Source: Streptomyces sp. V3I8
GTDB lineage: Bacteria; Actinomycetota; Actinomycetes; Streptomycetales; Streptomycetaceae
Assembly (NCBI RefSeq): GCF_030817535.1
Contig: NZ_JAUSZL010000003.1
Span: forward strand, 62,001 to 126,000
Length of the DNA: 64,000 nt
Reading direction: 5' to 3'
Positions within the stretch are counted from its first letter, which is position 1. Each line of letters starts with the position of its first letter. Below are positions 1 to 64,000 of this stretch, piece by piece. The position numbers and the translations under genes were made by a program. A model generated the notes under the pieces. That model ran no database searches. It saw nothing but the letters and a program-made list of their open reading frames with translations, and was not told the origin of the DNA.

Positions 1-1
1 C

Positions 2-511
2 CCCAAGGTCAAAAGCCTCCTTGGCGCGGAGGACCGCCATCGGCTTGCCCCGCGCCCCGTCGCCTACGCCAACGCGAGCACGACGGCGGCCGTCGCGGAG
101 GTCGAGGCCGAGCTGAACAAGCTCCGTACCGGCCTCAAGGGGTTCTCCGACAAGTTTGTCGAGCTGGACATGACCACCACCCGCATGGTTGCCGCCCTGC
201 GGGCGCCGGACGGCGAACTCGCCGAGGCGAGGGACACGATTGCAGCCCTGGAGAAACGGGTCGGGGCTCTGATCAAGGAGGCGCAGCGGCAGAAGCGCCG
301 CGCCGAGCGCGCCGAGATCACGCCGGAGGAGATCGAGGCGAGCAAGCCGGGCGAGGTCGCCTTCCTGCGCCGGACCCCGGGTGACGCAATCAGGTACCTC
401 GCCGCCGAGGTCATGAAGCACGCCGAAGCCGACGTCAACGCCTTCCTGATGGGCGCCGCCATGGGCCTGCGCATGATCGCCGATGACGTGGATCGGCTGC
501 CGCAGGGATGA
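2..511 (+). CDS. Hypothetical coiled-coil protein, 5' end outside window
   Basis: The frame is open from the first bases of the window, so the true start lies upstream; an internal ATG exists at 170. The visible 169 residues are rich in Glu, Lys, Arg and Ala with heptad-like spacing (for example AALEKRVGALIKEAQRQKRR), suggesting a coiled coil followed by a short helical tail. The stop overlaps the start of the helicase gene (ATGA), so the two are probably translationally coupled. No family recognised. It could be a helicase-associated or scaffold-type protein, but only its position suggests that. Confidence 0.6.
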   Translation, partial: PKVKSLLGAEDRHRLAPRPVAYANASTTAAVAEVEAELNKLRTGLKGFSDKFVELDMTTTRMVAALRAPDGELAEARDTIAALEKRVGALIKEAQRQKRRAERAEITPEEIEASKPGEVAFLRRTPGDAIRYLAAEVMKHAEADVNAFLMGAAMGLRMIADDVDRLPQG

Positions 512-1812
512 CCACGAACGCCGAGGCGACCCTGTACGCCTCCCTCACCGACGTGGACGCGCTGGAGCAGCTGGCCGACACCGGCCTGGCCGCCGAGTGC
601 ATCCCGACGGAGGGCATGCGCGAGGTCGTCGCCTACTGCGTGGCGTACTTCCACCGTTCCGGCCGAACCAAGGCGCCCTCCCGCGAGCTGCTGCAGGAAC
701 AGTGGGGCACACGCCTGGAGCAGTGCCAGGTCATCCTCCCCGAAGCCGACCTGCAGGCCGACGAGATCTGGGCGGCCGTGGAGTACCTGCGCTCCCAGCA
801 CGTCCTGGCCGAGTCCCAGCGCCTCCAGCGCGACATCGCCGTGAAGATCGCCGAGGCCGGGGTCCACGAACGCGTCGAGGTCATCCACGAGGCCGCCCAG
901 GCCTTCCACGGCCTGTCCATGTCCGTACGCGACCGCTCGGCCGAGGTCGAGGGCATCACCGGCCTGCGCGACTCCCTGGCCCGCTACGACCAGCGCGCCG
1001 CCGCCCCCAAGGTCATCTCCGGCATGTCGCTGGGTATGAGCGCCGTGGACGAGCACTGCCTGGGCATCCACGACGGCGAGATCTGCACCTGGGCCGCCCC
1101 GCCCAAGGGCGCGAAGTCCTGGACCTCCACCCACGTCGCCCACACCGAGTGGAAGCGCGGCCGGGAAACCGTCCTCTACACGCTGGAGAACGGCGTGAAG
1201 ATGTCCTACGACCGGCTCGCCTGCCAGATCTGCTGCGTGGACTACCGCCAGTACCAGAAGGGCACCTGCACCCCCGAGGACGTCGACCGCGTACGCACCT
1301 GGCTGGACGAGAACGAAGCCGAGCTGGCCGACGGACTGCACATCCTCTCCCCGGACGACGGCCGCCGCACCCCGGCCGCCCTCATCCGCCAGGCCCAGTC
1401 CTACGGCGCCAAGAGCGTCATCGTCGACCAGCTCTCCCACATCGAGCACCCCAGCCCCGACTCCCGCCGCGCCCAGCACCAGAAGATCGCCGACATCATG
1501 GACGAACTGTCCAAGATCATCACCACCGGCCACCAGATGCTGCCGCTGTTCCTCAACGCCCAGATCAACCGCGAAGGCGTGGCCGCCGCGAGCAAGGCCG
1601 GACGGCTGGAGCTGCAGCACCTCGCGGAGTCGGCCGCCATCGAGCGCTACAGCAGCTGGGTGTTCGGCCTGATCCGCTCCGAGACCGAGGTCGTGGCCGG
1701 GATGGCCACGCTGCAGATGCTCGCCTCCCGGCGCATGGACCTGAAGAACTGGCGCATGGCCTGGGAGCCCTGGTACGGCACTCAGCACAGCCTCGGCGAG
1801 GTGTCCCTGTGA
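508..1812 (+). CDS. DnaB-like replicative DNA helicase
   Basis: 434 residues, about the length of DnaB-family helicases. The N-terminal ~150 residues are helical, like the DnaB N-terminal domain; the C-terminal half is a RecA-fold motor. The P-loop position reads APPKGAKSW (about residues 197-205), where the usual GxxxxGK(S/T) glycines are replaced by alanines. A Walker B-like strand SVIVDQLSHIE is at about 304-314 and a sensor-type stretch LPLFLNAQINREG follows. It should unwind DNA ahead of the phage polymerase and works with the primase at 3298. Start and stop overlap the flanking genes by 4 bases. Confidence 0.85.
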   Translation: MTTNAEATLYASLTDVDALEQLADTGLAAECIPTEGMREVVAYCVAYFHRSGRTKAPSRELLQEQWGTRLEQCQVILPEADLQADEIWAAVEYLRSQHVLAESQRLQRDIAVKIAEAGVHERVEVIHEAAQAFHGLSMSVRDRSAEVEGITGLRDSLARYDQRAAAPKVISGMSLGMSAVDEHCLGIHDGEICTWAAPPKGAKSWTSTHVAHTEWKRGRETVLYTLENGVKMSYDRLACQICCVDYRQYQKGTCTPEDVDRVRTWLDENEAELADGLHILSPDDGRRTPAALIRQAQSYGAKSVIVDQLSHIEHPSPDSRRAQHQKIADIMDELSKIITTGHQMLPLFLNAQINREGVAAASKAGRLELQHLAESAAIERYSSWVFGLIRSETEVVAGMATLQMLASRRMDLKNWRMAWEPWYGTQHSLGEVSL

Positions 1813-2087
1813 GTACGACAGTCAAGATCACCCATGTCATCGAGTACCCGCTGACTCTCGTCAGGGACGACCCCGAAGAATTCGCGCGAGGCATGGTGCG
1901 GATCTACGCCCTGCAGGCCCTCTGCCGCGCATACCCCTGCACCAGCACGACCGACGACCTTCAGATCACCGTCGCGACGGCGCGGACGACGGACCCCTTC
2001 GGCCGCATCACGCTGACCGGCACCGCCACGGCCCCCTGCGGCAAACCCCGCGACTGCGCCAAGACGTACGGGGTGGTCCTCCCATGA
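1809..2087 (+). CDS. Hypothetical protein, 92 aa
   Basis: Starts with GTG overlapping the helicase stop (GTGA) and ends in an ATGA overlap with the next gene, so it is tightly coupled in the replication operon. The product, beginning MSTTVKITHVIEY, is a small probably beta-rich protein with three cysteines near residues 39-82. No family recognised. Confidence 0.7.
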   Translation: MSTTVKITHVIEYPLTLVRDDPEEFARGMVRIYALQALCRAYPCTSTTDDLQITVATARTTDPFGRITLTGTATAPCGKPRDCAKTYGVVLP

Positions 2088-2359
2088 CCGGCCCCGTTGT
2101 CCACGAGCTGACGACGACGGTCCTCCTCACCGGCGACGAGATCTTCGACGTCGGCGAGTTCACGGAGAAGGACCTCACCGTGCGGCTCGTCCGCGACGCC
2201 CCCTGCCTGGAAGGCGATGAGGACCGGGTCATGGTCACCTCGACTCCCTGCAGCGACCCGCCCGCCGTGTTCGCCTTCCCCCACTCGCACCTCTACCGCG
2301 CGAGAGCAATCTGCCGCACCCCCTACAAGTGCGCGCTCCTACGAAAGGCGGACCGGTGA
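2084..2359 (+). CDS. Hypothetical protein, 91 aa
   Basis: ATG start overlaps the preceding stop; its own stop overlaps the GTG of the WhiB-like gene. The protein (MTGPVVHELTTTVLLTGDEI...) is acidic in the middle and ends basic, with cysteines at the end. It resembles the upstream 92-aa protein in size and beta-rich character, but I see no clear homology. Function unknown. Confidence 0.7.
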   Translation: MTGPVVHELTTTVLLTGDEIFDVGEFTEKDLTVRLVRDAPCLEGDEDRVMVTSTPCSDPPAVFAFPHSHLYRARAICRTPYKCALLRKADR

Positions 2360-3009
2360 CGTTCCCCTGCAGTACCGATCCTCGCCTCTTCGACGCCGGG
2401 GGCGGCCCCGACGACCCGGACGTCCAGAAGGCCAAGGCCATCTGCTTCACCTGCCCGGCCATTTTCATGTGCCGCCAGCAGGGCCGTGACGGCCGCGAGA
2501 ACGGCGTCTGGGGCGGCGAGTCCCAGGTCGAGCGAGTCGGTGTCGTCGGCATGGGAGAGGACGCGGCCGAGTGCGGCACCTACGCCGGGCTGATGCTCCA
2601 CCGCGCCCTGTTGGAGACGTGCGAGACCTGCCTTGCAGCCCGGCGCGAGCGCGAGCGGGACTACAACGAGAAGCGCAAGGCAGGCAAGAAGCTCGTGGAC
2701 ATCAAGCCTCGTGGAGGAGTCCGCACGAAGTCGGAGTGCCCCTCCGTGGCCGCCTACAAGCGCCACATGAAGAACGACGAAGACCCGGGGCCCTGCGGTT
2801 GCCGTGGCGCCTACAACGCAGCGAGGAAGGCCGAGAGGGCCGCCAAGCCGAAGGGGCCCCGCAAGGTCCAGGGCTGCCCGTCCACGGCCGCCTACCGTCG
2901 GCACCACCGCAACGGCGAGAGCGGCATCGAGTGCGGCTGCCGGGCATTCAAGCTGGGCAAGGACGCCAAGGCCCGCGAAGAGAAGAAGCAGAAGGCAGGC
3001 GCAGCATGA
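2356..3009 (+). CDS. WhiB-like Fe-S regulator with C-terminal Cys/His repeats
   Basis: The N-terminal ~60 residues carry the WhiB signature: Cys5, then C30-x2-C33-x5-C39, then the GVWGG turn at 50-54. WhiB proteins bind a 4Fe-4S cluster and usually act through the primary sigma factor. The remaining ~150 residues hold three imperfect copies of a unit with the pattern C-x-x-(A)-Y/L-x-x-H...C-x-C/CxxC (starting CGTYAGLMLH, CPSVAAYKRH and CPSTAAYRRH), then a Lys-rich tail. Such repeats look like small zinc- or nucleic-acid-binding modules. The GTG at 2356 overlaps the previous stop and puts the first Cys at the usual WhiB position; an ATG at 2329 is in frame but less likely. Confidence 0.85.
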   Translation: MTFPCSTDPRLFDAGGGPDDPDVQKAKAICFTCPAIFMCRQQGRDGRENGVWGGESQVERVGVVGMGEDAAECGTYAGLMLHRALLETCETCLAARRERERDYNEKRKAGKKLVDIKPRGGVRTKSECPSVAAYKRHMKNDEDPGPCGCRGAYNAARKAERAAKPKGPRKVQGCPSTAAYRRHHRNGESGIECGCRAFKLGKDAKAREEKKQKAGAA

Positions 3010-3308
3010 GTACGAACATGGCCCACCGCGTGTGGCTGCGCGTCTTCAGCGGCGAGCCGGAGGGGCGCTGTCCCTCCTGCCTGACATCGCCGGTCCTCAC
3101 CGAGTACCACGACACGGTCGTCATGGGCATGTGCAAGGAGAAGCGCGACATCGTCCTGGCGCTGGCCGACGACGTCTCGGACGTCCCGGACGAGACCACC
3201 CCGCACCTGTGCCGGGGCTGCCCCACCTGCGGCTACGAGTGGTGTGAGGGCGTGGCCAGCGCCGAGGATCTCCTTCGGGTGAAGGGCCGGGCCTCCGATG
3301 ACGACTGA
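3006..3308 (+). CDS. Small zinc-ribbon protein, 100 aa
   Basis: Two cysteine pairs (CPSC near residue 22 and CRGCPTCGYEWC near residue 70) are spaced like a zinc ribbon. ATG overlaps the end of the WhiB-like gene, and the 3' end overlaps the primase gene by 11 bases. Probably an accessory nucleic-acid-binding protein of the replication operon. No specific family recognised. Confidence 0.7.
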   Translation: MSTNMAHRVWLRVFSGEPEGRCPSCLTSPVLTEYHDTVVMGMCKEKRDIVLALADDVSDVPDETTPHLCRGCPTCGYEWCEGVASAEDLLRVKGRASDDD

Positions 3309-4398
3309 CCTCGAACAGCTCGCCGCCCTGCCCGAGGCCCACAAGGCCCAGCTCGCCCGCGACGCGCTGGCCTCCATCGGCGTCGCCGTGAAACGCGAGC
3401 AGGGTGACGAACTGATCATCGCCTGCCCCATCGGCGGCTACCACAAGGACCAGGAGCGCAACCCCACGGCGGCCCTGTCGACCACGAAGCTGCTCTTCAA
3501 CTGCCTGGGCTGCCAGGCCCGGGGAACGATCCTGTGGCTGATTGCCACGGTGCGCGGCGACGACAGCATCGAGCAGGCCCGCCAGTGGCTCACCGGCGAA
3601 GCCGGACTGACCCGGGCCATGGACCTGCCGGTCCTGCTCGACCTCTTCGACTCGCTGTACGCCGAGAAGAAGACCGAGCCGATCCCGGTCTACAGCCCCC
3701 GCATGCTGGACCGCTGGGAGGGCATCGACGGCTACATCCTCGACGACCGCCAGATCCCCATCACCACGGCGGCGAAAATGGGGATCTGCACCGACCCCGA
3801 CGGCTTCATGGGCCCGCCGGACAGCCGCGTACGCACCGGCCCTCGCGCCGTCATCCCGCATTACTGGAGGGGCGACCTCGTCGGCTGGCAGTCCCGCCGC
3901 CTGCCCGCCGCCGACCCGAGCGCGCCCAAGTACCTCTCCACGCCGAGCTTCCCCCGCGACCAGACGATCTACAACGACTTGCTCCACGCGGACGAGGTCG
4001 TCGTCGTCGAGTCACCCATGAGCGCCCTGCGGCACATGCACCACTCGCCGGTCGTCGCGACCTTCGGCAGCGAGGTCACCGAAGCCCAGATCACCCGCCT
4101 GGCCCGCAACCGGGGCAAGGTCACCTGGTGGCCAGACAACGACCCCGCCGGGTGGCGCACCGTGGAGGGCTACCAGCGCAAGGGCAGCCGCTCCCGCTCC
4201 CTGGGCGCCCCCGAGCGGGCCTCGGCCATGTGCCAGAACTGGATCGTCCAGAACCCCTTCGCGGCCGACCCGGCCGACCTGTCCGACGAGGTCTACGACA
4301 TCGTCCTGGACACCGCCGTGCCCTGGCAGATCTACCAGCGGCCCGAGCGGCTGTACTGCCACCGGTGCCTCAACGTCGCCCACCGTGGGGCCTGCTGA
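3298..4398 (+). CDS. DNA primase with CHC2 zinc finger and TOPRIM domain
   Basis: 366 residues. A CHC2-type zinc-binding region near residues 42-75 (CPIGGYHKD...FNCLGCQARG) is followed by a DnaG-like middle segment with an IPHYWRGDLVGWQ stretch. A TOPRIM domain has the acidic motif VVVVESPMSAL (about 235-245) and the DND motif WWPDNDPAG (about 277-285). It should synthesise RNA primers for lagging-strand replication with the upstream helicase. It is short for DnaG and lacks a recognisable helicase-binding C-terminal domain. Confidence 0.88.
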   Translation: MTTDLEQLAALPEAHKAQLARDALASIGVAVKREQGDELIIACPIGGYHKDQERNPTAALSTTKLLFNCLGCQARGTILWLIATVRGDDSIEQARQWLTGEAGLTRAMDLPVLLDLFDSLYAEKKTEPIPVYSPRMLDRWEGIDGYILDDRQIPITTAAKMGICTDPDGFMGPPDSRVRTGPRAVIPHYWRGDLVGWQSRRLPAADPSAPKYLSTPSFPRDQTIYNDLLHADEVVVVESPMSALRHMHHSPVVATFGSEVTEAQITRLARNRGKVTWWPDNDPAGWRTVEGYQRKGSRSRSLGAPERASAMCQNWIVQNPFAADPADLSDEVYDIVLDTAVPWQIYQRPERLYCHRCLNVAHRGAC

Positions 4399-4847
4399 TG
4401 GACCACGAGACCTACCGCCTGGACCCCCAGAGCGCCGTCGCCGACGCCGAACAGTGGATGGCCCGCCACCAGGTCGACTGGGGCCCGGCCGCGCTGACCG
4501 ATCACCTGAACCGGTTCGCCATCTACGCCTCCGACGGCAGTATCGCTCGGCCCAGCCGCTTCTCACTCAGGGGCAGGCTGCACTTCCTGAACAGCCAGCC
4601 CCTGTTCGTCGCCGAGGTCGGCGACACGTTGTGCTGGGACGGAACTCGTGTCCAGCTGCACTCCACCAACCGCCAAGGGGTGCAGACCTGCACCAGCGAG
4701 GAGGCCCCTATGCTCAAGTTCGGCACCGGCGCGATCATCCAGGACGACGAGGAAGGCCGTATCGTCCGTACGGCCGTCGCGCTCAGCGAGGCCGAGCGCG
4801 CGGGGATCATCGACGAGGGCGAAGAGACGGAGCCCGAGGGGGAGTAG
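4398..4847 (+). CDS. Hypothetical protein, 149 aa
   Basis: The ATG shares one base with the primase stop. The N-terminal half is mixed alpha/beta (HLNRFAIYASDGSIARPSRF); the last ~30 residues are strongly acidic (ending GEETEPEGE), as in some proteins that contact basic DNA-binding partners. Position suggests a primase or helicase accessory role, but no family is recognised. Confidence 0.7.
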   Translation: MDHETYRLDPQSAVADAEQWMARHQVDWGPAALTDHLNRFAIYASDGSIARPSRFSLRGRLHFLNSQPLFVAEVGDTLCWDGTRVQLHSTNRQGVQTCTSEEAPMLKFGTGAIIQDDEEGRIVRTAVALSEAERAGIIDEGEETEPEGE

Positions 4848-4849
4848 GC

Positions 4850-5593
4850 GTGGCGGACCTGCAGCTGATCGGCCGCCCGGACGCCGCCATCGTCTCCACG
4901 AGCACCGACCTCGTGCCCGTGCGCTCGACCTGGGGACGTCATGACGTCAACGGCTACTACCGGGCTCTGGGGGTGCGGCCGGACGCCACCCGCCGCCAGC
5001 TCATGGACGCCTACCTCGCCCGGGACGGTCAGAACGACGCCTACCTGACCTACGTCTTCCGCCAGCTCCTCGACGTCCGGACCCGGGCCCGCTACGACGC
5101 CGCGCCGCTCGGCCAGCCCTTCCAGGACCGCTACGTCCACGACGAGATCCTGCGCCTGGCGAGCCTGCAGGCGTCCGCCCAGAATGCCGCCCATGGCACC
5201 GAAACGACCGCCGCAGACATTCTTAAATCTCACGGAATCAGCTCCGAAGAACCGACGGGCGAATTTCTTGATTCCGCCCCGCAGGGACGCTTTAGTGATG
5301 ACGGGAAGAGGGACCGCCAACCCTCTCCCAGCTCCCCGGCCACCTGGTCGTACTCCTACCTTCTACTGGCATCCACCTGCGACGATGAGTCGCGGATGGC
5401 TCAGTGGAGGGAAGGGCTCGGCAAGGCCCTGGCGGCCCGGAACTGTCCGCGATTCGCGGTCGGATTCCACGGCATTCCAGGGCGGCCGTTCTTCGTGGCG
5501 AAGGACCTCGGGCCCCCCGTGGTGTTTCTCCACGAGGACCAGCCCGTGACGGAGGAGTTGATCGCGGCAGCCGCCACTGCCGCCGTCGGATAA
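4850..5593 (+). CDS. J-domain-like protein lacking HPD
   Basis: Residues ~34-90 follow the DnaJ J-domain plan: NGYYRALGVRPDATRRQLMD, then a helix ending RARYDAAPLG. The diagnostic HPD loop is absent (ARDGQ at the equivalent place), so Hsp70 stimulation is doubtful. The C-terminal half is unrelated, with a short region of lower GC around 5190-5310. J-like proteins in phage replication clusters may remodel replication complexes; here that is inference from position. The gene contains one of the four GACGTCATGACGTC palindromes (4935-4948). GTG start two bases after the previous stop. Confidence 0.6.
   Translation: MADLQLIGRPDAAIVSTSTDLVPVRSTWGRHDVNGYYRALGVRPDATRRQLMDAYLARDGQNDAYLTYVFRQLLDVRTRARYDAAPLGQPFQDRYVHDEILRLASLQASAQNAAHGTETTAADILKSHGISSEEPTGEFLDSAPQGRFSDDGKRDRQPSPSSPATWSYSYLLLASTCDDESRMAQWREGLGKALAARNCPRFAVGFHGIPGRPFFVAKDLGPPVVFLHEDQPVTEELIAAAATAAVG
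4935..4948. repeat. GACGTCATGACGTC palindrome, copy 1
   Basis: Exact 14-bp perfect palindrome inside the J-like gene. Identical copies are at 22767, 38722 and 62775. See the finding on this repeat. Confidence 0.85.
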
Positions 5594-5632
5594 CCGACAT
5601 CACCCGCCATCAGAACCGCATCAGGAGCATTC

Positions 5633-6622
5633 GTGACCGCCAACACGAGCCCCACCTTCCGCAAGGGCGGCAGCGCCGCCGAAGAGGCCGAGAAGGAGTC
5701 CAACGCCAACGGTGGCCGCCGCGACCGGGGCCCGGACTACTTCAGCCTCAAGGAGGACCAGTCCTCCACCGTGATCCGTCTCCTGACGGACCACGACGAC
5801 TGGATCTACGTCGAGCAGCACTCGTTCGTGCCGACCAAGGCGGCCCCCAAGGGCGTCGAGAAGTGGCCCAAGGCCATGACCTCCGTCTGCCGCAAGGACC
5901 CGGCGTTCGAGGGGCACTTCTCGGACTGCTACATCTGCGACAACAAGATCAAGAACAACTTCGGCAAGGTCGCCTCCTCCCGCATCCGTGTCTGGGCCCT
6001 GGCGGTCGAGCGCGAGCTGGTGCGCGGTGACGGCACCGAAGCCCTCGGCGGCCCGGCCAAGAAGGGCGTCGTCATCGGCGTCCGGGACCGGATCGACGAG
6101 GTCGACGAGCTGAACGCCGACGGCAAGCCGACCGGCGCCAAGGTCAACTATCCGCGCCTGCTGGTGATCAACCAGCCCATGAAGGGGTTCTTCGCCAACC
6201 TCAAGGCGCTCCACGGCCTCTACGGCACGGTCTGCGACCGCGACTTCGCCATCACCCGCGACGGGCTCGGCACGGACACGAACTACAAGATCGTGCCCAT
6301 CGACCCGATCCCCGACCTCAAGCCCGGCACCCCGGCCTGGGAGCTCTACACCCAGTCCGTCACCGACCGTGAGGTCGTCCTGGAGGCGATCGTCGGCGAG
6401 AAGGCCAGCGACGAGTACTACGCGCGGTTCTTCGACCCGACCAAGACCGTCGAGAAGGACGGCACCATCGTGGACTCCACCGCCGCCACGACGGCCACCG
6501 GAGCCGTCGCCGTCGGCGGCATGATGAACCTCGCCAGCGCCAGCTCCCCCTCGGGCGACACGGGCCTCTCCTCCGACATGCGGGGCAAGATCCAGGCCCT
6601 GGGAGTACCGGCCGGTAGCTGA
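5633..6622 (+). CDS. Probable single-stranded DNA-binding protein
   Basis: 329 residues with a core reading DYFSLKEDQSSTVIRLL at the start, a cysteine cluster (SVCRKDP near 85, CYICDNK near 99) reminiscent of the zinc site of T4 gp32-type proteins, aromatic-rich strands, and a flexible Gly/Ser/Ala C-terminal tail. Placement directly before the polymerase gene fits an SSB or recombination mediator coating ssDNA at the fork. The family call is by overall plan only. GTG start is preceded by AGGAGC (5621-5626). Confidence 0.6.
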   Translation: MTANTSPTFRKGGSAAEEAEKESNANGGRRDRGPDYFSLKEDQSSTVIRLLTDHDDWIYVEQHSFVPTKAAPKGVEKWPKAMTSVCRKDPAFEGHFSDCYICDNKIKNNFGKVASSRIRVWALAVERELVRGDGTEALGGPAKKGVVIGVRDRIDEVDELNADGKPTGAKVNYPRLLVINQPMKGFFANLKALHGLYGTVCDRDFAITRDGLGTDTNYKIVPIDPIPDLKPGTPAWELYTQSVTDREVVLEAIVGEKASDEYYARFFDPTKTVEKDGTIVDSTAATTATGAVAVGGMMNLASASSPSGDTGLSSDMRGKIQALGVPAGS

Positions 6623-6748
6623 TCCAGCCCGGCCCCTCAAACCCGGTCCGCCCCGGTGCCGTCAGATACGGCTCCAGTGACTCAGTCGCTGTTTCTTCCC
6701 GGGGCGGGCCGGATCCATCACCCTCCTTCATGCGCGAGGACCACCACA

Positions 6749-9700
6749 GTGCTGCGCCTGGTCACTTCCTATGCCTCTGAGCGTTTCCCCGGAGCCGAAC
6801 ACCGTGTCGGCGGCCTGCGAATCCACCTCCCCGCCCTCGTCGAGCACGAGGAAGACGGCACCCGCTGGCTGCTGAACCCCGGCTACACGCCCCTCGACGT
6901 CACGACGTCTGTGTGGCGTCGGGCGCTCGCCGACGGCGCGGCCGGGATCCTCTTCCCCCTGCAGGACGGCATCTGCGCCATCGCCTCCCACCAGGTCGAC
7001 GAGCACGCCCACGACCTGGGCAACGGCCACCTGCGCCTCAACCACGCGCACACCGCGATCTTCTCCGATGCCGACGGCATCCCGACCTACCACGAGGTCC
7101 TGGACCAGACCGAGGCTCGTGACAGCACGCCGCCGATCCGCCCGAAGCAGGGGTTCGTCCACCTGCACACGCACAGCGAGTACAGCCCCCTCGACGGCCT
7201 GTCCCGCATGGCCGAGATCGTCGAGCAGGTCGCAGCCCACGGCCAGCGCGCCGTCGGCATCACCGACCACGGCAACTGCGCCGGGCACCCGGCCCTGCAG
7301 CGCGCGGCCGACGCCGCCGGACTCAAGCCGGTCTTCGGCATCGAAGCCAACCTGACCGACGACCGGCACCAGCGCTCCACCGACCTCGTCCCCGACGACG
7401 ACCCCATGCGCGACGTCCTGGACGACGAGGGCAAGCAGGTCCCGTTCGCCCGGCAGATTCTCAACAAGTACTGGCACCTGTGCCTGTTCGCCGAGACCGA
7501 CGAGGGCCTGCGCAACATCTGGGCCGCGTCCACCGAAGGTTTCCGCGACGGCTTCTACGGCCGCCCCCGCATGGACTGGGACACCCTGGCCCGCCACAGC
7601 GAAGGCGTCATCGCCTCCACCGGCTGCCTGCGCGGCCCCGTTGCCGTCGCCATCAAGGCAGGCGACATGGAGCTGGCCCGCCACCGTCTGACCCGGCTCA
7701 TGGACATCTACCCGGGCCGCCTGTACGTCGAGCTGCAGCCCAACGACCTGCCCGAGCAGCGCCTGGTCAACGAGACGATGGTCGCCCTGGCCCGCGAGTT
7801 CGGCCTGCCGCTGCTGGCCACCGTCGACTCCCACTTCCCGACGGCCGAGGACGCCCACGCCCACCAGGTGTGGATCGCCTGCCAGACCCAGAAGGACGTC
7901 CAGGACGAAGGCGACCTCTTCAAGGAGGACCTCAACCTTTACCTGATGGGCGAGGACGAGGTCCGCGACGGCCTGGCCTACCTCGGCGCGGCCGTCGCCA
8001 GCGAAGCCATCGCCAACACCGTGGTGCTCACCGACCGCTGCGACGCCCGCATCAAGGGCGCCCCCGTCGTTCCGTCCTTCACCGGCGACCCGGACGAGGA
8101 CGTACGGCGCCTGCGCGAGCTGTGCATGGCCAACTGGGACCGCCTGCCCGCCAGCGCCCAGGACCAGCCGACCGGCGCCCACCGCGTCTACCGCGAGCGC
8201 TTCGAGCGCGAGATGGACCTGCTGGTCACCAAGGGCTTCTGCGGCTACTACCTGATGGTCGCCGACTACGTGGGCTGGGCCAAGGAGAACGGCATCCTCG
8301 TCGGCCCCGGGCGCGGCTCCGGAGGCGGCTCCCTGGTCGCCTACCTCGCCCGCATCACCAGCCTGGACCCGATCCGCCACGACCTGCTCTTCGAGCGCTT
8401 CCTGACCATGGGCCGCTCCGGCCTGCCCGACTTCGACGTCGACTTCCCCGCCTCGAAGAAGGGCCTGATCCTCGGCTACCTCCGCCAGCGCTGGGGCGCC
8501 GAGTTCGTCGTCACCATCGGCTCCGAGGGCCGCCTGAAGAACAAGGCCGTCCTCGACAACGTCCTGCGCGCGCTGAAGTCCCGCCTGCCCGACAACGCCG
8601 AGGCCGACCTGAAGCAGGTCAAGGAGCTGATCAAGGAGGCCGAGGCGGGCACCGCCGGACTCGGCATGAGCTGGGAGGACCTGTGGGTCCAGCACGGTGA
8701 CCAGCTCCAGCCCTACGCCGACCGCTACCCCGAGCTGTTCGCCATGGCCGAGAAGTTCGTCGGCCGCCTGAAGTCCTACGGCCGCCATGCCGCCGGGGTC
8801 GTCATCTCCACCGACGCGCCCCTGTCCGACTGGATGCCGATGCGCGCGGTCGACGGCGAAGAGCAGATGGTCACCCAGTGGGCCATGGACGACGTCGAGG
8901 CCATCGGCGGCATCAAGTTCGACATCCTCACCCTCGGCACCCTCGACACGATCCAGCGCTGCATCGACCTCGTCTACGCCCGCTACGGCGTCCGCATCGA
9001 CCTGGAGTCCTGGGACAAGGAGTTCGAGGACCCGGACGTGTGGGACGAGATCCAGCGCGCCCTGACCCTCGGCATCTTCCAGATCGAAACGCCGAGCGGC
9101 ACCCGCCTGTGCGAGCGGATGCGCCCGGCCAACATCGCCGAGCTGTCCGACATGATCACCATCGTCCGGCCGGGCCCCATGAACTCCGGCCTCACCGACG
9201 CCTACCTGCGCCGCCGCGCCGGAGAGCAGGCCGTCACCTACCCCGACGAGCGCCTGCGCCGCGTCCTGGAGCCCACCTACGGCGCCATGATCTACCAGGA
9301 GCAGGTCATGGCCGTCACCCGGATCATCGCCGGGTACGACGAGTCCGAGGCCGACACCGTCCGCAAGATCCTCGGCAAGAAGAAGGTCGCCGCGATCGAG
9401 TCGGCCGGACGCGAGTTCCTCGAACGAGCCGACATGGCCGAGGCCCAGGCCGCCCACCTGTGGGCCCAGATGGCCGAGTTCTCCAAGTACGGTTTCAACA
9501 AGTCCCACGCCTACGCCTACGCCTACCTCGCGTACTGGACCGCGTTCCTGAAGGTCAACTACCGGCGCGAGTTCCTCGTGGCCGTCATGACGACCGTCGA
9601 CAACGACCGGCTGCCCGAGTTCGTCCGCGAGGCCCGCCGCGTCGGCGTCGGCGTCCAGCCGCCGGACATCAACCTCTCCCGCCAGGGCTTCACCGTCGAC

Positions 9701-10585
9701 CCGGCCGAGTACTCGATCCGCTACGGTCTCGACTCCGTCAAGGGCGTCGGCGAGTCCGCTGTCGGCGACATCGTCCCCCACCAGCCCTACCAGGCCTGGG
9801 ACGACTTCCTGGAGCGCAAGGGCTCCAAGGCCAACGCCGGGGTCGTCTCCCTGCTGGCCAGGGTCGGCGCCTTCGACTCCCTCGTGCCCAACCGGCGCGG
9901 CCTGGAAGCCACCCTGCTGGCCAAGAAGACCGGCGAGGACGCCCGCTGCACCCTCAAGCAGGACGACGCCCAGCCGGAGACTCTCCTCATACACCCCCGG
10001 CGGGACGACGAGTCCGACGAGGACTTCGCGGCCCGCAAGGAGGCCGCCCGCGTCCGGCAGCGCGTCGCCCCGCCTACCTGCACCTTCGACTGGAAGACCG
10101 AGCCCGCCCCGGTCAACGCCCGCACCGGCAAGAAACTCAAGCCGAAGCCCCCACCGAAGAAGTGCACCAAGGCCTGCCGGATGTACGACCCCCGGCCGCC
10201 GATGGACCTCGACGCCGTCGAGCCCTACACGGACGAGGACATCCGCCAGATCGAGCTGGAGATGCTCGGAGTCTTCCTCTCCAGCACCCCCTTCGAACGG
10301 CTCAACCCGAACGACCGCCAGGCGTGCCTGCACAACGCCACCGTGATCACGGATGGCCCCAACGGCAACTACATCGTCGCCGCGATCGTCGCCTCCGCCC
10401 GGCCCCACCGCTCCATCCCCATGGGGTTCGTGTCCCTGGAGACCGAGGCCGCCACCCTCAGCGCGGCCGTGTTCCAGGACGCCTGGGCCGTCGAGAAGCA
10501 CCGCCTGAACAAGGGCCAGCTCTGCTTCGCCGAGATCCGCAAAACCGACCGGGGCCTCAACCTCGTCGCCTACCAGCCCGTCTAA
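6749..10585 (+). CDS. dnaE: DNA polymerase III alpha subunit (DnaE-type)
   Basis: About 1278 residues. A PHP domain starts near residue 136 (FVHLHTHSEYS, TDHGN). The polymerase core has PGRGSGGGSLVAYL and the catalytic acidic motif PDFDVDF near residue 560, then FNKSHAYAYAYLAYW in the fingers/tau region near 915. A helix-hairpin-helix and a C-terminal OB-like region follow. This is the replicative polymerase. The phage therefore brings its own catalytic subunit; no clamp or clamp loader is seen here, so host factors may be used. The GTG at 6749 with GCGAGGA upstream is preferred; a longer frame starts at GTG 6656 but adds a low-complexity leader. A Lys/Pro/Cys insert near residues 1125-1145 is unusual. 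Confidence 0.93.
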   Translation: MLRLVTSYASERFPGAEHRVGGLRIHLPALVEHEEDGTRWLLNPGYTPLDVTTSVWRRALADGAAGILFPLQDGICAIASHQVDEHAHDLGNGHLRLNHAHTAIFSDADGIPTYHEVLDQTEARDSTPPIRPKQGFVHLHTHSEYSPLDGLSRMAEIVEQVAAHGQRAVGITDHGNCAGHPALQRAADAAGLKPVFGIEANLTDDRHQRSTDLVPDDDPMRDVLDDEGKQVPFARQILNKYWHLCLFAETDEGLRNIWAASTEGFRDGFYGRPRMDWDTLARHSEGVIASTGCLRGPVAVAIKAGDMELARHRLTRLMDIYPGRLYVELQPNDLPEQRLVNETMVALAREFGLPLLATVDSHFPTAEDAHAHQVWIACQTQKDVQDEGDLFKEDLNLYLMGEDEVRDGLAYLGAAVASEAIANTVVLTDRCDARIKGAPVVPSFTGDPDEDVRRLRELCMANWDRLPASAQDQPTGAHRVYRERFEREMDLLVTKGFCGYYLMVADYVGWAKENGILVGPGRGSGGGSLVAYLARITSLDPIRHDLLFERFLTMGRSGLPDFDVDFPASKKGLILGYLRQRWGAEFVVTIGSEGRLKNKAVLDNVLRALKSRLPDNAEADLKQVKELIKEAEAGTAGLGMSWEDLWVQHGDQLQPYADRYPELFAMAEKFVGRLKSYGRHAAGVVISTDAPLSDWMPMRAVDGEEQMVTQWAMDDVEAIGGIKFDILTLGTLDTIQRCIDLVYARYGVRIDLESWDKEFEDPDVWDEIQRALTLGIFQIETPSGTRLCERMRPANIAELSDMITIVRPGPMNSGLTDAYLRRRAGEQAVTYPDERLRRVLEPTYGAMIYQEQVMAVTRIIAGYDESEADTVRKILGKKKVAAIESAGREFLERADMAEAQAAHLWAQMAEFSKYGFNKSHAYAYAYLAYWTAFLKVNYRREFLVAVMTTVDNDRLPEFVREARRVGVGVQPPDINLSRQGFTVDPAEYSIRYGLDSVKGVGESAVGDIVPHQPYQAWDDFLERKGSKANAGVVSLLARVGAFDSLVPNRRGLEATLLAKKTGEDARCTLKQDDAQPETLLIHPRRDDESDEDFAARKEAARVRQRVAPPTCTFDWKTEPAPVNARTGKKLKPKPPPKKCTKACRMYDPRPPMDLDAVEPYTDEDIRQIELEMLGVFLSSTPFERLNPNDRQACLHNATVITDGPNGNYIVAAIVASARPHRSIPMGFVSLETEAATLSAAVFQDAWAVEKHRLNKGQLCFAEIRKTDRGLNLVAYQPV

Positions 10586-10598
10586 GGAGCACCCGCCA

Positions 10599-11024
10599 GT
10601 GAGCACCACCCGAAAAGCCGTCATCAGCTTCCTCGTGGGCTTCGTGACCGTCATCCTCCTCACGGCCGCCGCTTTCGCGTTCCGCTGGTTCAGCGCCGAC
10701 CTGCGCGGCGAGGCCAGCAAGCGCGAGCAGACGATCGCCAACGGCGCCTGGCGCCTGGGCACCTACGAGGAGTTCTTCGACCTCTGCGCCGCCGTCGAGT
10801 CGACCGAGCAGAAGATCAAGAACCTCGAAGCCGAGCTGGCCACCAAGCCCTCCGCAGACCGGGCCGAGCGGATCAACACCAGCCTCGCCGCGCTGAAGAA
10901 CACCCGCGCCGACTCGATCGCCACCTACAACTCCAAGGCCTCCCAGGAACACCGCACCGCGTTCCAGGACGCCGCCCTGCCCTACACCCTCAACAACGCC
11001 CAGGAGACCCAGTGCGCCGCCTGA
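10599..11024 (+). CDS. Small membrane-anchored coiled-coil protein
   Basis: 141 residues: one N-terminal transmembrane helix (residues ~8-29, ISFLVGFVTVILLTAAAFAF) followed by a helical domain with two cysteines. GTG start with AAGGAG at 10584-10589. Its 3' end overlaps the lipoprotein gene by 13 bases, so the pair is probably co-translated and may work together at the host membrane. Function unknown. Confidence 0.75.
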   Translation: MSTTRKAVISFLVGFVTVILLTAAAFAFRWFSADLRGEASKREQTIANGAWRLGTYEEFFDLCAAVESTEQKIKNLEAELATKPSADRAERINTSLAALKNTRADSIATYNSKASQEHRTAFQDAALPYTLNNAQETQCAA

Positions 11025-11599
11025 CCACCACCCTGACCGCCACCCTCATGACGGTCGGCCTCGTCCTCGGCCTCACCGCCTGCATGGAGGAGGACACCAA
11101 GCCGTCCTCCCGCGCCAAGGAGAACTCGGCCCGCAGCAGCAACTACGACCGCCTCGTCGCCAAGCAGCCCGCCGAGACCGTCGACCACAGCCCCACCCGC
11201 GACACGAAGAACTTCTGGATCAAGACCTGGGGCAAGACTCCCGGCAAGCTCTCCTACGTCTACCTGCAGGACGCGGCGGGCGGCTGGGGCTACTTCGTCC
11301 TCAAGGGCCTGCCCGTCACCTACTGCGTGAGCCTCCTCCCGCCGGAGAGCAAGACCCGCGTCGACCTCGGCCAGTACGAGGGCGACTCCTTCATCCAGGG
11401 CCCCTCCATGGACGGCACCTACAGCAGCAACTCCAACTGCAGCTCGTACTACGGCGAGGACGCCAACACGGGCGCCTACGTCGAGTTCAGCGTCGGCGCG
11501 AACCAGTCCTACCTGCTCTACAGCGAGCCGATGGACCTGCCGCAGTTCAAGGGCGCCGTGCCGCTCGGCCAGACCCGCCTCGACAACGTCAAGAAGTAG
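11012..11599 (+). CDS. Predicted lipoprotein
   Basis: The N-terminus is a classic type II signal peptide: basic MRRL, a hydrophobic stretch, then the lipobox LTAC with Cys24 as the lipidation site. The remaining ~170 residues are exported and rich in Tyr, Ser and Asn. Lipoproteins in actinobacterial phages and prophages often mediate superinfection exclusion; here that is inference. It sits with a membrane protein between DNA polymerase and RecA, an odd place for an envelope gene. A strong hairpin follows the stop. Confidence 0.8.
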   Translation: MRRLTTTLTATLMTVGLVLGLTACMEEDTKPSSRAKENSARSSNYDRLVAKQPAETVDHSPTRDTKNFWIKTWGKTPGKLSYVYLQDAAGGWGYFVLKGLPVTYCVSLLPPESKTRVDLGQYEGDSFIQGPSMDGTYSSNSNCSSYYGEDANTGAYVEFSVGANQSYLLYSEPMDLPQFKGAVPLGQTRLDNVKK

Positions 11600-11607
11600 C
11601 CCACCGA

Positions 11608-11632
11608 CGGGGGCCGACACGTTCGGCCCCCG
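11608..11632 (+). terminator. Hairpin terminator after lipoprotein gene
   Basis: Arms CGGGGGCCGA (11608-11617) and TCGGCCCCCG (11623-11632) form a perfect 10-bp stem with a 5-base loop. No U-tract, as is common in Streptomyces. Confidence 0.75.
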
Positions 11633-11650
11633 CCTCCCGAACGGAGCCCC

Positions 11651-12250
11651 ATGGCAGCCAACGTCATCGCCAGCATCGCCCACCCCTACTGGGCCAACCT
11701 CGGCTACGCCGTACGCGAGAAGCGCCTGGACCTGAAGTACTCCCAGGCATACACGGCAGGCGCCCTCGGCCTGTCCGTACGCGACCTGGCCGCCCTGGAG
11801 TCGGGCTTCGTCCCCTCCGACGTCGCCGAGGCCCTCAGCCGGGTCAGCCTGCAGTCCATCGACGAGATCCTGAGCTGGCGGGAGGGTACGGCCCGCAAGT
11901 ACGTCACCGAAGCCGTCCAGGCCGCCATCACCCCCTCCTCCACCCCGGGCCGCATCGGCTTCGACCGCTCCTTCTACAGCACGGCCGCCTGGACCCGCCT
12001 GGGCAAGGCCATCCAGACCGCCCGCGCGGCCCTGAACATGACCCGCCCCGTCCTGGCCTACGCCGTCCGGTCCAGCGGCAAGACCATCCTGCGCCTGGAG
12101 CAGGGGCGCATCTACGGCGACCCGCGCACCGCACCGCCCGGCGACTACAACTCCGAGAAGTACATGCTCAAGCGCCTCTCCCTGCTGGAGATGGCCCTGG
12201 AATGGGAGCACGGCCAGGCCCGCCAGATCCTCGAAGGGGGAACCCGGTGA
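11651..12250 (+). CDS. Tandem Xre-type helix-turn-helix protein
   Basis: 199 residues with two Xre-like HTH units: one near residues 17-55 (LGYAVREKRLDLKYSQ...LAALESG) and one near 115-155 (LGKAIQTARAALNMTR...ILRLEQG). Two HTH units in one chain suggest a monomeric or pseudo-dimeric DNA-binding regulator. It starts a new unit after a terminator and is followed with overlap by a 71-aa gene and then recA. Possible regulator of the recombination block. Confidence 0.7.
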   Translation: MAANVIASIAHPYWANLGYAVREKRLDLKYSQAYTAGALGLSVRDLAALESGFVPSDVAEALSRVSLQSIDEILSWREGTARKYVTEAVQAAITPSSTPGRIGFDRSFYSTAAWTRLGKAIQTARAALNMTRPVLAYAVRSSGKTILRLEQGRIYGDPRTAPPGDYNSEKYMLKRLSLLEMALEWEHGQARQILEGGTR

Positions 12251-12462
12251 CGACCCCCACCCCCGACGACGTCGCTGTGGGCCTGAAGGCCCTTGACGAA
12301 GAACGCCGCAAGCAAGCCGACCTGGACCTGGTCAACGACTACCGCAAGGCCGTCGACTTCCTGCGCGGCCTGCGCACCTGCGGCGTCCCCGAAGGCGACG
12401 TCATCGACGCCGTCACCAACGTCGACAGCCTCTTCTGCATGGCCGTACAGCGCAGCACCTGA
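12247..12462 (+). CDS. Hypothetical small helical protein, 71 aa
   Basis: GTG start overlapping the stop of the tandem-HTH gene (GTGA). Mostly helical and charged (LKALDEERRKQADLDLVNDY). No family recognised. It may act with the upstream regulator because the two genes are coupled. Confidence 0.65.
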   Translation: MTTPTPDDVAVGLKALDEERRKQADLDLVNDYRKAVDFLRGLRTCGVPEGDVIDAVTNVDSLFCMAVQRST

Positions 12463-12528
12463 CACCCGCCCCACCGGCCGACCGCCAACGGCCGCGCACC
12501 ACCCCTCCTACCGCCAGGGAGAAACTGC

Positions 12529-13617
12529 ATGGCCTCCAAGGGCCTCTCCAAGCTCCGCACCGACCTCTCCAAGGTCTACGGCGACCGCGTCACCCGCCGC
12601 GACGCCATGGTCCCGCCGACCTTCATCTCCACCGGCAGCCTCACCCTCGACTACGCCATGGGCGGGGGGTTCGCCCTCAAGCGCACCCACGAGATCCTCG
12701 GCCCCGAGGGCATGGGCAAGACGTCGCTGGCGAACCTCGCCATGGCCAACGCTCAGAAGCAGTTCCCCGACCGCGCCGCCGCCGTCATCGACATGGAGCA
12801 GGCCTACGACTTCGACTGGGCCGCCTCGCTCGGAGTCGACCTCGGCGAGAACCAGTTCTTCCACCTCTACCCCGACCACTCCGAGGACGTCTCCGACCAG
12901 ATCTCCATGCTGCTGCGCAGCGGCGAGGTCTCCCTGGTCGTGGTCGACTCCATCGGCGGCATGGAGTCCCGGGCAGCGTTCGAGAAGAAGGCCGAGGAGT
13001 CGGCCATGGGCAAGAACGCCCAGGTCATCTCCCGCATGGTCAAGCGCGTCGCCGGACTGTGCCGCGAGAACAACGCCGCCGTGGTGTTCATCAACCAGTA
13101 CCGCGCCGACATCGGCGGCCGGATGCCCGGAGGCCAGAAGGCCGCAGGCCCCTCCGCGCTGAAGTACAACACCACCAGCCAGATCAAGATGAGCCGCACC
13201 AGCGAGCCCACCCGCAAGATCGCCATCTCCGACGCCGTCTCCAAGGCCCCCAGCGAGCTGGAGGTCGGCCGCCAGCTGCGCGTCAAGGTCACCCGCAACA
13301 AGCTCACCGCCCAGGGCCGGGTCGCGGACTTCTGGTTCTACAACGTCGCCACCGACAAGCACGGCCCCATCGGCATCGACCAGCTCGACGAGGCCGCCGT
13401 CCTCGGCATGGCCACCGGCGCCATCAAGCGCCTCACCAGCGTGACCTACGAGTTCCCCGGCGGCGCCCAGGTCAAGGGCGGCCGACCCGGCGTCCTGACC
13501 TACCTCGCCGAACACCGCGAACTCGTCGGCACCATCCGCGAGCTGGCCCTGCAGCAGATCTCCAGCGAGATCAAGTCCGAGCACACCGTCTCCTACGACG
13601 ACGAGGAAGCAGCATGA
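12529..13617 (+). CDS. recA: RecA-like recombinase
   Basis: 362 residues, normal RecA length. Walker A GPEGMGKTS (about 58-66), Walker B VVVDSIGG (about 138-145), and a RecA loop region FINQYRADIGGRMPGGQK (about 187-204) that differs from the usual NQ(I/L)R form. A C-terminal acidic tail (YDDEEAA) resembles that of bacterial RecA. It should catalyse strand exchange for recombination-dependent replication or repair, with the nearby nucleases and RuvC-like protein. ATG start after GGGAGAAACTGC. Confidence 0.92.
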   Translation: MASKGLSKLRTDLSKVYGDRVTRRDAMVPPTFISTGSLTLDYAMGGGFALKRTHEILGPEGMGKTSLANLAMANAQKQFPDRAAAVIDMEQAYDFDWAASLGVDLGENQFFHLYPDHSEDVSDQISMLLRSGEVSLVVVDSIGGMESRAAFEKKAEESAMGKNAQVISRMVKRVAGLCRENNAAVVFINQYRADIGGRMPGGQKAAGPSALKYNTTSQIKMSRTSEPTRKIAISDAVSKAPSELEVGRQLRVKVTRNKLTAQGRVADFWFYNVATDKHGPIGIDQLDEAAVLGMATGAIKRLTSVTYEFPGGAQVKGGRPGVLTYLAEHRELVGTIRELALQQISSEIKSEHTVSYDDEEAA

Positions 13618-14039
13618 AGACGATTTTGATCCGCTGCCACAACTGGGCGCACGAGCACGCCCGCCTCCTCTCTCTCCTGCTCCTCGCGCTGAGTCTCCTG
13701 GAGGTGGCGGGCCTGGCCGCTGTCCTCCTGATCGCGTTGCCCGACGCGGGCCCCGCGCGCGAGGACTTTGCTTTCGCCGCACTGGTGGGCATGACCTACG
13801 TGCTCGTCGCAGGAGGTTTCGGCAGCGCCGTCCAGCGTTTGTTCGGGCTCTACCGGCCCCGTTCCATGAAGGTCGACCCGCTCTACCCGCCGAAGCCCGG
13901 CATCTTCGCCCGCGAGCCCGAGGACCCTAAGGCCCTGTGCGAGTGCCACTGCCTCCCTCTCGCGGACGGACAGCCCATCATCTGCTGGCCGCAGCCCCCC
14001 AAGTTCACCTGCGACACCACTACGGAGGTCTCGAAGTGA
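13614..14039 (+). CDS. Membrane protein with Cys/His tail, 141 aa
   Basis: Two transmembrane helices (about residues 18-42 and 53-72), then a cytoplasmic or external tail with CECHCLPL and further cysteines that could bind metal. ATG overlaps the recA stop and its own stop overlaps the next GTG. Function unknown; its membrane location inside a replication operon is unexplained. Confidence 0.7.
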   Translation: MKTILIRCHNWAHEHARLLSLLLLALSLLEVAGLAAVLLIALPDAGPAREDFAFAALVGMTYVLVAGGFGSAVQRLFGLYRPRSMKVDPLYPPKPGIFAREPEDPKALCECHCLPLADGQPIICWPQPPKFTCDTTTEVSK

Positions 14040-14218
14040 CCGGGGCCGAGCACCAGTGCCTCCTGCCGCACCCCGGCCGCCATCTTGACGCGTCCACCTT
14101 CTTCTGCGCCGGATGCGGCGCAGAGTACGAGCTGGTCTACGTCGGCCTGTGGGGCATTCCGCTGCGCTTCAAGCGCCTCTTCCAGGCCCTCGGCCGCAAG
14201 CTCAGGGGACGCCGGTGA
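14036..14218 (+). CDS. Small zinc-ribbon-like protein, 60 aa
   Basis: GTG overlaps the previous stop. FFCAGCGAEYEL plus an upstream HQCLLPH motif gives a possible zinc-binding site; the C-terminus is basic (LGRKLRGRR). No family recognised. Confidence 0.65.
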   Translation: MTGAEHQCLLPHPGRHLDASTFFCAGCGAEYELVYVGLWGIPLRFKRLFQALGRKLRGRR

Positions 14219-14673
14219 GCCTGAACAAGGACATGGGCGACGCGCACGAGGCCCACCTGGCCGAGACCCTGGGCATGCGCCAGACCCGGGGCTCGGGCAA
14301 CCAGTGGCGCGACCCGATCGACGCGCGCCACAACCGCCTCGACACCGCGTACGCCTTCGCGGTCGACGGCAAGTCCACCCTCGCCAAGTCCATCAGCATC
14401 ACCCGCACCATGTGGGAGAAGGCCGTCGAACAGGCCGGGGGCGAGAAGCCCATGCTCGGCCTGCGCTTCTACGACGACGGCGCCCGCAAGGTCCACGCCG
14501 ACCTCGCCGCCTGCGACCTCCTCGACTTCGCCGAGCTGCTCGAAGCCGCCCGAGCCTGGGAGCTGGCGAAGCCCCTCGTGCAGAGGTTCGTCAAGGAACA
14601 CGGCCTTGAGTCCCTGTTGCCTGCCCTGGCAGGCGAGGGCGAGACGGCACTGCTTAGGGAGCTGCTCAAGTGA
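14215..14673 (+). CDS. PD-(D/E)XK-like nuclease, possible Holliday junction resolvase
   Basis: 152 residues. Begins with a Hjc-like arrangement: an acidic start (DMGDAHEAHLAETLG), then RQTRGSGNQWRDP, then a putative D...xGK core YAFAVDGKST. RGSG/QxRDPxD patterns before a D-x(n)-(D/E)xK core occur in archaeal-type and phage resolvases. It lies near recA and upstream of a RuvC-like gene, so the phage may have two junction nucleases. Fold assignment is by motif only. GTG start, GTGA overlap. Confidence 0.5.
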   Translation: MSLNKDMGDAHEAHLAETLGMRQTRGSGNQWRDPIDARHNRLDTAYAFAVDGKSTLAKSISITRTMWEKAVEQAGGEKPMLGLRFYDDGARKVHADLAACDLLDFAELLEAARAWELAKPLVQRFVKEHGLESLLPALAGEGETALLRELLK

Positions 14674-14813
14674 CGACCTCCGACACCACCGCGAAGGACG
14701 CCGAGCGCTGGCGCAAGGCCAAGCTGGTCCTGGAGGCCCTCGTCGAGGAGGACCCGCGCTGCATCCGGGTTCTCGTCGCTCGGGCCCAGCGGATCCTCAA
14801 GGAGGACTCGTGA
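14670..14813 (+). CDS. Small helical protein, 47 aa
   Basis: GTG at 14670 overlaps the stop of the nuclease gene, and the TGA at 14811 overlaps the next GTG. The 47-residue product (MTTSDTTAKDAERWRKAKL...) is a charged helix pair with one Cys. Supported by the continuous overlap chain rather than by homology. Confidence 0.6.
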   Translation: MTTSDTTAKDAERWRKAKLVLEALVEEDPRCIRVLVARAQRILKEDS

Positions 14814-15238
14814 ACCCCGCCTGGAGCTACGTCCTCACCCTGATCGGCATCACCGGCCTGCTGCTCGCCGGGCGAAAGAAGGCCTTCGGCTGGATCATCG
14901 GCTTCCTCGCCCAGGGCCCGTGGGCCACGTACGGCGTCGTCACCGGCCAGCACGGCTTCGTCATCAGTGCCCTCGCCTACGGATACGTCTACGCCCTGAA
15001 CTTCTGGACCTGGCGCCGCGACAAGGCCGAGAAGCCCGAGGAGCTGACCCCCGAACAGCGGCTGTTCAAGCTGGCCGAGGAGATGCTGAAGATCGCCTCC
15101 CCGGACACCTCGCTGGTCGACCGGGCCCGGTACGCCGACGTCCTGATCAAGTTCTCCAAGACGGCCGCCGCCTGGGAAGAGACGAACAACCCGAAGCCGA
15201 CCCGCCGCAAGATGCCAAGGACGAGCCGCCGCCGATGA
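14810..15238 (+). CDS. Membrane protein, 142 aa
   Basis: Two to three N-terminal transmembrane helices (about residues 5-24, 26-45 and 49-66), then a helical cytoplasmic tail ending in a strongly basic stretch (RRKMPRTSRRR). GTG start coupled to the preceding small gene. Possibly a membrane anchor for the replication complex; that is inference from location. Confidence 0.7.
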   Translation: MNPAWSYVLTLIGITGLLLAGRKKAFGWIIGFLAQGPWATYGVVTGQHGFVISALAYGYVYALNFWTWRRDKAEKPEELTPEQRLFKLAEEMLKIASPDTSLVDRARYADVLIKFSKTAAAWEETNNPKPTRRKMPRTSRRR

Positions 15239-16071
15239 CGACCTTCACTCCCAGCTTCCGCCGGGTCGTCTCGCTCAACCGCGACCTGGTCCTGATTCCC
15301 CTGATCGAGAACGCCGTCCAGCAGTGCGCGTTCCCCAAGAAGTTCTCCGTCACCTTCGAGGGCTACACCGCCACCCGCGAGCCGGACGGCTGGTTCCATC
15401 CCTCCACCCACCCGACCATGGACGCCCGCAAGCTGTACTACTACCTCGCCCGGCCGGAGAAGTGGACCGAGGACGAGTTCCCCTACGGCGCCCGCATGTC
15501 CGTCCTCATGGGCTCGGCCACGCACGACATCTTCCAGCACGTCATGACCGAGATGGGCCTGCTCCTGCAGCCCAAGGGCACCTGCGTGGCCTGCGGCAAG
15601 ACCCACGGCCGCCGCAAGGGCCAGTGCAACGAATGGGGCGTCCGCGATGACAACCTCGGCCGCCGGGGCCACATCGATGGCCTCTTCGAGGACCTGCCCA
15701 AGTGGGGCGAGGGAATCTTCGACCTCAAGACCTGCGCCCCGCCGGTCATCCGGGGCATCCAGAGCCACGACCTCGACGCCTTCAAGATCAAGTGGCCCAA
15801 GTACTACGCCCAGGCCCAGGAGTACATGGCGCTGACCGGCAAGGTCCGCACCCTGATCCTCTTCCTCGCCATGAGCGAGGGCTGGGACATGAGGGAGTTC
15901 ACAATCCCTCGCGACGATTCCTTTATCGCGAGCATGGAGGCGAAGTACCGTGTCGTGCGCCAGCATGTAGAGATGGGCACCCCGCCACCCGTCGCGTGCT
16001 GCTCCACCCGCGCCTCCGCCCGCAAGTGTCCCGCCAGCGCTTGCCCCGTCAAGATCGGTTTCGCCGCGTGA
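15235..16071 (+). CDS. PD-(D/E)XK exonuclease, Cas4/RecB-like
   Basis: 278 residues. The active-site set GHIDG (about 146), FDLKT (about 162) and QAQEYM (about 193) matches the RecB/Cas4 plan: metal-binding Asp, D/E-x-K, then Q-x3-Y. Cysteines at about 117-131 (CVACGKTHGRRKGQC) and 256-271 (CCSTRASARKCPASAC) could hold a Fe-S cluster as in Cas4. Likely processes DNA ends for RecA-dependent recombination. The ATG overlaps the previous stop. Confidence 0.75.
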   Translation: MTTFTPSFRRVVSLNRDLVLIPLIENAVQQCAFPKKFSVTFEGYTATREPDGWFHPSTHPTMDARKLYYYLARPEKWTEDEFPYGARMSVLMGSATHDIFQHVMTEMGLLLQPKGTCVACGKTHGRRKGQCNEWGVRDDNLGRRGHIDGLFEDLPKWGEGIFDLKTCAPPVIRGIQSHDLDAFKIKWPKYYAQAQEYMALTGKVRTLILFLAMSEGWDMREFTIPRDDSFIASMEAKYRVVRQHVEMGTPPPVACCSTRASARKCPASACPVKIGFAA

Positions 16072-16562
16072 CTGCCATCACCCCTGCATCAACCCCCTTC
16101 AGCGCCTCCGGCAACGCCCTCGGTTTCGTCCGCTACGAGGACGACGCGGCAGAGTGGCGCCCCAACAACCCCTTCTCCGCCACCCTGCGCATCCACGACG
16201 TCAAGCGCAGCGTCTCCTCCTGCCGCGTCATCTGGCGCGACGAGACGACCGGCACCCTCTACCCGATGCTCCTGCCCGAGCTGGAAGACCTGCTCACCGC
16301 AGGCACGATCAGCCTCGGCGTCGCCAAGGGCTGGTGGATCATCCGCCAGCGAGGCCGCAACTACGGCATCTGCCGCGCCTACGAGGCCGAGATCGTCGCC
16401 ATGCCGACGCCCGAAGAGCGCGACGGCGAAATGACCTGCTCCATGCCCCGCCCCCACATGCCGCACGACCTCACCCACGATTCCCGCACGTACCACTGCG
16501 ACGGAGTCCGCGTCTCCTTCACCCGCCGCCCCGCACCCGCTCAAGGAGAACCGACTCCGTGA
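16068..16562 (+). CDS. Hypothetical protein, paralogue of the next gene
   Basis: 164 residues. Shares a domain with the downstream protein: both have a W..N.PF..TL start, a SCRVIWR/ARLSWR strand, and a conserved WWIIRQRGRNYGICRA / WWIAQRRGSNYGIRQA end. The common unit is ~110 residues. The C-terminal part here has scattered His and Cys. GTG start overlaps the nuclease stop. Function unknown. Confidence 0.7.
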   Translation: MTAITPASTPFSASGNALGFVRYEDDAAEWRPNNPFSATLRIHDVKRSVSSCRVIWRDETTGTLYPMLLPELEDLLTAGTISLGVAKGWWIIRQRGRNYGICRAYEAEIVAMPTPEERDGEMTCSMPRPHMPHDLTHDSRTYHCDGVRVSFTRRPAPAQGEPTP

Positions 16563-17248
16563 CCCGCACCCGCCTCGCCAAGGCCCCGTATGACCAGCAC
16601 GGCAGCCTGATCAACTACGTCGGCAGCGACCCCGAGGACGTCCACGAGTGGCGGGAGAACAAGCCCTTCCCCACGATGCTCATCCTCACCGGCACGACAC
16701 GCGGCATGTCGGCCGCGCGTCTCTCATGGCGCTCCGACAGGGGCCGCACCTTCGAGATGTTTCTGACTGACGCCGCAGCCCTCATGCAGGGCAGCGCCCC
16801 CATCTACGCGGGATCCGTCGACACCTGGTGGATCGCCCAGAGGCGCGGCAGCAACTACGGCATCCGCCAGGCCACCCAGGACGACCTGAAGTTCGCCGGA
16901 CACACCGGCGGCCCGAAGGCCGACTGCAAGGCCTGCGACGGCGTCGCCTACGGCTACGAGTCCTGGTGCCCCCTCCCGCCTACCCCCGACAAGCCGCACC
17001 AGTTCCGGCCCGGCTCCTACTCGATCGCACGGTGCCTGTGTGGCGAGCGGCTGCGCCACGCCGCGCACCCGGGCCACCTCGACGAGGACGAGCCCGAGCA
17101 GGCCCCCGTTGCCCCCGCACCGCAGCCGATCGAACTCACCCCGGGCGTTGTCCACGTCAACGGCGAGCCCGTCGCCGTCGCGAAGCCCGCCTGCTCCTGC
17201 AGCAGGACCGACCGCACCGCCTGCAGTTCCGCCACCTGCCAGGGCTGA
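16559..17248 (+). CDS. Hypothetical protein, paralogue of the previous gene, with Zn motifs
   Basis: 229 residues. The N-terminal ~105 residues are homologous to the preceding protein by shared motifs. The C-terminal half adds cysteine pairs (CKACDG, CLCGERL) and ends with a Cys-rich segment (CSCSRTDRTACSSATC). A tandem duplication followed by divergence is the simplest explanation. Function unknown. Confidence 0.7.
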   Translation: MTRTRLAKAPYDQHGSLINYVGSDPEDVHEWRENKPFPTMLILTGTTRGMSAARLSWRSDRGRTFEMFLTDAAALMQGSAPIYAGSVDTWWIAQRRGSNYGIRQATQDDLKFAGHTGGPKADCKACDGVAYGYESWCPLPPTPDKPHQFRPGSYSIARCLCGERLRHAAHPGHLDEDEPEQAPVAPAPQPIELTPGVVHVNGEPVAVAKPACSCSRTDRTACSSATCQG

Positions 17249-17289
17249 CCGCCAACAGCCGTCCTCCTCCGACCGCCAACGGAGCCTTC

Positions 17290-17928
17290 ATGTCCACTCA
17301 GCTCACCATCGCCGCCGTCGATGACCTCGCCACCCGCAAGGGCTGGACCCCGCCCCGGGCCCCCGGCGACTTCGCGTACGGCATCGTCCAGGCCTTCGAC
17401 CCGGCCCTCGCGAACACCGGCATGGCCGTGATCAAGTCCAACGAGGCAGGGATCCACCTGCTGATCACTTCCATGATCCGGCCGCCCGCCGACGTCCAGG
17501 CCATCAAGGCGTTCGAGGGCAACAACGCCCGCGCCGACAGCGTCTACGCGGGCGTTGTCCGGGCCCGGGGCGGATTCGCCGCCAACGCCGACGCCGTGGT
17601 GTACGAGCGCCCGCCGGTCAAGGGCCAGCGCCTGGAGTCCATCCAGATGGCCGGACGCGAGATCCACCGCGCCACCCTCGGCCGCGCCGTCCTCATCGAC
17701 AACCGGCACGCCAAGTCGGTCATCGTCGGCACCGCCGGGTCGAAGGCCAACCCGGTCACCAAGGCCCACGTCAAGGCGGCCGTCGAACGCTACGTCATCC
17801 CGCCCAGGGACCAGTGCAAGACGATGCCCTGGAACGAGCACGTGCGCGACGCCGTCCTGCTCGCCCTGACCTGGCTCTACGACCGGAAGATCCTGGAAGA
17901 CATGGCGAAGATGGAGACGTCCGCGTGA
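17290..17928 (+). CDS. RuvC-like Holliday junction endonuclease
   Basis: 212 residues with an RNase H-type fold plan of RuvC: first Asp in AFDPALANTGMAVI (about 36), middle Glu in VVYERPP (about 103), and the final acidic residue in HVRDAVLLALTW (about 184). RuvC cleaves Holliday junctions as a dimer. In phages it also trims branched DNA before packaging, which fits the terminase ~5 kb downstream. ATG start after ACGGAGCCTTC. Confidence 0.78.
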   Translation: MSTQLTIAAVDDLATRKGWTPPRAPGDFAYGIVQAFDPALANTGMAVIKSNEAGIHLLITSMIRPPADVQAIKAFEGNNARADSVYAGVVRARGGFAANADAVVYERPPVKGQRLESIQMAGREIHRATLGRAVLIDNRHAKSVIVGTAGSKANPVTKAHVKAAVERYVIPPRDQCKTMPWNEHVRDAVLLALTWLYDRKILEDMAKMETSA

Positions 17929-18647
17929 GTGCCACTCGGAGCGTCGGCCAGGACAGCCAGGACATCGCCCTCGACGGCAGCCAGGCCGTCGACCAGGCCA
18001 ACCGCGTCATCGGTGAGATCGCCCGCGAGGCCGACGATCCGGTGGCCGTGGACATCGACCCCGACCGCACCCGGGAGACGTCCACCACTGGGTTCGCCCG
18101 CATGCGCACCGACTGGCGCCCCGGCGACAGCGCCGAGATCCTCGGCATCACCCAGCAGGCCCAGGGGATCATCCACCGGACGTTCCCCGACGCCTACCTG
18201 ATCATGAACGAGCTGTGGTGGCTCGTGCGCGAGCCGATCGCCAACGAGACCACCGGCGAGGTCGTCACGGACATTTTCGGCTGGCCCGAGTGGGTCAAGC
18301 TCCCCTCCGGCGCCTACCAGGAGGACTACACCAAGCTCACCGCCCGGGAGAAGGAAGACTTCCTCCTGCGCATCACCACCGGCCTCATGGAGTGGGAGCA
18401 GAAGGCCTCCCGCAGCTGGCTGGAGGCCATGCTGGCCAAGGGCCGCTGGGAGGAGGCCATGGCCACCGGCTTCATCACGCCGTCCGGCCGGGTCACTGTC
18501 GAGGAGCGCACCCAGCGCGGCCGGGCCTTCGCGGCCGAGGACCGCTACCACGCGATCTTCCGGGCCGCCGTGAGCCGCTCGGCCGAGCAGCTCGTCCGTT
18601 CGATGGAGCGACTGGGGCAGCGCTTGAAGGACTCGCTGACGGCCTAG
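17925..18647 (+). CDS. Hypothetical helical protein, 240 aa
   Basis: GTG overlaps the RuvC-like stop. Mostly helical, with Trp-rich segments (LIMNELWWLVREP, FGWPEWVKLPSG) and a C-terminal ~60-residue helix. Position after RuvC suggests a recombination or packaging accessory role. No family recognised. It ends the long overlapping gene chain; a short non-coding region follows. Confidence 0.65.
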   Translation: MSATRSVGQDSQDIALDGSQAVDQANRVIGEIAREADDPVAVDIDPDRTRETSTTGFARMRTDWRPGDSAEILGITQQAQGIIHRTFPDAYLIMNELWWLVREPIANETTGEVVTDIFGWPEWVKLPSGAYQEDYTKLTAREKEDFLLRITTGLMEWEQKASRSWLEAMLAKGRWEEAMATGFITPSGRVTVEERTQRGRAFAAEDRYHAIFRAAVSRSAEQLVRSMERLGQRLKDSLTA

Positions 18648-18682
18648 TCCTGTCCGGCCCCAAACTTCGAACGACGAATTAC

Positions 18683-18712
18683 TGGAACGGGTCGCAGGCG
18701 TCGACCTATGCT
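18683..18712 (+). promoter_or_regulatory. Possible promoter before sigma-like gene
   Basis: A TATGCT -10-like box (18707-18712) is 18 bp after a weak TGGAAC -35-like box (18683-18688) in a locally AT-richer stretch, 80 bp before the ATG at 18792. The only good -10 candidate in the gap after the long operon. Confidence 0.4.
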
Positions 18713-18791
18713 GTGGAAAAATCCGGCTCTTTGCCCGCCAGAAGGCGCCGGAGGCGTGACCGCCACACGTCAGCGTAAGGAACCCGCCTGC

Positions 18792-19175
18792 ATGACTATT
18801 CCTGTGCGCACGCTCAGGGAACTGTTCCGGCACCTCCAGGCATGGAATGCCCTCTACGAAGCTGAGGGCAAGGACACCATCACTGGGCCGGACGGGACCG
18901 AGTACTGCATCCACGACATCGTCCGCCTCTACAACACGGCAATCCACGGACGCGGTGAAAAGGGAAAGCACCTCCTTTCGCCGCGCCAGCGCGAGGCAAT
19001 TCAGCTGTTCCTCATCGAGAACAGGCCCGAGCGCAATGTCGCCCGCATCATGGGCGTCTCCGAGGACAACCCCGTCGCCTCGTACGCCACCCAGGGCCTG
19101 GTCCGGCTCAACGAGCTGATCGAGTCCGGCACCATCCCCGACACCGGCCGAGCCGAGCTGGAAGTGGCCGCGTGA
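18792..19175 (+). CDS. Sigma-70 region 4-like HTH protein
   Basis: 127 residues. The C-terminal ~55 residues (LSPRQREAIQLFLIENRP, then ARIMGVS...YATQGLVRL) resemble sigma factor region 4 / LuxR-type HTH, which contacts -35 DNA or RNA polymerase. The N-terminal ~65 residues are not sigma region 2, so it is not a complete sigma factor. It may be a co-activator or late-gene regulator at the replication/packaging junction. ATG chosen for AAGGA 9 bases upstream; a longer in-frame start at 18708 lacks one. Confidence 0.6.
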   Translation: MTIPVRTLRELFRHLQAWNALYEAEGKDTITGPDGTEYCIHDIVRLYNTAIHGRGEKGKHLLSPRQREAIQLFLIENRPERNVARIMGVSEDNPVASYATQGLVRLNELIESGTIPDTGRAELEVAA

Positions 19176-19465
19176 GCCGCGTACGCCACGGCGTCGACCT
19201 GGAACTGGAGACGGCCGCCGACGAGCTGCTCAAGCAGTCCTTCCTCGACGACCCGGACCCGGACGAGAAAGCGCTGATCCTCACCAAGTACATGCTGCAG
19301 AACCGCTACAAGCGCGAGGTCTACACGACCGACGGCACCCCCGACGGTTCCGTGCGCCGGGGCACCTTCCACAGGGCCCTGAACCCCAAGTACCTGCACC
19401 TCAACGCGATCGAGGGCGTCGCCGCCCCGCAGCACCGGATCCCCAGGACGGCGATGGACGAATGA
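19172..19465 (+). CDS. Hypothetical protein, 97 aa
   Basis: GTG start overlaps the sigma-like gene. Helical, acidic N-terminus (LELETAADELLKQSFLDDPD) and a more basic C-terminus. Coupled to the next gene by ATGA overlap. No family recognised. Confidence 0.65.
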   Translation: MSRVRHGVDLELETAADELLKQSFLDDPDPDEKALILTKYMLQNRYKREVYTTDGTPDGSVRRGTFHRALNPKYLHLNAIEGVAAPQHRIPRTAMDE

Positions 19466-20115
19466 GCAACAACCTGCCCGTCAAGTTCGACCCCGACGAC
19501 GACGGCCCCTCCAGCCTCGTCATGGTCCGCGTCGGCACCCAGACCGTGCCCGCCAAGACGGCCGCCCGCTGCCGCGTCTGCCAGAGCCCCGACCGCATCC
19601 AGATCGAGAAGTGGATGCTGGGCGGCTTCACCCGCCCCACGATCCTCGGCCACCTGGCCGACCTGAAGCCCGGCCCCCTCGGCCACCCCTCGGACAAGTC
19701 GCTGCGCCTGCACGCCGACAAGCACATGGCTCTGGGCGACCGCGCCCAGACCGCGATCCTCGCCCGCCGCGCAGAACAGCTCGGCGAAGAGATCGAAAAA
19801 TATGGCGGCCGTGTCGCAGACCATCAGTCGGCCCTCGATATCGTGGTCCTGAGAGGCTTCGACGCGCTCCAGCGCGGCGACATCAAGGTCGATGCCGCAA
19901 CCCTCATGAAGGCCATCGACCTCAAGCATAAAATCGACCAGACCCTCGACGGGGGAGTAGAGGTCAACGTCTGGCGAGGTGCTCTCATGGAGTACATGCG
20001 AACGGCCCTGGGATTCATCCCTGCGGACCGGCGCAGAGAATTCGCCGACGCCCTCAACGCGAATCCCGTCCTCGCCGCCCTTTCGAAGAACATGCAGAAC
20101 CCATCACATCAATAA
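19462..20115 (+). CDS. DNA-binding protein, candidate small terminase subunit
   Basis: 217 residues. The N-terminal region has CRVCQSPDRIQIEKW followed by a His-rich part (LRLHADKHM), like a zinc-stabilised HTH; then a long coiled-coil and a helical C-terminus. This plan (HTH, coiled-coil oligomerisation, C-terminal helix) fits small terminases, and the large terminase is 3 kb downstream. The intervening seven genes and the lack of clear homology keep this tentative. Confidence 0.4.
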   Translation: MSNNLPVKFDPDDDGPSSLVMVRVGTQTVPAKTAARCRVCQSPDRIQIEKWMLGGFTRPTILGHLADLKPGPLGHPSDKSLRLHADKHMALGDRAQTAILARRAEQLGEEIEKYGGRVADHQSALDIVVLRGFDALQRGDIKVDAATLMKAIDLKHKIDQTLDGGVEVNVWRGALMEYMRTALGFIPADRRREFADALNANPVLAALSKNMQNPSHQ

Positions 20116-20136
20116 ATCCGGACCCGCCACCGGATT
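20115..20136 (+). terminator. Short hairpin in gap
   Basis: AATCCGG (20115-20121) and CCGGATT (20130-20136) form a 7-bp stem right after the previous stop. Weak terminator or attenuator. Confidence 0.35.
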
Positions 20137-20169
20137 CACCTCCTTCCCGCCAAGAGGAGAACACCCGCC

Positions 20170-21171
20170 ATGCACCTGCGCGAGCGTGAGCCCCGCACCC
20201 TCAACGACGTCTACGCCGACTGGAAGAGCCGCGACCGCAGCTGGACCTCCGACGCCTGCGTCCCTGTAGTCGACTTCACCTACGAGGAGAACGAGACGTC
20301 CGGCCTCCTGCTCGGAGACCACCGGATCTCCCTCGACGAGAAGGCCATCGACCAGCTCTGCGCCTTCTACGCGATCCCCAGGGCGTTCTTCCACCGGCTC
20401 ACCCCGGCCGAGAAGCACTTCGTCATGAACTCCCGGATCGACCACGCCCCCGGTGAGGTCACCGTCGAGTACAACCGCCTCGGCCTCACCGACGTCCGCA
20501 AGCCGACCCAGCCCCGCCTGGAGGTCGAGCAGTTCGTGCGGATCGCCTCCCGGATCTTCCCCGCCAGCGCCACGGTGCTCGACGACTGGTTCACCCCCGA
20601 CGACCTGCGCCTGGACGTCATCTTCCAGCTGCCGACCATCGGTACCCGGGGCCTCGTCTACGGCGGCCTGCGCTTCGCCCAGAACCGCAAGCAGAACTTG
20701 GCCCCCACGGTGAACCCGATCCTCTTCCACGAGGAGTCCACCAGCGTCATCGAGATCCCCGACTGGTCCCTGAGGATCGACGCCCGGGGCGTGTCCGTCG
20801 AGAAGATCGCCGAGCGCCTGGAGGCCGAGGCCCTGCGCGCGGAAGCCCGCCTCAGCGCCGACGCGACGCACCTGCTCGACCTGGACCGCATCTCCATTGG
20901 CGGCGACCGCATCACCCGCCTGCACCGCATCGCCGCAGAGCACAAGCTGCCCGTACGCCCGCTGGCCGACGTCACCGTCACGCTCTCCCGCTCCGGCGAG
21001 CCGACGATGTTCGACCTGGCCCTGGCCATTGCCAACGCCGCCAACGCCCCCAAGCTCCAGGACGCCAGCAAGATCACCTCCCGCACCAAGCTCCAGTCCG
21101 TCGCCGGAGCCGTCGTCACCGACGAGTCCGCGCGCTGCGACAGCTGCGCCGCCGTCCTCACCGCCGCCTGA
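20170..21171 (+). CDS. Hypothetical phage/plasmid protein, DUF932-like
   Basis: 333 residues. The N-terminal half (IDQLCAFYAIPRAFFHRL, then a strand-rich middle) recalls the DUF932 phage/plasmid family, whose function is unknown. The C-terminus ends in a CDSCAAVL motif. Start ATG after AGAGGAGAACACCCGCC. The family resemblance is weak. Confidence 0.6.
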   Translation: MHLREREPRTLNDVYADWKSRDRSWTSDACVPVVDFTYEENETSGLLLGDHRISLDEKAIDQLCAFYAIPRAFFHRLTPAEKHFVMNSRIDHAPGEVTVEYNRLGLTDVRKPTQPRLEVEQFVRIASRIFPASATVLDDWFTPDDLRLDVIFQLPTIGTRGLVYGGLRFAQNRKQNLAPTVNPILFHEESTSVIEIPDWSLRIDARGVSVEKIAERLEAEALRAEARLSADATHLLDLDRISIGGDRITRLHRIAAEHKLPVRPLADVTVTLSRSGEPTMFDLALAIANAANAPKLQDASKITSRTKLQSVAGAVVTDESARCDSCAAVLTAA

Positions 21172-21190
21172 CCCGCCACAGGAGAACGCC

Positions 21191-21928
21191 ATGCCCGAAC
21201 GTGAGTGGCCCGAACACTTCATCGAGTCCCCTGTGCCTATCCCTGACCCCGGCTACGTCGACCGGCTCACCAGAAAGATCGGCGCCCCCAGTAGCCTCAG
21301 CGAGTACAGGCAGCAGGAGAAGCTCCGTCAGCGCTCCGGTGACCAGCCCCTGCCCACCGAGGGCCAGGAGAACGTCCAGGACCGCCTCATCGAGCTGCTC
21401 AGCGAGCGCCGCACGCTCGGCATCGAGCGCTACGGCCGCGCCCTGCAGACCTTCAACGGCCGCAACGCGATCCGCGACCTGATCGAAGAACTGCTCGACG
21501 GCGCCACCTACGCCATGCAGGCCGAGATGGAACGCGACGCCACCCGGCGCACCATCAGCGCCGCCCTGGACGAGCACCGCGCCGGACCCGACGGCCTATG
21601 CGCCTCCTGCCACGTGGCCATCCCCTGCCGCACCCGCAAGGTACTCACCCGGCACCCCGGCCTGGCCGCAGAGCAGGAGAAGGAACTGGGTGTCAAGACC
21701 ACCCACCCGGTCGAAGAGGTCGCCGTCCACCCGGACTCGCTGGAGGACTTCAAGTCGCGCTTCCGCGTCCAGGAGGCCGAGCGGCGCCTGGGCGGCGCGC
21801 TGGTGCCTGGGGAGCTGTTCGGTTTCCCCGTCGTTCTCGACGACACCCTCCCGCTCGGCACCGTCCGCCTGCGCCCGCGCGGCTTCGACAACCACCCCTC
21901 CCACGGCACCAAGGAGCAGACCCCGTGA
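21191..21928 (+). CDS. Hypothetical protein, 245 aa
   Basis: Begins MPEREWPEHFIESPV. A central segment NVQDRLIELLSERRTLGIER followed by IRDLIEELLDGATYAMQAE looks like the phage 'dATP/dGTP diphosphohydrolase-like' or MazG-adjacent helical domains seen in actinophages, but this is weak. A CASCHVAIPC cysteine cluster follows, then a variable tail. ATG start with CAGGAGAACGCC upstream. Confidence 0.6.
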   Translation: MPEREWPEHFIESPVPIPDPGYVDRLTRKIGAPSSLSEYRQQEKLRQRSGDQPLPTEGQENVQDRLIELLSERRTLGIERYGRALQTFNGRNAIRDLIEELLDGATYAMQAEMERDATRRTISAALDEHRAGPDGLCASCHVAIPCRTRKVLTRHPGLAAEQEKELGVKTTHPVEEVAVHPDSLEDFKSRFRVQEAERRLGGALVPGELFGFPVVLDDTLPLGTVRLRPRGFDNHPSHGTKEQTP

Positions 21929-22398
21929 ACGGCAGCAACCCCTCCGGCCTCATCCTCCCGCCCGGCGTCCAGGGCTCCCCGGCCGTGAGGACGCCGGATC
22001 ACATCGACCGCGAGTACGGCGAGGTCGGCCAGCGCCAGGAGCTGGCCCAGGGCGACATCCTCGACAGCGAGATCCTCCAGCTGGAGCGCATCTTCCACGA
22101 GATGCAGGAGCGCTACGGAGCGAAGTCCTTCGACGTCGCGGAGTTCGAGCGTGAAGCGAAGGAGCGCTGCCACAGCCAGCTCGGCCTCGCCATCGGCATC
22201 GCCTGGAAGAAGGTCCGGTCCAACGTGACCGGAGAGATCATCGAGGGTGTCGCAGCCCCGAAGGTCGAGATCGTCGGCCGTGTCGACAAGAAGACTTTCG
22301 ACCACGACCGGAAGGTCTTCGAGGTGACCCACGACATCGCGGGCCTGGGCACCCAGGGCGTCATCGCCTCCGACGGCGCCCAAGGACACCCCCGCTGA
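21925..22398 (+). CDS. Hypothetical protein, 157 aa
   Basis: GTG overlaps the previous stop. Helical, charged middle (QLERIFHEMQERYGAKSFDV) and a beta-rich C-terminal part. Ends overlapping the next small gene. No family recognised. Confidence 0.6.
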   Translation: MNGSNPSGLILPPGVQGSPAVRTPDHIDREYGEVGQRQELAQGDILDSEILQLERIFHEMQERYGAKSFDVAEFEREAKERCHSQLGLAIGIAWKKVRSNVTGEIIEGVAAPKVEIVGRVDKKTFDHDRKVFEVTHDIAGLGTQGVIASDGAQGHPR

Positions 22399-22520
22399 TG
22401 AGCTTCCTGCGCGCCTTCCTGATCAAGAAGCACCGCATGCCGCCCGAGTGGGCCGCCCAGTACACGACCTCGCAGCTGTGGCACTGGCACGTCACGGGCA
22501 AGGAGCCGACCCGCCGATGA
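22398..22520 (+). CDS. Small basic protein, 40 aa
   Basis: ATG shares one base with the preceding TGA; its own stop overlaps the next ATG. The 40-residue product (MSFLRAFLIKKHRMPPEW...) is basic and aromatic-rich. Supported by its exact fit in the overlap chain, not by homology. Confidence 0.55.
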   Translation: MSFLRAFLIKKHRMPPEWAAQYTTSQLWHWHVTGKEPTRR

Positions 22521-22768
22521 CCCGCATCCACGAGTACGACGAGCACAGCATCGTCGTCGCCATCATCCCCCAGGCCTGCGGCAACTGCGGCGACCGCACC
22601 GACCGCGTCCGCCTGTCCCTGGACGTCGTCATGTCCAGCGGCAGCGACTTCCTCGGCATCCGCACCCTGGCCGTCACCCCCTGCTGCGGCGGCAAGCGCA
22701 GCGCCCCCTACCCGGCCGTGAAGCTCGCCGAGCTGCTCGACCACCTCCAGACCTGCCCCAACCACTGA
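22517..22768 (+). CDS. Small zinc-binding protein, 83 aa
   Basis: CGNCGDR near residue 21 and CCGGKR near residue 56 give a zinc-ribbon-like arrangement; a final Cys and His are at the C-terminus (TCPNH). ATG overlaps the previous stop. No specific family. Confidence 0.65.
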   Translation: MTRIHEYDEHSIVVAIIPQACGNCGDRTDRVRLSLDVVMSSGSDFLGIRTLAVTPCCGGKRSAPYPAVKLAELLDHLQTCPNH

Positions 22769-22780
22769 CGTCATGACGTC
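22767..22780. repeat. GACGTCATGACGTC palindrome, copy 2
   Basis: Exact 14-bp palindrome overlapping the stop codon of the preceding gene and lying 20 bp before the next ATG. The preceding base makes TGACGTCATGACGTC, as in copies 3 and 4. Confidence 0.9.
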
Positions 22781-22799
22781 GCAGACAGACAGGATCGCC

Positions 22800-23108
22800 A
22801 TGTCGGACGTACTGGACGGCGATGAAGCGCGCCGCTGGTTCACGCAGCAGATCAAGCGGGGCTTCCAGGACGCCTGGCTCGGCAACGAGCCCGACGACTA
22901 CGACTACATCGTGGTCCTCGACGTCCAGCTAGACCTCACGTCCGGGAATCCGATCGAGGCGACGGTCATGGCCTTCCCCATGGATGATGAGCCCAGGGGC
23001 CGCATCGCCACGAAGGTCGTCACCAGCGATGCCCGCCAAGAACACCTGTTCGCCATGGGGCGCCGCCTGGCGAAGGCCGTCCTGAAGGCCATTCCGGCCA
23101 AGGGCTGA
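22800..23108 (+). CDS. Hypothetical protein, 102 aa
   Basis: ATG at 22800 has AGGA six bases upstream. The in-frame ATG at 22773 lies inside the palindrome and lacks a ribosome-binding site, so it was not chosen. The product is mixed alpha/beta (YDYIVVLDVQLDLTSG) with a helical end. It precedes the terminase directly. Function unknown. Confidence 0.65.
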   Translation: MSDVLDGDEARRWFTQQIKRGFQDAWLGNEPDDYDYIVVLDVQLDLTSGNPIEATVMAFPMDDEPRGRIATKVVTSDARQEHLFAMGRRLAKAVLKAIPAKG

Positions 23109-23153
23109 TGTCCGCCAGCGCCCTCCTCGCCCAAGAGGTGAGGAGGGCGCCCC

Positions 23154-25325
23154 ATGGCCAGCACGAACGAAGACCGCTCACCACTCGCGAACTTCGACCC
23201 GACCGCGATCCACCAGCTGTTCCTGGGGCTGGAGATCCCGGACCCGATCACCTTCGTGGTCTCCCCGGCGTACCTGAACCGGCCCAACCTCTACCCGCGC
23301 CAGGCCACCCTCCTGAAGTGCTTCTTCCTGCGCGAGGACCTCTTCACGCCGTACGACTACGAGGTCGTGGCCGAGTGGGACGAGCAGTACCGCACCGCGA
23401 AGACCACCAACGAGCAGCGCGCCGCCCAGGCCCAGCTCGACCTCGTCGCCGAGATGGACGGCGACACCACCATGGCGCAGGTCATGGACGACCTCGACTC
23501 CCTCACGGAGAACGAGGACCGGCCCAAGATGCCCATCGGCGGCACGCCGGACATCCTGCGCCGGATGCGCGCCGCCAAGGCCCTCGGATACCAGTGGTTC
23601 CGCGAGATCCTCCTGGTGATGGGCCGACGCGCGGGCAAGGGCCACATCAGCGCACTCGCCATGGCGTACGTCCTGTGGACCTACATGGCCAAGGGCGACC
23701 CCCAGGACCACTACGGCGTCGACCGCGACAAGAAGCTCGCGTGCTTGATCTTCGCCGGTAAGCGCGAACAGGCCAAGGCCAACCTCTGGCGAGACCTCGT
23801 CAACGTCGTCACCGGCGGCCCCTGCTTCGCCCCCTACATCGCCAACTCCCTGGGCGAGAAGCTCTCGATCTACGCCCCCCACGACTTCGTCCGCATCGAC
23901 GACTTCGCCCGCCGGGGCATCAAGACCGCCCTCGACATGGCCACCTTCGAGATCCTCCCCAAGGAATCCACGCTGATGGCGGGCCGTGGCCCGGCCTCCT
24001 TCATCATGGGCTTCGACGAGATGGCCCACGTCGTGGCCAGCGGCGCCAACCGCTCCGCCGAAGAGGTCTACACCGCCTCCACCCCGTCCCTGGACCAGTT
24101 CAAGAAGGACGGCTTCCTCATCGAGCCGTCCTCCCCCTGGCAGATGACCGGCCAGTTCTACGCCAACTACGAACGCGCGGTCGCCGTGGAGCCGGACGGC
24201 GATCCGACCTACCCCTCCGTCATGATGATCCAGCTCGCCTCCTGGGACATCTACCTCGACTGGCAGATCGCCCACGACCTGCCGCTGTTCCCCGAGGGTT
24301 TCACCGGCGACAACGACGAGTACGCCGACGAAGAGCCGCCCGGCTTCCGCGTCCTGAAGAACGCCATCCAGACCTACGACGACCAGATGCGCAAGCTGGA
24401 GAAGGCCGACCCCGACACCTTCGCCGTCGAGCGCCGCGCCCAGTGGGCCACCGTCATGGACGCCTACCTCGACCCCAACAAGGTCGACGCGGTCTTCGGC
24501 GCCTGGGCCGGACGCCCGCCCCAGTACGGCGGCCAGCTCATCCTCCCCACCGCCGAAGGCATCCTCGCCACCGACTACAAGGGCCACGCCGACCCCAGCT
24601 CCGTCAACTGCCGCTTCGGCATCGCCTGCGCCCACGTCGAGTACGACCTGCAGGGCCGCCCGCACGTCGTCTTCGACAAGATCCACCACTTCGACCCGGC
24701 CGACTTCCCCCACCACACGATCGACTACGAAGAGGTCGAGGACTGGATCTGGGACGACATCATCGCCCCGTTCATGCCCTCCGAATTCACCTTCGACCAG
24801 TACAACTCCGTCGGATCCACCCAGAAGCTCACCAAGAAGATCGCCAAGGCCCGCTTCCCGAAGAAGACCAGCGTCTTCATCCGCGACGCGAACGCGACCT
24901 ACAACTGGCAGGTCGCCGAGTGCTTCAAGGCCGCGATCAACATGGGCCTGGTCCACGCACCCGATTATGAGGAGGGCGCCCTGGAGCTGAAGTTCCTCCA
25001 GAAGGCCCCCAACTCCAACAGGGTCGACCACCCCACCGTCGGGCCCGTCCAGACCAAGGACATCGCCGACGCCATCATGATCACCACCTGGGCCCTGATC
25101 GGCGAATGGATCACCGGCTACAAGGAGATGCTCAACGCCGCCAGCGTCCACGGCGTCATGCAGGGCGGCCTCCACGGATCCAGCCCCAGAACCCCCGAAG
25201 CCGCAGCTCCGGACCACGACACCCAGGCCCAGTTCGACGCCCTGCGCTCCTTCACCCGCACCCGAACAGGCCGAGACAGCTGGGAAAGGAACATGGGCCG
25301 TGCACGCAGCGGATACCGCCGCTAG
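23154..25325 (+). CDS. terL: Terminase large subunit
   Basis: 723 residues. The ATPase half has a Walker A-like GRRAGKG (about 157-163) and a Walker B FIMGFDEMAH (about 283-292). The RNase H-like nuclease half has DYKGHADPSS (about 472), FDQYNSVGS (about 547) and DIADAIMIT (about 636). It pumps and cuts DNA into the prohead. The P-loop ends in GKG rather than GK(S/T), an unusual variant. Strong AGGAGG ribosome-binding site. The usual downstream portal gene is absent; instead a non-coding RNA and effector genes follow. Confidence 0.9.
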   Translation: MASTNEDRSPLANFDPTAIHQLFLGLEIPDPITFVVSPAYLNRPNLYPRQATLLKCFFLREDLFTPYDYEVVAEWDEQYRTAKTTNEQRAAQAQLDLVAEMDGDTTMAQVMDDLDSLTENEDRPKMPIGGTPDILRRMRAAKALGYQWFREILLVMGRRAGKGHISALAMAYVLWTYMAKGDPQDHYGVDRDKKLACLIFAGKREQAKANLWRDLVNVVTGGPCFAPYIANSLGEKLSIYAPHDFVRIDDFARRGIKTALDMATFEILPKESTLMAGRGPASFIMGFDEMAHVVASGANRSAEEVYTASTPSLDQFKKDGFLIEPSSPWQMTGQFYANYERAVAVEPDGDPTYPSVMMIQLASWDIYLDWQIAHDLPLFPEGFTGDNDEYADEEPPGFRVLKNAIQTYDDQMRKLEKADPDTFAVERRAQWATVMDAYLDPNKVDAVFGAWAGRPPQYGGQLILPTAEGILATDYKGHADPSSVNCRFGIACAHVEYDLQGRPHVVFDKIHHFDPADFPHHTIDYEEVEDWIWDDIIAPFMPSEFTFDQYNSVGSTQKLTKKIAKARFPKKTSVFIRDANATYNWQVAECFKAAINMGLVHAPDYEEGALELKFLQKAPNSNRVDHPTVGPVQTKDIADAIMITTWALIGEWITGYKEMLNAASVHGVMQGGLHGSSPRTPEAAAPDHDTQAQFDALRSFTRTRTGRDSWERNMGRARSGYRR

Positions 25326-25379
25326 CAGGCAGTGGTCCTCCTTGCTCCTATTTCTATCTCATGGCACGATGGCCGCAGT

Positions 25380-25512
25380 ACGTCTCGTGAATAGGGCCGC
25401 GAAAGCGGTTGGCGCGTAGGAGACACGGCAGACCGACAAGGTCGGTGCCTCCATAGTCGGGTGGTCTGTCTTGGCGGGTAGTCCCCCGTCGACTAAAACG
25501 CTCGCGAGACGT
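25380..25512 (+). ncRNA. Predicted structured RNA downstream of terL
   Basis: An 8-bp closing stem, ACGTCTCG (25380-25387) with CGAGACGT (25505-25512), encloses several hairpins. These are CCGC-GAAA-GCGG with a GNRA tetraloop (25397-25408); a stem GGAG/CTCC enclosing ACCGAC-AAG-GTCGGT (25432-25446); and TAGTCG (25454-25459) with CGACTA (25490-25495) enclosing CGGG-TAGTC-CCCG. Together they make a multi-branch junction. A strong terminator follows at once. No tRNA or riboswitch class fits. No good coding frame covers it. Confidence 0.55.
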
Positions 25513-25514
25513 CT

Positions 25515-25550
25515 GGGCCTCCCGGCCGGTACCACCGGGAGGCCCCTTTT
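25515..25550 (+). terminator. Rho-independent terminator with U-tract
   Basis: GGGCCTCCCGG (25515-25525) and CCGGGAGGCCC (25535-25545) form an 11-bp stem followed by CTTTT. One of the few canonical terminators with a U-tract in this GC-rich window. It ends the structured RNA 45 bp before the next gene. Confidence 0.85.
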
Positions 25551-25595
25551 CATGTCCGGCCCCAGCGCTTCGGCCCCAAGGACTGGAGGTGCACG

Positions 25596-27476
25596 GTGAC
25601 GGACATCAGCGCGACCAGCTTCTTCCGGCAGGCGGCCGAGACCGTCTCCCCGGACTTCGAGCACGAGGAGAGCGACACCGGCGGATCGAAACGGCCGACG
25701 AAGATCCACCTCCACGCCCTCGACCCCGACAGCGGCGACCGGATGGGCACCCTCACCTACCACGTCCCCCGCCGCAAGGCCGACAAAATCCTCATCGAGC
25801 ACGTCGGCACCGACCAGGCCCACCGGGGCAAGGGCGTCGCCTCCGCCCTCATGGACGAGATGCAGCGCCGCCACCCCGCCACTCCCATCGACCACGGCGA
25901 CCGCACCGACGCGGGCAAGGGCTGGTGGAAGAGCTACACCAACGGCAAGAGCGTCTCCCGGGGCCGCACCATGGCCGCCGCGACCAAGCCGTGCCCCTGC
26001 TGCAGCGGCACCGGCGAGCACAACACCGGCTTCGAGTGCTTCCACTGCGACGGCGGCCTGACCGTCCCCGCCGACAGCCCCGACGACGCCACCTGCGACG
26101 GCCGCCTGCCCGACGGCGGCCACGGCAAGACGGCGGCCACGAGCTGGGACGTCCCCGACCATGTCTCCTCCTCCATCCACCGTGGCCTGACCCTCGCCCT
26201 GACCCCCGAGGACCACGCCCACGTCCACGACCGCTCCATCTCCACCAGCAAGCGATCTCTGCACGTCCTGCGGCTCGCCACCGAGCGCGGCGGCCTCGGC
26301 CGCCACTGGAGCACCGACCCCGACATGGCCAGCCACTTCTCCCACACCGGTGCGAGCGACCTGGCCAACCACCCCGAGCGCCCCCACCTGCTCTCCGTCA
26401 CCCTTCACGCCCACCCGCCCAAGCCCGAGCACATCGAGCGCGACCCCGAAGAACTGGGCCGCATGGGCGTCCAGGGCCACGTTGTGGAGAAGGAGGTCCC
26501 CCTCACCCGGGACGCCCCCGTGCGGGTCCACGGGGTCGACTGGCAAGACACCAGGGACTTCGACCAAAGCCATCGATTCAGCGCGGGAGAAGGCCACAAG
26601 GGCGTCCTGAGGCAGGCGTTCATCACCCCCGTCCCCGACAACGACCAGCCCTACGAGCACGAGCACGGCTGGCTGCCCCGCGACCACTTCTTCGAGCCGA
26701 CCAAGCCCGGCCTGGACCCGCGCCTCTTCGACGGCGACCGCATGCGTCCCGAGGTCCGCCAGCACCTCCTCAGCCTGCTCCACGGCTTCTGGGCGCCGAA
26801 GTACGGCGACTCCTGGCAGTCCTGGGCCCGCGTCTACCTCGCAGGCTCCGAGGCCTCCCACTTCCTCGGCCCCGACGGCACCGGCAACGGCGACCTCGAC
26901 GTCCTGATCGGCATCGACTACGGCGCCTTCCGAGCCCACGTCTCCGCCCTGGCCGATCTCGCCGACGGGGACATCGACACCCGCCTGACCGACGAGCTGC
27001 GCCGGGGCCTGAACGACGATGCCCGCATGCTGCCCGGCCCCGACGGCAAAGAGACGGGGCCCTGGGAATCCACCTGGTACGTGAACCCCGGGGCGTACGA
27101 CATCCGCGCCATCAAGCCCTACGCGGCCTACGACATCACCCGCGACGAATGGGCCGTCAAGCCCGTCGAGACCCCGGCCGACTTCGGCCCCGAGAAGCTC
27201 CCCGAGTCCACCTGGGGCGTCTTCGAGGCCCTGCAGACCCTCATCAAGGCCATCGCCGAGCTTCCCGCCGGAACCCGTGAACGCGAGGGCGCCGCTCTGT
27301 ACGATTACCTCCACGGTGACCGCCACGCCGCGTTCGGACCCGACGGAACGGGCCTCTACGACCCCGCCAACGCGACCTGGAAAGCTCTCGACAAGGCCCC
27401 GGGCAAGCCTCTGCAGCAGCTCATCGACTGGAAGCACGCCCACGACGGCGCCACGACCCTGGAGTCCGCAGCATGA
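25596..27476 (+). CDS. Polyvalent effector protein: GNAT, Zn finger, ADP-ribosyltransferase, nucleotidyltransferase
   Basis: 626 residues. Order: leader with ATSFFRQ (6-12); GNAT-type acetyltransferase core with VGTDQAHRGKGVASALM (70-86); four-Cys DnaJ-like zinc motif CPCCSGTG/CFHCDGG (133-154); ADP-ribosyltransferase-like domain with Arg196 (HRGL), the GLGRHWST strand (233-240) and a final ExE pair at Glu298/Glu300; and a nucleotidyltransferase-like domain with Gly417-Ser418 and DLD at 433-435. Fusions of this type are known as phage polyvalent proteins, delivered into or acting on the host. GTG start after CTGGAGG. It overlaps the next gene by 4 bases. Individual domain calls are motif-based. 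Confidence 0.65.
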   Translation: MTDISATSFFRQAAETVSPDFEHEESDTGGSKRPTKIHLHALDPDSGDRMGTLTYHVPRRKADKILIEHVGTDQAHRGKGVASALMDEMQRRHPATPIDHGDRTDAGKGWWKSYTNGKSVSRGRTMAAATKPCPCCSGTGEHNTGFECFHCDGGLTVPADSPDDATCDGRLPDGGHGKTAATSWDVPDHVSSSIHRGLTLALTPEDHAHVHDRSISTSKRSLHVLRLATERGGLGRHWSTDPDMASHFSHTGASDLANHPERPHLLSVTLHAHPPKPEHIERDPEELGRMGVQGHVVEKEVPLTRDAPVRVHGVDWQDTRDFDQSHRFSAGEGHKGVLRQAFITPVPDNDQPYEHEHGWLPRDHFFEPTKPGLDPRLFDGDRMRPEVRQHLLSLLHGFWAPKYGDSWQSWARVYLAGSEASHFLGPDGTGNGDLDVLIGIDYGAFRAHVSALADLADGDIDTRLTDELRRGLNDDARMLPGPDGKETGPWESTWYVNPGAYDIRAIKPYAAYDITRDEWAVKPVETPADFGPEKLPESTWGVFEALQTLIKAIAELPAGTREREGAALYDYLHGDRHAAFGPDGTGLYDPANATWKALDKAPGKPLQQLIDWKHAHDGATTLESAA

Positions 27477-28654
27477 CCGAGCACAGCGCCACGTCGTTCT
27501 TCCGGCAGTCCGGCCCAGCTCTCTCCACCCCCAGCACCCAGAAGGAGGCCCTCGATGGACCCGCAGGAGCCCGCACCGCAGGACGAGGAAAACCACGCCG
27601 TCAGCCCGGAACTGGAGCAGGAGCTGCAGGAGCGGGCCAAGACGCCGCAGGAGGAGCACCTGCCGTGGGGGCCGATCAAGGAGGAGCTGGGACTGTAGGC
27701 CCGCGCGACGTCTCCTTCCACCCGGCGGCCGACAAGGACCTGCGCAAACTCGACGCCACGGCGCGCAGACAGGTCGGCGCCACGGTCGACAGCCTGGCCG
27801 AGGGATCGGAAGGCCTGCAGACCCACGCCCTGAACGGGCCGCTCAAGGGGTGGAACTCCACGAAGGCCTCGCGCGGCCACCGCATCATCCACCGCAACCT
27901 CGACGACGGCACCCTCCACGTCGGCTACATCGGCCTGCACGACTACGACAAGGCCATCACCCGCCTCACCTCCCTCACCGCCACGGCGTTCTTCACCCAG
28001 GCCACCACCGGCACCGACAACGAGGGCCACGAGGTCGAGCTGGACTTGATCGACGGCTGGCAGCACGCCGACGGCTCCGTCTCCCACGACGACGGCACCA
28101 CCGTCTCCGACCACCCCGTCAAGGAAGCGGTCGCCGTCGACAACTCCGGCGGCGTGATGGTCGCGTTCGTGCCCCCGCCTGAGATCGCCGAGCAGCTGGC
28201 CCGCGAGGACGGCCAGCCCGCCGACGACCTCCACATCACCCTCGCCTACCTCGGCAAGGCCTCCAGCTACACTGAGCAGCAGCTGCAGATCCTCCCGCAG
28301 ATCGTCAGCTCCTGGGCCCTGCGCCACCAGCCCGCCGAGATGCGCGTCGGCGGGACCGGCAAGTTCAACAACAGCCACAAGGGCCAGCACGTGCTGTACG
28401 CGGCCATGGACATTCCCGACGGCGCGGCCCTGCACGCCGATCTGGTCCGTACGCTGGAGGGCCACGGCTACACGCTGCCCAGCGAACATGGGTGGACACC
28501 GCACATGACTCTGGCGTACGTTGATCGCCACTTTCGTTTCATGCCCCATCTGGATGATCACCGCTGGACGTCGACACACGTCGTCACCGAGGTAGGCACG
28601 ACCCGCCACCAGGCCCGCCTCGGCACCATCCCCAGCGGAAGACACACGCTCTAG
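27473..28654 (+). CDS. Polyvalent protein: RelE-like toxin plus 2H phosphoesterase
   Basis: 393 residues. ATSFFRQ is at 6-12 and ATAFFTQ at 170-176, separating two modules. Residues ~76-165 read like a RelE/ParE toxin (DVSFHPAADKDLRKLD, then GHRIIHRN and VGYIGLHDYDKAI). Residues ~200-393 carry two HxT motifs (LHITLAYLG near 253 and PHMTLAYV near 343), the signature of 2H phosphoesterases such as 2'-5' RNA ligases and anti-CBASS nucleases. Residues ~28-75 are low complexity because an antitoxin-like gene is encoded there in another frame. No alternative ATG/GTG/TTG exists for the toxin alone. Confidence 0.65.
   Translation: MTEHSATSFFRQSGPALSTPSTQKEALDGPAGARTAGRGKPRRQPGTGAGAAGAGQDAAGGAPAVGADQGGAGTVGPRDVSFHPAADKDLRKLDATARRQVGATVDSLAEGSEGLQTHALNGPLKGWNSTKASRGHRIIHRNLDDGTLHVGYIGLHDYDKAITRLTSLTATAFFTQATTGTDNEGHEVELDLIDGWQHADGSVSHDDGTTVSDHPVKEAVAVDNSGGVMVAFVPPPEIAEQLAREDGQPADDLHITLAYLGKASSYTEQQLQILPQIVSSWALRHQPAEMRVGGTGKFNNSHKGQHVLYAAMDIPDGAALHADLVRTLEGHGYTLPSEHGWTPHMTLAYVDRHFRFMPHLDDHRWTSTHVVTEVGTTRHQARLGTIPSGRHTL
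27555..27698 (+). CDS. Nested antitoxin-like protein, 47 aa, out of frame in toxin gene
   Basis: ATG at 27555 is preceded by a near-ideal ribosome-binding site, GAAGGAGG (27541-27548), six bases upstream. The 47-residue product is very acidic and helical and ends LPWGPIKEELGL, like the C-terminus of actinobacterial antitoxins paired with RelE-type toxins. It stops at 27696, just before the toxin domain. The overlapping polyprotein frame here is Gly/Ala/Pro-rich, as expected of a shadow. A normal antitoxin-toxin pair whose toxin was captured by an upstream leader would look like this. Confidence 0.65.
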   Translation: MDPQEPAPQDEENHAVSPELEQELQERAKTPQEEHLPWGPIKEELGL

Positions 28655-28689
28655 ACGCCAAGCTAGGGCCCCCAAGGGAGACCGCCACC

Positions 28690-29505
28690 ATGAACATCAC
28701 GCTCGACCGGCCGCCGTCCCCGCCCGTCCCGAAGCACCTCCAGGACGCCCTCGATCAGTGCGTGCGGGTGGGGTGGGAAGTGACCCGGAGTACCAAGAGC
28801 GTCTCCGTCACCAGGTCCCCGGGGCGCAAGCCGATGAACTTCTCGCTGAGGAATCCGCCTACGCCGGACCAGGTCCGGCTCTGGATGGGCCGTGCAGGCC
28901 TGCGCGCCGCGCTGGCGAAGTTGCCGCCCGAGGAAAGCCCCGCACCGACTGAGACCGAACCGGAGCACAGCATGGCCACCACGCCTCAGTCCGAGGAGCT
29001 GCGCTGCCCCGAGTGCGACAGCGACAAGTACCAGCGCCCGGCCAGCCTCGGAGTTCACCGCAGCCGGGCGCACGGGGTCAAGGGCGCATCCCGGTCTGCT
29101 CAGGAACGCAGGCTGCTGAGTGCTGCCCGCGCGTCCAAGGCCAAGGCGTCCAAGGCCAAGGCGAAGAAGGCGACTCCGAAGAAGACCGCCCCGGCCGCCG
29201 TCGTCCCCGCCCCGGCCCCGGCCCCCTCCCTGGCCCCGGCGGCGCCCGAGACGGAGGGCAGCCCGGTCTCCACGCCCATCACCGGCGCCATCTCCAACCT
29301 CATGGATGCCGTCGCGGCCGAGGTCGCCAAGGAGACGGCCGCGACCGCCCGGGAGCTGGAGCAGGCCCACCGCGAGGTTGCCGAGCTGCAGGACTTCAAG
29401 GACAAGGTCTCCGCCGAGATCGCCAACGGCCACCAGGGCCCCATCCAGACCCTGGCCAACATCATCAAACTCGGCGGAAAAGGCTTCGGCACCCCCACCG
29501 CGTGA
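28690..29505 (+). CDS. C2H2 zinc-finger, Lys/Ala-rich DNA-binding protein
   Basis: 271 residues. N-terminal ~90 residues unknown; then a C2H2 finger (LRCPECDSDKYQRPASLGVH near 104-125); a basic linker rich in KAKASKAK repeats like histone-like tails; a Pro/Ala stretch; and a C-terminal coiled coil (ELEQAHREVAELQDFKDKV). The plan suggests a nucleoid-associated or chromatin-like DNA-binding protein. ATG after GGGAGACCGCCACC. Confidence 0.65.
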   Translation: MNITLDRPPSPPVPKHLQDALDQCVRVGWEVTRSTKSVSVTRSPGRKPMNFSLRNPPTPDQVRLWMGRAGLRAALAKLPPEESPAPTETEPEHSMATTPQSEELRCPECDSDKYQRPASLGVHRSRAHGVKGASRSAQERRLLSAARASKAKASKAKAKKATPKKTAPAAVVPAPAPAPSLAPAAPETEGSPVSTPITGAISNLMDAVAAEVAKETAATARELEQAHREVAELQDFKDKVSAEIANGHQGPIQTLANIIKLGGKGFGTPTA

Positions 29506-29523
29506 GCAGCGCAGCCCCCATCC

Positions 29524-29552
29524 TTGCAACGCACTGACCAGTGCGCTACGGT
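29524..29552 (+). promoter_or_regulatory. Palindromic promoter-operator P1
   Basis: TTGCAA (29524-29529), 17-bp spacer CGCACTGACCAGTGCGC, then TACGGT (29547-29552). The only copy outside the 47-63 kb cluster. It drives the gene at 29586. Confidence 0.85.
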
Positions 29553-29585
29553 GGGGGCTGCCCGCTACCGCCAAGGAGGCGCACC

Positions 29586-30050
29586 ATGAACGCTCCTGAC
29601 CTTTCCGACGTCACCATGACCCCGACCATGGAAGCTCTGCGTACCGTCGGGGTGCCATCGGTGCAGCTCAAGGCCGCCGCCGAAATCCTCAACGACTTCA
29701 CCACCGACGCGGGAGAAGCCGCCTGGGCCGAGGGCCACCAGATGGGCCACATGCTCAAGGCCTCCGGCCGCCGCTGGAGCGACCGCGCCGTCTTCGGAGC
29801 CCGCCTCGGCCGCCGGGGCATCGACACCAAGATCGACTGGAGGGTGCGCACCGGCGCCCCCATCGTCGAGCGCAAGGTCCCCGAGTACCTCACGGACGCC
29901 GACCTGACCAGGATCGCCGAGCTGGCCGCCGAGCTGACCGAACTCCTGGCCCCCATCGCCGAAAAGCGCGAGGAGCAGTACCCGGCCTACCACCGGGGCA
30001 TCCAGGCCGCCCTGAAGAAGGCCCGCGTCACCCTCGCAGAAGCGAGCTGA
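29586..30050 (+). CDS. Hypothetical protein under promoter P1, 154 aa
   Basis: Mostly helical; ends with a long charged helix (LTRIAELAAELTELLAPIAE). A CAAGGAGG ribosome-binding site precedes the ATG, and the P1 palindromic promoter is 34 bp upstream. It shares its control element with the unknown-function cluster 18 kb away, so it may belong to the same regulon. No family recognised. Confidence 0.7.
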   Translation: MNAPDLSDVTMTPTMEALRTVGVPSVQLKAAAEILNDFTTDAGEAAWAEGHQMGHMLKASGRRWSDRAVFGARLGRRGIDTKIDWRVRTGAPIVERKVPEYLTDADLTRIAELAAELTELLAPIAEKREEQYPAYHRGIQAALKKARVTLAEAS

Positions 30051-30064
30051 CCCAGCACACACCA

Positions 30065-30109
30065 ACGCCCCCGCAGAGATCCATTGGACCGGACATCTCG
30101 CGAGGGCGT
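30065..30109 (+). terminator. Possible terminator hairpin
   Basis: ACGCCCCCGC and GCGAGGGCGT pair with one mismatch about 25 bases apart in the 119-bp gap before the DUF2637-like gene. Modest support; nothing else clear in this gap. Confidence 0.35.
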
Positions 30110-30169
30110 CGATCGAGCCATGCCTACTCCCACCGAAAGCCCGCCAAGGCGCACGAGAGAGCCGAAACA

Positions 30170-31147
30170 GTGACCCTCACCAAGCGTACCCGCAACGACC
30201 CCCCGAAGTCCGCCATCCGCCCCTGGCGGGACCGCCTCGCCCACGCCGACCTCGCCGAGATCTTCGACGACGGCCTCATCTACCTCCTGGCCGCAGGCGG
30301 ATTCTGGCTCGGATTCTCCACCCTCTACGACCTCGCCCTGCAGGTCGACTACAGCGCCCCCCAGGCCGCCGGAGCCGCCGCCCTCGCCGACGTCGCCATC
30401 CTCGCCTACTCCCGCAAGGCCCTGCGCGAGATCCGCGCCGGACGCTCCGCATGGGGCCTGCGCCTGATCGTCGCCCTCTTCTCCATCGCGACCTTCGCCC
30501 TCCAGCTGCGCGCCGCCTGGCCCGACCCCACCAGCCTCGCCTTCCACTGCATGCCCCCGGCCGTGTGGATCATCGGCCACGAGGCCATGCTGCGCGGCAA
30601 GATCCGCGACGCCCGCAAGGCCCTGCGCGAACAACAGATCGCCGCAGGCCTGCGCCCCGCCCCCCTGCCCACCATCCGCATCTCCCACTGGTTCCTCTCC
30701 CCCCTGCCCACCTTCCGCGTGTGGCGCCGCATGAAGCTGTGGGAACTGCCCCAGCACGTCGTCGTCCGCCAGCTCGTCGAGGACCGCAAGGCCAAGGGCA
30801 ACAAGGCCATCCCCGCCGCCTGGCAGGGCATCCTCCTCACCCCCGTCCCCCTTTCCTCCGACGACGAGCCGCTGGAGCTCGAAGACGGCCCCGTCGCCAT
30901 CGATCCCCCCAGCGAGGACACCGACATCGACATGTGGCGCCGCTTCCTCCGCGCCCTGCCCGACGCCCCGCCGGAGGGCCGCTCCAAGGAAACGGCCCTC
31001 GCCTACATCGAGTGCGTCGAACGGCTCGCCGGAGAGTTCGGCTTCGAGGTCAGGGGCACGCTCCTCGCCCACCTCCTCAGCGTCGACCCCAGCCGGATCT
31101 CCCGCATCCGAAACCAGGGCAAGGAACTGGCCACCACCGGCAGTTGA
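30170..31147 (+). CDS. DUF2637-type membrane protein with C-terminal HTH
   Basis: 325 residues. Four transmembrane helices in the first ~130 residues (FDDGLIYLLAAGGFWLGFST, then three more), the usual layout of DUF2637 proteins found on Streptomyces plasmids and integrative elements. The C-terminal end has an HTH-like stretch (LLAHLLSVDPSRISRIRNQG). On plasmids these proteins accompany transfer and regulation genes. This supports a phage-plasmid lifestyle or exchange with plasmids. GTG start. A strong two-way terminator follows. Confidence 0.7.
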   Translation: MTLTKRTRNDPPKSAIRPWRDRLAHADLAEIFDDGLIYLLAAGGFWLGFSTLYDLALQVDYSAPQAAGAAALADVAILAYSRKALREIRAGRSAWGLRLIVALFSIATFALQLRAAWPDPTSLAFHCMPPAVWIIGHEAMLRGKIRDARKALREQQIAAGLRPAPLPTIRISHWFLSPLPTFRVWRRMKLWELPQHVVVRQLVEDRKAKGNKAIPAAWQGILLTPVPLSSDDEPLELEDGPVAIDPPSEDTDIDMWRRFLRALPDAPPEGRSKETALAYIECVERLAGEFGFEVRGTLLAHLLSVDPSRISRIRNQGKELATTGS

Positions 31148-31164
31148 TCCGATAAGCTCCCCCT

Positions 31165-31203
31165 GCAGGGCCCGAAGATGCGTGACGGCATCACGGGCCC
31201 TGC
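31165..31203. terminator. Bidirectional terminator between convergent genes
   Basis: GCAGGGCCCG (31165-31174) and CGGGCCCTGC (31194-31203), with an inner GATGC/GCATC pair, form a nearly continuous 15-bp stem between the plus gene ending at 31147 and the minus gene ending at 31210. Confidence 0.85.
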
Positions 31204-31209
31204 TTGCGT

Positions 31210-31587
31210 TCACCCCTGCAGGCTGTAGAAGTCCTCGTTCGCCGCATACAGGTCACCGGCCACCACCGCCAGCAGCTCCTCGCCCGCGCCACGGCCGCAC
31301 GCGTCGGCCAGCCCCGAAGCGAACCGCCGCACCATGGCCAGCGACGGCGTCACATCCCCCTCGGTCCCGTCCGCCGCCTTCGCCTGCAGCAGCAGCTCCT
31401 CCGCCGCCGACAGCCGCTCCCCGTCGTCCATCGACCCGACGAAGGACATGCACGACCGGGACCCGGCCGCCGCACCCCCTGCGCCGTCGGTGGCCTCCCC
31501 GTCGGACCCGGTGACCATCACCGCCGCCACCGTCGCCACCGTCACGGCCGCCACCCCCGCGATCAGACCCATCCTGCTGCGCACCAT
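31210..31587 (-). CDS. Secreted or membrane-anchored small protein, 125 aa
   Basis: An N-terminal hydrophobic helix (MVRSRMGLIAGVAAVTVATV) acts as signal or anchor, then a Gly/Ala linker and a helical domain with two cysteines. The ATG at 31587 is preceded by a GGGGTGGGGG stretch; an upstream in-frame start at 31614 adds nine residues. First minus-strand gene in the window. Function unknown. Confidence 0.65.
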   Translation of the reverse strand: MVRSRMGLIAGVAAVTVATVAAVMVTGSDGEATDGAGGAAAGSRSCMSFVGSMDDGERLSAAEELLLQAKAADGTEGDVTPSLAMVRRFASGLADACGRGAGEELLAVVAGDLYAANEDFYSLQG

Positions 31588-31666
31588 GTCCCCCACCCCT
31601 CGCGCCGGGACCACCCCGGCCGCAACATTGAAGCATCCCGTACACTGGCCGCGCCTGCACAGGCTG

Positions 31667-31699
31667 ATGCCCCGCTCTCAAAGGTCGAGAGCGGGGCAT
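31667..31699. terminator. Strong hairpin between divergent genes
   Basis: ATGCCCCGCTCTC (31667-31679) and GAGAGCGGGGCAT (31687-31699), perfect 13-bp stem. It lies upstream of both divergent genes, so it may insulate them or end a short leader transcript. Confidence 0.7.
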
Positions 31700-31731
31700 C
31701 GTCGTTCTGCGGGGCGGCCCGACCAGCCGAC

Positions 31732-31765
31732 TTGCCTCATAACGAAACCGATATAACATATCGTT
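31732..31765 (+). promoter_or_regulatory. Promoter with palindromic operator before Xre gene
   Basis: A TTGCCT -35-like box (31732-31737) and TAACAT -10-like box (31754-31759) overlap the palindrome CGATAT-AAC-ATATCG (31749-31763) and outer AACGA/TCGTT arms. This AT-rich stretch fits autoregulation by the Xre protein encoded at 31772. Transcription would start only a few bases before the ATG, so the mRNA may be nearly leaderless. Confidence 0.55.
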
Positions 31766-31771
31766 GTCATT

Positions 31772-32038
31772 ATGAGAGCGCTGAGGAAAGCCGCACCCCC
31801 CACCACAGACCCCGAGCGAGACATGGCCTACGACATCGCGCAGGCCGTCTACGACCTGCGTACCGAACAGGGCCTGTCGCAAGGAGAACTGGCCGAACGC
31901 GTCGGCACCAAGCAGCCACGCATCTCCGTCGTGGAATCCGCAACGAAGATGCCCTCCCTGCCCCTGCTGCTACGCATCGCCAAAGCCCTCGGCGTACGCC
32001 TCGTCATCCGCTTCGAGAAGCCAGGAGACCCCCAGTGA
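31772..32038 (+). CDS. Xre-family HTH regulator (antitoxin- or repressor-like)
   Basis: 88 residues with one clear Xre HTH (LRTEQGLSQGELAERVG, then QPRISVVES), a size typical of HigA-like antitoxins and small phage repressors. A palindrome over its promoter suggests autoregulation. No toxin gene is adjacent: the next gene, coupled by GTGA overlap, encodes a membrane protein. A candidate for the factor that binds the 11 palindromic promoters, though the operator sequences differ. Alternative start ATG 31823. Confidence 0.75.
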   Translation: MRALRKAAPPTTDPERDMAYDIAQAVYDLRTEQGLSQGELAERVGTKQPRISVVESATKMPSLPLLLRIAKALGVRLVIRFEKPGDPQ

Positions 32039-32553
32039 CCGCAGCCCAACTCCTCGGAGAACTCCGCCACCGAGGGGATCTCATCTACTTCACCTCCGTT
32101 GTCCCCGCCAGCGCGCTCCTCTTTGTGCCAGGCGACGGCAACTGGCTCTTCCTCCTTCGTCTCCTGGCCTCTACGGGGATGGTGGCCGGGGCGCTCCTGG
32201 GCGTTCACCACTCCATGATCTTGTGCGAACGGTGCGTCACCGACTTCCGCATCGACGCCGCCGACCGCGCCGCGAGCCGCCGATGGCGCTTTACAGCCTT
32301 CCACCGCGCGTCCTGGGGCGCAGTCGTAGTCATCCTGGGGGGCTCACTCGCCAGGTTCTTCCTGGACCGGCCCCTGGACGCGGTAGTGGCCAGCACAACG
32401 CACTTCGTAGTAGTCATCGTCGTGCTGCTGGCCCGCTTCCACGGTTCCTACCGGCCGTGGTGCCCCTACTGCCGACGCGGACGAGGAGGCAAGGACCCGG
32501 AGGAAGCTCCCAGCCCCACCGGAGGCCACGGCCGCCCCCTGCCCGTCGTCTGA
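32035..32553 (+). CDS. Membrane protein with CxxC and CPYC motifs
   Basis: 172 residues, about four transmembrane helices. A cytoplasmic loop has CERCVTDFRID and the C-terminus has RPWCPYCRRG. The same architecture occurs in the larger minus-strand protein at 40410-41444 (PCLHCVKNL and KPWCPWCRDD), so they form a family. The cysteine pairs probably bind zinc or are redox-active. Coupled to the Xre gene. Confidence 0.65.
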   Translation: MTAAQLLGELRHRGDLIYFTSVVPASALLFVPGDGNWLFLLRLLASTGMVAGALLGVHHSMILCERCVTDFRIDAADRAASRRWRFTAFHRASWGAVVVILGGSLARFFLDRPLDAVVASTTHFVVVIVVLLARFHGSYRPWCPYCRRGRGGKDPEEAPSPTGGHGRPLPVV

Positions 32554-32569
32554 CACCGGTTGCCGAAAA

Positions 32570-33199
32570 TCAGTCCTGCGTGGGCAGACGGGTGCAGGGG
32601 ATCGTCCACACGTCCTCGGACTTCGGCTGCCACCCCTGCAGGGTCATGGCGTCGAGCTTGCGCGCGAGGTCCGGATACAGGCCGCCGTACGCGGCGGCCC
32701 GGTTGGGCATGTACCCCAGCTCGACCAGCCGGATGCCCAGGGTGAAGCCGGGCCAGTTGCCCCGCTCGACATCGCGGTCGTTCCACAGCACCTTGTCGAT
32801 GTCGGTGCCCTCCACCGTCATGTGCCAGTCCCGCTCGGCGTCGATCGTGACCTTCGCGGTCAGGAACTCCACCTCGTCGTCGTGCACCTGGCGAGTCCAG
32901 GTGTTGCGCTGGTAGGAGATCTCCTTCCAGCCGTGGTGCTCGCCCTTGGCCTCGTCCTCCTGCGTGGGGGTGTAGCCCCGCTCCATGAGCCGGTGACCGG
33001 CCTCCTGGGGCTTGAACTCGTCCCAGTACAGGGTCACCCGCACCAGATCTCGATTGTGGTCGTCCGAGACGACCCGCAGCGTGTACGGGCCGCCCGTCGC
33101 GCCCTTGGGGCCCGAGCAGATGGCGAGCAGAGAGCTGGTCGGGGCGTCTGCCGGATCCGGCTCACGGGGTTCGTCGGCGGTCAGTGCAGGGGCGGTCAT
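32570..33199 (-). CDS. Hypothetical protein, 209 aa
   Basis: Ends just after the convergent membrane protein gene. The middle is beta-rich (GGPYTLRVVSDDHNRDLVRV) and the C-terminal part helical. The ATG overlaps the stop of the recombinase-like gene upstream (33196). No family recognised. Confidence 0.65.
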   Translation of the reverse strand: MTAPALTADEPREPDPADAPTSSLLAICSGPKGATGGPYTLRVVSDDHNRDLVRVTLYWDEFKPQEAGHRLMERGYTPTQEDEAKGEHHGWKEISYQRNTWTRQVHDDEVEFLTAKVTIDAERDWHMTVEGTDIDKVLWNDRDVERGNWPGFTLGIRLVELGYMPNRAAAYGGLYPDLARKLDAMTLQGWQPKSEDVWTIPCTRLPTQD

Positions 33200-34029
33200 G
33201 CTTCCTCCAGGGGCTCGAAGGGCGAGGGGGAGTGCGCGACGATGTCCGGCGTGATCCGCACCTGCAGCTCCGGCGCGTCCGGGTCGGGGCACTGGCGGGC
33301 CAGCGCCACGGTCGCCCGCAGGATCGCGGCCGGGGTGACGTTGGAGTCCAGCGGGTTGCCTCGGTAGGTGGTCAGCAGCGGCCCCGACTTCTCGTGAGAG
33401 AGCGGGGGGCGCCAGATGCGGGCGGGCAGGTAGGTGCGGACGGCTTGGCGGACTTCGTCGGGCACAGCGTAGCGCCGCGTGCCCCCGCCTTTCTGCCAGA
33501 TGTCGCAGGTGAGCCGGTGCTGCTCGAAGTACAGGTCCGCCAGCTGCAGTTCGGTGATCTGACGCGAGCGCAGCGAGGCGAGCATCAGGTACATCACCAG
33601 CCGGTCGCGCGCGGCCGTGGCCCCCTCGTGCCGGTCGGCACCCCAGCGGATGAGGTGCATCTGCCCTTCGGTGAGCCGGGGCAGGCCGGGTTCGTCCTGG
33701 GGACGGCCGCGCAGCTGGGGGACGGCCGGGTTGGCTCGGGCGTGGCCGGTGTGCATGGCGTAGGCGTAGAACGCCGAGAGCGCGGAGACGCGCCGGGCCC
33801 GCGCGCGCACGGCGCCGCGCCGGGAGTCGAGCCAGGTCTTGACGTGGGAGGGGGTGGCGCTCAGGGCGTCCAGGTGCACGGTGTCCATGAAGGCCAGCCA
33901 GTCGAGGACGTCGTCTCGGTAGCGGCGGGGGCTGGTGCCCTGCAGGAGGCGGCCCTTGCTCCCGCGCTGCAGCTCGTGCGGGGTCTCGTCCTCGTCGATC
34001 CAGCTGTCCAGCACCGCGCGCGCGTCCAT
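33196..34029 (-). CDS. Degenerate tyrosine recombinase-like protein
   Basis: 277 residues. The N-terminal SAM-like core-binding domain (residues ~35-100) and the start of the catalytic domain are recognisable, including Arg154 in MLASLRSRQITELQL and the KGGGTRRYAVP beta-hairpin. The C-terminal HxxR box and catalytic tyrosine are not seen; the chain ends VRITPDIVAHSPSPFEPLEEA-like residues. It may be inactive in strand cleavage and serve as a DNA-binding or directionality factor. The complete recombinase lies at 39134-40162. Confidence 0.65.
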   Translation of the reverse strand: MDARAVLDSWIDEDETPHELQRGSKGRLLQGTSPRRYRDDVLDWLAFMDTVHLDALSATPSHVKTWLDSRRGAVRARARRVSALSAFYAYAMHTGHARANPAVPQLRGRPQDEPGLPRLTEGQMHLIRWGADRHEGATAARDRLVMYLMLASLRSRQITELQLADLYFEQHRLTCDIWQKGGGTRRYAVPDEVRQAVRTYLPARIWRPPLSHEKSGPLLTTYRGNPLDSNVTPAAILRATVALARQCPDPDAPELQVRITPDIVAHSPSPFEPLEEA

Positions 34030-34058
34030 GGCGCGTCATTGTGGCATCCGGCGCCGGG

Positions 34059-35180
34059 CTACTGTTCGGGGCGGCCCTCTGCGGTGAAGGGCCGGTTCGC
34101 GTCGAACAGCTCCTGCTTGATCTTTTTGCGCAGGGCGCCGAGGGTTTCGGGGGTGTTCTCGGAGCTGATGACGCCGGGCCGGTGTTCGTAGGGGGCCAGG
34201 CGCTGGAGGATGTAGGCGTGCTCGGCCGGATGCTGCAGCACGAGTGCGCTGGCCGCCTCGCGGCAGGCCTCTTCGTAGGCCACGACCGCCGGGTCTTCGT
34301 GGCGGCGTTTCTCGACGGATTCGGAGGCCCAGCGCCGCTGGTAGTCGCACTCGGTGCGCCGCTGGTGCACGGCGGCCAGGAACCGGCGGGCGTTGAAGAT
34401 GTCCCGGGCGTCGTCCTCCCGCATGGTGTGCACGTGGGAGGGCAGGGGGCCGAGGGTGAAGGGGCTGGTGGCCAGGGCCCGGGTCCAGGTCATCTCGGCC
34501 AGATGGTGGAGGGACTGGCGCCAGCGGCGCAGGAGAAGAGGGTGGCGCAGGGCCGGGTTGCGGTGGTCCTGGCGCTGGGCGTCCTGAGCGGCGGCCTGGC
34601 GCACCGCGTCATCGGAGGAGAGGAGCAGGCGGTCGACCTCCTGTGTGGCGGGGATGCTGAGCCAGCCCCGGGCGCATCCCTTCTCGATGGCGTCGAAGGC
34701 ATCGTCCGACGACGGGGGCAGAGCGGCCCGGGGGCCGGAGGTCAGCTCCAGGAAGTCGTCCTGGTGCGCCCGGACGAGAAGGCTGGCTGCGGTCCGGGCA
34801 CTGTCGTAGAAACCGTCTTCCTGGAGGGCGCGGCGGTGGGCGCGCTTGCGGTAGTCGACGGCCGTCTTGCGGGCGGCCGTGAGCTTGTTCCTGATGCGTG
34901 CCAGCCGGTCGGAGTTCGCCTGGGCGCGCTCGTCGCCGGTGTGCTCCATGATCTCCACCGCGACCTGCAGTTCTCCCTCCGCGTAGGTCAGGGCGTCGAG
35001 CCAGGCCAGATGCCATTCGCGCTTGCGCAGGAGGCGTTGGTTCGAGCTGGACGTGCGCAGGGTTGCGTCGGCGATGGCGGCTTTGACCAGGACGTCGAAG
35101 TCGCGGCGCATGAGAGAGGCGAGCAGCTCGGAGTCCATGGTGGCGACCTGGGCGACGCTGAGGGCGGCACTGGCGGGCAT
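34059..35180 (-). CDS. Large helical protein of unknown function, 373 aa
   Basis: Almost entirely helical, rich in Arg, Ala, Glu and Leu. Starts with MPASAALSVAQVATMDSELL and ends with a charged tail. It lies 30 bp upstream of the recombinase-like gene, probably one transcript. Its promoter is probably at the TTGTATAAAGTCA copy at 35232-35245. No family recognised. Confidence 0.65.
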   Translation of the reverse strand: MPASAALSVAQVATMDSELLASLMRRDFDVLVKAAIADATLRTSSSNQRLLRKREWHLAWLDALTYAEGELQVAVEIMEHTGDERAQANSDRLARIRNKLTAARKTAVDYRKRAHRRALQEDGFYDSARTAASLLVRAHQDDFLELTSGPRAALPPSSDDAFDAIEKGCARGWLSIPATQEVDRLLLSSDDAVRQAAAQDAQRQDHRNPALRHPLLLRRWRQSLHHLAEMTWTRALATSPFTLGPLPSHVHTMREDDARDIFNARRFLAAVHQRRTECDYQRRWASESVEKRRHEDPAVVAYEEACREAASALVLQHPAEHAYILQRLAPYEHRPGVISSENTPETLGALRKKIKQELFDANRPFTAEGRPEQ

Positions 35181-35231
35181 CTCGGCTCCTGAGAAGGGAT
35201 GCGGATGGGCGAGAGCAGCCTACCCACACCC

Positions 35232-35358
35232 TGACTTTATACAACCGCCCGCACCGCCACCAGGAAGCAAGGGGTGGCCGAGGTGAGAGGGACCGTGCGG
35301 GACGGCGCCGCGCCCGCGCGGGTAAGTGGGTGGTGGTCCAGGCTGTTGTATAAAGTCA
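35232..35358. promoter_or_regulatory. Divergent promoter region with inverted TTGTATAAAGTCA motifs
   Basis: GTTGTATAAAGTCA occurs at 35345-35358 on the plus strand and at 35232-35245 on the minus strand, 113 bp apart, each pointing outward. TATAAA in each copy can serve as a -10 box for the divergent genes at 35180 (minus) and 35501 (plus). No good -35 box is seen, so the conserved flanks may bind an activator or alternative sigma factor. The rest of the 320-bp gap (35181-35500) shows no gene. Confidence 0.55.
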
Positions 35359-35500
35359 ACGTAAGGGGGTACAGCCCGGAGCCCGGCGGGGCCGGAGAAG
35401 GAACTGCAGGAGGAACGTGGCGGGTGGCGGTGTGGCGGAGCCCTGATCCTGCCACGACCACCACGGCGTACGCCAGCCGCCCCGCCGCTACGCTGAGCCC

Positions 35501-35704
35501 ATGCCCGACCAGCTCCTCGCCTGCAGCGCCACCGGCTGTCAGACCACCGCTCCCCGCCCGGCCGACTGCCAGTGGGCCCCGCTCTGGGACGCGGGCTGGC
35601 GCTGGCGCAGCGACCCCGCAGAATGCCCTCTGCGCCTGGCTCCCCGAAGCACGCTCTACTCCTGCCCGGCCCACCCGCCCCGCCACTACGCTGGGCGCCC
35701 ATGA
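35501..35704 (+). CDS. Small Cys/Trp-rich protein, 67 aa
   Basis: Residues include CSATGCQTTAPRPADC and WAPLWDAGWRWRSD, a pattern seen in small Cys-containing phage proteins. Its stop overlaps the next ATG (ATGA). No strong ribosome-binding site, which lowers confidence. Confidence 0.5.
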   Translation: MPDQLLACSATGCQTTAPRPADCQWAPLWDAGWRWRSDPAECPLRLAPRSTLYSCPAHPPRHYAGRP

Positions 35705-36102
35705 GCGACTCCTCCCTCGGCGAGCTGGCCATCCGCTTCGCCAACCAGGACCAGCGCCACACCTACCTCGCGCTCGGGCGCCTGCTGACCCGGGCCGCCA
35801 GGGCCCAGCTGCCGACGCTGGCCTGGACCGTGCCGGTTCACAGCGGCACCATGCTCGTCGGCGAGGTCACCGGCGCCTGGCTCACCGACGCGGAGAAGCG
35901 GGAGATCTACGACCGGTGGCTCGCCTTCTTCCCCGACGTCAAGTGCAACGAGGAGCAGACGTACGGGCACAGCGTCGTGCGGAGCTTCGTCCCCCAGAAC
36001 GTCGACTGGCTGCGTCATCCCGGGGAGAAGGCCCCCAGCGATGCCCCCGACCTCGCCCACAGGTACCGGACCGACGTTCTGATCCGGCTGACCCTGGACT
36101 GA
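35701..36102 (+). CDS. Hypothetical protein, 133 aa
   Basis: Begins MSDSSLGELAIRFANQDQRH. Helix-rich, with a central TAWTVPVHSG-like beta stretch (read as LAWTVPVHSGTMLVGEV). Coupled to the preceding small gene. No family recognised. Confidence 0.6.
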   Translation: MSDSSLGELAIRFANQDQRHTYLALGRLLTRAARAQLPTLAWTVPVHSGTMLVGEVTGAWLTDAEKREIYDRWLAFFPDVKCNEEQTYGHSVVRSFVPQNVDWLRHPGEKAPSDAPDLAHRYRTDVLIRLTLD

Positions 36103-36245
36103 CGAAGGAGGGGCTGGAGTGGGCGAGTTGGGTGTGGCTGGTGGCTGAAAGTCCTCCTCCTGGCCAGGCGGGTCGGGAAGGGGCGGTAGCGTCCCTTCCG
36201 CTCACCCGCCACAACCGCCAACCCGCCTACAGAGAAGGGGACTTC

Positions 36246-36695
36246 ATGCCCTCAAAGTTCCAGCCCAGTCGATTCACGCCGCACCGCTTGTGTGTCTTCA
36301 CCCACGGCATGATCGCCGTCCTGTCAGTGGTGATCTTTCTTCGGACGATCAGCCAGAGCTGGGTCTTCTTCATCGTCGCCCTCGGCTGCGGAACGTTCTT
36401 CTCCGTTCTGTTCAGCCTGCTCTGGAAAGGGGAGGCCAGCGGCGCAGTCCACATGGAGACGCGGCCCGTTCTGGTCTGGGCCGCAGTAGCGGCGGACGTC
36501 ATCCTGCTCGGCGTGGTCTGCCAGCAGATCGGCGAATTCCTCCAGGAGCCGCTGACCTTCACCCAGGAGCCCCTGAGCAGCGGCCAGCTCATCTACTTCG
36601 CGGCGATGGGCAGCGCGGGCATCATCGTCTACGTCCTGCTGCACAGTCAGGCCGTACGGCGCGCCCCCGTGAAGGATGAGCCGGTCAAGGTCTGA
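36246..36695 (+). CDS. Membrane protein, 149 aa
   Basis: Four predicted transmembrane helices (about residues 18-35, 39-59, 74-92 and 113-133), short loops and a Lys-rich C-terminus. ATG preceded by GAAGGGGACTTC. An inverted repeat GGAAGGG/CCCTTCC (36176-36197) with a TAGCGT box lies ~50 bp upstream and may be its promoter region. Function unknown. Confidence 0.65.
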   Translation: MPSKFQPSRFTPHRLCVFTHGMIAVLSVVIFLRTISQSWVFFIVALGCGTFFSVLFSLLWKGEASGAVHMETRPVLVWAAVAADVILLGVVCQQIGEFLQEPLTFTQEPLSSGQLIYFAAMGSAGIIVYVLLHSQAVRRAPVKDEPVKV

Positions 36696-36702
36696 ACAGC
36701 GC

Positions 36703-36733
36703 GGGAGCCCCGGTTGGCGGACTCGGGGCTCCC
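36703..36733 (+). terminator. Terminator after membrane protein gene
   Basis: GGGAGCCCCG (36703-36712) and CGGGGCTCCC (36724-36733), perfect 10-bp stem. Confidence 0.75.
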
Positions 36734-36880
36734 TGTGCCCCGTCCGCTCAACCGTGGGGCGGGAGCGGACGAGGCGGGGGCCCCGAGCGGGGGGAGCCGG
36801 GGCCCCTGAAGATCGGCTGCTCACTTTGCGCCCCCTCACACCTGATTCACCCTTTCGGGTGAATCCTGGGGCAGCAGAAG

Positions 36881-36922
36881 ACCCCCGTCTGCATGTCACT
36901 GGGAGGACATGCAGACGGGGGT
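36881..36922. terminator. Long bidirectional terminator
   Basis: ACCCCCGTCTGCATGTC (36881-36897) pairs perfectly with GACATGCAGACGGGGGT (36906-36922), a 17-bp stem between convergent genes. A smaller hairpin GATTCACCC/GGGTGAATC (36844-36865) precedes it. The rest of 36734-36932 shows nothing else. Confidence 0.88.
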
Positions 36923-36932
36923 CCGTCGGGGG

Positions 36933-37196
36933 TCAGGCGCCTGTCGGATTGACTTTGCGTGCCTGCTCCAGGTTCCAGTCCTCGGCGTCGTGCTGCATGC
37001 GGATCTGCTCGCTGGCCCGCTCGGTCGCAGGACTCCAGGGGCGGGGAGGGATCTCGTACTGCTCGTCCCACCTGCAGCCGTTCAGGAGCATGTTCCTCTG
37101 CCTGCGCAGGTCGGCGTCGGTGAAAGCCCGCAGGGAACGGGCGGGGGGCTCGGGTTGCGGACGGCGGACGTAAGGGCGCTGCTGTTGAAGGGCCAT
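36933..37196 (-). CDS. Hypothetical basic protein, 87 aa
   Basis: Starts MALQQQRPYVRRPQPEPPAR, with CTGGAGCG upstream on the minus strand. A basic Pro-rich N-terminus is followed by an aromatic-rich helical part (CRWDEQYEIPPRPWSP). Small nucleic-acid-binding protein is possible but unproven. Confidence 0.55.
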   Translation of the reverse strand: MALQQQRPYVRRPQPEPPARSLRAFTDADLRRQRNMLLNGCRWDEQYEIPPRPWSPATERASEQIRMQHDAEDWNLEQARKVNPTGA

Positions 37197-37251
37197 CGCT
37201 CCAGTGTGGCCCTCCTTCCCTGTGTGCGTCCGGGGTTCGGCGAGAAGGGGT

Positions 37252-37395
37252 TCAGGAGGGGCCGTTGCACGCGGGGCAGTGGAGGTCTCCGATCCAGCCG
37301 GTGCCGCCACAGCTCTCGCAGTTCGGGTCGGTCTTCGCGGGGGTGCAGGTGTGCGGTACGGCCGGGAGAGGGGTGGTGGCCGGGGGTGTCTCCAT
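37252..37395 (-). CDS. Small DnaJ-type zinc-finger protein, 47 aa
   Basis: Contains NCESCGGTGWIGDLHCPACNG, the CxxCxGxG...CxxC pattern of the DnaJ cysteine-rich domain in minimal form. GGAGG lies eight bases before the ATG on the minus strand. Such mini zinc fingers are common in actinophages. Confidence 0.6.
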   Translation of the reverse strand: METPPATTPLPAVPHTCTPAKTDPNCESCGGTGWIGDLHCPACNGPS

Positions 37396-37552
37396 GGTTG
37401 TCCTCCAGGACGTGACGTTTAGAGTAGTTGTTCGACTACCCACAGTTCGAAGCTAATGACATTTTCCCAACTGTGCAAGTTCTCTTCCGCAGTTGGGGCT
37501 GCTGTCGGCCATGATGCGGGAGGGGGCAAGGGGTGGAGAGAGGATCCCGCCC

Positions 37553-37795
37553 ATGCCGAGAGCCAAGAAGCCCGCCATCACCGATTTTCGCACCCCTGTG
37601 TGGCCCGAGCGGGCCTGCCGCGACACGGTGTCCGGCGAGTTCGCCAACTACAGCTGCGACGTCGTCGAGAGCCACCTGGGCCCGCACGCCTCCCACTCGG
37701 TCCCCGAGTCGGTCCGCCAGCGCCTGCTGTGGGAGAACCGCAACCCGGACAAGCGCGAGCCCACCGCCGCCGCCGACCCCTTCATCAGCGCGTGA
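37553..37795 (+). CDS. Hypothetical protein, 80 aa
   Basis: ATG preceded by GAGAGGAT. Product MPRAKKPAITDFRTPVWPER... has two cysteines and a His-rich centre. The stop overlaps the next GTG. No family recognised. Confidence 0.6.
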   Translation: MPRAKKPAITDFRTPVWPERACRDTVSGEFANYSCDVVESHLGPHASHSVPESVRQRLLWENRNPDKREPTAAADPFISA

Positions 37796-37995
37796 GTGCC
37801 CGCCCGCCGGGCTCCTTCCCCGCGCCGCCCGCCACCAGCCCGGCCGCAGCCCTCCACGATCAGGCTGTCGGCGCCCTGCAGAAGCTGCACAACCACCTCG
37901 CCACCACCCGGCCCCGCACACTGGCCGAGGCCGCCGACGGCGAGAGCGCCGTCGAGGTCGCCATCCGGCTCCTGGGTCGACTTCCGGCCGAATAA
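37792..37995 (+). CDS. Hypothetical protein, 67 aa
   Basis: GTG overlaps the preceding stop. A Pro/Ala N-terminal tail and a helical core (LHDQAVGALQKLHNHLATT). No family recognised. Confidence 0.55.
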   Translation: MSARPPGSFPAPPATSPAAALHDQAVGALQKLHNHLATTRPRTLAEAADGESAVEVAIRLLGRLPAE

Positions 37996-38149
37996 TGACA
38001 GGTCGTCAATTGCGGGAAACTGTCACCTGTTTGGCCGCAGTCGTGCATACTGATCACACCTCGGCCCTTCCGGCCCTGGCCCGCCTGACCCCCCGAAGAC
38101 GTGGCAGGTGCGGTGTCGTCGTCTGGGCCGCCGCATCCGCCGCGCACGT

Positions 38150-38188
38150 GTGAGGCCCCCGAGACTTGTTACCCCCCGGGGGCCTCAC
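38150..38188. terminator. Terminator between convergent genes
   Basis: GTGAGGCCCCCG (38150-38161) pairs with CCGGGGGCCTCAC (38176-38188). It separates the plus gene ending at 37995 from the minus gene ending at 38204. The segment 37996-38149 contains a TGACAG/CTGTCA inverted repeat but no convincing gene. Confidence 0.8.
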
Positions 38189-38203
38189 GCACGTCCGGGC
38201 CCG

Positions 38204-38677
38204 CTACTCGCCGGACCCCTCGCGCCGCATGCTCTCCATCTCCTCGGCCAGCGCCTGGTACAGCGGCCCCATCACCGGCTGCACGGGCTGCCCGGTGCGC
38301 TCCTGCTCCCTCCACGCCCGCTCGTAGCAGGCCAGCTCCTCGCGCATCAGCAGCCGCCACGCCGCCAGCGCGACCCTCGCGAAGGCCCACCGCTTGACCC
38401 CGTGACGGGCCTGGAAGTACCCCAGATGCACGCCCAGAGGCCCCGGCACCCGGACAGTCTTCGGCGTCTCCGCCAGCGGAGGAGCGCCCACCGGCCGCAT
38501 CATGCCGTCCGGGGTGACCTGGAAGTTGATCTCCGCGAGAGGCTGCGCCGCCATCGCGCCGGGGTCCACCACAGCCGCAGGAGGCTCGGGGGCGGCCTTC
38601 AGCGCCAGCTGCTCCTGGCGCTCGCGCTCCTGGGCCTTCAGGCGCAACTTCTCCCGGCGTGCAGCACTCGCGGCCAT
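38204..38677 (-). CDS. Hypothetical helical protein, 157 aa
   Basis: A basic N-terminal helix (AARREKLRLKAQERERQEQL), a middle strand region and a helical C-terminus. Promoter candidate: TAGGAT -10 (minus strand, 38710-38715) with the GACGTCATGACGTC palindrome (38722-38735) over its -35 region, so transcription is probably controlled through that site. No family recognised. Confidence 0.6.
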   Translation of the reverse strand: MAASAARREKLRLKAQERERQEQLALKAAPEPPAAVVDPGAMAAQPLAEINFQVTPDGMMRPVGAPPLAETPKTVRVPGPLGVHLGYFQARHGVKRWAFARVALAAWRLLMREELACYERAWREQERTGQPVQPVMGPLYQALAEEMESMRREGSGE

Positions 38678-38721
38678 GGCGTTCTCCGTAGATCGTGGCG
38701 GAGCCCCATCCTATCTTCGGT

Positions 38722-38735
38722 GACGTCATGACGTC
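38722..38735. repeat. GACGTCATGACGTC palindrome, copy 3
   Basis: Exact 14-bp palindrome, 45 bp upstream of the minus-strand gene start at 38677, overlapping the likely -35 position of a TAGGAT-type promoter. Confidence 0.9.
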
Positions 38736-38758
38736 CCTGCACCCCCTGCCGCCGGGCA

Positions 38759-38796
38759 TGCAGAAGGCCCCTCCCGCGAGGAAGGGGCCTTCTGCA
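38759..38796 (+). terminator. Strong hairpin terminator
   Basis: TGCAGAAGGCCCCT (38759-38772) with AGGGGCCTTCTGCA (38783-38796), perfect 14-bp stem. It could end minus-strand transcription from the CRISPR-like element and insulate the 38677 promoter. Confidence 0.8.
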
Positions 38797-38867
38797 GTTC
38801 CGCATCGAGTCAGAGGCCCGTCCTACCGTCCCTGGCCGCGACGGACAAACCAAGGACGAACCCCGTT

Positions 38868-38945
38868 CAGCATCCCCGCAAGTGCGGGGACAACTCTGCC
38901 ATCAAACAGAGAAGTGGAACATCCCCGCAGATGCGGGGACAAGCA
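38868..38945 (-). CRISPR. Two-unit CRISPR-like repeat element (type I-E-like)
   Basis: Two hairpin repeats share CATCCCCGCA-nn-TGCGGGGACAA (38871-38893 and 38920-38942). Read on the minus strand, each has the core GTCCCCGC-nnnn-GCGGGGATG, matching the stem-loop plan of type I-E repeats; unit 2 extends to TTCC like actinobacterial I-E repeats. The spacer between 29-nt units is ~20 bp, not the usual 32, and no cas genes are present. It may be a phage mini-array or solitary-repeat RNA. A third, weak unit (CCTCCGC-GTC-GGCGG) is near 38964. The rest of 38797-39133 shows no gene; it could also hold the attachment site. Confidence 0.45.
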
Positions 38946-39133
38946 GGGCCATGATCCGGGACACCTCCGCGTCGGCGGAGAAGCCCTGCTGTGAAAAACA
39001 CTAGCAGCGCCTGCCGGGCCCCGTGCAGGCTTCAGCTGAGAAAGTCCGCCAGGTCGTACACCGGCGAGTCGTCCAGGTCATCTCCCTCGTCCGCTTCCGG
39101 GGTGGCCCAGCCGTGGACGAAGCAGATCCTCAC

Positions 39134-40162
39134 TCACAGCACTCCTCGCATCGCGTTGTCCTTCTTCGTCGGCCGGATATAGATCTGGGCCTGTGTGCCC
39201 TTCTCCGACCAGTCGCCCTGCTCGCAGATCTGACTGAACGCCGCGCCCGCTTCTGCGGCGGCCGTAGCACCCGAGGCCCTCGTCGAGTGCGCTCGGTATG
39301 TCGTGTTCGGCCTCGGTTCGAGCTTGGCCGCCTTCGCCGTCTGCTTCACCAGGTTGTTCAGGTGAGAGGCGTGCAGCCGGTAGGGAAGGATGCGGCCAGT
39401 GCGCGAAATCCGGCGGAACAGCGGACCGTCGTTGATGCCCTGCTTGCGCATCTCCTCCCTCCACGCCCGCAGCCATCCGACCGGGTCCGACAGCTCGTGC
39501 TCGCCGGGTGGGATCGTCACGGGGTGCCCGCGCGCGGCCTGGTCAGTCTTCGAGTACGTCTTGAACAGGCGGGCGTCGCCGTCGTCGGTGAAGGTCAGAT
39601 CCGGCAGGTCGAAGCGGACCAGGTTCGAACGCCGGACGAAGGAGGAGGTACCCGCCGTCAGCATGGCGCCGTCCCTCAACCGGGCCACGCGCCGCTCCTG
39701 CGGCAGGGTGGCCACCATCAGGCGCAGCTCCTCAGGCGTGAAGACCTCGGCCCGCACCTCGCGGTGTCCGGCGTCGGCCCGTTCCTTCTTGTACGCGCCA
39801 ACGATGCGCCAGGCGTCGCCGGTGTCCGGCATGAGCTTCTCGTGCACGTTGGCCTGGTCGTGGAAGAACACCACGGCGGCGATGCCCTGCTTGATCGCCG
39901 ACAGGCCGTTTCCAGCGTCACACCTGTCGGCTACCCAGTTCGTCAGAGCGTCCGTGGAGCACGGCAGAGACGGCTCGCCCTCACCCTGGCACCAGGCGAC
40001 GAACCGGGGCCACTCCCGCTTGTACGCGCGCAGCGTCTCGTCGGGCACCGAGCCCTGCAGGCGCCGCCGGGCCGACTCCGACAAGTTGGTCCGGCGCGGC
40101 CGAAGGGCACTTGGGATACCGTCAGCGGGCTGGTGTGCCGCCGGAGCCAGATCCGCCGTCAT
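39134..40162 (-). CDS. int: Tyrosine recombinase (integrase)
   Basis: 342 residues with the full catalytic set: Arg177/178 in SSFVRRSNLVRF, Lys in the beta-hairpin KTYSKTDQ, His292-x-x-Arg295 in RAHSTRAS, Trp318 in GDWSEKGT, and Tyr328 in AQIYIRP. The N-terminal ~110 residues form the core-binding domain. It could integrate the phage genome, or resolve dimers if the element is a plasmid. The non-coding region just downstream (38797-39133) is the first place to look for attP. Its start overlaps the small zinc protein gene. Confidence 0.88.
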   Translation of the reverse strand: MTADLAPAAHQPADGIPSALRPRRTNLSESARRRLQGSVPDETLRAYKREWPRFVAWCQGEGEPSLPCSTDALTNWVADRCDAGNGLSAIKQGIAAVVFFHDQANVHEKLMPDTGDAWRIVGAYKKERADAGHREVRAEVFTPEELRLMVATLPQERRVARLRDGAMLTAGTSSFVRRSNLVRFDLPDLTFTDDGDARLFKTYSKTDQAARGHPVTIPPGEHELSDPVGWLRAWREEMRKQGINDGPLFRRISRTGRILPYRLHASHLNNLVKQTAKAAKLEPRPNTTYRAHSTRASGATAAAEAGAAFSQICEQGDWSEKGTQAQIYIRPTKKDNAMRGVL

Positions 40163-40331
40163 GGCCCTCCTTGTCCACCTGGGTCATCGTGACCCCCTCG
40201 CCGAGGAAACCGTGCAGCGCCTCGGGGGCGCCCGGACGCGGCCGGGCGTCGAAGCACTCCCAGGAGCAGAAGTTCGTCGCGTTCCGTGGCTCGGCCCTGA
40301 ACGACTTGCGGCACTCCTCGCAGCGCGTCAC
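40122..40331 (-). CDS. Small zinc-finger protein, 69 aa
   Basis: MTRCEECRKSFRAEPRNATN then FCSWEC: a treble-clef-like CxxC...CxxxC arrangement. GTG start; the 3' end overlaps the integrase start by 41 bases, so the two are probably coupled. Possibly an excisionase-like partner, but that rests on location only. Confidence 0.55.
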   Translation of the reverse strand: MTRCEECRKSFRAEPRNATNFCSWECFDARPRPGAPEALHGFLGEGVTMTQVDKEGHDGGSGSGGTPAR

Positions 40332-40409
40332 GCCTTCAGCTCCTTGGGTTCGTGTCGATGGCGGGCTCGTCGCCGCACAGGCGCAGCTTGATGGTCACGT
40401 GCCCTCCGC

Positions 40410-41444
40410 TCAGGCAGGCGCGGGGGCGCTGGTGGAGGGGTCGGGCACTTCGAAGTCGGCTTCCTCGCCGCCGTCGTCCCGGCACCAGGGGCACCAGGGC
40501 TTGACCGGGCTGTGTACGCGTTCCAGAACAGACCAGATCAGCACGGACACCGCAGTAACGCACACCAGGATCTTCGCCGGGACCGTTCCGGCCAGCGCCA
40601 AGGAGATGCCCCAGCTCGCGAATGCGCCCCAGAGGAGCCAGTAGCGCAAGACGTGGAAGGTCCGCAGCCAGGGCATGCGGCGCTCGGCCGCCTCTTCGGG
40701 CCGGTCCGGCAGGTTCTTGACGCAGTGCAGGCACGGCCCGTCCGCGTGCCCTGCGATGTCGAAGACGGAAAACGCCAGGGCCATCAGGCACATTCCATAT
40801 GTGATCTGCAACAGAATGTCGGGGTGACTGCTCGCGAACAGTCCCAGTGCGCAGGTCGCCGGAGCGAGGACTGCGACCCACCAGACTCCGTAGTGAGCGT
40901 CTCGCATCTGCCGCAGCTGGGCTTTTTCCCTGGCGGGACTGCGTTTGCGTCCGGCCCGGCACCACTCCTTGTGGCATTCCTCGTGGTAGCGCCTGTGCGT
41001 TTCCAAGAGGATGACGTCCCGGGAGACCCTCAGAGCAACCACGCAATAGATCATCCCCGCGAGAGCCCGGGTCCACCATGGGCCCATGTACGGCTTAGGG
41101 AAGATGGCGTGCAGCATTACGAGAACGAGGGCTACCTTGACCAGCCGCTTCTTCCACTTGGTGTGGTGCGCAAGAGCCATTTTGGCCCGTGCGCTGGGAG
41201 TGGCCTCCCTGGGCGGCGGCTGGAGGCAGCGGGAGCAGGCCTTCCAGTCGTGCATGGCGGCCATACCCATGTAGAAGACGAACAGCAGCCAGAAGACCAC
41301 GGCGCCAAGGGAGAACGCGAGCCCCAGGTCATGAGAGGCGCTGAGCGCAGATGCCAGGACGGCGGTCGGCGCAAGAAATCTGCCGCTGAGGTGCCCGAGG
41401 GAACCCATCTCGGGCTTGTCGTCGTCGTGGTGATGGTCGGTCAC
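40410..41444 (-). CDS. Polytopic membrane protein with CxxC and CPWC motifs
   Basis: 344 residues, about eight transmembrane helices in two similar halves. Each half has a soluble loop with cysteine pairs: CSRCLQPP near 68, CHKEWCRAG near 158, PCLHCVKNL near 238, and a C-terminal KPWCPWCRDDG. The related 172-aa protein at 32035 has one such half, so this protein looks like a duplicated version. A His/Asp-rich N-terminus (TDHHHDDD) may bind metal. The GTG at 41444 overlaps the previous stop. Confidence 0.7.
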   Translation of the reverse strand: MTDHHHDDDKPEMGSLGHLSGRFLAPTAVLASALSASHDLGLAFSLGAVVFWLLFVFYMGMAAMHDWKACSRCLQPPPREATPSARAKMALAHHTKWKKRLVKVALVLVMLHAIFPKPYMGPWWTRALAGMIYCVVALRVSRDVILLETHRRYHEECHKEWCRAGRKRSPAREKAQLRQMRDAHYGVWWVAVLAPATCALGLFASSHPDILLQITYGMCLMALAFSVFDIAGHADGPCLHCVKNLPDRPEEAAERRMPWLRTFHVLRYWLLWGAFASWGISLALAGTVPAKILVCVTAVSVLIWSVLERVHSPVKPWCPWCRDDGGEEADFEVPDPSTSAPAPA

Positions 41445-41860
41445 TTCGAGGCTTCCTTCATCGGATCGGGGTACAGCTCTTCGATCTCGGTCATGCAGGG
41501 CCTGCACGTGCTGTGCCCGAACCCCCAGGCCGACACGGCGAGCTGGTCGCGGTCGGCCCAGGTGAAGCAGGAGCCGCACAGCTCCTGCCGGGCAGGGTCG
41601 GCGGGCGGCTGGCAGCGCAGGTACCAGCCCGTCAAGCGGTCCTTTCCGTGCTGGGTCTTGCTGGTCGCGTGCAGGTTGCGCAGGGCCACCCACCGGTGCC
41701 CGCCCATCCGCTGCCCGCCGGTCGGGTCCCAGACCTCGGCCTTGTCGCCGACCACGCGCTCGACGACGAACGGCTTGCTGCGCTGCCAGTTCAGCGTGCT
41801 GCACGGCACGTACGTCTGCCAGCGCTTCACCTCGAAGGGCGGCTGCGCGGCGGCGGTCAC
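41441..41860 (-). CDS. Zinc-ribbon protein, 139 aa
   Basis: Cysteines LRCQPP, LCGSCFTW and STCRPC in the second half suggest a zinc site; the first half has an SH3-like VVGDKAEVWDPTGG strand region. GTG at 41860 overlaps the previous stop. The upstream neighbour shares a VLVGDKVEGYV strand, so the pair may be distant relatives. Confidence 0.6.
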   Translation of the reverse strand: MTAAAQPPFEVKRWQTYVPCSTLNWQRSKPFVVERVVGDKAEVWDPTGGQRMGGHRWVALRNLHATSKTQHGKDRLTGWYLRCQPPADPARQELCGSCFTWADRDQLAVSAWGFGHSTCRPCMTEIEELYPDPMKEASK

Positions 41861-42150
41861 GAGGTCCTCCCCAGCGATGTGACGAGTCGGTCGACGGCGT
41901 CGCTGCGGCGGCTGCAGCCCGGGGGCACCTCCAGCGTGCCAGGCCGCCGGTAACCCCAAGTGGTGTACATGGCCGTCCGTGTGCTGCGCCCGCTGCGCTG
42001 GCCGCCCCCACGCGTGATCTCCTGGTGCACGTACTTGTCGACGTACCCTTCGACCTTGTCGCCGACCAAGACGGCGTAGGTGGCCTGGCAGCCCGACTTG
42101 TTCCGGGTCTCGACCTTCTTGAGGCGGTACGGCTTGGTGCTGACGGTCAC
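41857..42150 (-). CDS. Hypothetical basic protein, 97 aa
   Basis: MTVSTKPYRLKKVETRNKSG start, beta-rich N-terminal part, Arg-rich C-terminal part. GTG overlaps the stop of the 21-aa gene. No family recognised. Confidence 0.55.
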   Translation of the reverse strand: MTVSTKPYRLKKVETRNKSGCQATYAVLVGDKVEGYVDKYVHQEITRGGGQRSGRSTRTAMYTTWGYRRPGTLEVPPGCSRRSDAVDRLVTSLGRTS

Positions 42151-42212
42151 GAGGTCACCCCCGCCGTGCGCTCCAGCTTGCGCAGTCGGGTCTTGCTCTC
42201 GGTGGTGGTCAT
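42147..42212 (-). CDS. Tiny basic protein, 21 aa
   Basis: ATG at 42212 overlaps the stop of the RNase H-like gene, and its TGA overlaps the GTG of the next gene. Product MTTTESKTRLRKLERTAGVT plus Ser. AAAGGAAT precedes it. It may be a translational relay between its neighbours or a real micropeptide. Confidence 0.45.
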   Translation of the reverse strand: MTTTESKTRLRKLERTAGVTS

Positions 42213-42805
42213 GCCGAGATTCCTTTCGCTTTGATCAGAAGGTCGTCGAAGGTCAGCTCGCTCCAGACCTCGGGGGCCTCCCTCTCGTCCCGCAGGCGTC
42301 GATCGACGAGACTGTCCACCAGCTTCAGGGCCGGGGTAGAGCATCGGGGCAGCCAGTGCACGTGGACGTAGTCGACCTCGTCGCCCATGGCCTCGATGAG
42401 GTCGAAGAGCTGCGGGAGGGGAGTGAATCTGTCGGCACGCTTGAACGGGCGCAGGCCGAGCACGGAGTCCAGAAGGTGTTCCACGGCCTGGAAGTCGTTG
42501 AAGATCACGGGTCGGAGTTCGTCGTTGGATCTGGCCAGGACATGAGCGGTCAGGCACCCGAGCAGCTCGACCTGGGGCGAACTCCAGTGCTCGACCTCGA
42601 ACTGCAGTCGTCGCACGAGACCGTCCTCCTCCCCGGCGGGAAGTGTCGGCACGACAGCGACACTTGACCAGGCAAAACGCTCCCTTCCGTGCGCCCGGGA
42701 GTCGGTGTAGGCGTCGGATGCCCAGAACGTCATGTCACTGGTGAAGGAGGACGTGTCGACCGGGATAGGGCCCTTGTTGCGGGTGCCTTTGCGGCGTCGG
42801 GCCAT
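42209..42805 (-). CDS. RNase H-like protein
   Basis: 198 residues. The first strand has FWASDAYTDSRAHG, the following helix contains LQFEVEHWSSPQVELLGCL, then VIFNDFQAVEHLLDS and a C-terminal HVHWLPRCSTPALKLVDSLV. The order matches RNase HI: D-x(n)-D/S, E at the head of the first helix, D in strand four, and a late H/D region. It may remove RNA primers or act on other nucleic acids. ATG 42805 has GGAGG at a good distance; a TTG start at 42889 is less likely. First gene of a seven-gene minus-strand series. Confidence 0.55.
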   Translation of the reverse strand: MARRRKGTRNKGPIPVDTSSFTSDMTFWASDAYTDSRAHGRERFAWSSVAVVPTLPAGEEDGLVRRLQFEVEHWSSPQVELLGCLTAHVLARSNDELRPVIFNDFQAVEHLLDSVLGLRPFKRADRFTPLPQLFDLIEAMGDEVDYVHVHWLPRCSTPALKLVDSLVDRRLRDEREAPEVWSELTFDDLLIKAKGISA

Positions 42806-42903
42806 CAGGCGGCCTCCGGGGGTCTTGGCGGGATTTTTGAAAGTCACTGTAACGGAGGTTACCGAAGGTGTCGGCGTCTCGCTGCTCAACGCACCACCCT
42901 AGG

Positions 42904-42933
42904 TTGACGATACCGAAAACCTTGCGCTAGGTT
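42904..42933 (+). promoter_or_regulatory. Promoter TTGACG-18-TAGGTT with inverted repeats
   Basis: TTGACG (42904-42909), 18-bp spacer and TAGGTT (42928-42933) form a near-consensus promoter for the gene at 42965. The spacer and flank contain a GAAAACCT/AGGTTTC imperfect palindrome, and TACCGAA is repeated nearby, suggesting an operator. The -10 box equals that of the P2-P11 family, but the spacer palindrome is different. Confidence 0.75.
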
Positions 42934-42964
42934 TCAGGTACCTTAAACCGATCGAGGGGCCATC

Positions 42965-43342
42965 ATGGACGCGCCGACGCAGGCCAGCATCGAGATCCTC
43001 AAGTCCTTCACCCAGAGCGCGCAGGAGCACGCGGAGACCGCCAGCAACCGCACTCTCTCCGATGACACGCGGCGTGACGCCGCGCAGGCTGCAGACTCCA
43101 CCTGGCGCGGCATCATGACCGTCGCCCGCCATCTCGCCGAACTCTGCGAGCAGGAGGGCGCCGCCCTGGAGTCGCAGATCCTGGCACTGGACCCCGACGA
43201 CTTCAGCCGGGACGTGATGGAGCTGGACGCCCGCTCCAGGGTCTGGAGCGACCTCTCCCGCGAGATGGACGCCCTCGCCACGGCGGCCGTCGGCAAGTGC
43301 AAGAACGAAGAGCGGCTCGGCGCCGAGACTGCCGACCTCTGA
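42965..43342 (+). CDS. Hypothetical helical protein, 125 aa
   Basis: Helical throughout (ASIEILKSFTQSAQEHAETA, then a second long helix). Preceded by the strong TTGACG/TAGGTT promoter; the next gene follows after 37 bp, so they probably form one transcript with the RHH-like regulator. No family recognised. Confidence 0.65.
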   Translation: MDAPTQASIEILKSFTQSAQEHAETASNRTLSDDTRRDAAQAADSTWRGIMTVARHLAELCEQEGAALESQILALDPDDFSRDVMELDARSRVWSDLSREMDALATAAVGKCKNEERLGAETADL

Positions 43343-43379
43343 CCCTCAGCTCCCGAAGACGTCAGCCAAGGAGATCACC

Positions 43380-43889
43380 ATGAGCGAGACCGCCGAGCGC
43401 ACCAGGATCAACGTCATCGACCCCGGGAGCGGCAGCCTGCAGGGCTGGTTCGTCCTGGAGGCCGCGACCCGATACCTCGAACAGGCCGCGTACATCAACG
43501 GCTTCGACAAGCGGTCCGTCAACACCCTCTCCACGGACGCACACCAGACCCTCTACCGCACCAAGCGCGGCCGGTGGGTCCTGAGCTGCTGGACCGACTG
43601 GCAGAACGACATCCCCACGTACGAGTTCGTGGACGAGGACACAGCCAAGCGGTGGCTGATCCTCAACGACGAGGACGCTGCCGTCGAAGAGCACTTCGGC
43701 CCGATGGACGAGGAGAGCGGTCCGAACCTCGGCGGCCGTCCGGCGATCGGCCCGAAGATCCCCGGCTTCCCCGTGCCTCAGGCGCTCCTGGAGCGGGTGG
43801 ACGACTACGCGAAGGGCGAGGGCATCTCGCGCAACGAGGCCATGCGCCGCCTCATGGAGCGGGGCCTGGAGTCCCCGCCGGTCGCGTAG
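43380..43889 (+). CDS. Protein with C-terminal ribbon-helix-helix-like domain
   Basis: 169 residues. The C-terminal ~45 residues (FPVPQALLERVDDYAKGEG, then SRNEAMRRLMERGLE) match the CopG/Arc ribbon-helix-helix pattern: a short strand, then two helices. RHH dimers bind palindromic operators, so this is a candidate repressor for one of the palindrome families in the window. The N-terminal ~100 residues are a separate domain of unknown type. AAGGAG precedes the ATG. Confidence 0.65.
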   Translation: MSETAERTRINVIDPGSGSLQGWFVLEAATRYLEQAAYINGFDKRSVNTLSTDAHQTLYRTKRGRWVLSCWTDWQNDIPTYEFVDEDTAKRWLILNDEDAAVEEHFGPMDEESGPNLGGRPAIGPKIPGFPVPQALLERVDDYAKGEGISRNEAMRRLMERGLESPPVA

Positions 43890-43944
43890 CCTGAAGTCGC
43901 CCTCGGCGGCCTGCGGGCGCCAGCGTCGAGGGTGCGGTGAAACC

Positions 43945-44138
43945 GAGAGGCTCGTACGGCTGCAGTCCCGTTGGCGCGGGGGCCGTACGGGCCCCTTCAT
44001 GCTCCGTGGTGCGGTAGCCTCGAAGGGCCCCACCTTCTCCTGGTTTCGGGTGGCGGCTTGCTCCAACCGACAGTTGAAAGCGAGAGGCCTGTACGGCTGC
44101 AGTCCCTGTTGGTGCAGGGTGCCGTACGGGCCTCTCGC
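43945..44138 (+). repeat. Tandem pair of related long hairpins
   Basis: Unit 1 pairs GGCTCGTACGGC (43949-43960) with GCCGTACGGGCC (43982-43993). Unit 2 pairs GCGAGAGGCCTGTACGGC (44080-44097) with GCCGTACGGGCCTCTCGC (44121-44138). Both contain GTACGGCTGCAGTCCC and an inner CCCG/CCCTG hairpin, and similar flanks, so they are diverged ~130-bp duplicates. They look like tandem terminators or small-RNA 3' ends. Lies in the 773-bp stretch without genes (43890-44662). Confidence 0.65.
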
Positions 44139-44157
44139 CATGCTGTCCGGCGGGCAA

Positions 44158-44198
44158 CGCGAAGAGCCCCCACCTTGGTGGCCTGGGGGCTCTTCGCG
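44158..44198. terminator. Third hairpin, strong terminator
   Basis: CGCGAAGAGCCCCC (44158-44171) with GGGGGCTCTTCGCG (44185-44198), perfect 14-bp stem. The region 44200-44662 that follows has no gene; it contains an ATCTACCC/GGGTAGAT inverted repeat (44504-44527) in AT-rich DNA that may regulate the next gene. Confidence 0.75.
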
Positions 44199-44662
44199 TA
44201 CAACCCTGCTGGGCTGATGAGCCTTCACCGTACCAGTGCGGTGCGCCTCCCGGCGGCTTTTCGGCGGGGGACTGCGACTGCCTGGTGACCGTTTGCTGCA
44301 CGGGCGGTGAAGGAGCCTTCACAACATGGTGACCGCACCGACCGCAGAGAGTAGTGTTCTCACTCCTTAACGCAACGTCTAATAGGCGGCGCCGCACCCT
44401 CTCCTGCTCGAATATCAGTTCGATAAGGTGAACGGGAACCGCCATGGGGACCTGGAGCGTCAGCAGGGAGTGAGAAGCGGTGCATGACCTGCACTTTCTT
44501 TACATCTACCCTAACTATGGGGTAGATTTGTTTCGAACGCTGATTCCAACCTTCACGGTCGACGTACGGCACGCGCCTGGAACCCGCCACAGGGCGCATC
44601 GAACATTCACGCAACCGCAGCCGGTGCTGCCTTGTCGTGCGTCGGCACAGGAGAGGCAGGTT

Positions 44663-45121
44663 ATGAGTGGGGAGCAAGCTCCCGCAGGCCCGGCGCCCGC
44701 CACGGGCCCGCCGGATCCGGACGGGGGACCACGGCCGCGCATCCCGCCGCGCGGCTACGCCATTGCTGTCGCAACACTCGTCGTCGGACTGTTCGGAGGT
44801 TTCTCCATCGCCTCGGACTCCATCCCCCCGGCACGGCTGCCCTCCGTGGCCGACACCCTTCAGGGCGCCACGGCCGGAGCCACCATCCCAGGGGAAGGGT
44901 GGTCCTGGATCGGCAAGGACGCGGAACCGGGGTTGTACCGGTCGCTGGGGAATAGCGATCGTTGCCTCTGGACGCGGGCCACGGACGCCACCGGGGAGCC
45001 GGGCTCGGTCAAGGCCGTGAGTCGCTCGCGGGGGACCACCTACGTCCACCTCGACGACGGGGACTTCTTCCACGCCGACGGCTGCAACACCTGGCATCTG
45101 ATGGGTCAGGGGGAGATGTAG
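44663..45121 (+). CDS. Exported or membrane-anchored protein, 152 aa
   Basis: A cytoplasmic Pro-rich start, one transmembrane helix (residues ~33-51, YAIAVATLVVGLFGGFSIAS), and an external domain with paired cysteines (SDRCLWTRA and FHADGCNTWHLMG). Proteins of this plan are common in Streptomyces genomes; this one looks host-derived. ATG at 44663 has AGGAGAGGCAGG upstream; a longer frame from 44480 is low quality. Confidence 0.65.
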   Translation: MSGEQAPAGPAPATGPPDPDGGPRPRIPPRGYAIAVATLVVGLFGGFSIASDSIPPARLPSVADTLQGATAGATIPGEGWSWIGKDAEPGLYRSLGNSDRCLWTRATDATGEPGSVKAVSRSRGTTYVHLDDGDFFHADGCNTWHLMGQGEM

Positions 45122-45178
45122 AAGCCCGCCGAGTCGCTCTTGAGGAACGGGGCGACTTGGTCGACTCTTGGTACGGCG

Positions 45179-45211
45179 AAGGACCCCGACAGCTTGGATG
45201 TCGGGGTCCTT
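45179..45211. terminator. Bidirectional terminator
   Basis: AAGGACCCCGACA (45179-45191) with TGTCGGGGTCCTT (45199-45211), perfect 13-bp stem with U-rich end, between convergent genes. Confidence 0.88.
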
Positions 45212-45229
45212 CTGGTGCGCGGTGGTGCG

Positions 45230-45445
45230 TCAGGCGGTCAGGCCGCCCGTGAGGTCGTCACTGCTCTTGATGCTGCCGAGGAACGCGCCCCAGTTGCTGC
45301 CGGAGAACGTGAGGACCGGGCCCGCGCCGTGCTGCTTGGTGTCGCGGACGCCGACCGCCTCGGCCGTCGTGTCGATACCCTGCTCGACGCAGTTCTCACC
45401 GTCGCCGCTGTAGGTCGACTTGTGCCAGTTGGTGTAGGTGGTCAA
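45230..45445 (-). CDS. DUF397 small protein
   Basis: 71 residues with the DUF397 pattern: WHKSTYSGDGENCVE, VGVRDTKQHGAGPVLTFS and a final WGAFLGSIK. DUF397 proteins are the small partners of Xre-DUF5753 regulators in Streptomyces (whiJ/abaA-like loci). The gene overlaps the Xre-DUF5753 gene just upstream, the normal arrangement. Confidence 0.88.
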   Translation of the reverse strand: MTTYTNWHKSTYSGDGENCVEQGIDTTAEAVGVRDTKQHGAGPVLTFSGSNWGAFLGSIKSSDDLTGGLTA

Positions 45446-46509
45446 GGTGCTTCTTCCTCCACTGTGCGGGCGCTCACGCCGTTCGCGAGCGCATCATGCA
45501 AGTATCCGAGAGTCTTCTCTGGTGACCAAGCCCGGTCTTGCAAAAGTCTGAACCGGACTTGGTACAGCTCGATTTGTGCTGGGTCATCGATGAATGTTCC
45601 ATCACCGTGGCCCTCCCGAAACGCCATCATGTCGGAACCGAACGAGAACAGGTCGAACGATCCTCCCATGCCGTTGTGGGCGCCCACCTCGAAGGGGAGG
45701 ACCTGAATCCTGACCTCGTCGGTCAGGGCCAGGTTCACCAGGTGGACCAGCTGATTCTCCATCACCCGGGGGCCGCCCACTATCCGTCTCAGGGCCCCCT
45801 CGTCCATCACGGCGTGGATACGCGGCCTCCGGGGACGGGCGAGGAGCCCTTTGCGCTGCTCGCGGTGCCTGAGCGCGTCGCTCAAAGGGTAGTTGGGATC
45901 CACCTCGGCGGCCGGTTTGATGGCGCATTGAGAGTACTCGGTAGTCTGCAGCAGGCCGGGAACGACCTGCGCCGACCACGTGCGGATATCGTCGGCCATC
46001 GCTTCCGCTTCGGCGAAGTCCTGATGGCTGGGCCCCACGATCTTCCCCGATTCCGCCCAGGCGCTGCCCTCGCTGCTCTCCACCGAAAGCAGCTTCCAGC
46101 GGGCGACCTCCCGCTCCCACTCCTCTTTCTGCTGCCGGACCCACTCGTCGGCCTGCGCCGCAGCCTGTTCCTCGATGGTCTGCCGGACCGTCTGGATGGC
46201 TGTGCGCTGGTCGTCCGAGGCGTGCTGCTCGTCAAGGCCGCCGAGGCCGCCGTCGAACCGGGCCACTTTCTGCCGGATGAACTCCTGCCGTCTGGCGGTG
46301 AAGTCCGGTTCATAGAGCTTGATATACCCCCGCAGGGCGTTGCCCCGGGGCGGCGTGTGGCCGCTCTCGTTGCGGTAGACGGTCGACGCCGCCCTTCCCA
46401 GCTTCGCCGCCACATCGCTCGCCGACGTGAACCCTGCCGCCTCGCGCGCCCGCTTGAGCTTGCGGCCCAACAGGCTGCTCCTGATGGTGGGCCTGGTTCC
46501 GTACGCCAT
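45442..46509 (-). CDS. Xre HTH - DUF5753 regulator (WhiJ-like)
   Basis: 355 residues. N-terminal HTH (LGRKLKRAREAAGFTSASDV, then STVYRNESGHTPP), a long helical insert (residues ~85-170, Glu/Arg-rich), and a C-terminal DUF5753 region beginning near DDIRTWSAQVVPGLLQTTEY and containing the LARPRRPRIHAVMDEGALRR stretch. The insert makes it longer than the usual ~280-residue family member. It probably represses its own operon and neighbours until bound by the DUF397 partner. ATG 46509 follows GAGGGAGCGTC. Confidence 0.85.
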   Translation of the reverse strand: MAYGTRPTIRSSLLGRKLKRAREAAGFTSASDVAAKLGRAASTVYRNESGHTPPRGNALRGYIKLYEPDFTARRQEFIRQKVARFDGGLGGLDEQHASDDQRTAIQTVRQTIEEQAAAQADEWVRQQKEEWEREVARWKLLSVESSEGSAWAESGKIVGPSHQDFAEAEAMADDIRTWSAQVVPGLLQTTEYSQCAIKPAAEVDPNYPLSDALRHREQRKGLLARPRRPRIHAVMDEGALRRIVGGPRVMENQLVHLVNLALTDEVRIQVLPFEVGAHNGMGGSFDLFSFGSDMMAFREGHGDGTFIDDPAQIELYQVRFRLLQDRAWSPEKTLGYLHDALANGVSARTVEEEAP

Positions 46510-46585
46510 GACGCTCCCTCGTCCTCGACCGTGGTGACGCCGCCAGTGTCCACCTCCGACCCGGTCTCGCGCTAGCGTAACCAGA

Positions 46586-46597
46586 TGGGAATTCCCA
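46586..46597. promoter_or_regulatory. Operator-like palindrome between divergent regulators
   Basis: TGGGAATTCCCA, a perfect 12-bp palindrome, lies between the divergent Xre-DUF5753 and HATPase genes (gap 46510-46709). It is a natural candidate for the Xre-DUF5753 operator. Confidence 0.55.
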
Positions 46598-46709
46598 CCT
46601 ATGGGGACTTGCAGAATACGCGATCTTCCGGAACGGTAGGTACGCACCTGCTTACTCCAGGTCCATCGGCGTCAGCGGGGCCCAACTCGCCACTCATGCA
46701 CTGGGAGTT

Positions 46710-47219
46710 ATGCCCATGCACTCCCCGCACCACCAGTCCCCACCGCCACTGGGAGACCTACGATATCTGTCCTACCGGCAGGCTTATGTCGGGGTCCCGG
46801 AGAGTGTCCCCCTCGCGCGGGGGCATTTTGCCCGAGTGTCCAAGAACAGCGGACTCGACCCGGCCATCGCTGATATGGCGCTGCTGGTCCTGTCCGAGAT
46901 GGTGACCAACGTTGTCAGCCATCTGGGCTGCAGGTATCTCGTCAGCGTCTCCGTCGTCGGCATGTATCAGCGCCGGGTCCGGATCGAGGTCTACGACCCC
47001 GTCTCGGACCGCATCCCCGTCATGCCCCCCAAGGGCGGCATCGTGGACGGCGACGCCGACGGCGGCCGGGGGCTCGGCATCATCGTCATGCTCTCGGCCC
47101 ACTGCGGCGTCACGCCGGACGCCAACGGAAAAATCGTCTGGGCCGAACTGGACCTGACCGAGGCCGACGTCAGCGCCGCCCCGGCCCCCTGCGGAGGAGG
47201 CGCCCCTGTCTCTCGCTGA
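46710..47219 (+). CDS. RsbW-like HATPase domain protein
   Basis: 169 residues. The GHKL ATPase motifs are visible: N box ALLVLSEMVTNVVSHLG, G1 VEVYDPVSD-like strand (IEVYDPVSD), and G2 DGGRGLGIIVMLS. Such proteins are anti-sigma or regulatory kinases in Streptomyces and are usually found next to Xre-DUF5753 genes. Divergent to the WhiJ-like gene with a palindrome between. Start uncertain; ATG 46710 is used. Confidence 0.82.
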   Translation: MPMHSPHHQSPPPLGDLRYLSYRQAYVGVPESVPLARGHFARVSKNSGLDPAIADMALLVLSEMVTNVVSHLGCRYLVSVSVVGMYQRRVRIEVYDPVSDRIPVMPPKGGIVDGDADGGRGLGIIVMLSAHCGVTPDANGKIVWAELDLTEADVSAAPAPCGGGAPVSR

Positions 47220-47244
47220 GCACAGCCGAGGACCGACGAGCCCA

Positions 47245-47274
47245 TTGTCAGCGCACTGATGAGTGCGCTACGGT
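47245..47274 (+). promoter_or_regulatory. Palindromic promoter-operator P2
   Basis: TTGTCA (47245-47250), 18-bp GCGCACTGATGAGTGCGC, TACGGT (47269-47274). Drives 47423-48801. The ~145-nt leader (47280-47422) has no gene. Confidence 0.85.
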
Positions 47275-47422
47275 GGGCTCGTCGTCGTCAGGGGCTGCAC
47301 AAGGGCTCCCCGGCGGCGGCCCGTTCGGATAGCTTGTACCCGCCACGCGTCCACCCCGCCAATCCAGCGGACGCCAGCAGGAGACACCCGCCAGCCTCCC
47401 GCCACCACGTCAGGAGTCCCTC

Positions 47423-48502
47423 ATGGACCCCGTCGACCTTGAGCAGCTTCTCTACGAACTGCGCTCCGTCCACGCCGAGACCGTCACCATCCCGCCCGCC
47501 ATGCTCACCCCCGGCTGCGTCCTCGCCGGAGGATCGTGGGACCACCACGTCGTCACCGCCGCCATGCCGGTCGGCTCCGCCCGCTCCGCCATCACCCTGC
47601 GGCACCTGCACGGCGGCCACAACGCCGTACGTCACCACGAGGCCGACGACCACGTCACCATCTACCGCGCCCAGCTCCTGGCCCGCGAGGTCCCCCGCGT
47701 GCCGACCGTGCCGCGCTGCGAGGTCCCCAGGGCGCCGAAGGTCGGAGACCGGGTCTTCCAGCACTTCCACACGGTGGGACGCCTCGGCGAAGGCAGGTTC
47801 TACGAGTTCAACAGCTCCGGCCTGTGGCAGCAGGTCATCGACTCCGTCGAGAACGGCAAGCCCCGCACGACCGTGAAGACCTACCCGATGGGCATCCAGC
47901 ACATCGTCGGCAACCTCCGCGAGCCCGACCCGATGAGCTGGTACAGCTACCTCCCCGCCGACCACCGCCCCTTCCTCTACGTGGACGGCCGCCCGCTGCC
48001 CGCCCGCACCGTGACCGAGCTGATCGTCGGCGATGTGATCCGTCTCCCCGGCGGAGGCAGGCTCCAGATCACCGACGTCCGCCGCCGCTCCTCGGCCACC
48101 ACCATCACCGTGGCGCTGCTGAAGAAGTCGATCCACCCCATGCGCCACTTCATGTGGGACCGCTCCGAGGGCGCCACCGCCGAGCACCACGACTCGGGGC
48201 GCACCCGCAGCCTGTACCCCACCGAGCCGCGCGAGGACGAGTTGGCCACCGCGCTGGAGCTGCAGCCCGGGGACACCGCCATCACCGCCTGGAACCGCCC
48301 CTTCAGCGCCGTGGCGTACATCGAAGACGTCTTCGGCCAGCCGCTGCGGGCGACGATGCACGTCCACTCCACGACCACCGACGGCCGCGAGCAGCGCGCC
48401 GTCATTGGCCTGACGAAGTCGTACCTCATCCTGCGCCGCCGCCGCCCCGGCCGCCACGCCTACGCCCCGGCAACGGATCTCGCCGCCAGGGCCCACGGGT
48501 GA
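47423..48502 (+). CDS. Hypothetical protein under P2, 359 aa
   Basis: Begins MDPVDLEQLLYELRSVHAET. Mixed alpha/beta, with repeated short beta segments of the VGDRVFQHFHTVGR and VGDVIRLPGGGRLQITDV type that resemble SH3-like barrels. The next gene overlaps its stop (GTGA). No family recognised. Confidence 0.7.
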   Translation: MDPVDLEQLLYELRSVHAETVTIPPAMLTPGCVLAGGSWDHHVVTAAMPVGSARSAITLRHLHGGHNAVRHHEADDHVTIYRAQLLAREVPRVPTVPRCEVPRAPKVGDRVFQHFHTVGRLGEGRFYEFNSSGLWQQVIDSVENGKPRTTVKTYPMGIQHIVGNLREPDPMSWYSYLPADHRPFLYVDGRPLPARTVTELIVGDVIRLPGGGRLQITDVRRRSSATTITVALLKKSIHPMRHFMWDRSEGATAEHHDSGRTRSLYPTEPREDELATALELQPGDTAITAWNRPFSAVAYIEDVFGQPLRATMHVHSTTTDGREQRAVIGLTKSYLILRRRRPGRHAYAPATDLAARAHG

Positions 48503-48801
48503 ACGATGTCCGGGTGAAGTACGAGAGGGGCCGCCGCCTCCTCGGCGGCCCCTCCTCGCCCATCCACTTCGCCTACGTCCAGCCCGGCCTGTACGAGAGC
48601 GACAACCTCGGCGACCCGGAGGGCGAGCCCCTGCGCTACCACCTGCGCCGCCTGGGCCGCAACCACTTCGAGGGCATCGAGGAGACCGGCTGGTACGTCA
48701 CCGGCGGCGACCTGGTGCGCGAGTGGTGCGCCGTCGGCGTCGAGGACGCCGTCGAGGTCGCGAACCGGCACCTCATCCCCCTGCACTTGCCAACGCACTG
48801 A
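48499..48801 (+). CDS. Hypothetical protein, 100 aa
   Basis: GTG overlaps the previous stop. MNDVRVKYERGRRLLGGPSS start, aromatic-rich middle (IHFAYVQPGLYESDN) and a helical end. The P3 promoter begins inside its last codons. No family recognised. Confidence 0.65.
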   Translation: MNDVRVKYERGRRLLGGPSSPIHFAYVQPGLYESDNLGDPEGEPLRYHLRRLGRNHFEGIEETGWYVTGGDLVREWCAVGVEDAVEVANRHLIPLHLPTH

Positions 48802-48816
48802 TCAGTGCGCTAGGTT
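48787..48816 (+). promoter_or_regulatory. Palindromic promoter-operator P3
   Basis: TTGCCA (48787-48792), spacer ACGCACTGATCAGTGCGC, TAGGTT (48811-48816). Outer TTGCCAA...TTGGCAA arms extend the dyad to about 35 bp. Drives 48858-50610. Confidence 0.88.
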
Positions 48817-48857
48817 GGCAATGCCCGCCAGGAACCACCACGAGGAGCACCCCCGCC

Positions 48858-49325
48858 ATGGGCCCCAAGCACTACCCCACCCAGGAAGACATACTCTCCG
48901 CGCTCTCCGGCCAGGACCGCCCCTTCACCACCGGTGACATCACCTACGGGGTCGCCGTCCTGCACTTCGACTCCCCCGGCAGCGTCGAGGCCGCGCGGAA
49001 GCTCGTCAGCCCCTACGGCATCAACGCCGTCGTCAGCGAGATGGCCAACAGCGGCGCCCTCGTCGGCCGCCCCGGCCGCGACTGGCGGGGCCCGCGCCCC
49101 AAGCGCGCCGGGAACACCAAGCGCCGACTGAGCACCGTCTACTACGCGCTGCCCGCGACCGCCGCCGCCTGGGACGACAAGGGCCGCGCGGAGGACGCCG
49201 AGCGGCGCAACGCCCGCGCCCACGAGCGCGCCGTGGCCGCTGTCGTCGCTGCCCACCAGGACGAGTACAGCAAGCACTACCAGGCCGTCATCACCCAGCT
49301 CCTCGCCGAGGACGGCGGACGATGA
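48858..49325 (+). CDS. Hypothetical winged-helix-like protein, 155 aa
   Basis: MGPKHYPTQEDILSALSG start, then GDITYGVAVLHFDSPGS and NAVVSEMANSGALVGRPG, a plan like a winged helix with two segments. Shares DWRGPRP, a YY pair and the HQDEYSKHY ending with the product of the gene at 49586, so they are paralogues. Probably DNA-binding. Confidence 0.65.
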   Translation: MGPKHYPTQEDILSALSGQDRPFTTGDITYGVAVLHFDSPGSVEAARKLVSPYGINAVVSEMANSGALVGRPGRDWRGPRPKRAGNTKRRLSTVYYALPATAAAWDDKGRAEDAERRNARAHERAVAAVVAAHQDEYSKHYQAVITQLLAEDGGR

Positions 49326-49348
49326 CCCTCTACCGCGAGATCACGTGA
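49322..49348 (+). CDS. Eight-codon mini-cistron
   Basis: ATG 49322 overlaps the preceding TGA and the mini-ORF's TGA (49346-49348) overlaps the next GTG (49345). Product MTLYREIT. Probably a translation-coupling relay rather than a functional peptide. Confidence 0.35.
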   Translation: MTLYREIT

Positions 49349-49617
49349 GCGCCGAGGTCTGCGGGGCGCCCCACGAGGAGCGCCCTGGCGTCGCATGTGA
49401 CCGCGAGGCCCACCAGATGGCAGGCTTTCACCGCAACCGTGCGGCAGGGCTCGTCTGGGCGGCCGGAGCGCTGCCCGAGCCCCCGCCGACCGGCCGGGCC
49501 GCGCTGGCCTCCATGGCCGTCCGTACGAACCGCTCCGGACGCACCGGGGCGCCCGCCGACGCCGTTACCACCTGGAAGGACAGCCATGCCCCAGGCGCAC
49601 CACCGAGCCACCCGTGA
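49345..49617 (+). CDS. Hypothetical protein, 90 aa
   Basis: GTG start via the mini-cistron. CGAPHEERPGVACDRE and a His-rich stretch near the start suggest a small zinc-binding fold; the rest is Ala/Pro-rich. Its 3' end overlaps the next gene by 32 bases, which leaves some doubt about the C-terminal part. Confidence 0.5.
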   Translation: MSAEVCGAPHEERPGVACDREAHQMAGFHRNRAAGLVWAAGALPEPPPTGRAALASMAVRTNRSGRTGAPADAVTTWKDSHAPGAPPSHP

Positions 49618-50038
49618 GGACGTGTTGGAGGTCTTCGCCGACAGCGGACGGGCGCACTACAAGATGCGTCGCCGTCCGCTGTCGGCGCCCGAGATCCGGC
49701 GTGCCGTCGAGGACGTGCAGGGGGGAACGGTGGCCGACTACCCCTTTCGGAAGCTCCTGAATGCACTGGTCGCCGACGGATCCCTCACCTCCCGCCATGG
49801 GGGCGGCTGGAGGGGTCTGGCCCCGTCCATGTACGACGTGCGGCCGAACGTGACCTACTACACCCGTGCGGACGTCCTGGCCGAGTGGGAGAAGGCCCGC
49901 GCCGACGCCAAGACGGCAGCCCTGGAGGAGCAGGCCAACCAGTACGCGAGAGGCTTTCTCGTCGAGCGTCACCGCGACGAGTACGAGGCCCTGAAGGCCG
50001 AGTTCTACACCGAGTTGGAGAAGGAGCAGGGCAAGTGA
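49586..50038 (+). CDS. Hypothetical winged-helix-like protein, 150 aa
   Basis: Paralogue of the product at 48858: TREDVLEVFADSG, PLSAPEIRRAVEDVQGG, LLNALVADGSLTSRHGGGW, WRGLAPS, YYTRAD and HRDEYEALK appear in the same order. Winged-helix-like N-terminal part and a helical C-terminus. Possible regulator or accessory DNA-binding protein. Confidence 0.65.
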   Translation: MPQAHHRATREDVLEVFADSGRAHYKMRRRPLSAPEIRRAVEDVQGGTVADYPFRKLLNALVADGSLTSRHGGGWRGLAPSMYDVRPNVTYYTRADVLAEWEKARADAKTAALEEQANQYARGFLVERHRDEYEALKAEFYTELEKEQGK

Positions 50039-50610
50039 GTATCGAAGAGGGTTCGTTGCAGACGACCGAGCCGCTGCGTGAGCTGCATCTGAACGGGCTG
50101 AACATGAACGTCGGCTCGCTGGTCGGCTGGGCTCATCAGGGCATGGTCGACTTCGACCCGCCGTACCAGCGTCAGCCGGTGTGGGGGATCCGTCGCCGTC
50201 AGCAGCTGATCCGCTCCCTCCTCATGGGCCTGCCGGTCGGCGCCATCACCGTCAACCGGCGCGATCACTCGGAGTTCCGGGCGCCCGGTCACGTCCCGAA
50301 CGTGTCACCGCCGTTCGCCGTCATCGACGGCAAGCAGCGGTGGCAGACCCTCGTGATGTTCAGGGACGACGAGTTCCCCGTGCCGCGCTCCTGGTTCCCA
50401 GAGGAGGCGCTGTCGGCCGTGTACGAGGAGAACGCCGACGGCGCATGGGTGCGGTACTCCATGCTCGCCATGCGGGGGCGGACCGACGTCGACATGCCTG
50501 CGATCGCCTTCAACGAGGCCCGCTTGGCCTCGGTCGAGGCGGAGGCGGAACTGTTCGACCTGATCAACTTCGGCGGCGTGCCCCAGGGTGAGGCCGACGA
50601 CGACCGCTGA
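50035..50610 (+). CDS. DUF262 / ParB-fold protein
   Basis: 191 residues matching the DUF262 N-terminal core of GmrS/GmrD-type enzymes: FDPPYQRQPVWGIRRRQQLI, LLMGLPVGAITVNRR, and the nucleotide-binding motif VIDGKQRWQTL. There is no DUF1524 HNH nuclease domain, so it is a stand-alone module. In bacteria DUF262 proteins restrict modified phage DNA; here a decoy, inhibitor or NTPase role is possible. Confidence 0.78.
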   Translation: MSIEEGSLQTTEPLRELHLNGLNMNVGSLVGWAHQGMVDFDPPYQRQPVWGIRRRQQLIRSLLMGLPVGAITVNRRDHSEFRAPGHVPNVSPPFAVIDGKQRWQTLVMFRDDEFPVPRSWFPEEALSAVYEENADGAWVRYSMLAMRGRTDVDMPAIAFNEARLASVEAEAELFDLINFGGVPQGEADDDR

Positions 50611-50633
50611 ATGTCAGCCCCTGCGCGTACGGT

Positions 50634-50660
50634 GGCGCCCGGCCGGTGAGGCCGGGCGCC
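50634..50660 (+). terminator. Terminator of P3 unit
   Basis: GGCGCCCGGCC (50634-50644) with GGCCGGGCGCC (50650-50660), perfect 11-bp stem, 21 bp before P4. Confidence 0.85.
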
Positions 50661-50680
50661 ACTGGCGTTTCCTCACCCGC

Positions 50681-50709
50681 TTGCAACGCACTGATCAGTG
50701 CGCTAGGTT
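50681..50709 (+). promoter_or_regulatory. Palindromic promoter-operator P4
   Basis: TTGCAA (50681-50686), 17-bp CGCACTGATCAGTGCGC, TAGGTT (50704-50709). Drives the gene at 50738. Confidence 0.88.
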
Positions 50710-50737
50710 GGCGTCATAGCCCGCCGAGGAGGAGCGA

Positions 50738-51568
50738 ATGACGACCGACAGGACCACGATGGACGACGTCCGCAGGGTCACCCCGCAGCAGCTCACGAAA
50801 ATGACTCCCCCGCAGATCGATCGGCTGAACGCCTGCCTGTCCGGAGAGTACGAGCGCCTCGATGGCGAGCGTGACCGCGAGTGGGAACGGCTCTATTCGG
50901 CCGTCGGCGAGCAGAAGGAGAAGGTCGGCCGCCGTCAGGCCTATCTCCTTCGCCGGGACGAGCTGGAGGAGAAGGCCCGCGCGATCCTCGCCGCCCCGCC
51001 CGCCGAACCCCCCTCGCACCTGAAGCGGTACGACTTCATGCTGACCGCCGAGAAGTACACCGCGAGGATCGGTGAAGTCCTCGGCAAGATCGACGCCATC
51101 GGCGACAAGGTCCAGGAGCTGAACCGGAAGGTACGCCCCAAGCTCACCGAGGAGTGGGACCTCCGGGGCGGCTGGTCGCGCTTCTTCCTGGTAAATAACA
51201 CGAACGGGCACATCCACAAGACCACCAGCCCCGTCGGCTGCCACACGCTGCACTGGAACACGGACATCGGCTGGCTTCCCGACCTGTCCGGTCTGACCGA
51301 GGCCGACGCAGTCAAGGCGCACGGCACCATCCTGTGCTCGGTCTGCTTCCCGTCGGCCCCCGTTGAGTGGACCGTGGGCAAGGCCCCCGCTGACACGGAG
51401 TGCCCCGGCTCACGCCAGTTCGTCAAACTCGATTCCTCCATGGCGCGCCGCATGTCGAAGTTCGCCACGTGCCCCGAGTGCGGAAAAACGGGCGTCAGTG
51501 TCAGCTCCGCATGGAATCTGCGCAAGCACGACCGGCCGGAGCCCGCTTCGGCAAAAACCGACAGCTGA
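50738..51568 (+). CDS. Hypothetical protein with coiled coil and zinc sites, 276 aa
   Basis: N-terminal ~130 residues are coiled-coil (EYERLDGERDREWERLYSAV). The middle has HIHKTTSPVGCHTLHWN and ILCSVCFPSAPVEWT, an actinophage-type His/Cys domain, and the end has TCPECGKTGVSV. Two zinc-binding sites are likely. GAGGAGG precedes the ATG. Function unknown. Confidence 0.7.
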   Translation: MTTDRTTMDDVRRVTPQQLTKMTPPQIDRLNACLSGEYERLDGERDREWERLYSAVGEQKEKVGRRQAYLLRRDELEEKARAILAAPPAEPPSHLKRYDFMLTAEKYTARIGEVLGKIDAIGDKVQELNRKVRPKLTEEWDLRGGWSRFFLVNNTNGHIHKTTSPVGCHTLHWNTDIGWLPDLSGLTEADAVKAHGTILCSVCFPSAPVEWTVGKAPADTECPGSRQFVKLDSSMARRMSKFATCPECGKTGVSVSSAWNLRKHDRPEPASAKTDS

Positions 51569-51573
51569 CCCAC

Positions 51574-51602
51574 GAGCCCGCCCCCTCACCGGGGGCGGGC
51601 TC
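51574..51602 (+). terminator. Terminator of P4 unit
   Basis: GAGCCCGCCCCC (51574-51585) with GGGGGCGGGCTC (51591-51602), perfect 12-bp stem, 7 bp before P5. Confidence 0.88.
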
Positions 51603-51608
51603 GCCCGC

Positions 51609-51638
51609 TAGACAGCGCACTGACTAGTGCGCTAGGTT
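51609..51638 (+). promoter_or_regulatory. Palindromic promoter-operator P5
   Basis: TAGACA (51609-51614), 18-bp GCGCACTGACTAGTGCGC, TAGGTT (51633-51638). Drives the gene at 51667. Confidence 0.88.
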
Positions 51639-51666
51639 GGCGCTATAGCCCGCCGAGGAGGAACAC

Positions 51667-52842
51667 GTGAACGCCGAGAAGTCACCCCGCCCCGCCGCTG
51701 GCAAGCCGCCGTCGGTCACCGCCGTGATCAAGTTCCTCAAGTCCGCCGGTTTCCAGCACGCCCGTTACGCCGAGTCGCTGTCACAGGGAGGCGCGGCGGG
51801 GGCGAAAGTGCGCGCCCACCACATGGGGAAGGTGTCCGTCACCTGGAGCGAGGGGGACAAAGAGTTTTTCAGGAGAATGGCGGACCTCGGCCACACGAGC
51901 GTGGCAGGAGTGCCGGTACACCCGGACACCGAGCAGCACGCCCGGGAGTACGCCGAAGCTCTCTCGCCGCGATACAGCGTGCATATCCACGACGGCACCA
52001 CTGTCTACCTCGACGCCCGCGAGACCCTCCCCGTCCGGCCCAAGGGCGTGCCCACCGCCATCACGGTGCGGAAGGCGCTTGCTGCGGCAGGGGCTGCCAG
52101 AGCTTCCGAGATGTTCATGGTCGTCTCCGTCGTCGACCAGCCCGATCACACCCGCGTCGCAGTCCTTGAAGGAGAGCGCCTCGACGCGGTCCGGAAGGCT
52201 CTGGAGGCCGAGGGGTGGACCTTCGAGACCGGCGAGGCCATCGAGCACTACTTCATCAAGATCACAGGCTCCACGCCCGACCGCCCGGCCCGCCTGCGCA
52301 AGCTCCGCGCCGCGCGTGCCGCCAAGGAGGAACGCAAGAGCGTGGAGGCCAAGTTCCTCCAGCGGGTACGGGCGGCCGATGCGCCCCAGAAGGAGCCCTC
52401 CCCGGTCGGTTCGTATGTCGCGTGGGCCGAAGGCCCCCAGGAGCGCACCGAGCACGGCTACGTCATGGCCGAGCGTGACAGCGAGGCCCTTGTGCTCGGG
52501 CTGGACGGGGGCTTTCGGCAGATGCCCGCCGACATCCCCGAGACCGTGTCCGAGGAGCCCCAGGCGCCCGCCGCCGTGCGGGACGGCAAGGGGCGCGTAT
52601 TCAGGGTCGGCCAGCGTGTCAGCCTCCGCACGCGGGACGGCTTCTTGGAGTTCGGCGAGATCACCGAGTTCGGCAAGCTCGACGACGGCACCCAAACGCT
52701 CACCTTCACCGCCGACACCCGGCAGTTGGCCCCGATCTCCCGCCCGATCAAGGGTGTTCCCCCGAGAAGGGAGAAGATCCGGCCGATTGACCCGCCCCGG
52801 ATCAGCCGAGTAGCCCTCGACAAGCGGATCAACCCCGCCTGA
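51667..52842 (+). CDS. Hypothetical protein under P5, 391 aa
   Basis: Single-gene unit. Two similar alpha/beta segments in the N-terminal half (VTAVIKFLKSAGFQHARYAE, TAITVRKALAAAGAARASEM), a charged linker, and SH3-like strands at the C-terminus (VGQRVSLRTRDGFLEFGEI). The segments suggest an internal duplication. GTG start with GGAGGAAC. No family recognised. Confidence 0.7.
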   Translation: MNAEKSPRPAAGKPPSVTAVIKFLKSAGFQHARYAESLSQGGAAGAKVRAHHMGKVSVTWSEGDKEFFRRMADLGHTSVAGVPVHPDTEQHAREYAEALSPRYSVHIHDGTTVYLDARETLPVRPKGVPTAITVRKALAAAGAARASEMFMVVSVVDQPDHTRVAVLEGERLDAVRKALEAEGWTFETGEAIEHYFIKITGSTPDRPARLRKLRAARAAKEERKSVEAKFLQRVRAADAPQKEPSPVGSYVAWAEGPQERTEHGYVMAERDSEALVLGLDGGFRQMPADIPETVSEEPQAPAAVRDGKGRVFRVGQRVSLRTRDGFLEFGEITEFGKLDDGTQTLTFTADTRQLAPISRPIKGVPPRREKIRPIDPPRISRVALDKRINPA

Positions 52843-52850
52843 ACAGCCCT

Positions 52851-52879
52851 CCAGGGCCCGCCCGCCCGGCGGGCCCTGG
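52851..52879 (+). terminator. Terminator of P5 unit
   Basis: CCAGGGCCCGCC (52851-52862) with GGCGGGCCCTGG (52868-52879), perfect 12-bp stem. Confidence 0.88.
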
Positions 52880-52897
52880 CCGCTTTCCGCCATCCGC

Positions 52898-52927
52898 TAG
52901 ACAGCGCACTGATCAGTGCGCTAGGTT
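52898..52927 (+). promoter_or_regulatory. Palindromic promoter-operator P6
   Basis: TAGACA (52898-52903), perfect 18-bp palindrome GCGCACTGATCAGTGCGC, TAGGTT (52922-52927). Drives the gene at 52957. Confidence 0.9.
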
Positions 52928-52956
52928 GGGCACAACAGCCCGCCAAGGAGGACCAC

Positions 52957-54720
52957 GTGAACAACGGAACCGGCTCGATCCACTTGCAGGGAGTCGGCCG
53001 CGTGCCCGCCGTCCCGGCCAGCGCACTGACCGTCGGAGACCAGCTCATGTACAACGGGGGCAGCGTCGCCCAGATCACCAAGATCGTGGACGCCTCCGCG
53101 CACTTCCTCAAGATCACGCAGGTGAGCCCGAAGGACGGGACGGAGCACCTCCGCAAGATCAAGAAGACGAGTCTCACCGCCCGCGTGCCTGCCGAGCATC
53201 GCCGTCCCCTGGGCCACGACGCCCCGGCGACCGCCTACCGCGCCCAGGTCCGTGCCCCCGAGCACGGCCAGTGGGTCACCGTGAGCCACGGCGCCACGGC
53301 CGAGAAGGCCGCGAGCGACCAGAGCAACTACCACCCCGCCTACTTCGCGTCCGTTCTGCTCGACAACCACGGACTCGGCTGGAGCCGAGAGAACCCCGAC
53401 GGCCGCGCCGCCAGCGTCAAGGCCATGACGGACGGCGAGACCCTCACTGCCGCCGACGGCCACAGCTTCCGCATCCTGCCCCCCGAGCAGCCCCAGACGC
53501 CCGCCCGCCGCGTCGTCGAGGGCGTCGTGATCACCCACGACGACACCTCGTCCGGCACGGAGCCCAAGCACAGTGCCGACCCCGACGCCCGCGCCGCCGT
53601 CGAACTGTTCACCGCCGCCGGGCACACCCCCGCCGAACTGACCGGCGACTACGACCCCGAGACCAGCACCGCGAACGGCTTCCTTGTCGTCCCGCGCGGC
53701 GCCGGATCCGTGTACGTCTACCACCTCGTGGACGGCAAAATGCAGCCCGAGGACTCGAACGCCGGGTACTGGCCCCAGTCCCGGGAGTACCGGCGCCTGT
53801 TCCGCGACGCCCCGGGCTGGGAGGTCCGCAACCGCGCGGGCGCCAGCGCCCAGGCTCAGCGCATCGAGGAGCCGTCCGCCCCCACCCGGCTCGCACCGGG
53901 CGCCCTCGTGAGCCACACCGCCCAGGAGTGGGCCCACAGCAAGGCGACGGCCGTCGTCGTCGGCGTGACGCGAGAGCACCACGACGGAACGTGCGAGTAC
54001 GCGGTCATGGCAGGCCAGGAGTTCGCACGCCGCATCGGAGAGGACAACCCCATGACGCGCGAGACCGAATGGAACTCCGCCCGCACCAGGCCCATCGAGG
54101 GACCCCGGGCGGCCGTCGAGGGCGCCGACATCGAGAGCAAGATCGTTCGCAGCGTGCTGGACAGTTCCCGGCGAGAGGAGATCATCGAGACTGCCCGGAA
54201 CCCTAAGCTGACGCGTCTGGCCTCCGCCGTTGCCCGCGTCGCCGACCACCTCTCGCCCGAGGAGCGGAACGCCGCCGACTGGCACCGGGTGCGCCTGGCC
54301 CTCCTGGCGCGAGGGCGCTTCGATGTCGTCGTCACCTCCAACAAGCCCGAGTACACGGCCCGCAGGGGCGTGGCGTGCATCATCACCCACGTCGCCTATG
54401 CGGACGCCGTCGAGTCCCGCCGTAAGGAGTCTCAAGAAGAGGGGTACTACGCCCAGGTCTACTACGGGGAAACACGCCTGCGGGTGACCGAGGAGAACTT
54501 GCGTATCTCGCTCGCCCTGGGGGTCCGGGAGTCCGCCCGGCCGCGCTTCGAGGTTCGCAGGGTCAGCCCGTACTACTTCGGGGTGTGGGACGCCCGCACG
54601 GACCTGTGGGCGTCCGTCTCCGAGCGCCGTGAGCAGTGCGAGGAGGGCGCCACGGGGCTGAACTCCGGACGGCTGGAGCTGGACGACCTTGGCAGGATCA
54701 AGGGTCCCGACAGCCTCTGA
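52957..54720 (+). CDS. Hypothetical protein under P6, 587 aa
   Basis: One of the largest unknown genes. Strand-rich throughout, with repeated short beta segments (LTVGDQLMYNGGSVAQITKI, APGALVSHTAQEWAHSKATA) and a helical region near residues 400-440. It may be built of several small barrel domains. Short hairpin-like arms flank its 3' end, where P7 begins. GTG start after AAGGAGG. No family recognised. Confidence 0.7.
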   Translation: MNNGTGSIHLQGVGRVPAVPASALTVGDQLMYNGGSVAQITKIVDASAHFLKITQVSPKDGTEHLRKIKKTSLTARVPAEHRRPLGHDAPATAYRAQVRAPEHGQWVTVSHGATAEKAASDQSNYHPAYFASVLLDNHGLGWSRENPDGRAASVKAMTDGETLTAADGHSFRILPPEQPQTPARRVVEGVVITHDDTSSGTEPKHSADPDARAAVELFTAAGHTPAELTGDYDPETSTANGFLVVPRGAGSVYVYHLVDGKMQPEDSNAGYWPQSREYRRLFRDAPGWEVRNRAGASAQAQRIEEPSAPTRLAPGALVSHTAQEWAHSKATAVVVGVTREHHDGTCEYAVMAGQEFARRIGEDNPMTRETEWNSARTRPIEGPRAAVEGADIESKIVRSVLDSSRREEIIETARNPKLTRLASAVARVADHLSPEERNAADWHRVRLALLARGRFDVVVTSNKPEYTARRGVACIITHVAYADAVESRRKESQEEGYYAQVYYGETRLRVTEENLRISLALGVRESARPRFEVRRVSPYYFGVWDARTDLWASVSERREQCEEGATGLNSGRLELDDLGRIKGPDSL

Positions 54721-54762
54721 CCAGCGTAAACACGTTCCGTGGTGCCAACCTTCACACCAGAG

Positions 54763-54792
54763 TTGCCAGCGCACTGATTAGTGCGCTAGGTT
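54763..54792 (+). promoter_or_regulatory. Palindromic promoter-operator P7
   Basis: TTGCCA (54763-54768), 18-bp GCGCACTGATTAGTGCGC, TAGGTT (54787-54792). GGTGCCAACC upstream and GGTTGGCACC over the -10 form an outer inverted repeat. Drives the gene at 54834. Confidence 0.88.
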
Positions 54793-54833
54793 GGCACCAC
54801 GCCAAGCAGGAACCGCCACACGAGGAGCACCGA

Positions 54834-55364
54834 ATGCGCATCACCGCCGACCACGTCAAGGAACTGGCCAACCTCCACGGGGACAACGTCCTCGTCCCGC
54901 AGGGCGAAGAGGGCACGCCGTGGGTCATCTCCACCCAGAACCAGCACTACCGGGGCGCTCATACCGTCATCGCCACCAGCGAGCAGGTCACGGACCTGGC
55001 CCTTGACGCCGACTTCGACGAGGACGGCGACCTGACCGACGAGGCGGCCGAGCGCATCGCCCGCAAGCTCAGTGAGACCCCCCGCGAGGAGGCCAGGGGG
55101 TACGCCCGGGGCATGGCCCAGCACGACGACGGCACCCGCCGCATGGCCGAGGGCACCGCCCGCTCGATCCTGGGCAAGGTCACCGCCGCGCGGGACGAGC
55201 TGAAGGCGTGGGAGGGCGAACACCGCAACGTAGCCGACTGGCGCGTCAACGATGCCCTTGAGGGACTGAGCAAGGCCCGCAGGGCGCTGGACTACCTCCT
55301 CGCCGACACCGACCCCGAGGGCGACGCCGCCCGCGCCTCGATGCGCGCCGCCTTCGGGGAGTAG
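54834..55364 (+). CDS. Hypothetical protein under P7, 176 aa
   Basis: Acidic, helix-rich (DLTDEAAERIARKLSETPRE, then a long C-terminal helix). Single-gene unit. GAGGAGC precedes the ATG. No family recognised. Confidence 0.7.
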   Translation: MRITADHVKELANLHGDNVLVPQGEEGTPWVISTQNQHYRGAHTVIATSEQVTDLALDADFDEDGDLTDEAAERIARKLSETPREEARGYARGMAQHDDGTRRMAEGTARSILGKVTAARDELKAWEGEHRNVADWRVNDALEGLSKARRALDYLLADTDPEGDAARASMRAAFGE

Positions 55365-55371
55365 ACCCCCG

Positions 55372-55402
55372 GCGGGCCGCCGGACCCCGCCCGGCGGCCC
55401 GC
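55372..55402 (+). terminator. Terminator of P7 unit
   Basis: GCGGGCCGCCGG (55372-55383) with CCGGCGGCCCGC (55391-55402). The arm ends one base before the P8 -35 box. Confidence 0.85.
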
Positions 55403-55432
55403 TAGACAGCGCACTGATCAGTGCGCTAGGTT
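55403..55432 (+). promoter_or_regulatory. Palindromic promoter-operator P8
   Basis: TAGACA (55403-55408), perfect 18-bp GCGCACTGATCAGTGCGC, TAGGTT (55427-55432). Drives the gene at 55473. Confidence 0.9.
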
Positions 55433-55472
55433 TGCCCCACGCCAAGCAGAACCGCCACACGAGGAGCCCGCA

Positions 55473-56270
55473 ATGCGCGTCACCGCAGCCAAGATCCGCC
55501 AGGCCACCGCCCACATCGAGGAGGCCACCGGAGGCGGGTACAAGAGCCTGACCGGCGGCAGCAACACCGGCCGCACCGGCACCACCTTCTCCGCCAACTT
55601 CGAGACGCGGATCTTCGACAGCGCCCGGGGCGAGAACCGCCAGGCCCTCGCCTTCTTCCTCGGCGTGATGCAGGAGTTCGGCATCCTGACCGACGAGTGG
55701 GCCGAGGTGCGCGCTGACCTGGCCATCGGCTTCGCCGACACGCAGACCTGGTTCGAGCGCGGGCAGTACGACGCCCAGAAGCAGAAGACCGTGATCGCCC
55801 GTAAGGCCCGCGCCGCCGCCGAGGCCGACAAGGAGGCCATCCGCGACAAGGCCCGGCCGATCGAGGAGCGCCGCGCCGCCTTCCGCCGCCACAACCGCCG
55901 TACCGGGTCCGCCGCGCCGCGCTCCGTCGAGTCCAGCAGCCAGGATCTGGACGACGAGACCGGCTACAACGGCACGAACTGGCCGACCCACACCATCGAC
56001 GTGTGGATCAACAACGACCACAAGGTCTACGAGGACGCCGTGAACCACTCCCGGGTCAGCGCCGACTCCCTGCGCGACTACGTCGAAAAGGTTCTGTTCG
56101 ACCTGTACGCGCTGCCGGTCGACGTGCGCAAGCGCCTCACCCAGACCGACGCCCACGGACACGCCAACGTCCGCTCCAGCCTTGCCCGCGAGGACGACGC
56201 CACCGACCCGCGCGAGGCGTTCACCCGGGTCGACTGGGAGTACGTTCGCTCTTCCCTCCTCGGCGAGTAG
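55473..56270 (+). CDS. Hypothetical protein under P8, 265 aa
   Basis: N-terminal helical region, a charged coiled-coil (ARAAAEADKEAIRDKARPIE), then a domain with WPTHTIDVWINNDHKVYEDA, a motif seen in several actinophage proteins of unknown role. GAGGAGC before the ATG. Followed by a tRNA-like element. Confidence 0.68.
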   Translation: MRVTAAKIRQATAHIEEATGGGYKSLTGGSNTGRTGTTFSANFETRIFDSARGENRQALAFFLGVMQEFGILTDEWAEVRADLAIGFADTQTWFERGQYDAQKQKTVIARKARAAAEADKEAIRDKARPIEERRAAFRRHNRRTGSAAPRSVESSSQDLDDETGYNGTNWPTHTIDVWINNDHKVYEDAVNHSRVSADSLRDYVEKVLFDLYALPVDVRKRLTQTDAHGHANVRSSLAREDDATDPREAFTRVDWEYVRSSLLGE

Positions 56271-56276
56271 CACCAC

Positions 56277-56336
56277 CGCCCCGGCCCCGTTCACACCGGC
56301 GGGGTCGGCCGCAGGCCGGTTCGATCCCTGCTCTGA
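56277..56336 (+). repeat. tRNA-like element, copy A
   Basis: Starts CACCGCCCCGGCCCCG and contains a CCGG...CGGGG hairpin, then GGTTCGATCCC, a T-loop-like stretch. Same order as copy B at 56587. The acceptor-like stem does not close, so this copy is degenerate. It precedes the small gene at 56376. Confidence 0.4.
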
Positions 56337-56375
56337 ATAAGACCGAACAATGTGAAGGCAATGAAGGGAAATCAA

Positions 56376-56579
56376 ATGCCGGAACAAACTACGAGTTGCC
56401 GTTCAGAAGACGGAAAGACCGTCGGCGGTATTGACGCGATCATTGCCATGGTCCGATTCCTCGTGGACCGGGACATGAGTTCGGAGGAGGTGCAGCACGC
56501 ATTGGCGGACCTCTTCGAAGATAGCGACTTTGCGAAGATCCAGGCTGCGAGAACGTTTTTCAGCCCGCCGGACGAGTAG
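56376..56579 (+). CDS. Hypothetical protein, 67 aa
   Basis: MPEQTTSCRSEDGKTVGGID start; helical (VRFLVDRDMSSEEVQHALAD). The DNA here is visibly less GC-rich than its neighbours, and the gene lacks the palindromic promoter, so it may be a recent insertion. GAAGGGAAA precedes the ATG. It sits between the two tRNA-like elements. Confidence 0.6.
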   Translation: MPEQTTSCRSEDGKTVGGIDAIIAMVRFLVDRDMSSEEVQHALADLFEDSDFAKIQAARTFFSPPDE

Positions 56580-56586
56580 CACAACC

Positions 56587-56650
56587 GCCCCGGCCCCGCC
56601 GACACCGGCGGGGCACTGGACCGAGGCAGGTTCGAAGCCTGCCCGGGGCA
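56587..56650 (+). repeat. tRNA-like element, copy B
   Basis: GCCCCGG (56587-56593) pairs with CCGGGGC (56643-56649) as a 7-bp acceptor-like stem. A perfect T-arm-like hairpin, GCAGG-TTCGAAG-CCTGC (56626-56642), lies just inside it, and an 8-bp hairpin CCCCGCCG/CGGCGGGG replaces D- and anticodon arms. At 64 nt without an anticodon it is not a normal tRNA. It could be a terminator with a tRNA-mimic 3' end or a tRNA remnant. Confidence 0.45.
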
Positions 56651-56688
56651 CTCCACCACCCGCCACGACCACAAGGGGAACCCACCGT

Positions 56689-58029
56689 ATGGACAGCGAC
56701 CGCGACGCCCGCGACCGCGCCGGACAGCTCGCACAGGAAATCTGGCTCGGCATCTGGCCGCACACCGACACGCCGAAGCGCCCCCACGTCGGACACCTCG
56801 ACTCGGACATGCCCGCCCCGGAGTACCGCCTGACCCCCTTGCAGCACATCGAGGAGGCCAAGCCGGGAGACCTGCTGTGGGTGATGGACCTGGACGGCCG
56901 CGACGTCCGCCGGGAGCGCACCCTGAGCACCCACACCGCCCGCGAGGCGGTGCAGCTGGGCACGCTGGCCCGGGTCGAGTCGACCACGGCGAAGATGATC
57001 AAGGTCCATGACATCCTCGTGCGCCCGCAGGGCGGATACGGCGGCGCCAACCTTGACGCCCTCGGTGACCCGGCCCCGGGCGCCTACGTCGTCAGCATGC
57101 GGTTCGACACCGCCGGGCGCCTGTATGCCCGCCTCGGCACCGTCGAGGAGATCCGCGAGCGCCTGGCCGCCCACCCCCGCTACGCGGAGTGGCAGGAGGC
57201 GTACGCCGCCGCCGTGGTGGAGCACGAGGCAGCCGAGGCGCGCGGCAAGGCCGAACGGGACAGGAGGCAGGCCCGTCGCGCTGTCCTGACGGCTGCGATC
57301 GAAACCGTCAACTCGATCGCCGGTGAGGAACTGGTGAAGCTGGATTCCCCCTGGGGTGAGCAGGACACCGCCAGGCCCGCGAACGAGTGGCTTGCCGAGG
57401 GCAACCACCTGAACACCTACCTCGCCGGGCTCGGCGCCTCGGGGAAGTTCGACACCCGGGGGCGACTGGAGATCGGGAAGGCACTGGAGACGCTCGACCT
57501 GACCCCCGCCGGACGGGAACGCGCCGCCCGCGCCAAGGGGGCCGCCCAGAAGGAGGCGGCCCGGCTGATCGCCGAGAAGGAGCGGCGCAGGCGCGACGAG
57601 AGCGCCCGGGAGCACGCAGACGCCGTCTGGAGCGACCTGTGCAACGAGGGCCCCGGGGCCGCGCTGCGGGTCGCCCCCGTCTTCCCCGCTGGCAGGAGCG
57701 ACGTGTACCGGCCGCCGGTGGCGCTCCTCTTCCACCACCTCAGCCGTGACGTCAACCTCGGCCTGACGGACTCTGGCACCTACCGGGCTGCTGTTCTCAC
57801 CGGCCCGAACTCTGGGCAGGCGTGGGAGGGCGACACCGCCGAGGACGCCGTCAAGGCCATGTGCGGGGCGCTGTACGGCACGTCGTGCGAGCACGGCTAC
57901 ACCACCGGCCAGGACTCGTGTCCCGGCTGCGACGCGACCGCCGGAGACTTCGAGGGCATCCACCCCTCCCGGGGCGCCATGCCCGGTCCCACGCCCACCC
58001 TGACCCGTGCGACCGAGGGAGAGAAGTGA
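56689..58029 (+). CDS. Hypothetical protein, 446 aa
   Basis: An alpha/beta N-terminal part (EEAKPGDLLWVMDLDGRDVR), a basic coiled-coil in the middle (AAEARGKAERDRRQARRAVL), and a C-terminal Cys/His zinc site (CEHGYTTGQDSCPGCD). The preceding element B is the only nearby regulatory-looking sequence; the palindromic promoter is missing, so it may be read from P8. No family recognised. Confidence 0.68.
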   Translation: MDSDRDARDRAGQLAQEIWLGIWPHTDTPKRPHVGHLDSDMPAPEYRLTPLQHIEEAKPGDLLWVMDLDGRDVRRERTLSTHTAREAVQLGTLARVESTTAKMIKVHDILVRPQGGYGGANLDALGDPAPGAYVVSMRFDTAGRLYARLGTVEEIRERLAAHPRYAEWQEAYAAAVVEHEAAEARGKAERDRRQARRAVLTAAIETVNSIAGEELVKLDSPWGEQDTARPANEWLAEGNHLNTYLAGLGASGKFDTRGRLEIGKALETLDLTPAGRERAARAKGAAQKEAARLIAEKERRRRDESAREHADAVWSDLCNEGPGAALRVAPVFPAGRSDVYRPPVALLFHHLSRDVNLGLTDSGTYRAAVLTGPNSGQAWEGDTAEDAVKAMCGALYGTSCEHGYTTGQDSCPGCDATAGDFEGIHPSRGAMPGPTPTLTRATEGEK

Positions 58030-58436
58030 GCAAGCCCAAGACCGATACGGAGATCGTCGCCGCGTTCGAGGAGGCCGCCGCCGCAGCCCTCGCCGAGGTC
58101 CAGAAGGCGCGCAAAGCGCTGGCGGGCGCGGTGGAGTACAGCGGCGAGGCGGCTGACCGGGCGTACGGCATGCTGCTGTACGCCGAGGGGTTCGCCGTGT
58201 GGTTCGAGGAGCGCTCGATCAACCCGGACGGCACCCTTGCGCGCCACGAGGGGGAGGAGGACGACGACATGGCGAGGCACCTGCGCCGTGGTCGCCGCAA
58301 CATGATCCGGCGCATGCTGGTCACGCCCGAGCACCCGTTCGAAGGAATCGCCGGAATCCGTCAGCGCTACAGGCGCGAGGGCGTAAAGCGCTTCCTGGCC
58401 GCCACCTCGTTCGTCGCCGCTGAGGGGGAGCTGTGA
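58026..58436 (+). CDS. Hypothetical helical protein, 136 aa
   Basis: GTG overlaps the previous stop. Helical Ala/Glu-rich (EIVAAFEEAAAAALAEVQKA) with a basic middle (RHLRRGRRNMIRRML). Next GTG overlaps its stop. No family recognised. Confidence 0.65.
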   Translation: MSKPKTDTEIVAAFEEAAAAALAEVQKARKALAGAVEYSGEAADRAYGMLLYAEGFAVWFEERSINPDGTLARHEGEEDDDMARHLRRGRRNMIRRMLVTPEHPFEGIAGIRQRYRREGVKRFLAATSFVAAEGEL

Positions 58437-58810
58437 GCGTCCGGCAGTCCTACCCGAGCCCGGGACTCGCCCCCGACTTCCATTGGGACCTCCAGGGGCG
58501 CGCCCAGTTTCGGCACAAGGGCTTCACCGTGCGTGTTCTGATCCGTCCGGCCACGGACGACGACGGGGTGTACTACCTCGGCACCGAGCCCGGCGCGAAT
58601 GACGTCGTCCTCGTCGGCACGGTCGACCTGGACCACGTGGAGGTGGCGAGCGTCGGGCACGGCGCCGACTTCACCAATCCGTACCAGATGAACGAGGCTC
58701 TCCGGACCGTCCTCGACGACGCCGTCAGCGACGCCCGTACGAACGTCGGCCGCCTGGTCAAGGCCCTGGCCGCCGTCGATGCCCAGCAGGAGAAGGAGGC
58801 CAAGCGGTGA
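58433..58810 (+). CDS. Hypothetical protein, 125 aa
   Basis: GTG start, coupled on both sides. Beta-rich first part (GFTVRVLIRPATDDDGVYYL), helical end. No family recognised. Confidence 0.65.
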   Translation: MSVRQSYPSPGLAPDFHWDLQGRAQFRHKGFTVRVLIRPATDDDGVYYLGTEPGANDVVLVGTVDLDHVEVASVGHGADFTNPYQMNEALRTVLDDAVSDARTNVGRLVKALAAVDAQQEKEAKR

Positions 58811-59358
58811 GCAGCAGGCAGGCCTACACGGTCGTATCCAACCCGATGCCCGGCCCGCTGCTGGCCGCAATGTCGAGCCTGAAGGGCGCCACCGTCGCCC
58901 CCGAGGATGCCTACTCCGACGCCCAGGGGCATCACCTGATCGCCCGTAAGGGCTCGGTTGTCGTGCATGCCACGCTCGCCCTGGACCACTACGCCGACGG
59001 CGTCGACTGGGCCGACGGAGACATGGCGTGGGCCGTGACCCGCGACGGCGCACCCGTCGACTGCATCCGCTGGTCCGACGTCGTCACCGTCGTCCGCGAA
59101 GCCCCCGAGGAGGCGCCCGTGCCGGTCCAGCAGTGGCCCGCCAAGGGCGACGTGATCACCATGAGCACCGTACCGGGCGTTACACCGCCTCTGTCGTTCA
59201 CGGGCATCGTGACCTTCACGCCTGCCGACGGATGGCACGAACTGAGTGTGGACTACGCCCCGGAGAGCTTTGACGCTCACGTGAGCCGGTCCAAGTTCCC
59301 CGGGGTCTGGACGTGGGAGTACGCCGGTCCGATGGTCGTGGAGGGGGTGACCCCGTGA
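58807..59358 (+). CDS. Hypothetical protein, 183 aa
   Basis: GTG overlaps the previous stop. MSSRQAYTVVSNPMPGPLLA start; strands and a Trp-rich central region (DGVDWADGDMAWAVTRDGAP). Its stop overlaps the GTG of a 15-aa peptide gene. No family recognised. Confidence 0.65.
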   Translation: MSSRQAYTVVSNPMPGPLLAAMSSLKGATVAPEDAYSDAQGHHLIARKGSVVVHATLALDHYADGVDWADGDMAWAVTRDGAPVDCIRWSDVVTVVREAPEEAPVPVQQWPAKGDVITMSTVPGVTPPLSFTGIVTFTPADGWHELSVDYAPESFDAHVSRSKFPGVWTWEYAGPMVVEGVTP

Positions 59359-59402
59359 GCGCGCACCCGCGCCGCCCGAAGCGGCCCAAGCGCCCCCGGT
59401 AG
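59355..59402 (+). CDS. 15-residue Pro/Arg-rich peptide
   Basis: GTG overlaps the preceding stop (GTGA). Product MSAHPRRPKRPKRPR, with nine of fifteen residues Arg, Lys or Pro-alternating. Such composition recalls proline-rich antimicrobial peptides that block ribosomes, but it could equally be a chance read-out of GC-rich DNA at an operon end. Translation coupling is the only positive evidence. Confidence 0.35.
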   Translation: MSAHPRRPKRPKRPR

Positions 59403-59421
59403 GGCGGTGGAAACAGGGGGC

Positions 59422-59451
59422 TAGCCAACGCACTAACCAGTGCGCTAGGTT
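59422..59451 (+). promoter_or_regulatory. Palindromic promoter-operator P9
   Basis: TAGCCA (59422-59427), 18-bp ACGCACTAACCAGTGCGC, TAGGTT (59446-59451). The most diverged palindrome of the set. Drives the gene at 59483. Confidence 0.85.
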
Positions 59452-59482
59452 GGCCCCCTACCCGCCGAGGAACGAGGACCCC

Positions 59483-60811
59483 ATGAGCGACACCCGAGTG
59501 AAGATCAATTTCGACGAGGAGCCGTGCGGACGCTGCAGCGGCACGGGTCAGCACTCGTACAACCAGCGTGACGGACGCGTGTGCTGGGGCTGCAGCGGCC
59601 GTAAGGTCCGGCTGTCGCCCCTGGGTAAGCGGGCCGCCGACGCCTACGAAAAGGCGCTGCATGCCTCCGCTGGCGTCGTCAAGGTGCAGGACCTCGCGCC
59701 CGGCATGATCATCCTGTCGCGCGCCCAGGGTGGCGTCACGGGCAACCGGCCCTGGGACCACCCTGCCGAGTGGCGCACCGTGGCCGAGGTCACCGTGAGT
59801 GCGCACACCTTCAGCGGCTGGGGAGTGCACGACGGGCTCCGGGTTGACGTGGACGGCGTGACCGCAGAGATCGTCTTTGAGGGCGGGAAGACGTGGCGCG
59901 CGGAGTCCTCGGAAGATGAGACGTTCTGGCACAAGAGCGCCATGCGTACCATCTACACGGAACGCCACTTCCACATCCGCAGCGAAGAGGCCCGCGCCGC
60001 CCGCGACGAGGTGCGCCGTGCCATCGCGAAGCGCTTCAAGGGCGCATGGCTGGACGGCGAGGAGCCCCCGGTGAAGACCCCCCGGCTGCGCAAGAGCGCC
60101 GACATGCCCAAGGCCGAGGAGGCCGCGCGCCCGCTCCCCTCGAACCGCTTCGGGGGCAAGTGCCGCTCGTGCGGCGCATGGGTGGAGGCCGAGGCCGGTC
60201 ACCGGCTCAAGATCGAGGGCGCGTGGAAGGTCGAGCACAAGCCGGGCGAGTGCGCCCAGGAGGCCCCGGCCGCCCCCGCCGAGGCCCCGGCCGCCGACGG
60301 CACCCCGCACGTCCTGATCACCCGTGCCCGGCTGTATCCGGAGGTCGCCCGGCCCGGTCCGGCGTGGGTGTGGTCGTACAACTACCACGTGGACGGCGGG
60401 CCTGTGTGCCAGTACGGGCCGGGCCTGGACTCCCTGCGCAGCAGGCTGCGCCAGAAGTTCGGCAGTGACGTCCGGATCACCGAGGAGTGGAAGCGCCAGG
60501 AGCGCCCCGCCCCGGCCGCCCCTGCGACCGACGAGGGTATCTACCGCCACGGCGGCGCCGACGGGACCCTCTACAGGGTGCGGCGCGGCCCGAGCGGTTA
60601 CCTGTACGCCCACACGATCACCTGGGACGCCGAGCGCCAGAAGGTGACGTTCGCCAAGGCGCCCGGCATGGCCCGGCGACTGTCGGCGGCCGAGCGGCTC
60701 GGCCTCGCCGAGGTCGAACGGATCAGCGCACTGTGGGACTCGTGCGCGCTCTGCGGGGCGGAGATGACCGTATCCAAGGGCATCGGCCCCATTTGCCGTA
60801 AGCGCGTCTAA
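59483..60811 (+). CDS. Multi-zinc-finger protein under P9, 442 aa
   Basis: N-terminal DnaJ-type zinc finger (CGRCSGTGQHSYNQ, CWGCSGRK), an unknown middle, a central GKCRSCGAWVEAEAGH site, an Ala/Pro linker, and a C-terminal CALCGAEMTVSKGIGPICRK zinc ribbon like the DUF6011 type. Four metal sites in one chain suggest nucleic-acid binding. ATG after CGAGGAC. Confidence 0.72.
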   Translation: MSDTRVKINFDEEPCGRCSGTGQHSYNQRDGRVCWGCSGRKVRLSPLGKRAADAYEKALHASAGVVKVQDLAPGMIILSRAQGGVTGNRPWDHPAEWRTVAEVTVSAHTFSGWGVHDGLRVDVDGVTAEIVFEGGKTWRAESSEDETFWHKSAMRTIYTERHFHIRSEEARAARDEVRRAIAKRFKGAWLDGEEPPVKTPRLRKSADMPKAEEAARPLPSNRFGGKCRSCGAWVEAEAGHRLKIEGAWKVEHKPGECAQEAPAAPAEAPAADGTPHVLITRARLYPEVARPGPAWVWSYNYHVDGGPVCQYGPGLDSLRSRLRQKFGSDVRITEEWKRQERPAPAAPATDEGIYRHGGADGTLYRVRRGPSGYLYAHTITWDAERQKVTFAKAPGMARRLSAAERLGLAEVERISALWDSCALCGAEMTVSKGIGPICRKRV

Positions 60812-60823
60812 CAGCCCCACCAC

Positions 60824-60854
60824 GAGCGGCCCCGGGGCACCCCCGGGGCCGCTC
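60824..60854 (+). terminator. Terminator of P9 unit
   Basis: GAGCGGCCCCGGGG (60824-60837) with CCCCGGGGCCGCTC (60841-60854), 14-bp stem with a 3-base loop. Confidence 0.88.
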
Positions 60855-60886
60855 CGGCATGTTCGGAAACTGCCTCTCCTCGCCGG

Positions 60887-60916
60887 TAGACAGCGCACTG
60901 ACCAGTGCGCTAGGTT
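60887..60916 (+). promoter_or_regulatory. Palindromic promoter-operator P10
   Basis: TAGACA (60887-60892), 18-bp GCGCACTGACCAGTGCGC, TAGGTT (60911-60916). Drives the gene at 60958. Confidence 0.88.
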
Positions 60917-60957
60917 TGCCCCCTACCCGCCAAGTAGACCGAACCGAGGAGCACCAC

Positions 60958-62763
60958 ATGCCCGCCACCTCCCGCCTGTCGGACCCCATGATCCGCGCCC
61001 TCCTGGGGGCGCTGTGCCACAAGAACAGCGACGGCCGTTACTGCGTGTTCGCCCCGCAGCCCACCATCCGCGCCCTGATCGGGCGAGGCAAGGCCGGACG
61101 GGAAGAGTTCACCGGCCGCGAGAGCGGTGCCCTGCTCGTGCGCTACCACCTCACCGAGGAGGGTGTCACCTACCTGCGGGAGGCCCTGACGTTCGTCCTC
61201 GGCAAGCGCGGCGAGGACCGTGACGCGGTCTGGACGGAATGGTTCGCCGCCGACCGCAGCCACGTGTGGGCCCTGATCGACTTCCTGGGCCTCACCGGCG
61301 ACACGTACAAGGTCGTCACCACCACGCCCCACGAGCGCAAGGCGCTTCACGAGACCCTCAGCCGCGCGGACGCCTGGGAGCGCATGAGCGACGCCCTGCG
61401 CAACGGACAGCGCATCACCATCGACGGCCGGTCCATGACCGTGCACACCAAGCTCGGCGCCCGCTGGACGTTCACCGCCCAGGACGTTCCCACGGTCGAG
61501 GTGGACGACGTCCAGCACCGCATGTACGTCGGCGTCCTCCGCGACGACGCGAAAGACATGGGCCTCTGCGGTCCGGACAACGTCCGCGCCGCCATCGTCA
61601 ACGGCTGGACCGACGGCCACCGCGCCGAGCGCCAGGAGGACGGCACGGTGGCCGTGGGCTACTCCTGGTTCGTCCCGCAGCGCCCCGTCCCGTGGGTGGA
61701 GTCCGGAGAGATGCTCACGGACGCGGGCGGCGTCGGCGGAGACATTCAGATCGGCAACGCGGCCGAGCGCCGGTTCACTCACACCACGCTGCCCGGCCGC
61801 GTAGTCGACGTCACCGCCTGCCCGATCAAGGGCGACGGCTCCACCTCCATGCCCGCCGAGGACGCACCGATCTATCTTCAGCAGCAGGTTCACACGACCA
61901 TCTGCCGTGACGTTGAGGACCCGGGCGGCACCGAGGAATTCGCCGATATCACGTACCCCGACCTGCCCGAGGCGTACAGCGGTACCTACGCCACGGTGAC
62001 CGACGCAGAGGCCGCCGCCCGCCGACTGGTCGCCAGCACGACCCCGGAGCACATCGGATGGGACGGAGTCCCCGACTACCCCACCGAAACCTGGTGCGCC
62101 GAGCGCGCGGCCGAGCTGCTCGGCGCGGGTCGCTACTGGGTGAAGCACTTCCGCATGTTCGGCCAGGTCCCGCGCACCGAGCCGGTCAACCGCACGGCCG
62201 CGCTCGAACTGATCACGTGGGCGATGCGTCACGGCGGCTGGCAGTGCTACCGCGCAGACACGGGCGGAGTGAACCTGGAGAGCCCCACGGGTGAGTCCTC
62301 GTACTGGCTGGAGCCGCTCGCCGAGGACTGCGACACGCACGCCGGTGAGCCCGCCGACAGCTGTGAGACGTGCGCAGAGGACGCCCAGGAGGCGGCTCAA
62401 CTCGTCGACGAGGCAAGGAAGGACGCCGAGGAGGGCGGGGCCACCGCCGAGGCAGGCCGCCGCGTCCTCTCTGACGCCGGGGTCGAGGAGGACTCTGCCA
62501 TGGTGGCCCGCCGCGCCACCGAGGAGGCCGGACCCGCCCCCGTGGACGAGGAGGTCACCCCCGCCCCGCACACGGTCTATCTGATCGCGCTCGTCGAGCC
62601 GATCACCGGCTACAGCATGGTGGGCGAACGGGTGCGCGCCGAATACGTGCGCGAGGACATCCGTACCTCCGCCCGCTCCGGGGTCCATGCCGTCCGTGTC
62701 GGCACCGAGGGCATGATTCGTGTCGGGTCGCTGCTGTTCATCCCCCAGGGGCTCGCCGCCTAG
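60958..62763 (+). CDS. Hypothetical protein under P10, 601 aa
   Basis: Large single-gene unit. The N-terminal part looks like a winged helix (RESGALLVRYHLTEEGVTYL). The middle is strand-rich; a CDTHAGEPADSCETCAED site near residue 460 may bind zinc; the C-terminal ~60 residues form a small alpha/beta domain. Acidic overall. GAGGAGC before the ATG. No family recognised. Confidence 0.7.
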   Translation: MPATSRLSDPMIRALLGALCHKNSDGRYCVFAPQPTIRALIGRGKAGREEFTGRESGALLVRYHLTEEGVTYLREALTFVLGKRGEDRDAVWTEWFAADRSHVWALIDFLGLTGDTYKVVTTTPHERKALHETLSRADAWERMSDALRNGQRITIDGRSMTVHTKLGARWTFTAQDVPTVEVDDVQHRMYVGVLRDDAKDMGLCGPDNVRAAIVNGWTDGHRAERQEDGTVAVGYSWFVPQRPVPWVESGEMLTDAGGVGGDIQIGNAAERRFTHTTLPGRVVDVTACPIKGDGSTSMPAEDAPIYLQQQVHTTICRDVEDPGGTEEFADITYPDLPEAYSGTYATVTDAEAAARRLVASTTPEHIGWDGVPDYPTETWCAERAAELLGAGRYWVKHFRMFGQVPRTEPVNRTAALELITWAMRHGGWQCYRADTGGVNLESPTGESSYWLEPLAEDCDTHAGEPADSCETCAEDAQEAAQLVDEARKDAEEGGATAEAGRRVLSDAGVEEDSAMVARRATEEAGPAPVDEEVTPAPHTVYLIALVEPITGYSMVGERVRAEYVREDIRTSARSGVHAVRVGTEGMIRVGSLLFIPQGLAA

Positions 62764-62774
62764 GGCTGCACCAT

Positions 62775-62788
62775 GACGTCATGACGTC
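62775..62788. repeat. GACGTCATGACGTC palindrome, copy 4
   Basis: Exact 14-bp palindrome just after the stop of the P10 gene and before its terminator; the flanks make ATGACGTCATGACGTCG. Confidence 0.9.
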
Positions 62789-62791
62789 GCT

Positions 62792-62823
62792 ACGGGGGCG
62801 GGGAGGAGACTCTCCGCCCCCGT
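62792..62823 (+). terminator. Terminator of P10 unit
   Basis: ACGGGGGCGG (62792-62801) with CCGCCCCCGT (62814-62823), perfect 10-bp stem, 45 bp before P11. Confidence 0.85.
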
Positions 62824-62868
62824 CGGCGTGCCCAAACACGCTGGTCAGAAGAGATCCGCCCCCGCCCC

Positions 62869-62898
62869 TTCACAGCGCACTGATTAGTGCGCTAGGGT
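62869..62898 (+). promoter_or_regulatory. Palindromic promoter-operator P11
   Basis: TTCACA (62869-62874), 18-bp GCGCACTGATTAGTGCGC, TAGGGT (62893-62898). Drives the gene at 62940. Confidence 0.85.
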
Positions 62899-62939
62899 CG
62901 GCAACCTACCCGCCAAGTAGACGACCCGAGGAGCGCACG

Positions 62940-64000
62940 ATGGGCGAGACCCCGCAGACCGGAATCAAGACCGCAGACGGCATGATCGAAAAGGCCGTGC
63001 GGCTCGGCCTCACCGTGGCCGTGTCGGCCAAAGAGGGTGAGCACTCCACCACGGTCACGGTGGAGTTCGGCATGACCGTGCCGGAGAGCGCCGAGGGGAC
63101 CTTGCTCGGCCAGCACATCGCGGCCGACACGCTGTCCGTCACCTGGCTCCGCCCCACTCGCAAGGGCGCCCGCTGGAGCATGCTCACCGCCGTGCGGTGG
63201 GAGTTCGCCAGTCACCGGAAGATCAGGCGCGTGCGTGACCTGGAATGCGTGCTCGACAGCATGGGCCGCGAGGTGGCCCGCCGCGCCGCCCGCGAGGAGG
63301 CCGAGAAGCGCTCGGCCGCCGAGGAGGCGGCCCCCGCGTTCGAGGGCGCCCCCGCGCGTACCTTCGACGGCTGCGGGTGCCGCTCGTGCCAGACCGGCCG
63401 GGGCAACTGCCTCAAGATCACCGGGGCGACGTACTACGTCCTGGTCGCCGGGATCAAAGAGACGGGCCCGTACAACTCCCACCGTGACGCGGTCGAGGGA
63501 GGGCGGCGCCACGGCGGCCGGATCGAGGAGCGCCACGTGATCACCGAGGCCGCCCCCGCCGCCGAGTCGCCGGAGCCCAAGATCATCCCCGAGGTGCCGG
63601 TGAGCGAGACCCCGCGCACCATGGGGCACGCGATCGACTTCCTGAACCGCTTGAAGGTGGGCGACCGTGTCCGCGTCACCCGAGAGGGGCGCACGGCCGA
63701 TCTCACGGTGTCCATGGGCCCGCGCCGCTCCGACGGGGCGTACGGCTCGCCGGAGTCCACCAGGGTCACCGTGTCGTACGGTGTGGGCCGCTACTCGTAC
63801 GAGGTGGAGGCCGGTCACCTGTTCGCCCAGAAGGGCGACAAGGGCAGCATGACCATGGGCGGCACGCGCATGATGCGCCTGCCCGCCGAGGAGGCCGCCC
63901 CCGTCGCCGAGGAGGAGGGACCCCGTACGCCCGTGGAAGCCGGACGCGTCCAGCTGAGCGCGCTCGCCGAGAAGTGGAGCGCCGCCGTTGACGCCGAGTG
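62940..64000 (+). CDS. Hypothetical protein under P11, 3' end outside window
   Basis: Open to the window end, at least 353 residues. Starts MGETPQTGIKTADGMIEKAV after GAGGAGCGC. A beta-rich first domain, a basic coiled-coil (REVARRAAREEAEKRSAAEE), a CGCRSCQTGRGNC zinc-type cluster near residue 143, then an alpha/beta region with VGDRVRVTREGRTADLTV. Similar in style to the other P-family products. No family recognised. Confidence 0.7.
   Translation, partial: MGETPQTGIKTADGMIEKAVRLGLTVAVSAKEGEHSTTVTVEFGMTVPESAEGTLLGQHIAADTLSVTWLRPTRKGARWSMLTAVRWEFASHRKIRRVRDLECVLDSMGREVARRAAREEAEKRSAAEEAAPAFEGAPARTFDGCGCRSCQTGRGNCLKITGATYYVLVAGIKETGPYNSHRDAVEGGRRHGGRIEERHVITEAAPAAESPEPKIIPEVPVSETPRTMGHAIDFLNRLKVGDRVRVTREGRTADLTVSMGPRRSDGAYGSPESTRVTVSYGVGRYSYEVEAGHLFAQKGDKGSMTMGGTRMMRLPAEEAAPVAEEEGPRTPVEAGRVQLSALAEKWSAAVDAE

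Follow-up and report, generated by a model that had tools for sequence, protein, structure and literature searches.

An array of promoter-like sequences with palindromic spacers, probably operators, in a Streptomyces phage-plasmid

Why does one palindrome recur between the -35 and -10 boxes of promoter-like sequences in this stretch of Streptomyces DNA (the window, 64,000 nucleotides)? The first-pass annotation had reported eleven such sites, locating each by the first base of its -35 box. A pattern search of the window (up to 3 mismatches) found exactly these 11 matches. With the same pattern, 100 shuffles of the window gave a mean of 0.05 matches and a maximum of 1. In window coordinates, the sites are:

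29524..29552, + strand: TTGCAA-N17-TACGGT, upstream of g094 (palindrome at 29529-29546)
47245..47274, + strand: TTGTCA-N18-TACGGT, upstream of g120 (palindrome at 47251-47268; within a long predicted hairpin)
48787..48816, + strand: TTGCCA-N18-TAGGTT, upstream of g122 (overlaps the end of g121)
50681..50709, + strand: TTGCAA-N17-TAGGTT, upstream of g125
51609..51638, + strand: TAGACA-N18-TAGGTT, upstream of g126
52898..52927, + strand: TAGACA-N18-TAGGTT, upstream of g127 (perfect palindrome)
54763..54792, + strand: TTGCCA-N18-TAGGTT, upstream of g128
55403..55432, + strand: TAGACA-N18-TAGGTT, upstream of g129 (perfect palindrome)
59422..59451, + strand: TAGCCA-N18-TAGGTT, upstream of g134
60887..60916, + strand: TAGACA-N18-TAGGTT, upstream of g135
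62869..62898, + strand: TTCACA-N18-TAGGGT, upstream of g136

As annotated, the spacer is 18 bp or, at two sites (29524 and 50681), 17 bp. Other details need amending. The -10 box was described as TAGGTT or TACGGT, which is correct everywhere but at 62869 (TAGGGT). The lists of -35 boxes and palindrome centers were incomplete: TAGCCA (59422) and TTCACA (62869) also occur as -35 boxes, and GATGAG (at 47251) is another center. Variation was said to be confined to the center, but the first base of the palindrome is also variable (A or G).

The window is part of C3, a contig of 157,951 bp, which has 19 sites in total; the other 8 lie at 126584-141371 of the contig. (A match to the position weight matrix, or PWM, at C3 155135, with 19.5 bits, lacks the arms and was excluded before counting.) All 19 sites have the same orientation, and 18 of them are intergenic in a contig that is 89% coding. 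The end of the -10 box is 28-148 nt from the start codon. In the rest of the genome, one-mismatch matches occur at two places only. As for the reported CCCGCC-type leader, CCCGCC or CGCCAAG is found within 50 nt upstream of the gene for 18 of the 19 site-led genes of C3, as compared to 21 of 60 other + strand genes with an upstream gap of over 40 nt. The led proteins were described as mostly large, which is true in the window (8 of 11 have over 250 amino acids) but not beyond it (5 of 8 have under 200).

Do the sites look like promoters? Every C3 site has a -10 box of the form TANNNT, and at 16 of the 19, a -35 box with at least 4 of 6 matches to TTGACA lies 17 or 18 bp from it on the + strand. 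(The other three have poor -35 boxes.) The same arrangement is found at 0 of 19 sites on the - strand and at 0.16% of random positions. PMC8079986 gives TAnnnT and (n)TGAC, with spacers of 15-19 nt, for mapped promoters of S. lividans. The C3 sites fit this housekeeping (sigma-70/HrdB-type) consensus, except that three fall short, and the palindrome occupies the whole of the 17- or 18-bp spacer. In an alignment of the C3 sites, conservation drops upstream of the -35 box and a few bases past the -10 box. Within the palindrome, 11 of the 12 bases of the inner arms are invariant and the twelfth differs at one site, while the center varies. This suggests sequence-specific recognition and not mere pairing.

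The element had been called a phage. It does contain phage genes, but phage-plasmid is a better name. C3 is largely collinear with the phage-plasmid pRLB1-9.1 (131 of 187 genes have matches), whose record is marked circular and which has counterparts of the capsid, baseplate, and ParA proteins. (PMC7205883 mentions pRLB1-9.1 beside linear plasmids and as lacking Tap/Tpg.) The capsid proteins of Mycobacterium phage Myrna, Gordonia phage Skog, and Rhodococcus phage E3 have 59-60% identity to that of the element. C3 forms a contig of its own, and a check for end repeats found none, so a circular form is putative. Among 10 array-led proteins, three matched PHROGs families, all of unknown function, and none matched in PADLOC.

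We then compared related elements. The promoter frame and the orientation are the same, but the palindrome differs by lineage: GCGCACT-N4-AGTGCGC, GGCAAC-N4-GTTGCC, ATGCAYATCGATRTGCAT, CTCCAAGGATCCTTGKAG, and others. Each relative or stretch with an array has 8-21 sites. In PWM scans, we found 19 sites in RLB, 11 in A0642, and 9 in MH60 (whole elements), and 13, 8, and 21 sites, in one orientation, in 35-40 kb stretches of G394, G704, and G705. Because each PWM was trained on the very sequence that it was used to scan, the scores lack independence. In G706, we kept 15 of 18 matches, dropping two that are out of register (6131 and 24767) and one inside a gene call (24738). A match at A0642 24992 (20.4 bits) lacked the arms and was excluded before counting. 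Matches on the - strand are palindromes read backwards, except for one in G706 (28112, 19.3 bits). The operators form groups: C3 with A0642 (which have the arms in common), RLB with G394-5, and MH60 with G704. The promoters of g094 align across elements as TTGCAA/TTGCAG-N17-TANNGT-GGGGG, with differing spacers. A palindrome that varies among relatives while its flanks do not was what the first-pass annotation had named as evidence against its reading. Taken literally, this is what we found, yet another palindrome takes the place of the lost one. Dyad symmetry and position are thus conserved, and the letters are not. The change of operator would also explain why an exact search of viral contigs with the 18-letter core found nothing.

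A motif-free test, with five shuffles (in two-base blocks) per sequence, gave + and - strand counts of 20/2 for C3, 9/0 for MH60, 7/0 for both G704 and G705, 5/0 for G706, 6/1 for RLB, and 4/1 for G394. For A0642, the result (5/0, against 1-3 in shuffles) is only slightly above chance. Skog, E3, and the scanned part of Myrna, which are isolated relatives, lack such arrays, as do G709 and G711 (36 kb each); the motif-free test gave 0-1 per strand in all of these. In the K. viridis element, a seeded PWM found nothing and the motif-free test (3/0, shuffles 0-5) was not above chance, so the case for an array rests on six sites with -35 and -10 boxes that we picked from about 60 + strand matches (up to 3 mismatches). 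Three of those six have matched arms.

The centers are also lineage-specific, as are the -10 boxes in three of four elements (C3, A0642, and RLB): TAAGGT occurs at 11 of 11 sites in A0642 and TAGAGT at 18 of 19 in RLB. MH60 has 9 kinds of -10 box among its 9 sites. This lineage specificity is more than repression alone needs.

We propose that the sites are probably operator-promoters of a dimeric, element-encoded repressor that would occlude RNA polymerase and be re-specified in each lineage. The annotation's view that these are promoters of a single regulon of a phage element, with a dyad site that would block the polymerase, is supported. RNA polymerase with the host's housekeeping sigma factor would start at the 19 near-identical promoters, which lie in a variable, probably early, region of the 158-kb Streptomyces-type phage-plasmid. 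The dimer would occupy the palindrome that fills the spacer and silence all of the promoters at once, in the prophage and/or following an early burst of infection. As each lineage has its own operator on the common frame, repressor specificity would differ from lineage to lineage, and so would the immunity group, provided that the repressor is active in the prophage. Although the sites, their frame, single orientation, and restriction to the element, and the exchange of palindromes are observed, we infer protein binding, repression, timing, and immunity from sequence. Neither G705 nor G706, which both have arrays, has a match to ParA, the g109 integrase, g067, g046, g008, or g118, which implies that the link with lysogeny is not general. 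Given these two metagenomic relatives, which lack the lysogeny genes searched for, shut-off after an early burst is as possible as lysogenic repression.

Could the palindrome instead be a nucleic-acid hairpin that ends read-through (or a cruciform), overlapping the promoter for economy of space? Flanks beyond the promoter pair better within a site than when swapped between sites (mean -21.3 vs. -16.8 kcal/mol; 0 of 20,000 permutations were as good), and stems of about 17-26 pairs are predicted at sites 109251, 129491, and 141042 of the contig. A hairpin, too, predicts that the palindrome will differ among relatives, and RLB site 113613 has a change in both arms that keeps the pairing. But at 10 of the 19 C3 sites, the site's own flank is equaled or surpassed in pairing by at least 5 of the 18 swapped ones, and at 9 of the 19 RLB sites, pairing is broken by a change in one five-base arm. 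A hairpin needs pairing and not one sequence, yet the inner arms are the same across C3 but for one base, and a hairpin would not account for the precise match between palindrome and spacer. We consider a hairpin quite unlikely. Slightly less so, but still unlikely, is an activator or phage sigma factor: a phage protein on the palindrome would recruit or replace the host's sigma factor, so that the array is switched on, not off. This could account for the many non-consensus -35 boxes (TAGACA, TTCACA, and the three poor ones) and for the element-specific TAAGGT and TAGAGT, and a conserved gene, g080, has a weak match to sigma-70 region 4. However, elements whose palindromes differ have g080 proteins of 81-83% identity, 5 of the 19 RLB sites have a perfect TTGACA, and the -10 boxes of MH60 are all different. 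Also, a dimer in an 18-bp spacer sits where RNA polymerase binds, except in the case of MerR-type activators, which have spacers of 19-20 bp.

Dispersed operators of the KorB kind are known. Another reading is partition or incompatibility, in which g035, as a ParB/KorB-like protein beside ParA (g036), would bind dispersed sites and repress as a side effect. The element does have a ParA gene, and the neighboring g035 diverges quickly (26-30% identity in three relatives). But g035 has no Pfam match, there is no site near g035/g036 in C3, the arrays of G705 and G706 come without a ParA match, and partition does not need sites locked to promoters in one orientation. This seems very unlikely. Least probable of all is that promoter cassettes spread recently by recombination with their genes, with little regulation. 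The center and, in C3, A0642, and RLB, the -10 box are element-specific like the arms, which suggests concerted change. However, conservation ends upstream of the -35 box and soon after the -10 box, several lineages whose sequences differ still have the dyad symmetry, and no cassette in C3 has the opposite orientation.

If a repressor encoded by the element binds these sites, which gene encodes it? The main candidates (window coordinates) are:

29586..30050, + strand: g094, 154 amino acids, with an array promoter upstream in seven elements and a helix-turn-helix (HTH)-like core in the predicted structure
45442..46509, - strand: g118, XRE-HTH plus DUF5753, WhiJ-like, a rival regulator
11651..12250, + strand: g067, a protein whose two XRE-like HTH stretches are weak Pfam matches, a rival regulator

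Our first candidate, tentatively, is g094, for which the modeled HTH-like core is weak support; its fold might be a MarR-like winged helix. By scan, an array promoter precedes it in C3, A0642, RLB, MH60, G394, and G704, and by eye also in contig 3300046518_000291, where only one half-site is kept. We found no match to g094 in the K. viridis element, and its helices differ between C3 and A0642 although these have the operator arms in common. We take g118, which has an HATPase neighbor and is near the site at 47245, to be WhiJ-like. Its autoregulation was rejected: in C3, every stretch of the divergent intergenic region upstream differs from the palindrome at 4 or more positions. In RLB, this region has a near-copy, GCAACGGGAGTTAC, with one arm mismatch, which we did not count because the matching stretch of C3 reads as a GGGAGT..ACTCCC dyad (by eye). 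An ImmR/ImmA module is an XRE repressor beside an HExxH peptidase of the M78 type; g008-g007 might be such a pair, with weak, below-cutoff matches to HTH_3 (E = 0.0025) and Peptidase_M78 (E = 0.0062) and with the HExxH pattern in all 5 elements aligned. We counted the columns that set the three operator groups apart: 5 in g046, 8 in g118, 12 in g008 (five sequences only), and 3 in g067 (two of them in the first HTH; the numbers are small). No candidate stands out by covariation, and no recognition helix clearly tracks the groups. Across 89 genes in four elements, columns that set C3 and A0642 together against two others number 642 (against 510 and 567); as such columns are generally a little more frequent, a small surplus of them in g008 or g094 says little. 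We rejected g095 (DUF2637 with an HTH-like C-terminus, by eye), whose helix differs between RLB and G394 despite their common operator, and also a host regulator, as the chromosome has just the two one-mismatch places.

The elements make up a natural series in which one promoter frame carries at least four clear operator specificities. With it, one can directly test how a repressor co-evolves with about 20 operators at once, a long-standing puzzle of phage immunity groups. Gene by gene, the motif also marks out a regulon whose proteins mostly lack known domains, which is a practical guide to host-takeover or anti-defense genes of Streptomyces phages, and promoters with orthogonal operators would be useful for Streptomyces genetics. 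A broader proposal, which we think possible but doubtful, is that 155-kb actinobacterial phages have a switch common to the whole family. In it, 8-21 early promoters on one frame, with exchangeable spacer-filling operators re-specified together in each element, would be under a repressor of no described family (g094 or an equivalent) that evolves fast, regulates itself, and is specific to its element; the switch would govern a host-takeover or counter-defense island of unknown proteins.

How does the array compare to known systems? Among the titles and abstract openings listed (10-20 of up to 104 papers), which mostly do not cover subscription journals, such arrays in phage-plasmids are not described; any novelty is putative. 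The genome of phiC31 (NC_001978.3) has 15 exact copies of TACTCACGTGAGTA, which we take to be the conserved inverted repeats (CIRs) of its repressor. As in C3, many copies of one palindrome are dispersed in a Streptomyces phage genome. But phiC31 has a 41-kb genome with an integrase gene, the C3 palindrome differs from TACTCACGTGAGTA, and the phiC31 copies are not spacer-filling: a -35 box with at least 4 matches is suitably placed for a TANNNT at the edge of the palindrome at 0 of 15 copies on the + strand and 1 of 15 on the - strand, as compared to 16 of 19 in C3. WhiJ-type XRE regulators resemble g118 (XRE-DUF5753 with an HATPase neighbor, near a site), but according to PMC10294661, WhiJ9 binds direct repeats (CGXXCTCAAC) and not an 18-bp palindrome. 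Cluster A mycobacteriophages such as L5 and Bxb1 have up to 30 dispersed sites, mostly in one orientation; each heteroimmune group has a different consensus, which shifts along with the repressor (PMC6550527). C3 is similar in its dispersed sites of one orientation and in its group-specific consensus. However, those stoperators are 13 bp, asymmetric, mostly away from promoters, and block elongation (same paper), whereas the C3 sites are 18-bp palindromes inside promoter-like sequences. In archaeal viruses with Aca8, mostly small early genes of unknown function have a common promoter core and a virus-specific regulatory part, some with inverted repeats, and the regulatory sequence also stands in front of the aca8 genes (PMC11065993). 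The archaeal genes are anti-defense genes, while such a role for the C3 array genes is putative. The archaeal promoters are of the TATA/BRE type, and the resemblance to C3 is not expected to reflect homology.

The window (C3 62001-126000) comes from a 9.3-Mb genome in 4 contigs, one of which is C3 (157,951 bases). A pattern search for the operator-like palindrome (GCGCACTGATCAGTGCGC, with up to 3 mismatches) gave 11 matches in the window, versus 0.05 in shuffles, so the eleven palindrome-spacer sites reported in the first-pass annotation are indeed present. All 11 have a -35-like hexamer at left and TAGGTT, TAGGGT, or TACGGT at right. (TAGGGT had been overlooked; the other two had been named.) C3 as a whole has 19 sites (C3 91529-141371), and the promoter reads on the + strand at every one. 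Genome-wide, GCGCACT-N4-AGTGCGC with at most one mismatch occurs at these 19 sites and at two places on C2, with one mismatch each.

Of the 12 inner-arm bases (CGCACT..AGTGCG), 11 are the same at every one of the sites in C3. Variation had been said to be confined to the palindrome's center, and the center does vary, but the twelfth arm base also deviates at one site. In the -10 box, the T, the A, and the final T are invariant. At 16 of the 19 sites, a -35 box that matches TTGACA at four or more positions lies 17 or 18 bp from TANNNT on the + strand (none on the - strand); the remaining three have 3, 2, and 2 matches. A 5'-end sequencing study of S. lividans promoters gives TAnnnT, (n)TGACn, and a mean spacer of 16.5-17.4 nt (PMC8079986). 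By our own gene calls (C3 is 89% coding), 18/19 sites are intergenic. The next start codon is 28-49 nt from the end of the -10 box, except at two sites (137 and 148 nt). The CCCGCC-type leader noted earlier is also common: CCCGCC or CGCCAAG is found within 50 nt upstream of 18/19 led genes, as compared to 21 of 60 other + strand genes with a gap above 40 nt.

pRLB1-9.1 from Streptomyces sp. RLB1-9 (NZ_CP041653.1; 154,158 bp) is largely collinear with C3 (131 of 187 C3 genes match). Its record is marked circular and lists an HK97-fold capsid protein, a baseplate protein, ParA, a DnaB-type helicase, and DNA polymerase III alpha. (PMC7205883 mentions it beside linear plasmids and as being without Tap/Tpg.) The capsid proteins of Mycobacterium phage Myrna, Gordonia phage Skog, and Rhodococcus phage E3 share 59-60% identity with the one encoded here. 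The element family is rare, with 2/394 and 1/392 genomes, each count including the own genome. In IMG/VR, a related capsid gene occurs at 341 loci, of which the best 80 were kept. One contig from a "Gammaproteobacteria" metagenome bin (CAIOZF010000052.1) encodes a capsid protein that is 80% identical to this actinobacterial family, which is probably a binning error.

Conservation of the palindrome in relatives had been suggested as a test. The promoter frame is kept, but the letters are replaced by another palindrome: the C3 palindrome is absent from pRLB1-9.1 (nothing within 1 mismatch of the 12 arm bases), where the C3-type frame carries GGCAAC-N4-GTTGCC instead.

Proposed operators and PWM site counts in C3 and its relatives
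C3 (whole element): GCGCACTGATCAGTGCGC; 19 sites
A0642 (whole element): GCGCACTCGCGAGTGCGC, arms as in C3; 11 sites
pRLB1-9.1 (whole element) and G394 (39.6 kb): GGCAAC..GTTGCC; 19 and 13 sites
MH60 (whole element) and G704 (34.9 kb): ATGCAYATCGATRTGCAT; 9 and 8 sites
G706 (36 kb): CTCCAAGGATCCTTGKAG; 15 sites (of 18 hits)
G705 (36 kb): TACTCCTGCAATTGCAGGAGTA, half-sites mixed; 21 sites

In G705 (L133, L134), the half-sites CTCCTGCAAT and CTACAAGGAT are joined in several orders, as if a heterodimer or two related proteins were in use. In the putative Kitasatospora viridis element (G209), the PWM scan with the seed used gave no site. We picked six promoter-placed CCTAGATATCTAGG-like sites there: two perfect, one CCCAGATATCTGGG, and three with one degenerate half. 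This element (L028-L030) also has 12 copies of a second promoter-like repeat, TTGCGYATACTCAT..CACTAGATT (one on the - strand), in which an outer dyad, CTAGTG..CACTAG, surrounds TTGCGYATACTCAT. Perhaps two operator systems lie side by side.

The promoters of g094, a candidate regulator gene, align among C3, pRLB1-9.1, G394, G704, MH60, and contig 3300046518_000291 (TTGCAA or TTGCAG, N17, TANNGT, and GGGGG), with differing spacer sequences. In RLB-type elements, one half of the g094 operator is degenerate; a simple palindrome scan misses it, but the PWM finds it in pRLB1-9.1 and G394.

Because arms, centers, and, in three of four elements, -10 boxes are all element-specific, the operators of an element seem to have been altered together and in their entirety. 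The dominant -10 is TAGGTT in C3 (12/19), TAAGGT in A0642 (11/11), and TAGAGT in pRLB1-9.1 (18/19). The cause would seem to be either recombination between copies or a protein that also reads the -10 box. MH60, in which no two of the nine sites share a -10 box, shows that an element-specific -10 is not required.

We also searched for the promoter frame with any self-complementary spacer, regardless of motif, with five block shuffles per sequence as the control (0-5 hits). Plus/minus counts were 20/2 in C3, 6/1 in pRLB1-9.1, 9/0 in MH60, 4/1 in G394, 7/0 in G704, 7/0 in G705, 5/0 in G706, 5/0 in A0642 (which barely exceeds shuffles), and 3/0 in K. viridis (which does not). Counts were 0/1 in Skog, 1/1 in E3, 0/1 in Myrna (74.6 of 164.6 kb scanned), and 0/0 in 36 kb each of G709 and G711. 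In the whole records of Skog, E3, and Myrna, we found no match to the lysogeny-type genes searched for (ParA, g067, g046, g008, and g118).

What reads the palindrome? Constant arms around a varying center, as in C3, suggest that a symmetric protein recognizes a specific sequence. And since the letters differ between elements yet symmetry, orientation, and promoter frame persist, this protein probably changed alongside. A dimer occupying the spacer would exclude RNA polymerase, so we infer repression. There is something in the alternative that the palindromes form hairpins: flanking DNA pairs within individual sites, and at some sites the operator, the promoter, and perhaps the preceding unit's terminator seem fused. 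At C3 91529, 109251, 129491, and 141042 (the first two at window 29529 and 47251, the others beyond the window), site-specific complementary DNA lies outside the promoter; the predicted stems enclose the promoter and are perhaps terminators of the preceding unit. But base pairing does not explain the invariant arms, five or more swapped flanks were equal to or better than the own flank at 10/19 sites, and arm pairing is broken at 9/19 sites in pRLB1-9.1.

Besides g094, other regulator-like genes are present. g153 (L013:9524-10057; 177 amino acids), immediately ahead of the C3 136077 site, has several weak HTH matches and is a possible further candidate. A conserved trio on the - strand of C3 (L009:7513-9924) encodes a weak XRE-HTH protein, an HExxH M78-like protein, and a DUF6545 membrane protein; it resembles the ImmR/ImmA immunity module. 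Between sites 1 and 2 lies a lysogeny-like segment:

Window 32570-47219: whole segment, with an XRE-DUF5753 gene, a HATPase gene, and a 71-amino-acid neighbor
Window 33196-34029 and 39134-40048: tyrosine-recombinase-like genes
Window 43380-43889: RHH protein gene

Among 30 proteins in or beside the array, two had Pfam hits above the cut-off (GmrSD_N in g124 and Excalibur in g160); further domains are DUF2637 in g095 and DUF7239 in g154. Of ten array-led proteins, three matched PHROGs, all of unknown function, and none matched PADLOC. g124 (window 50035-50610; 191 amino acids) has the N-terminal domain of the GmrSD restriction enzyme and is too short for the entire enzyme. A DNA search matched 230 records of phages, among them 190 from Mycobacterium and 37 from Microbacterium; all 40 matches listed are at about window 51168-51411 (71-79% identical), inside array-led g125 (window 50738-51568; PHROG 2433, unknown function). 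Gene content in the array region varies strongly among elements, unlike the bulk of the structural and replication genes, which retain clear identity. Given this contrast and the unmatched proteins, the region has the look of a host-takeover or anti-defense island. PMC11065993 describes a parallel from archaeal viruses, in which virus-specific promoter sequences are used likewise.
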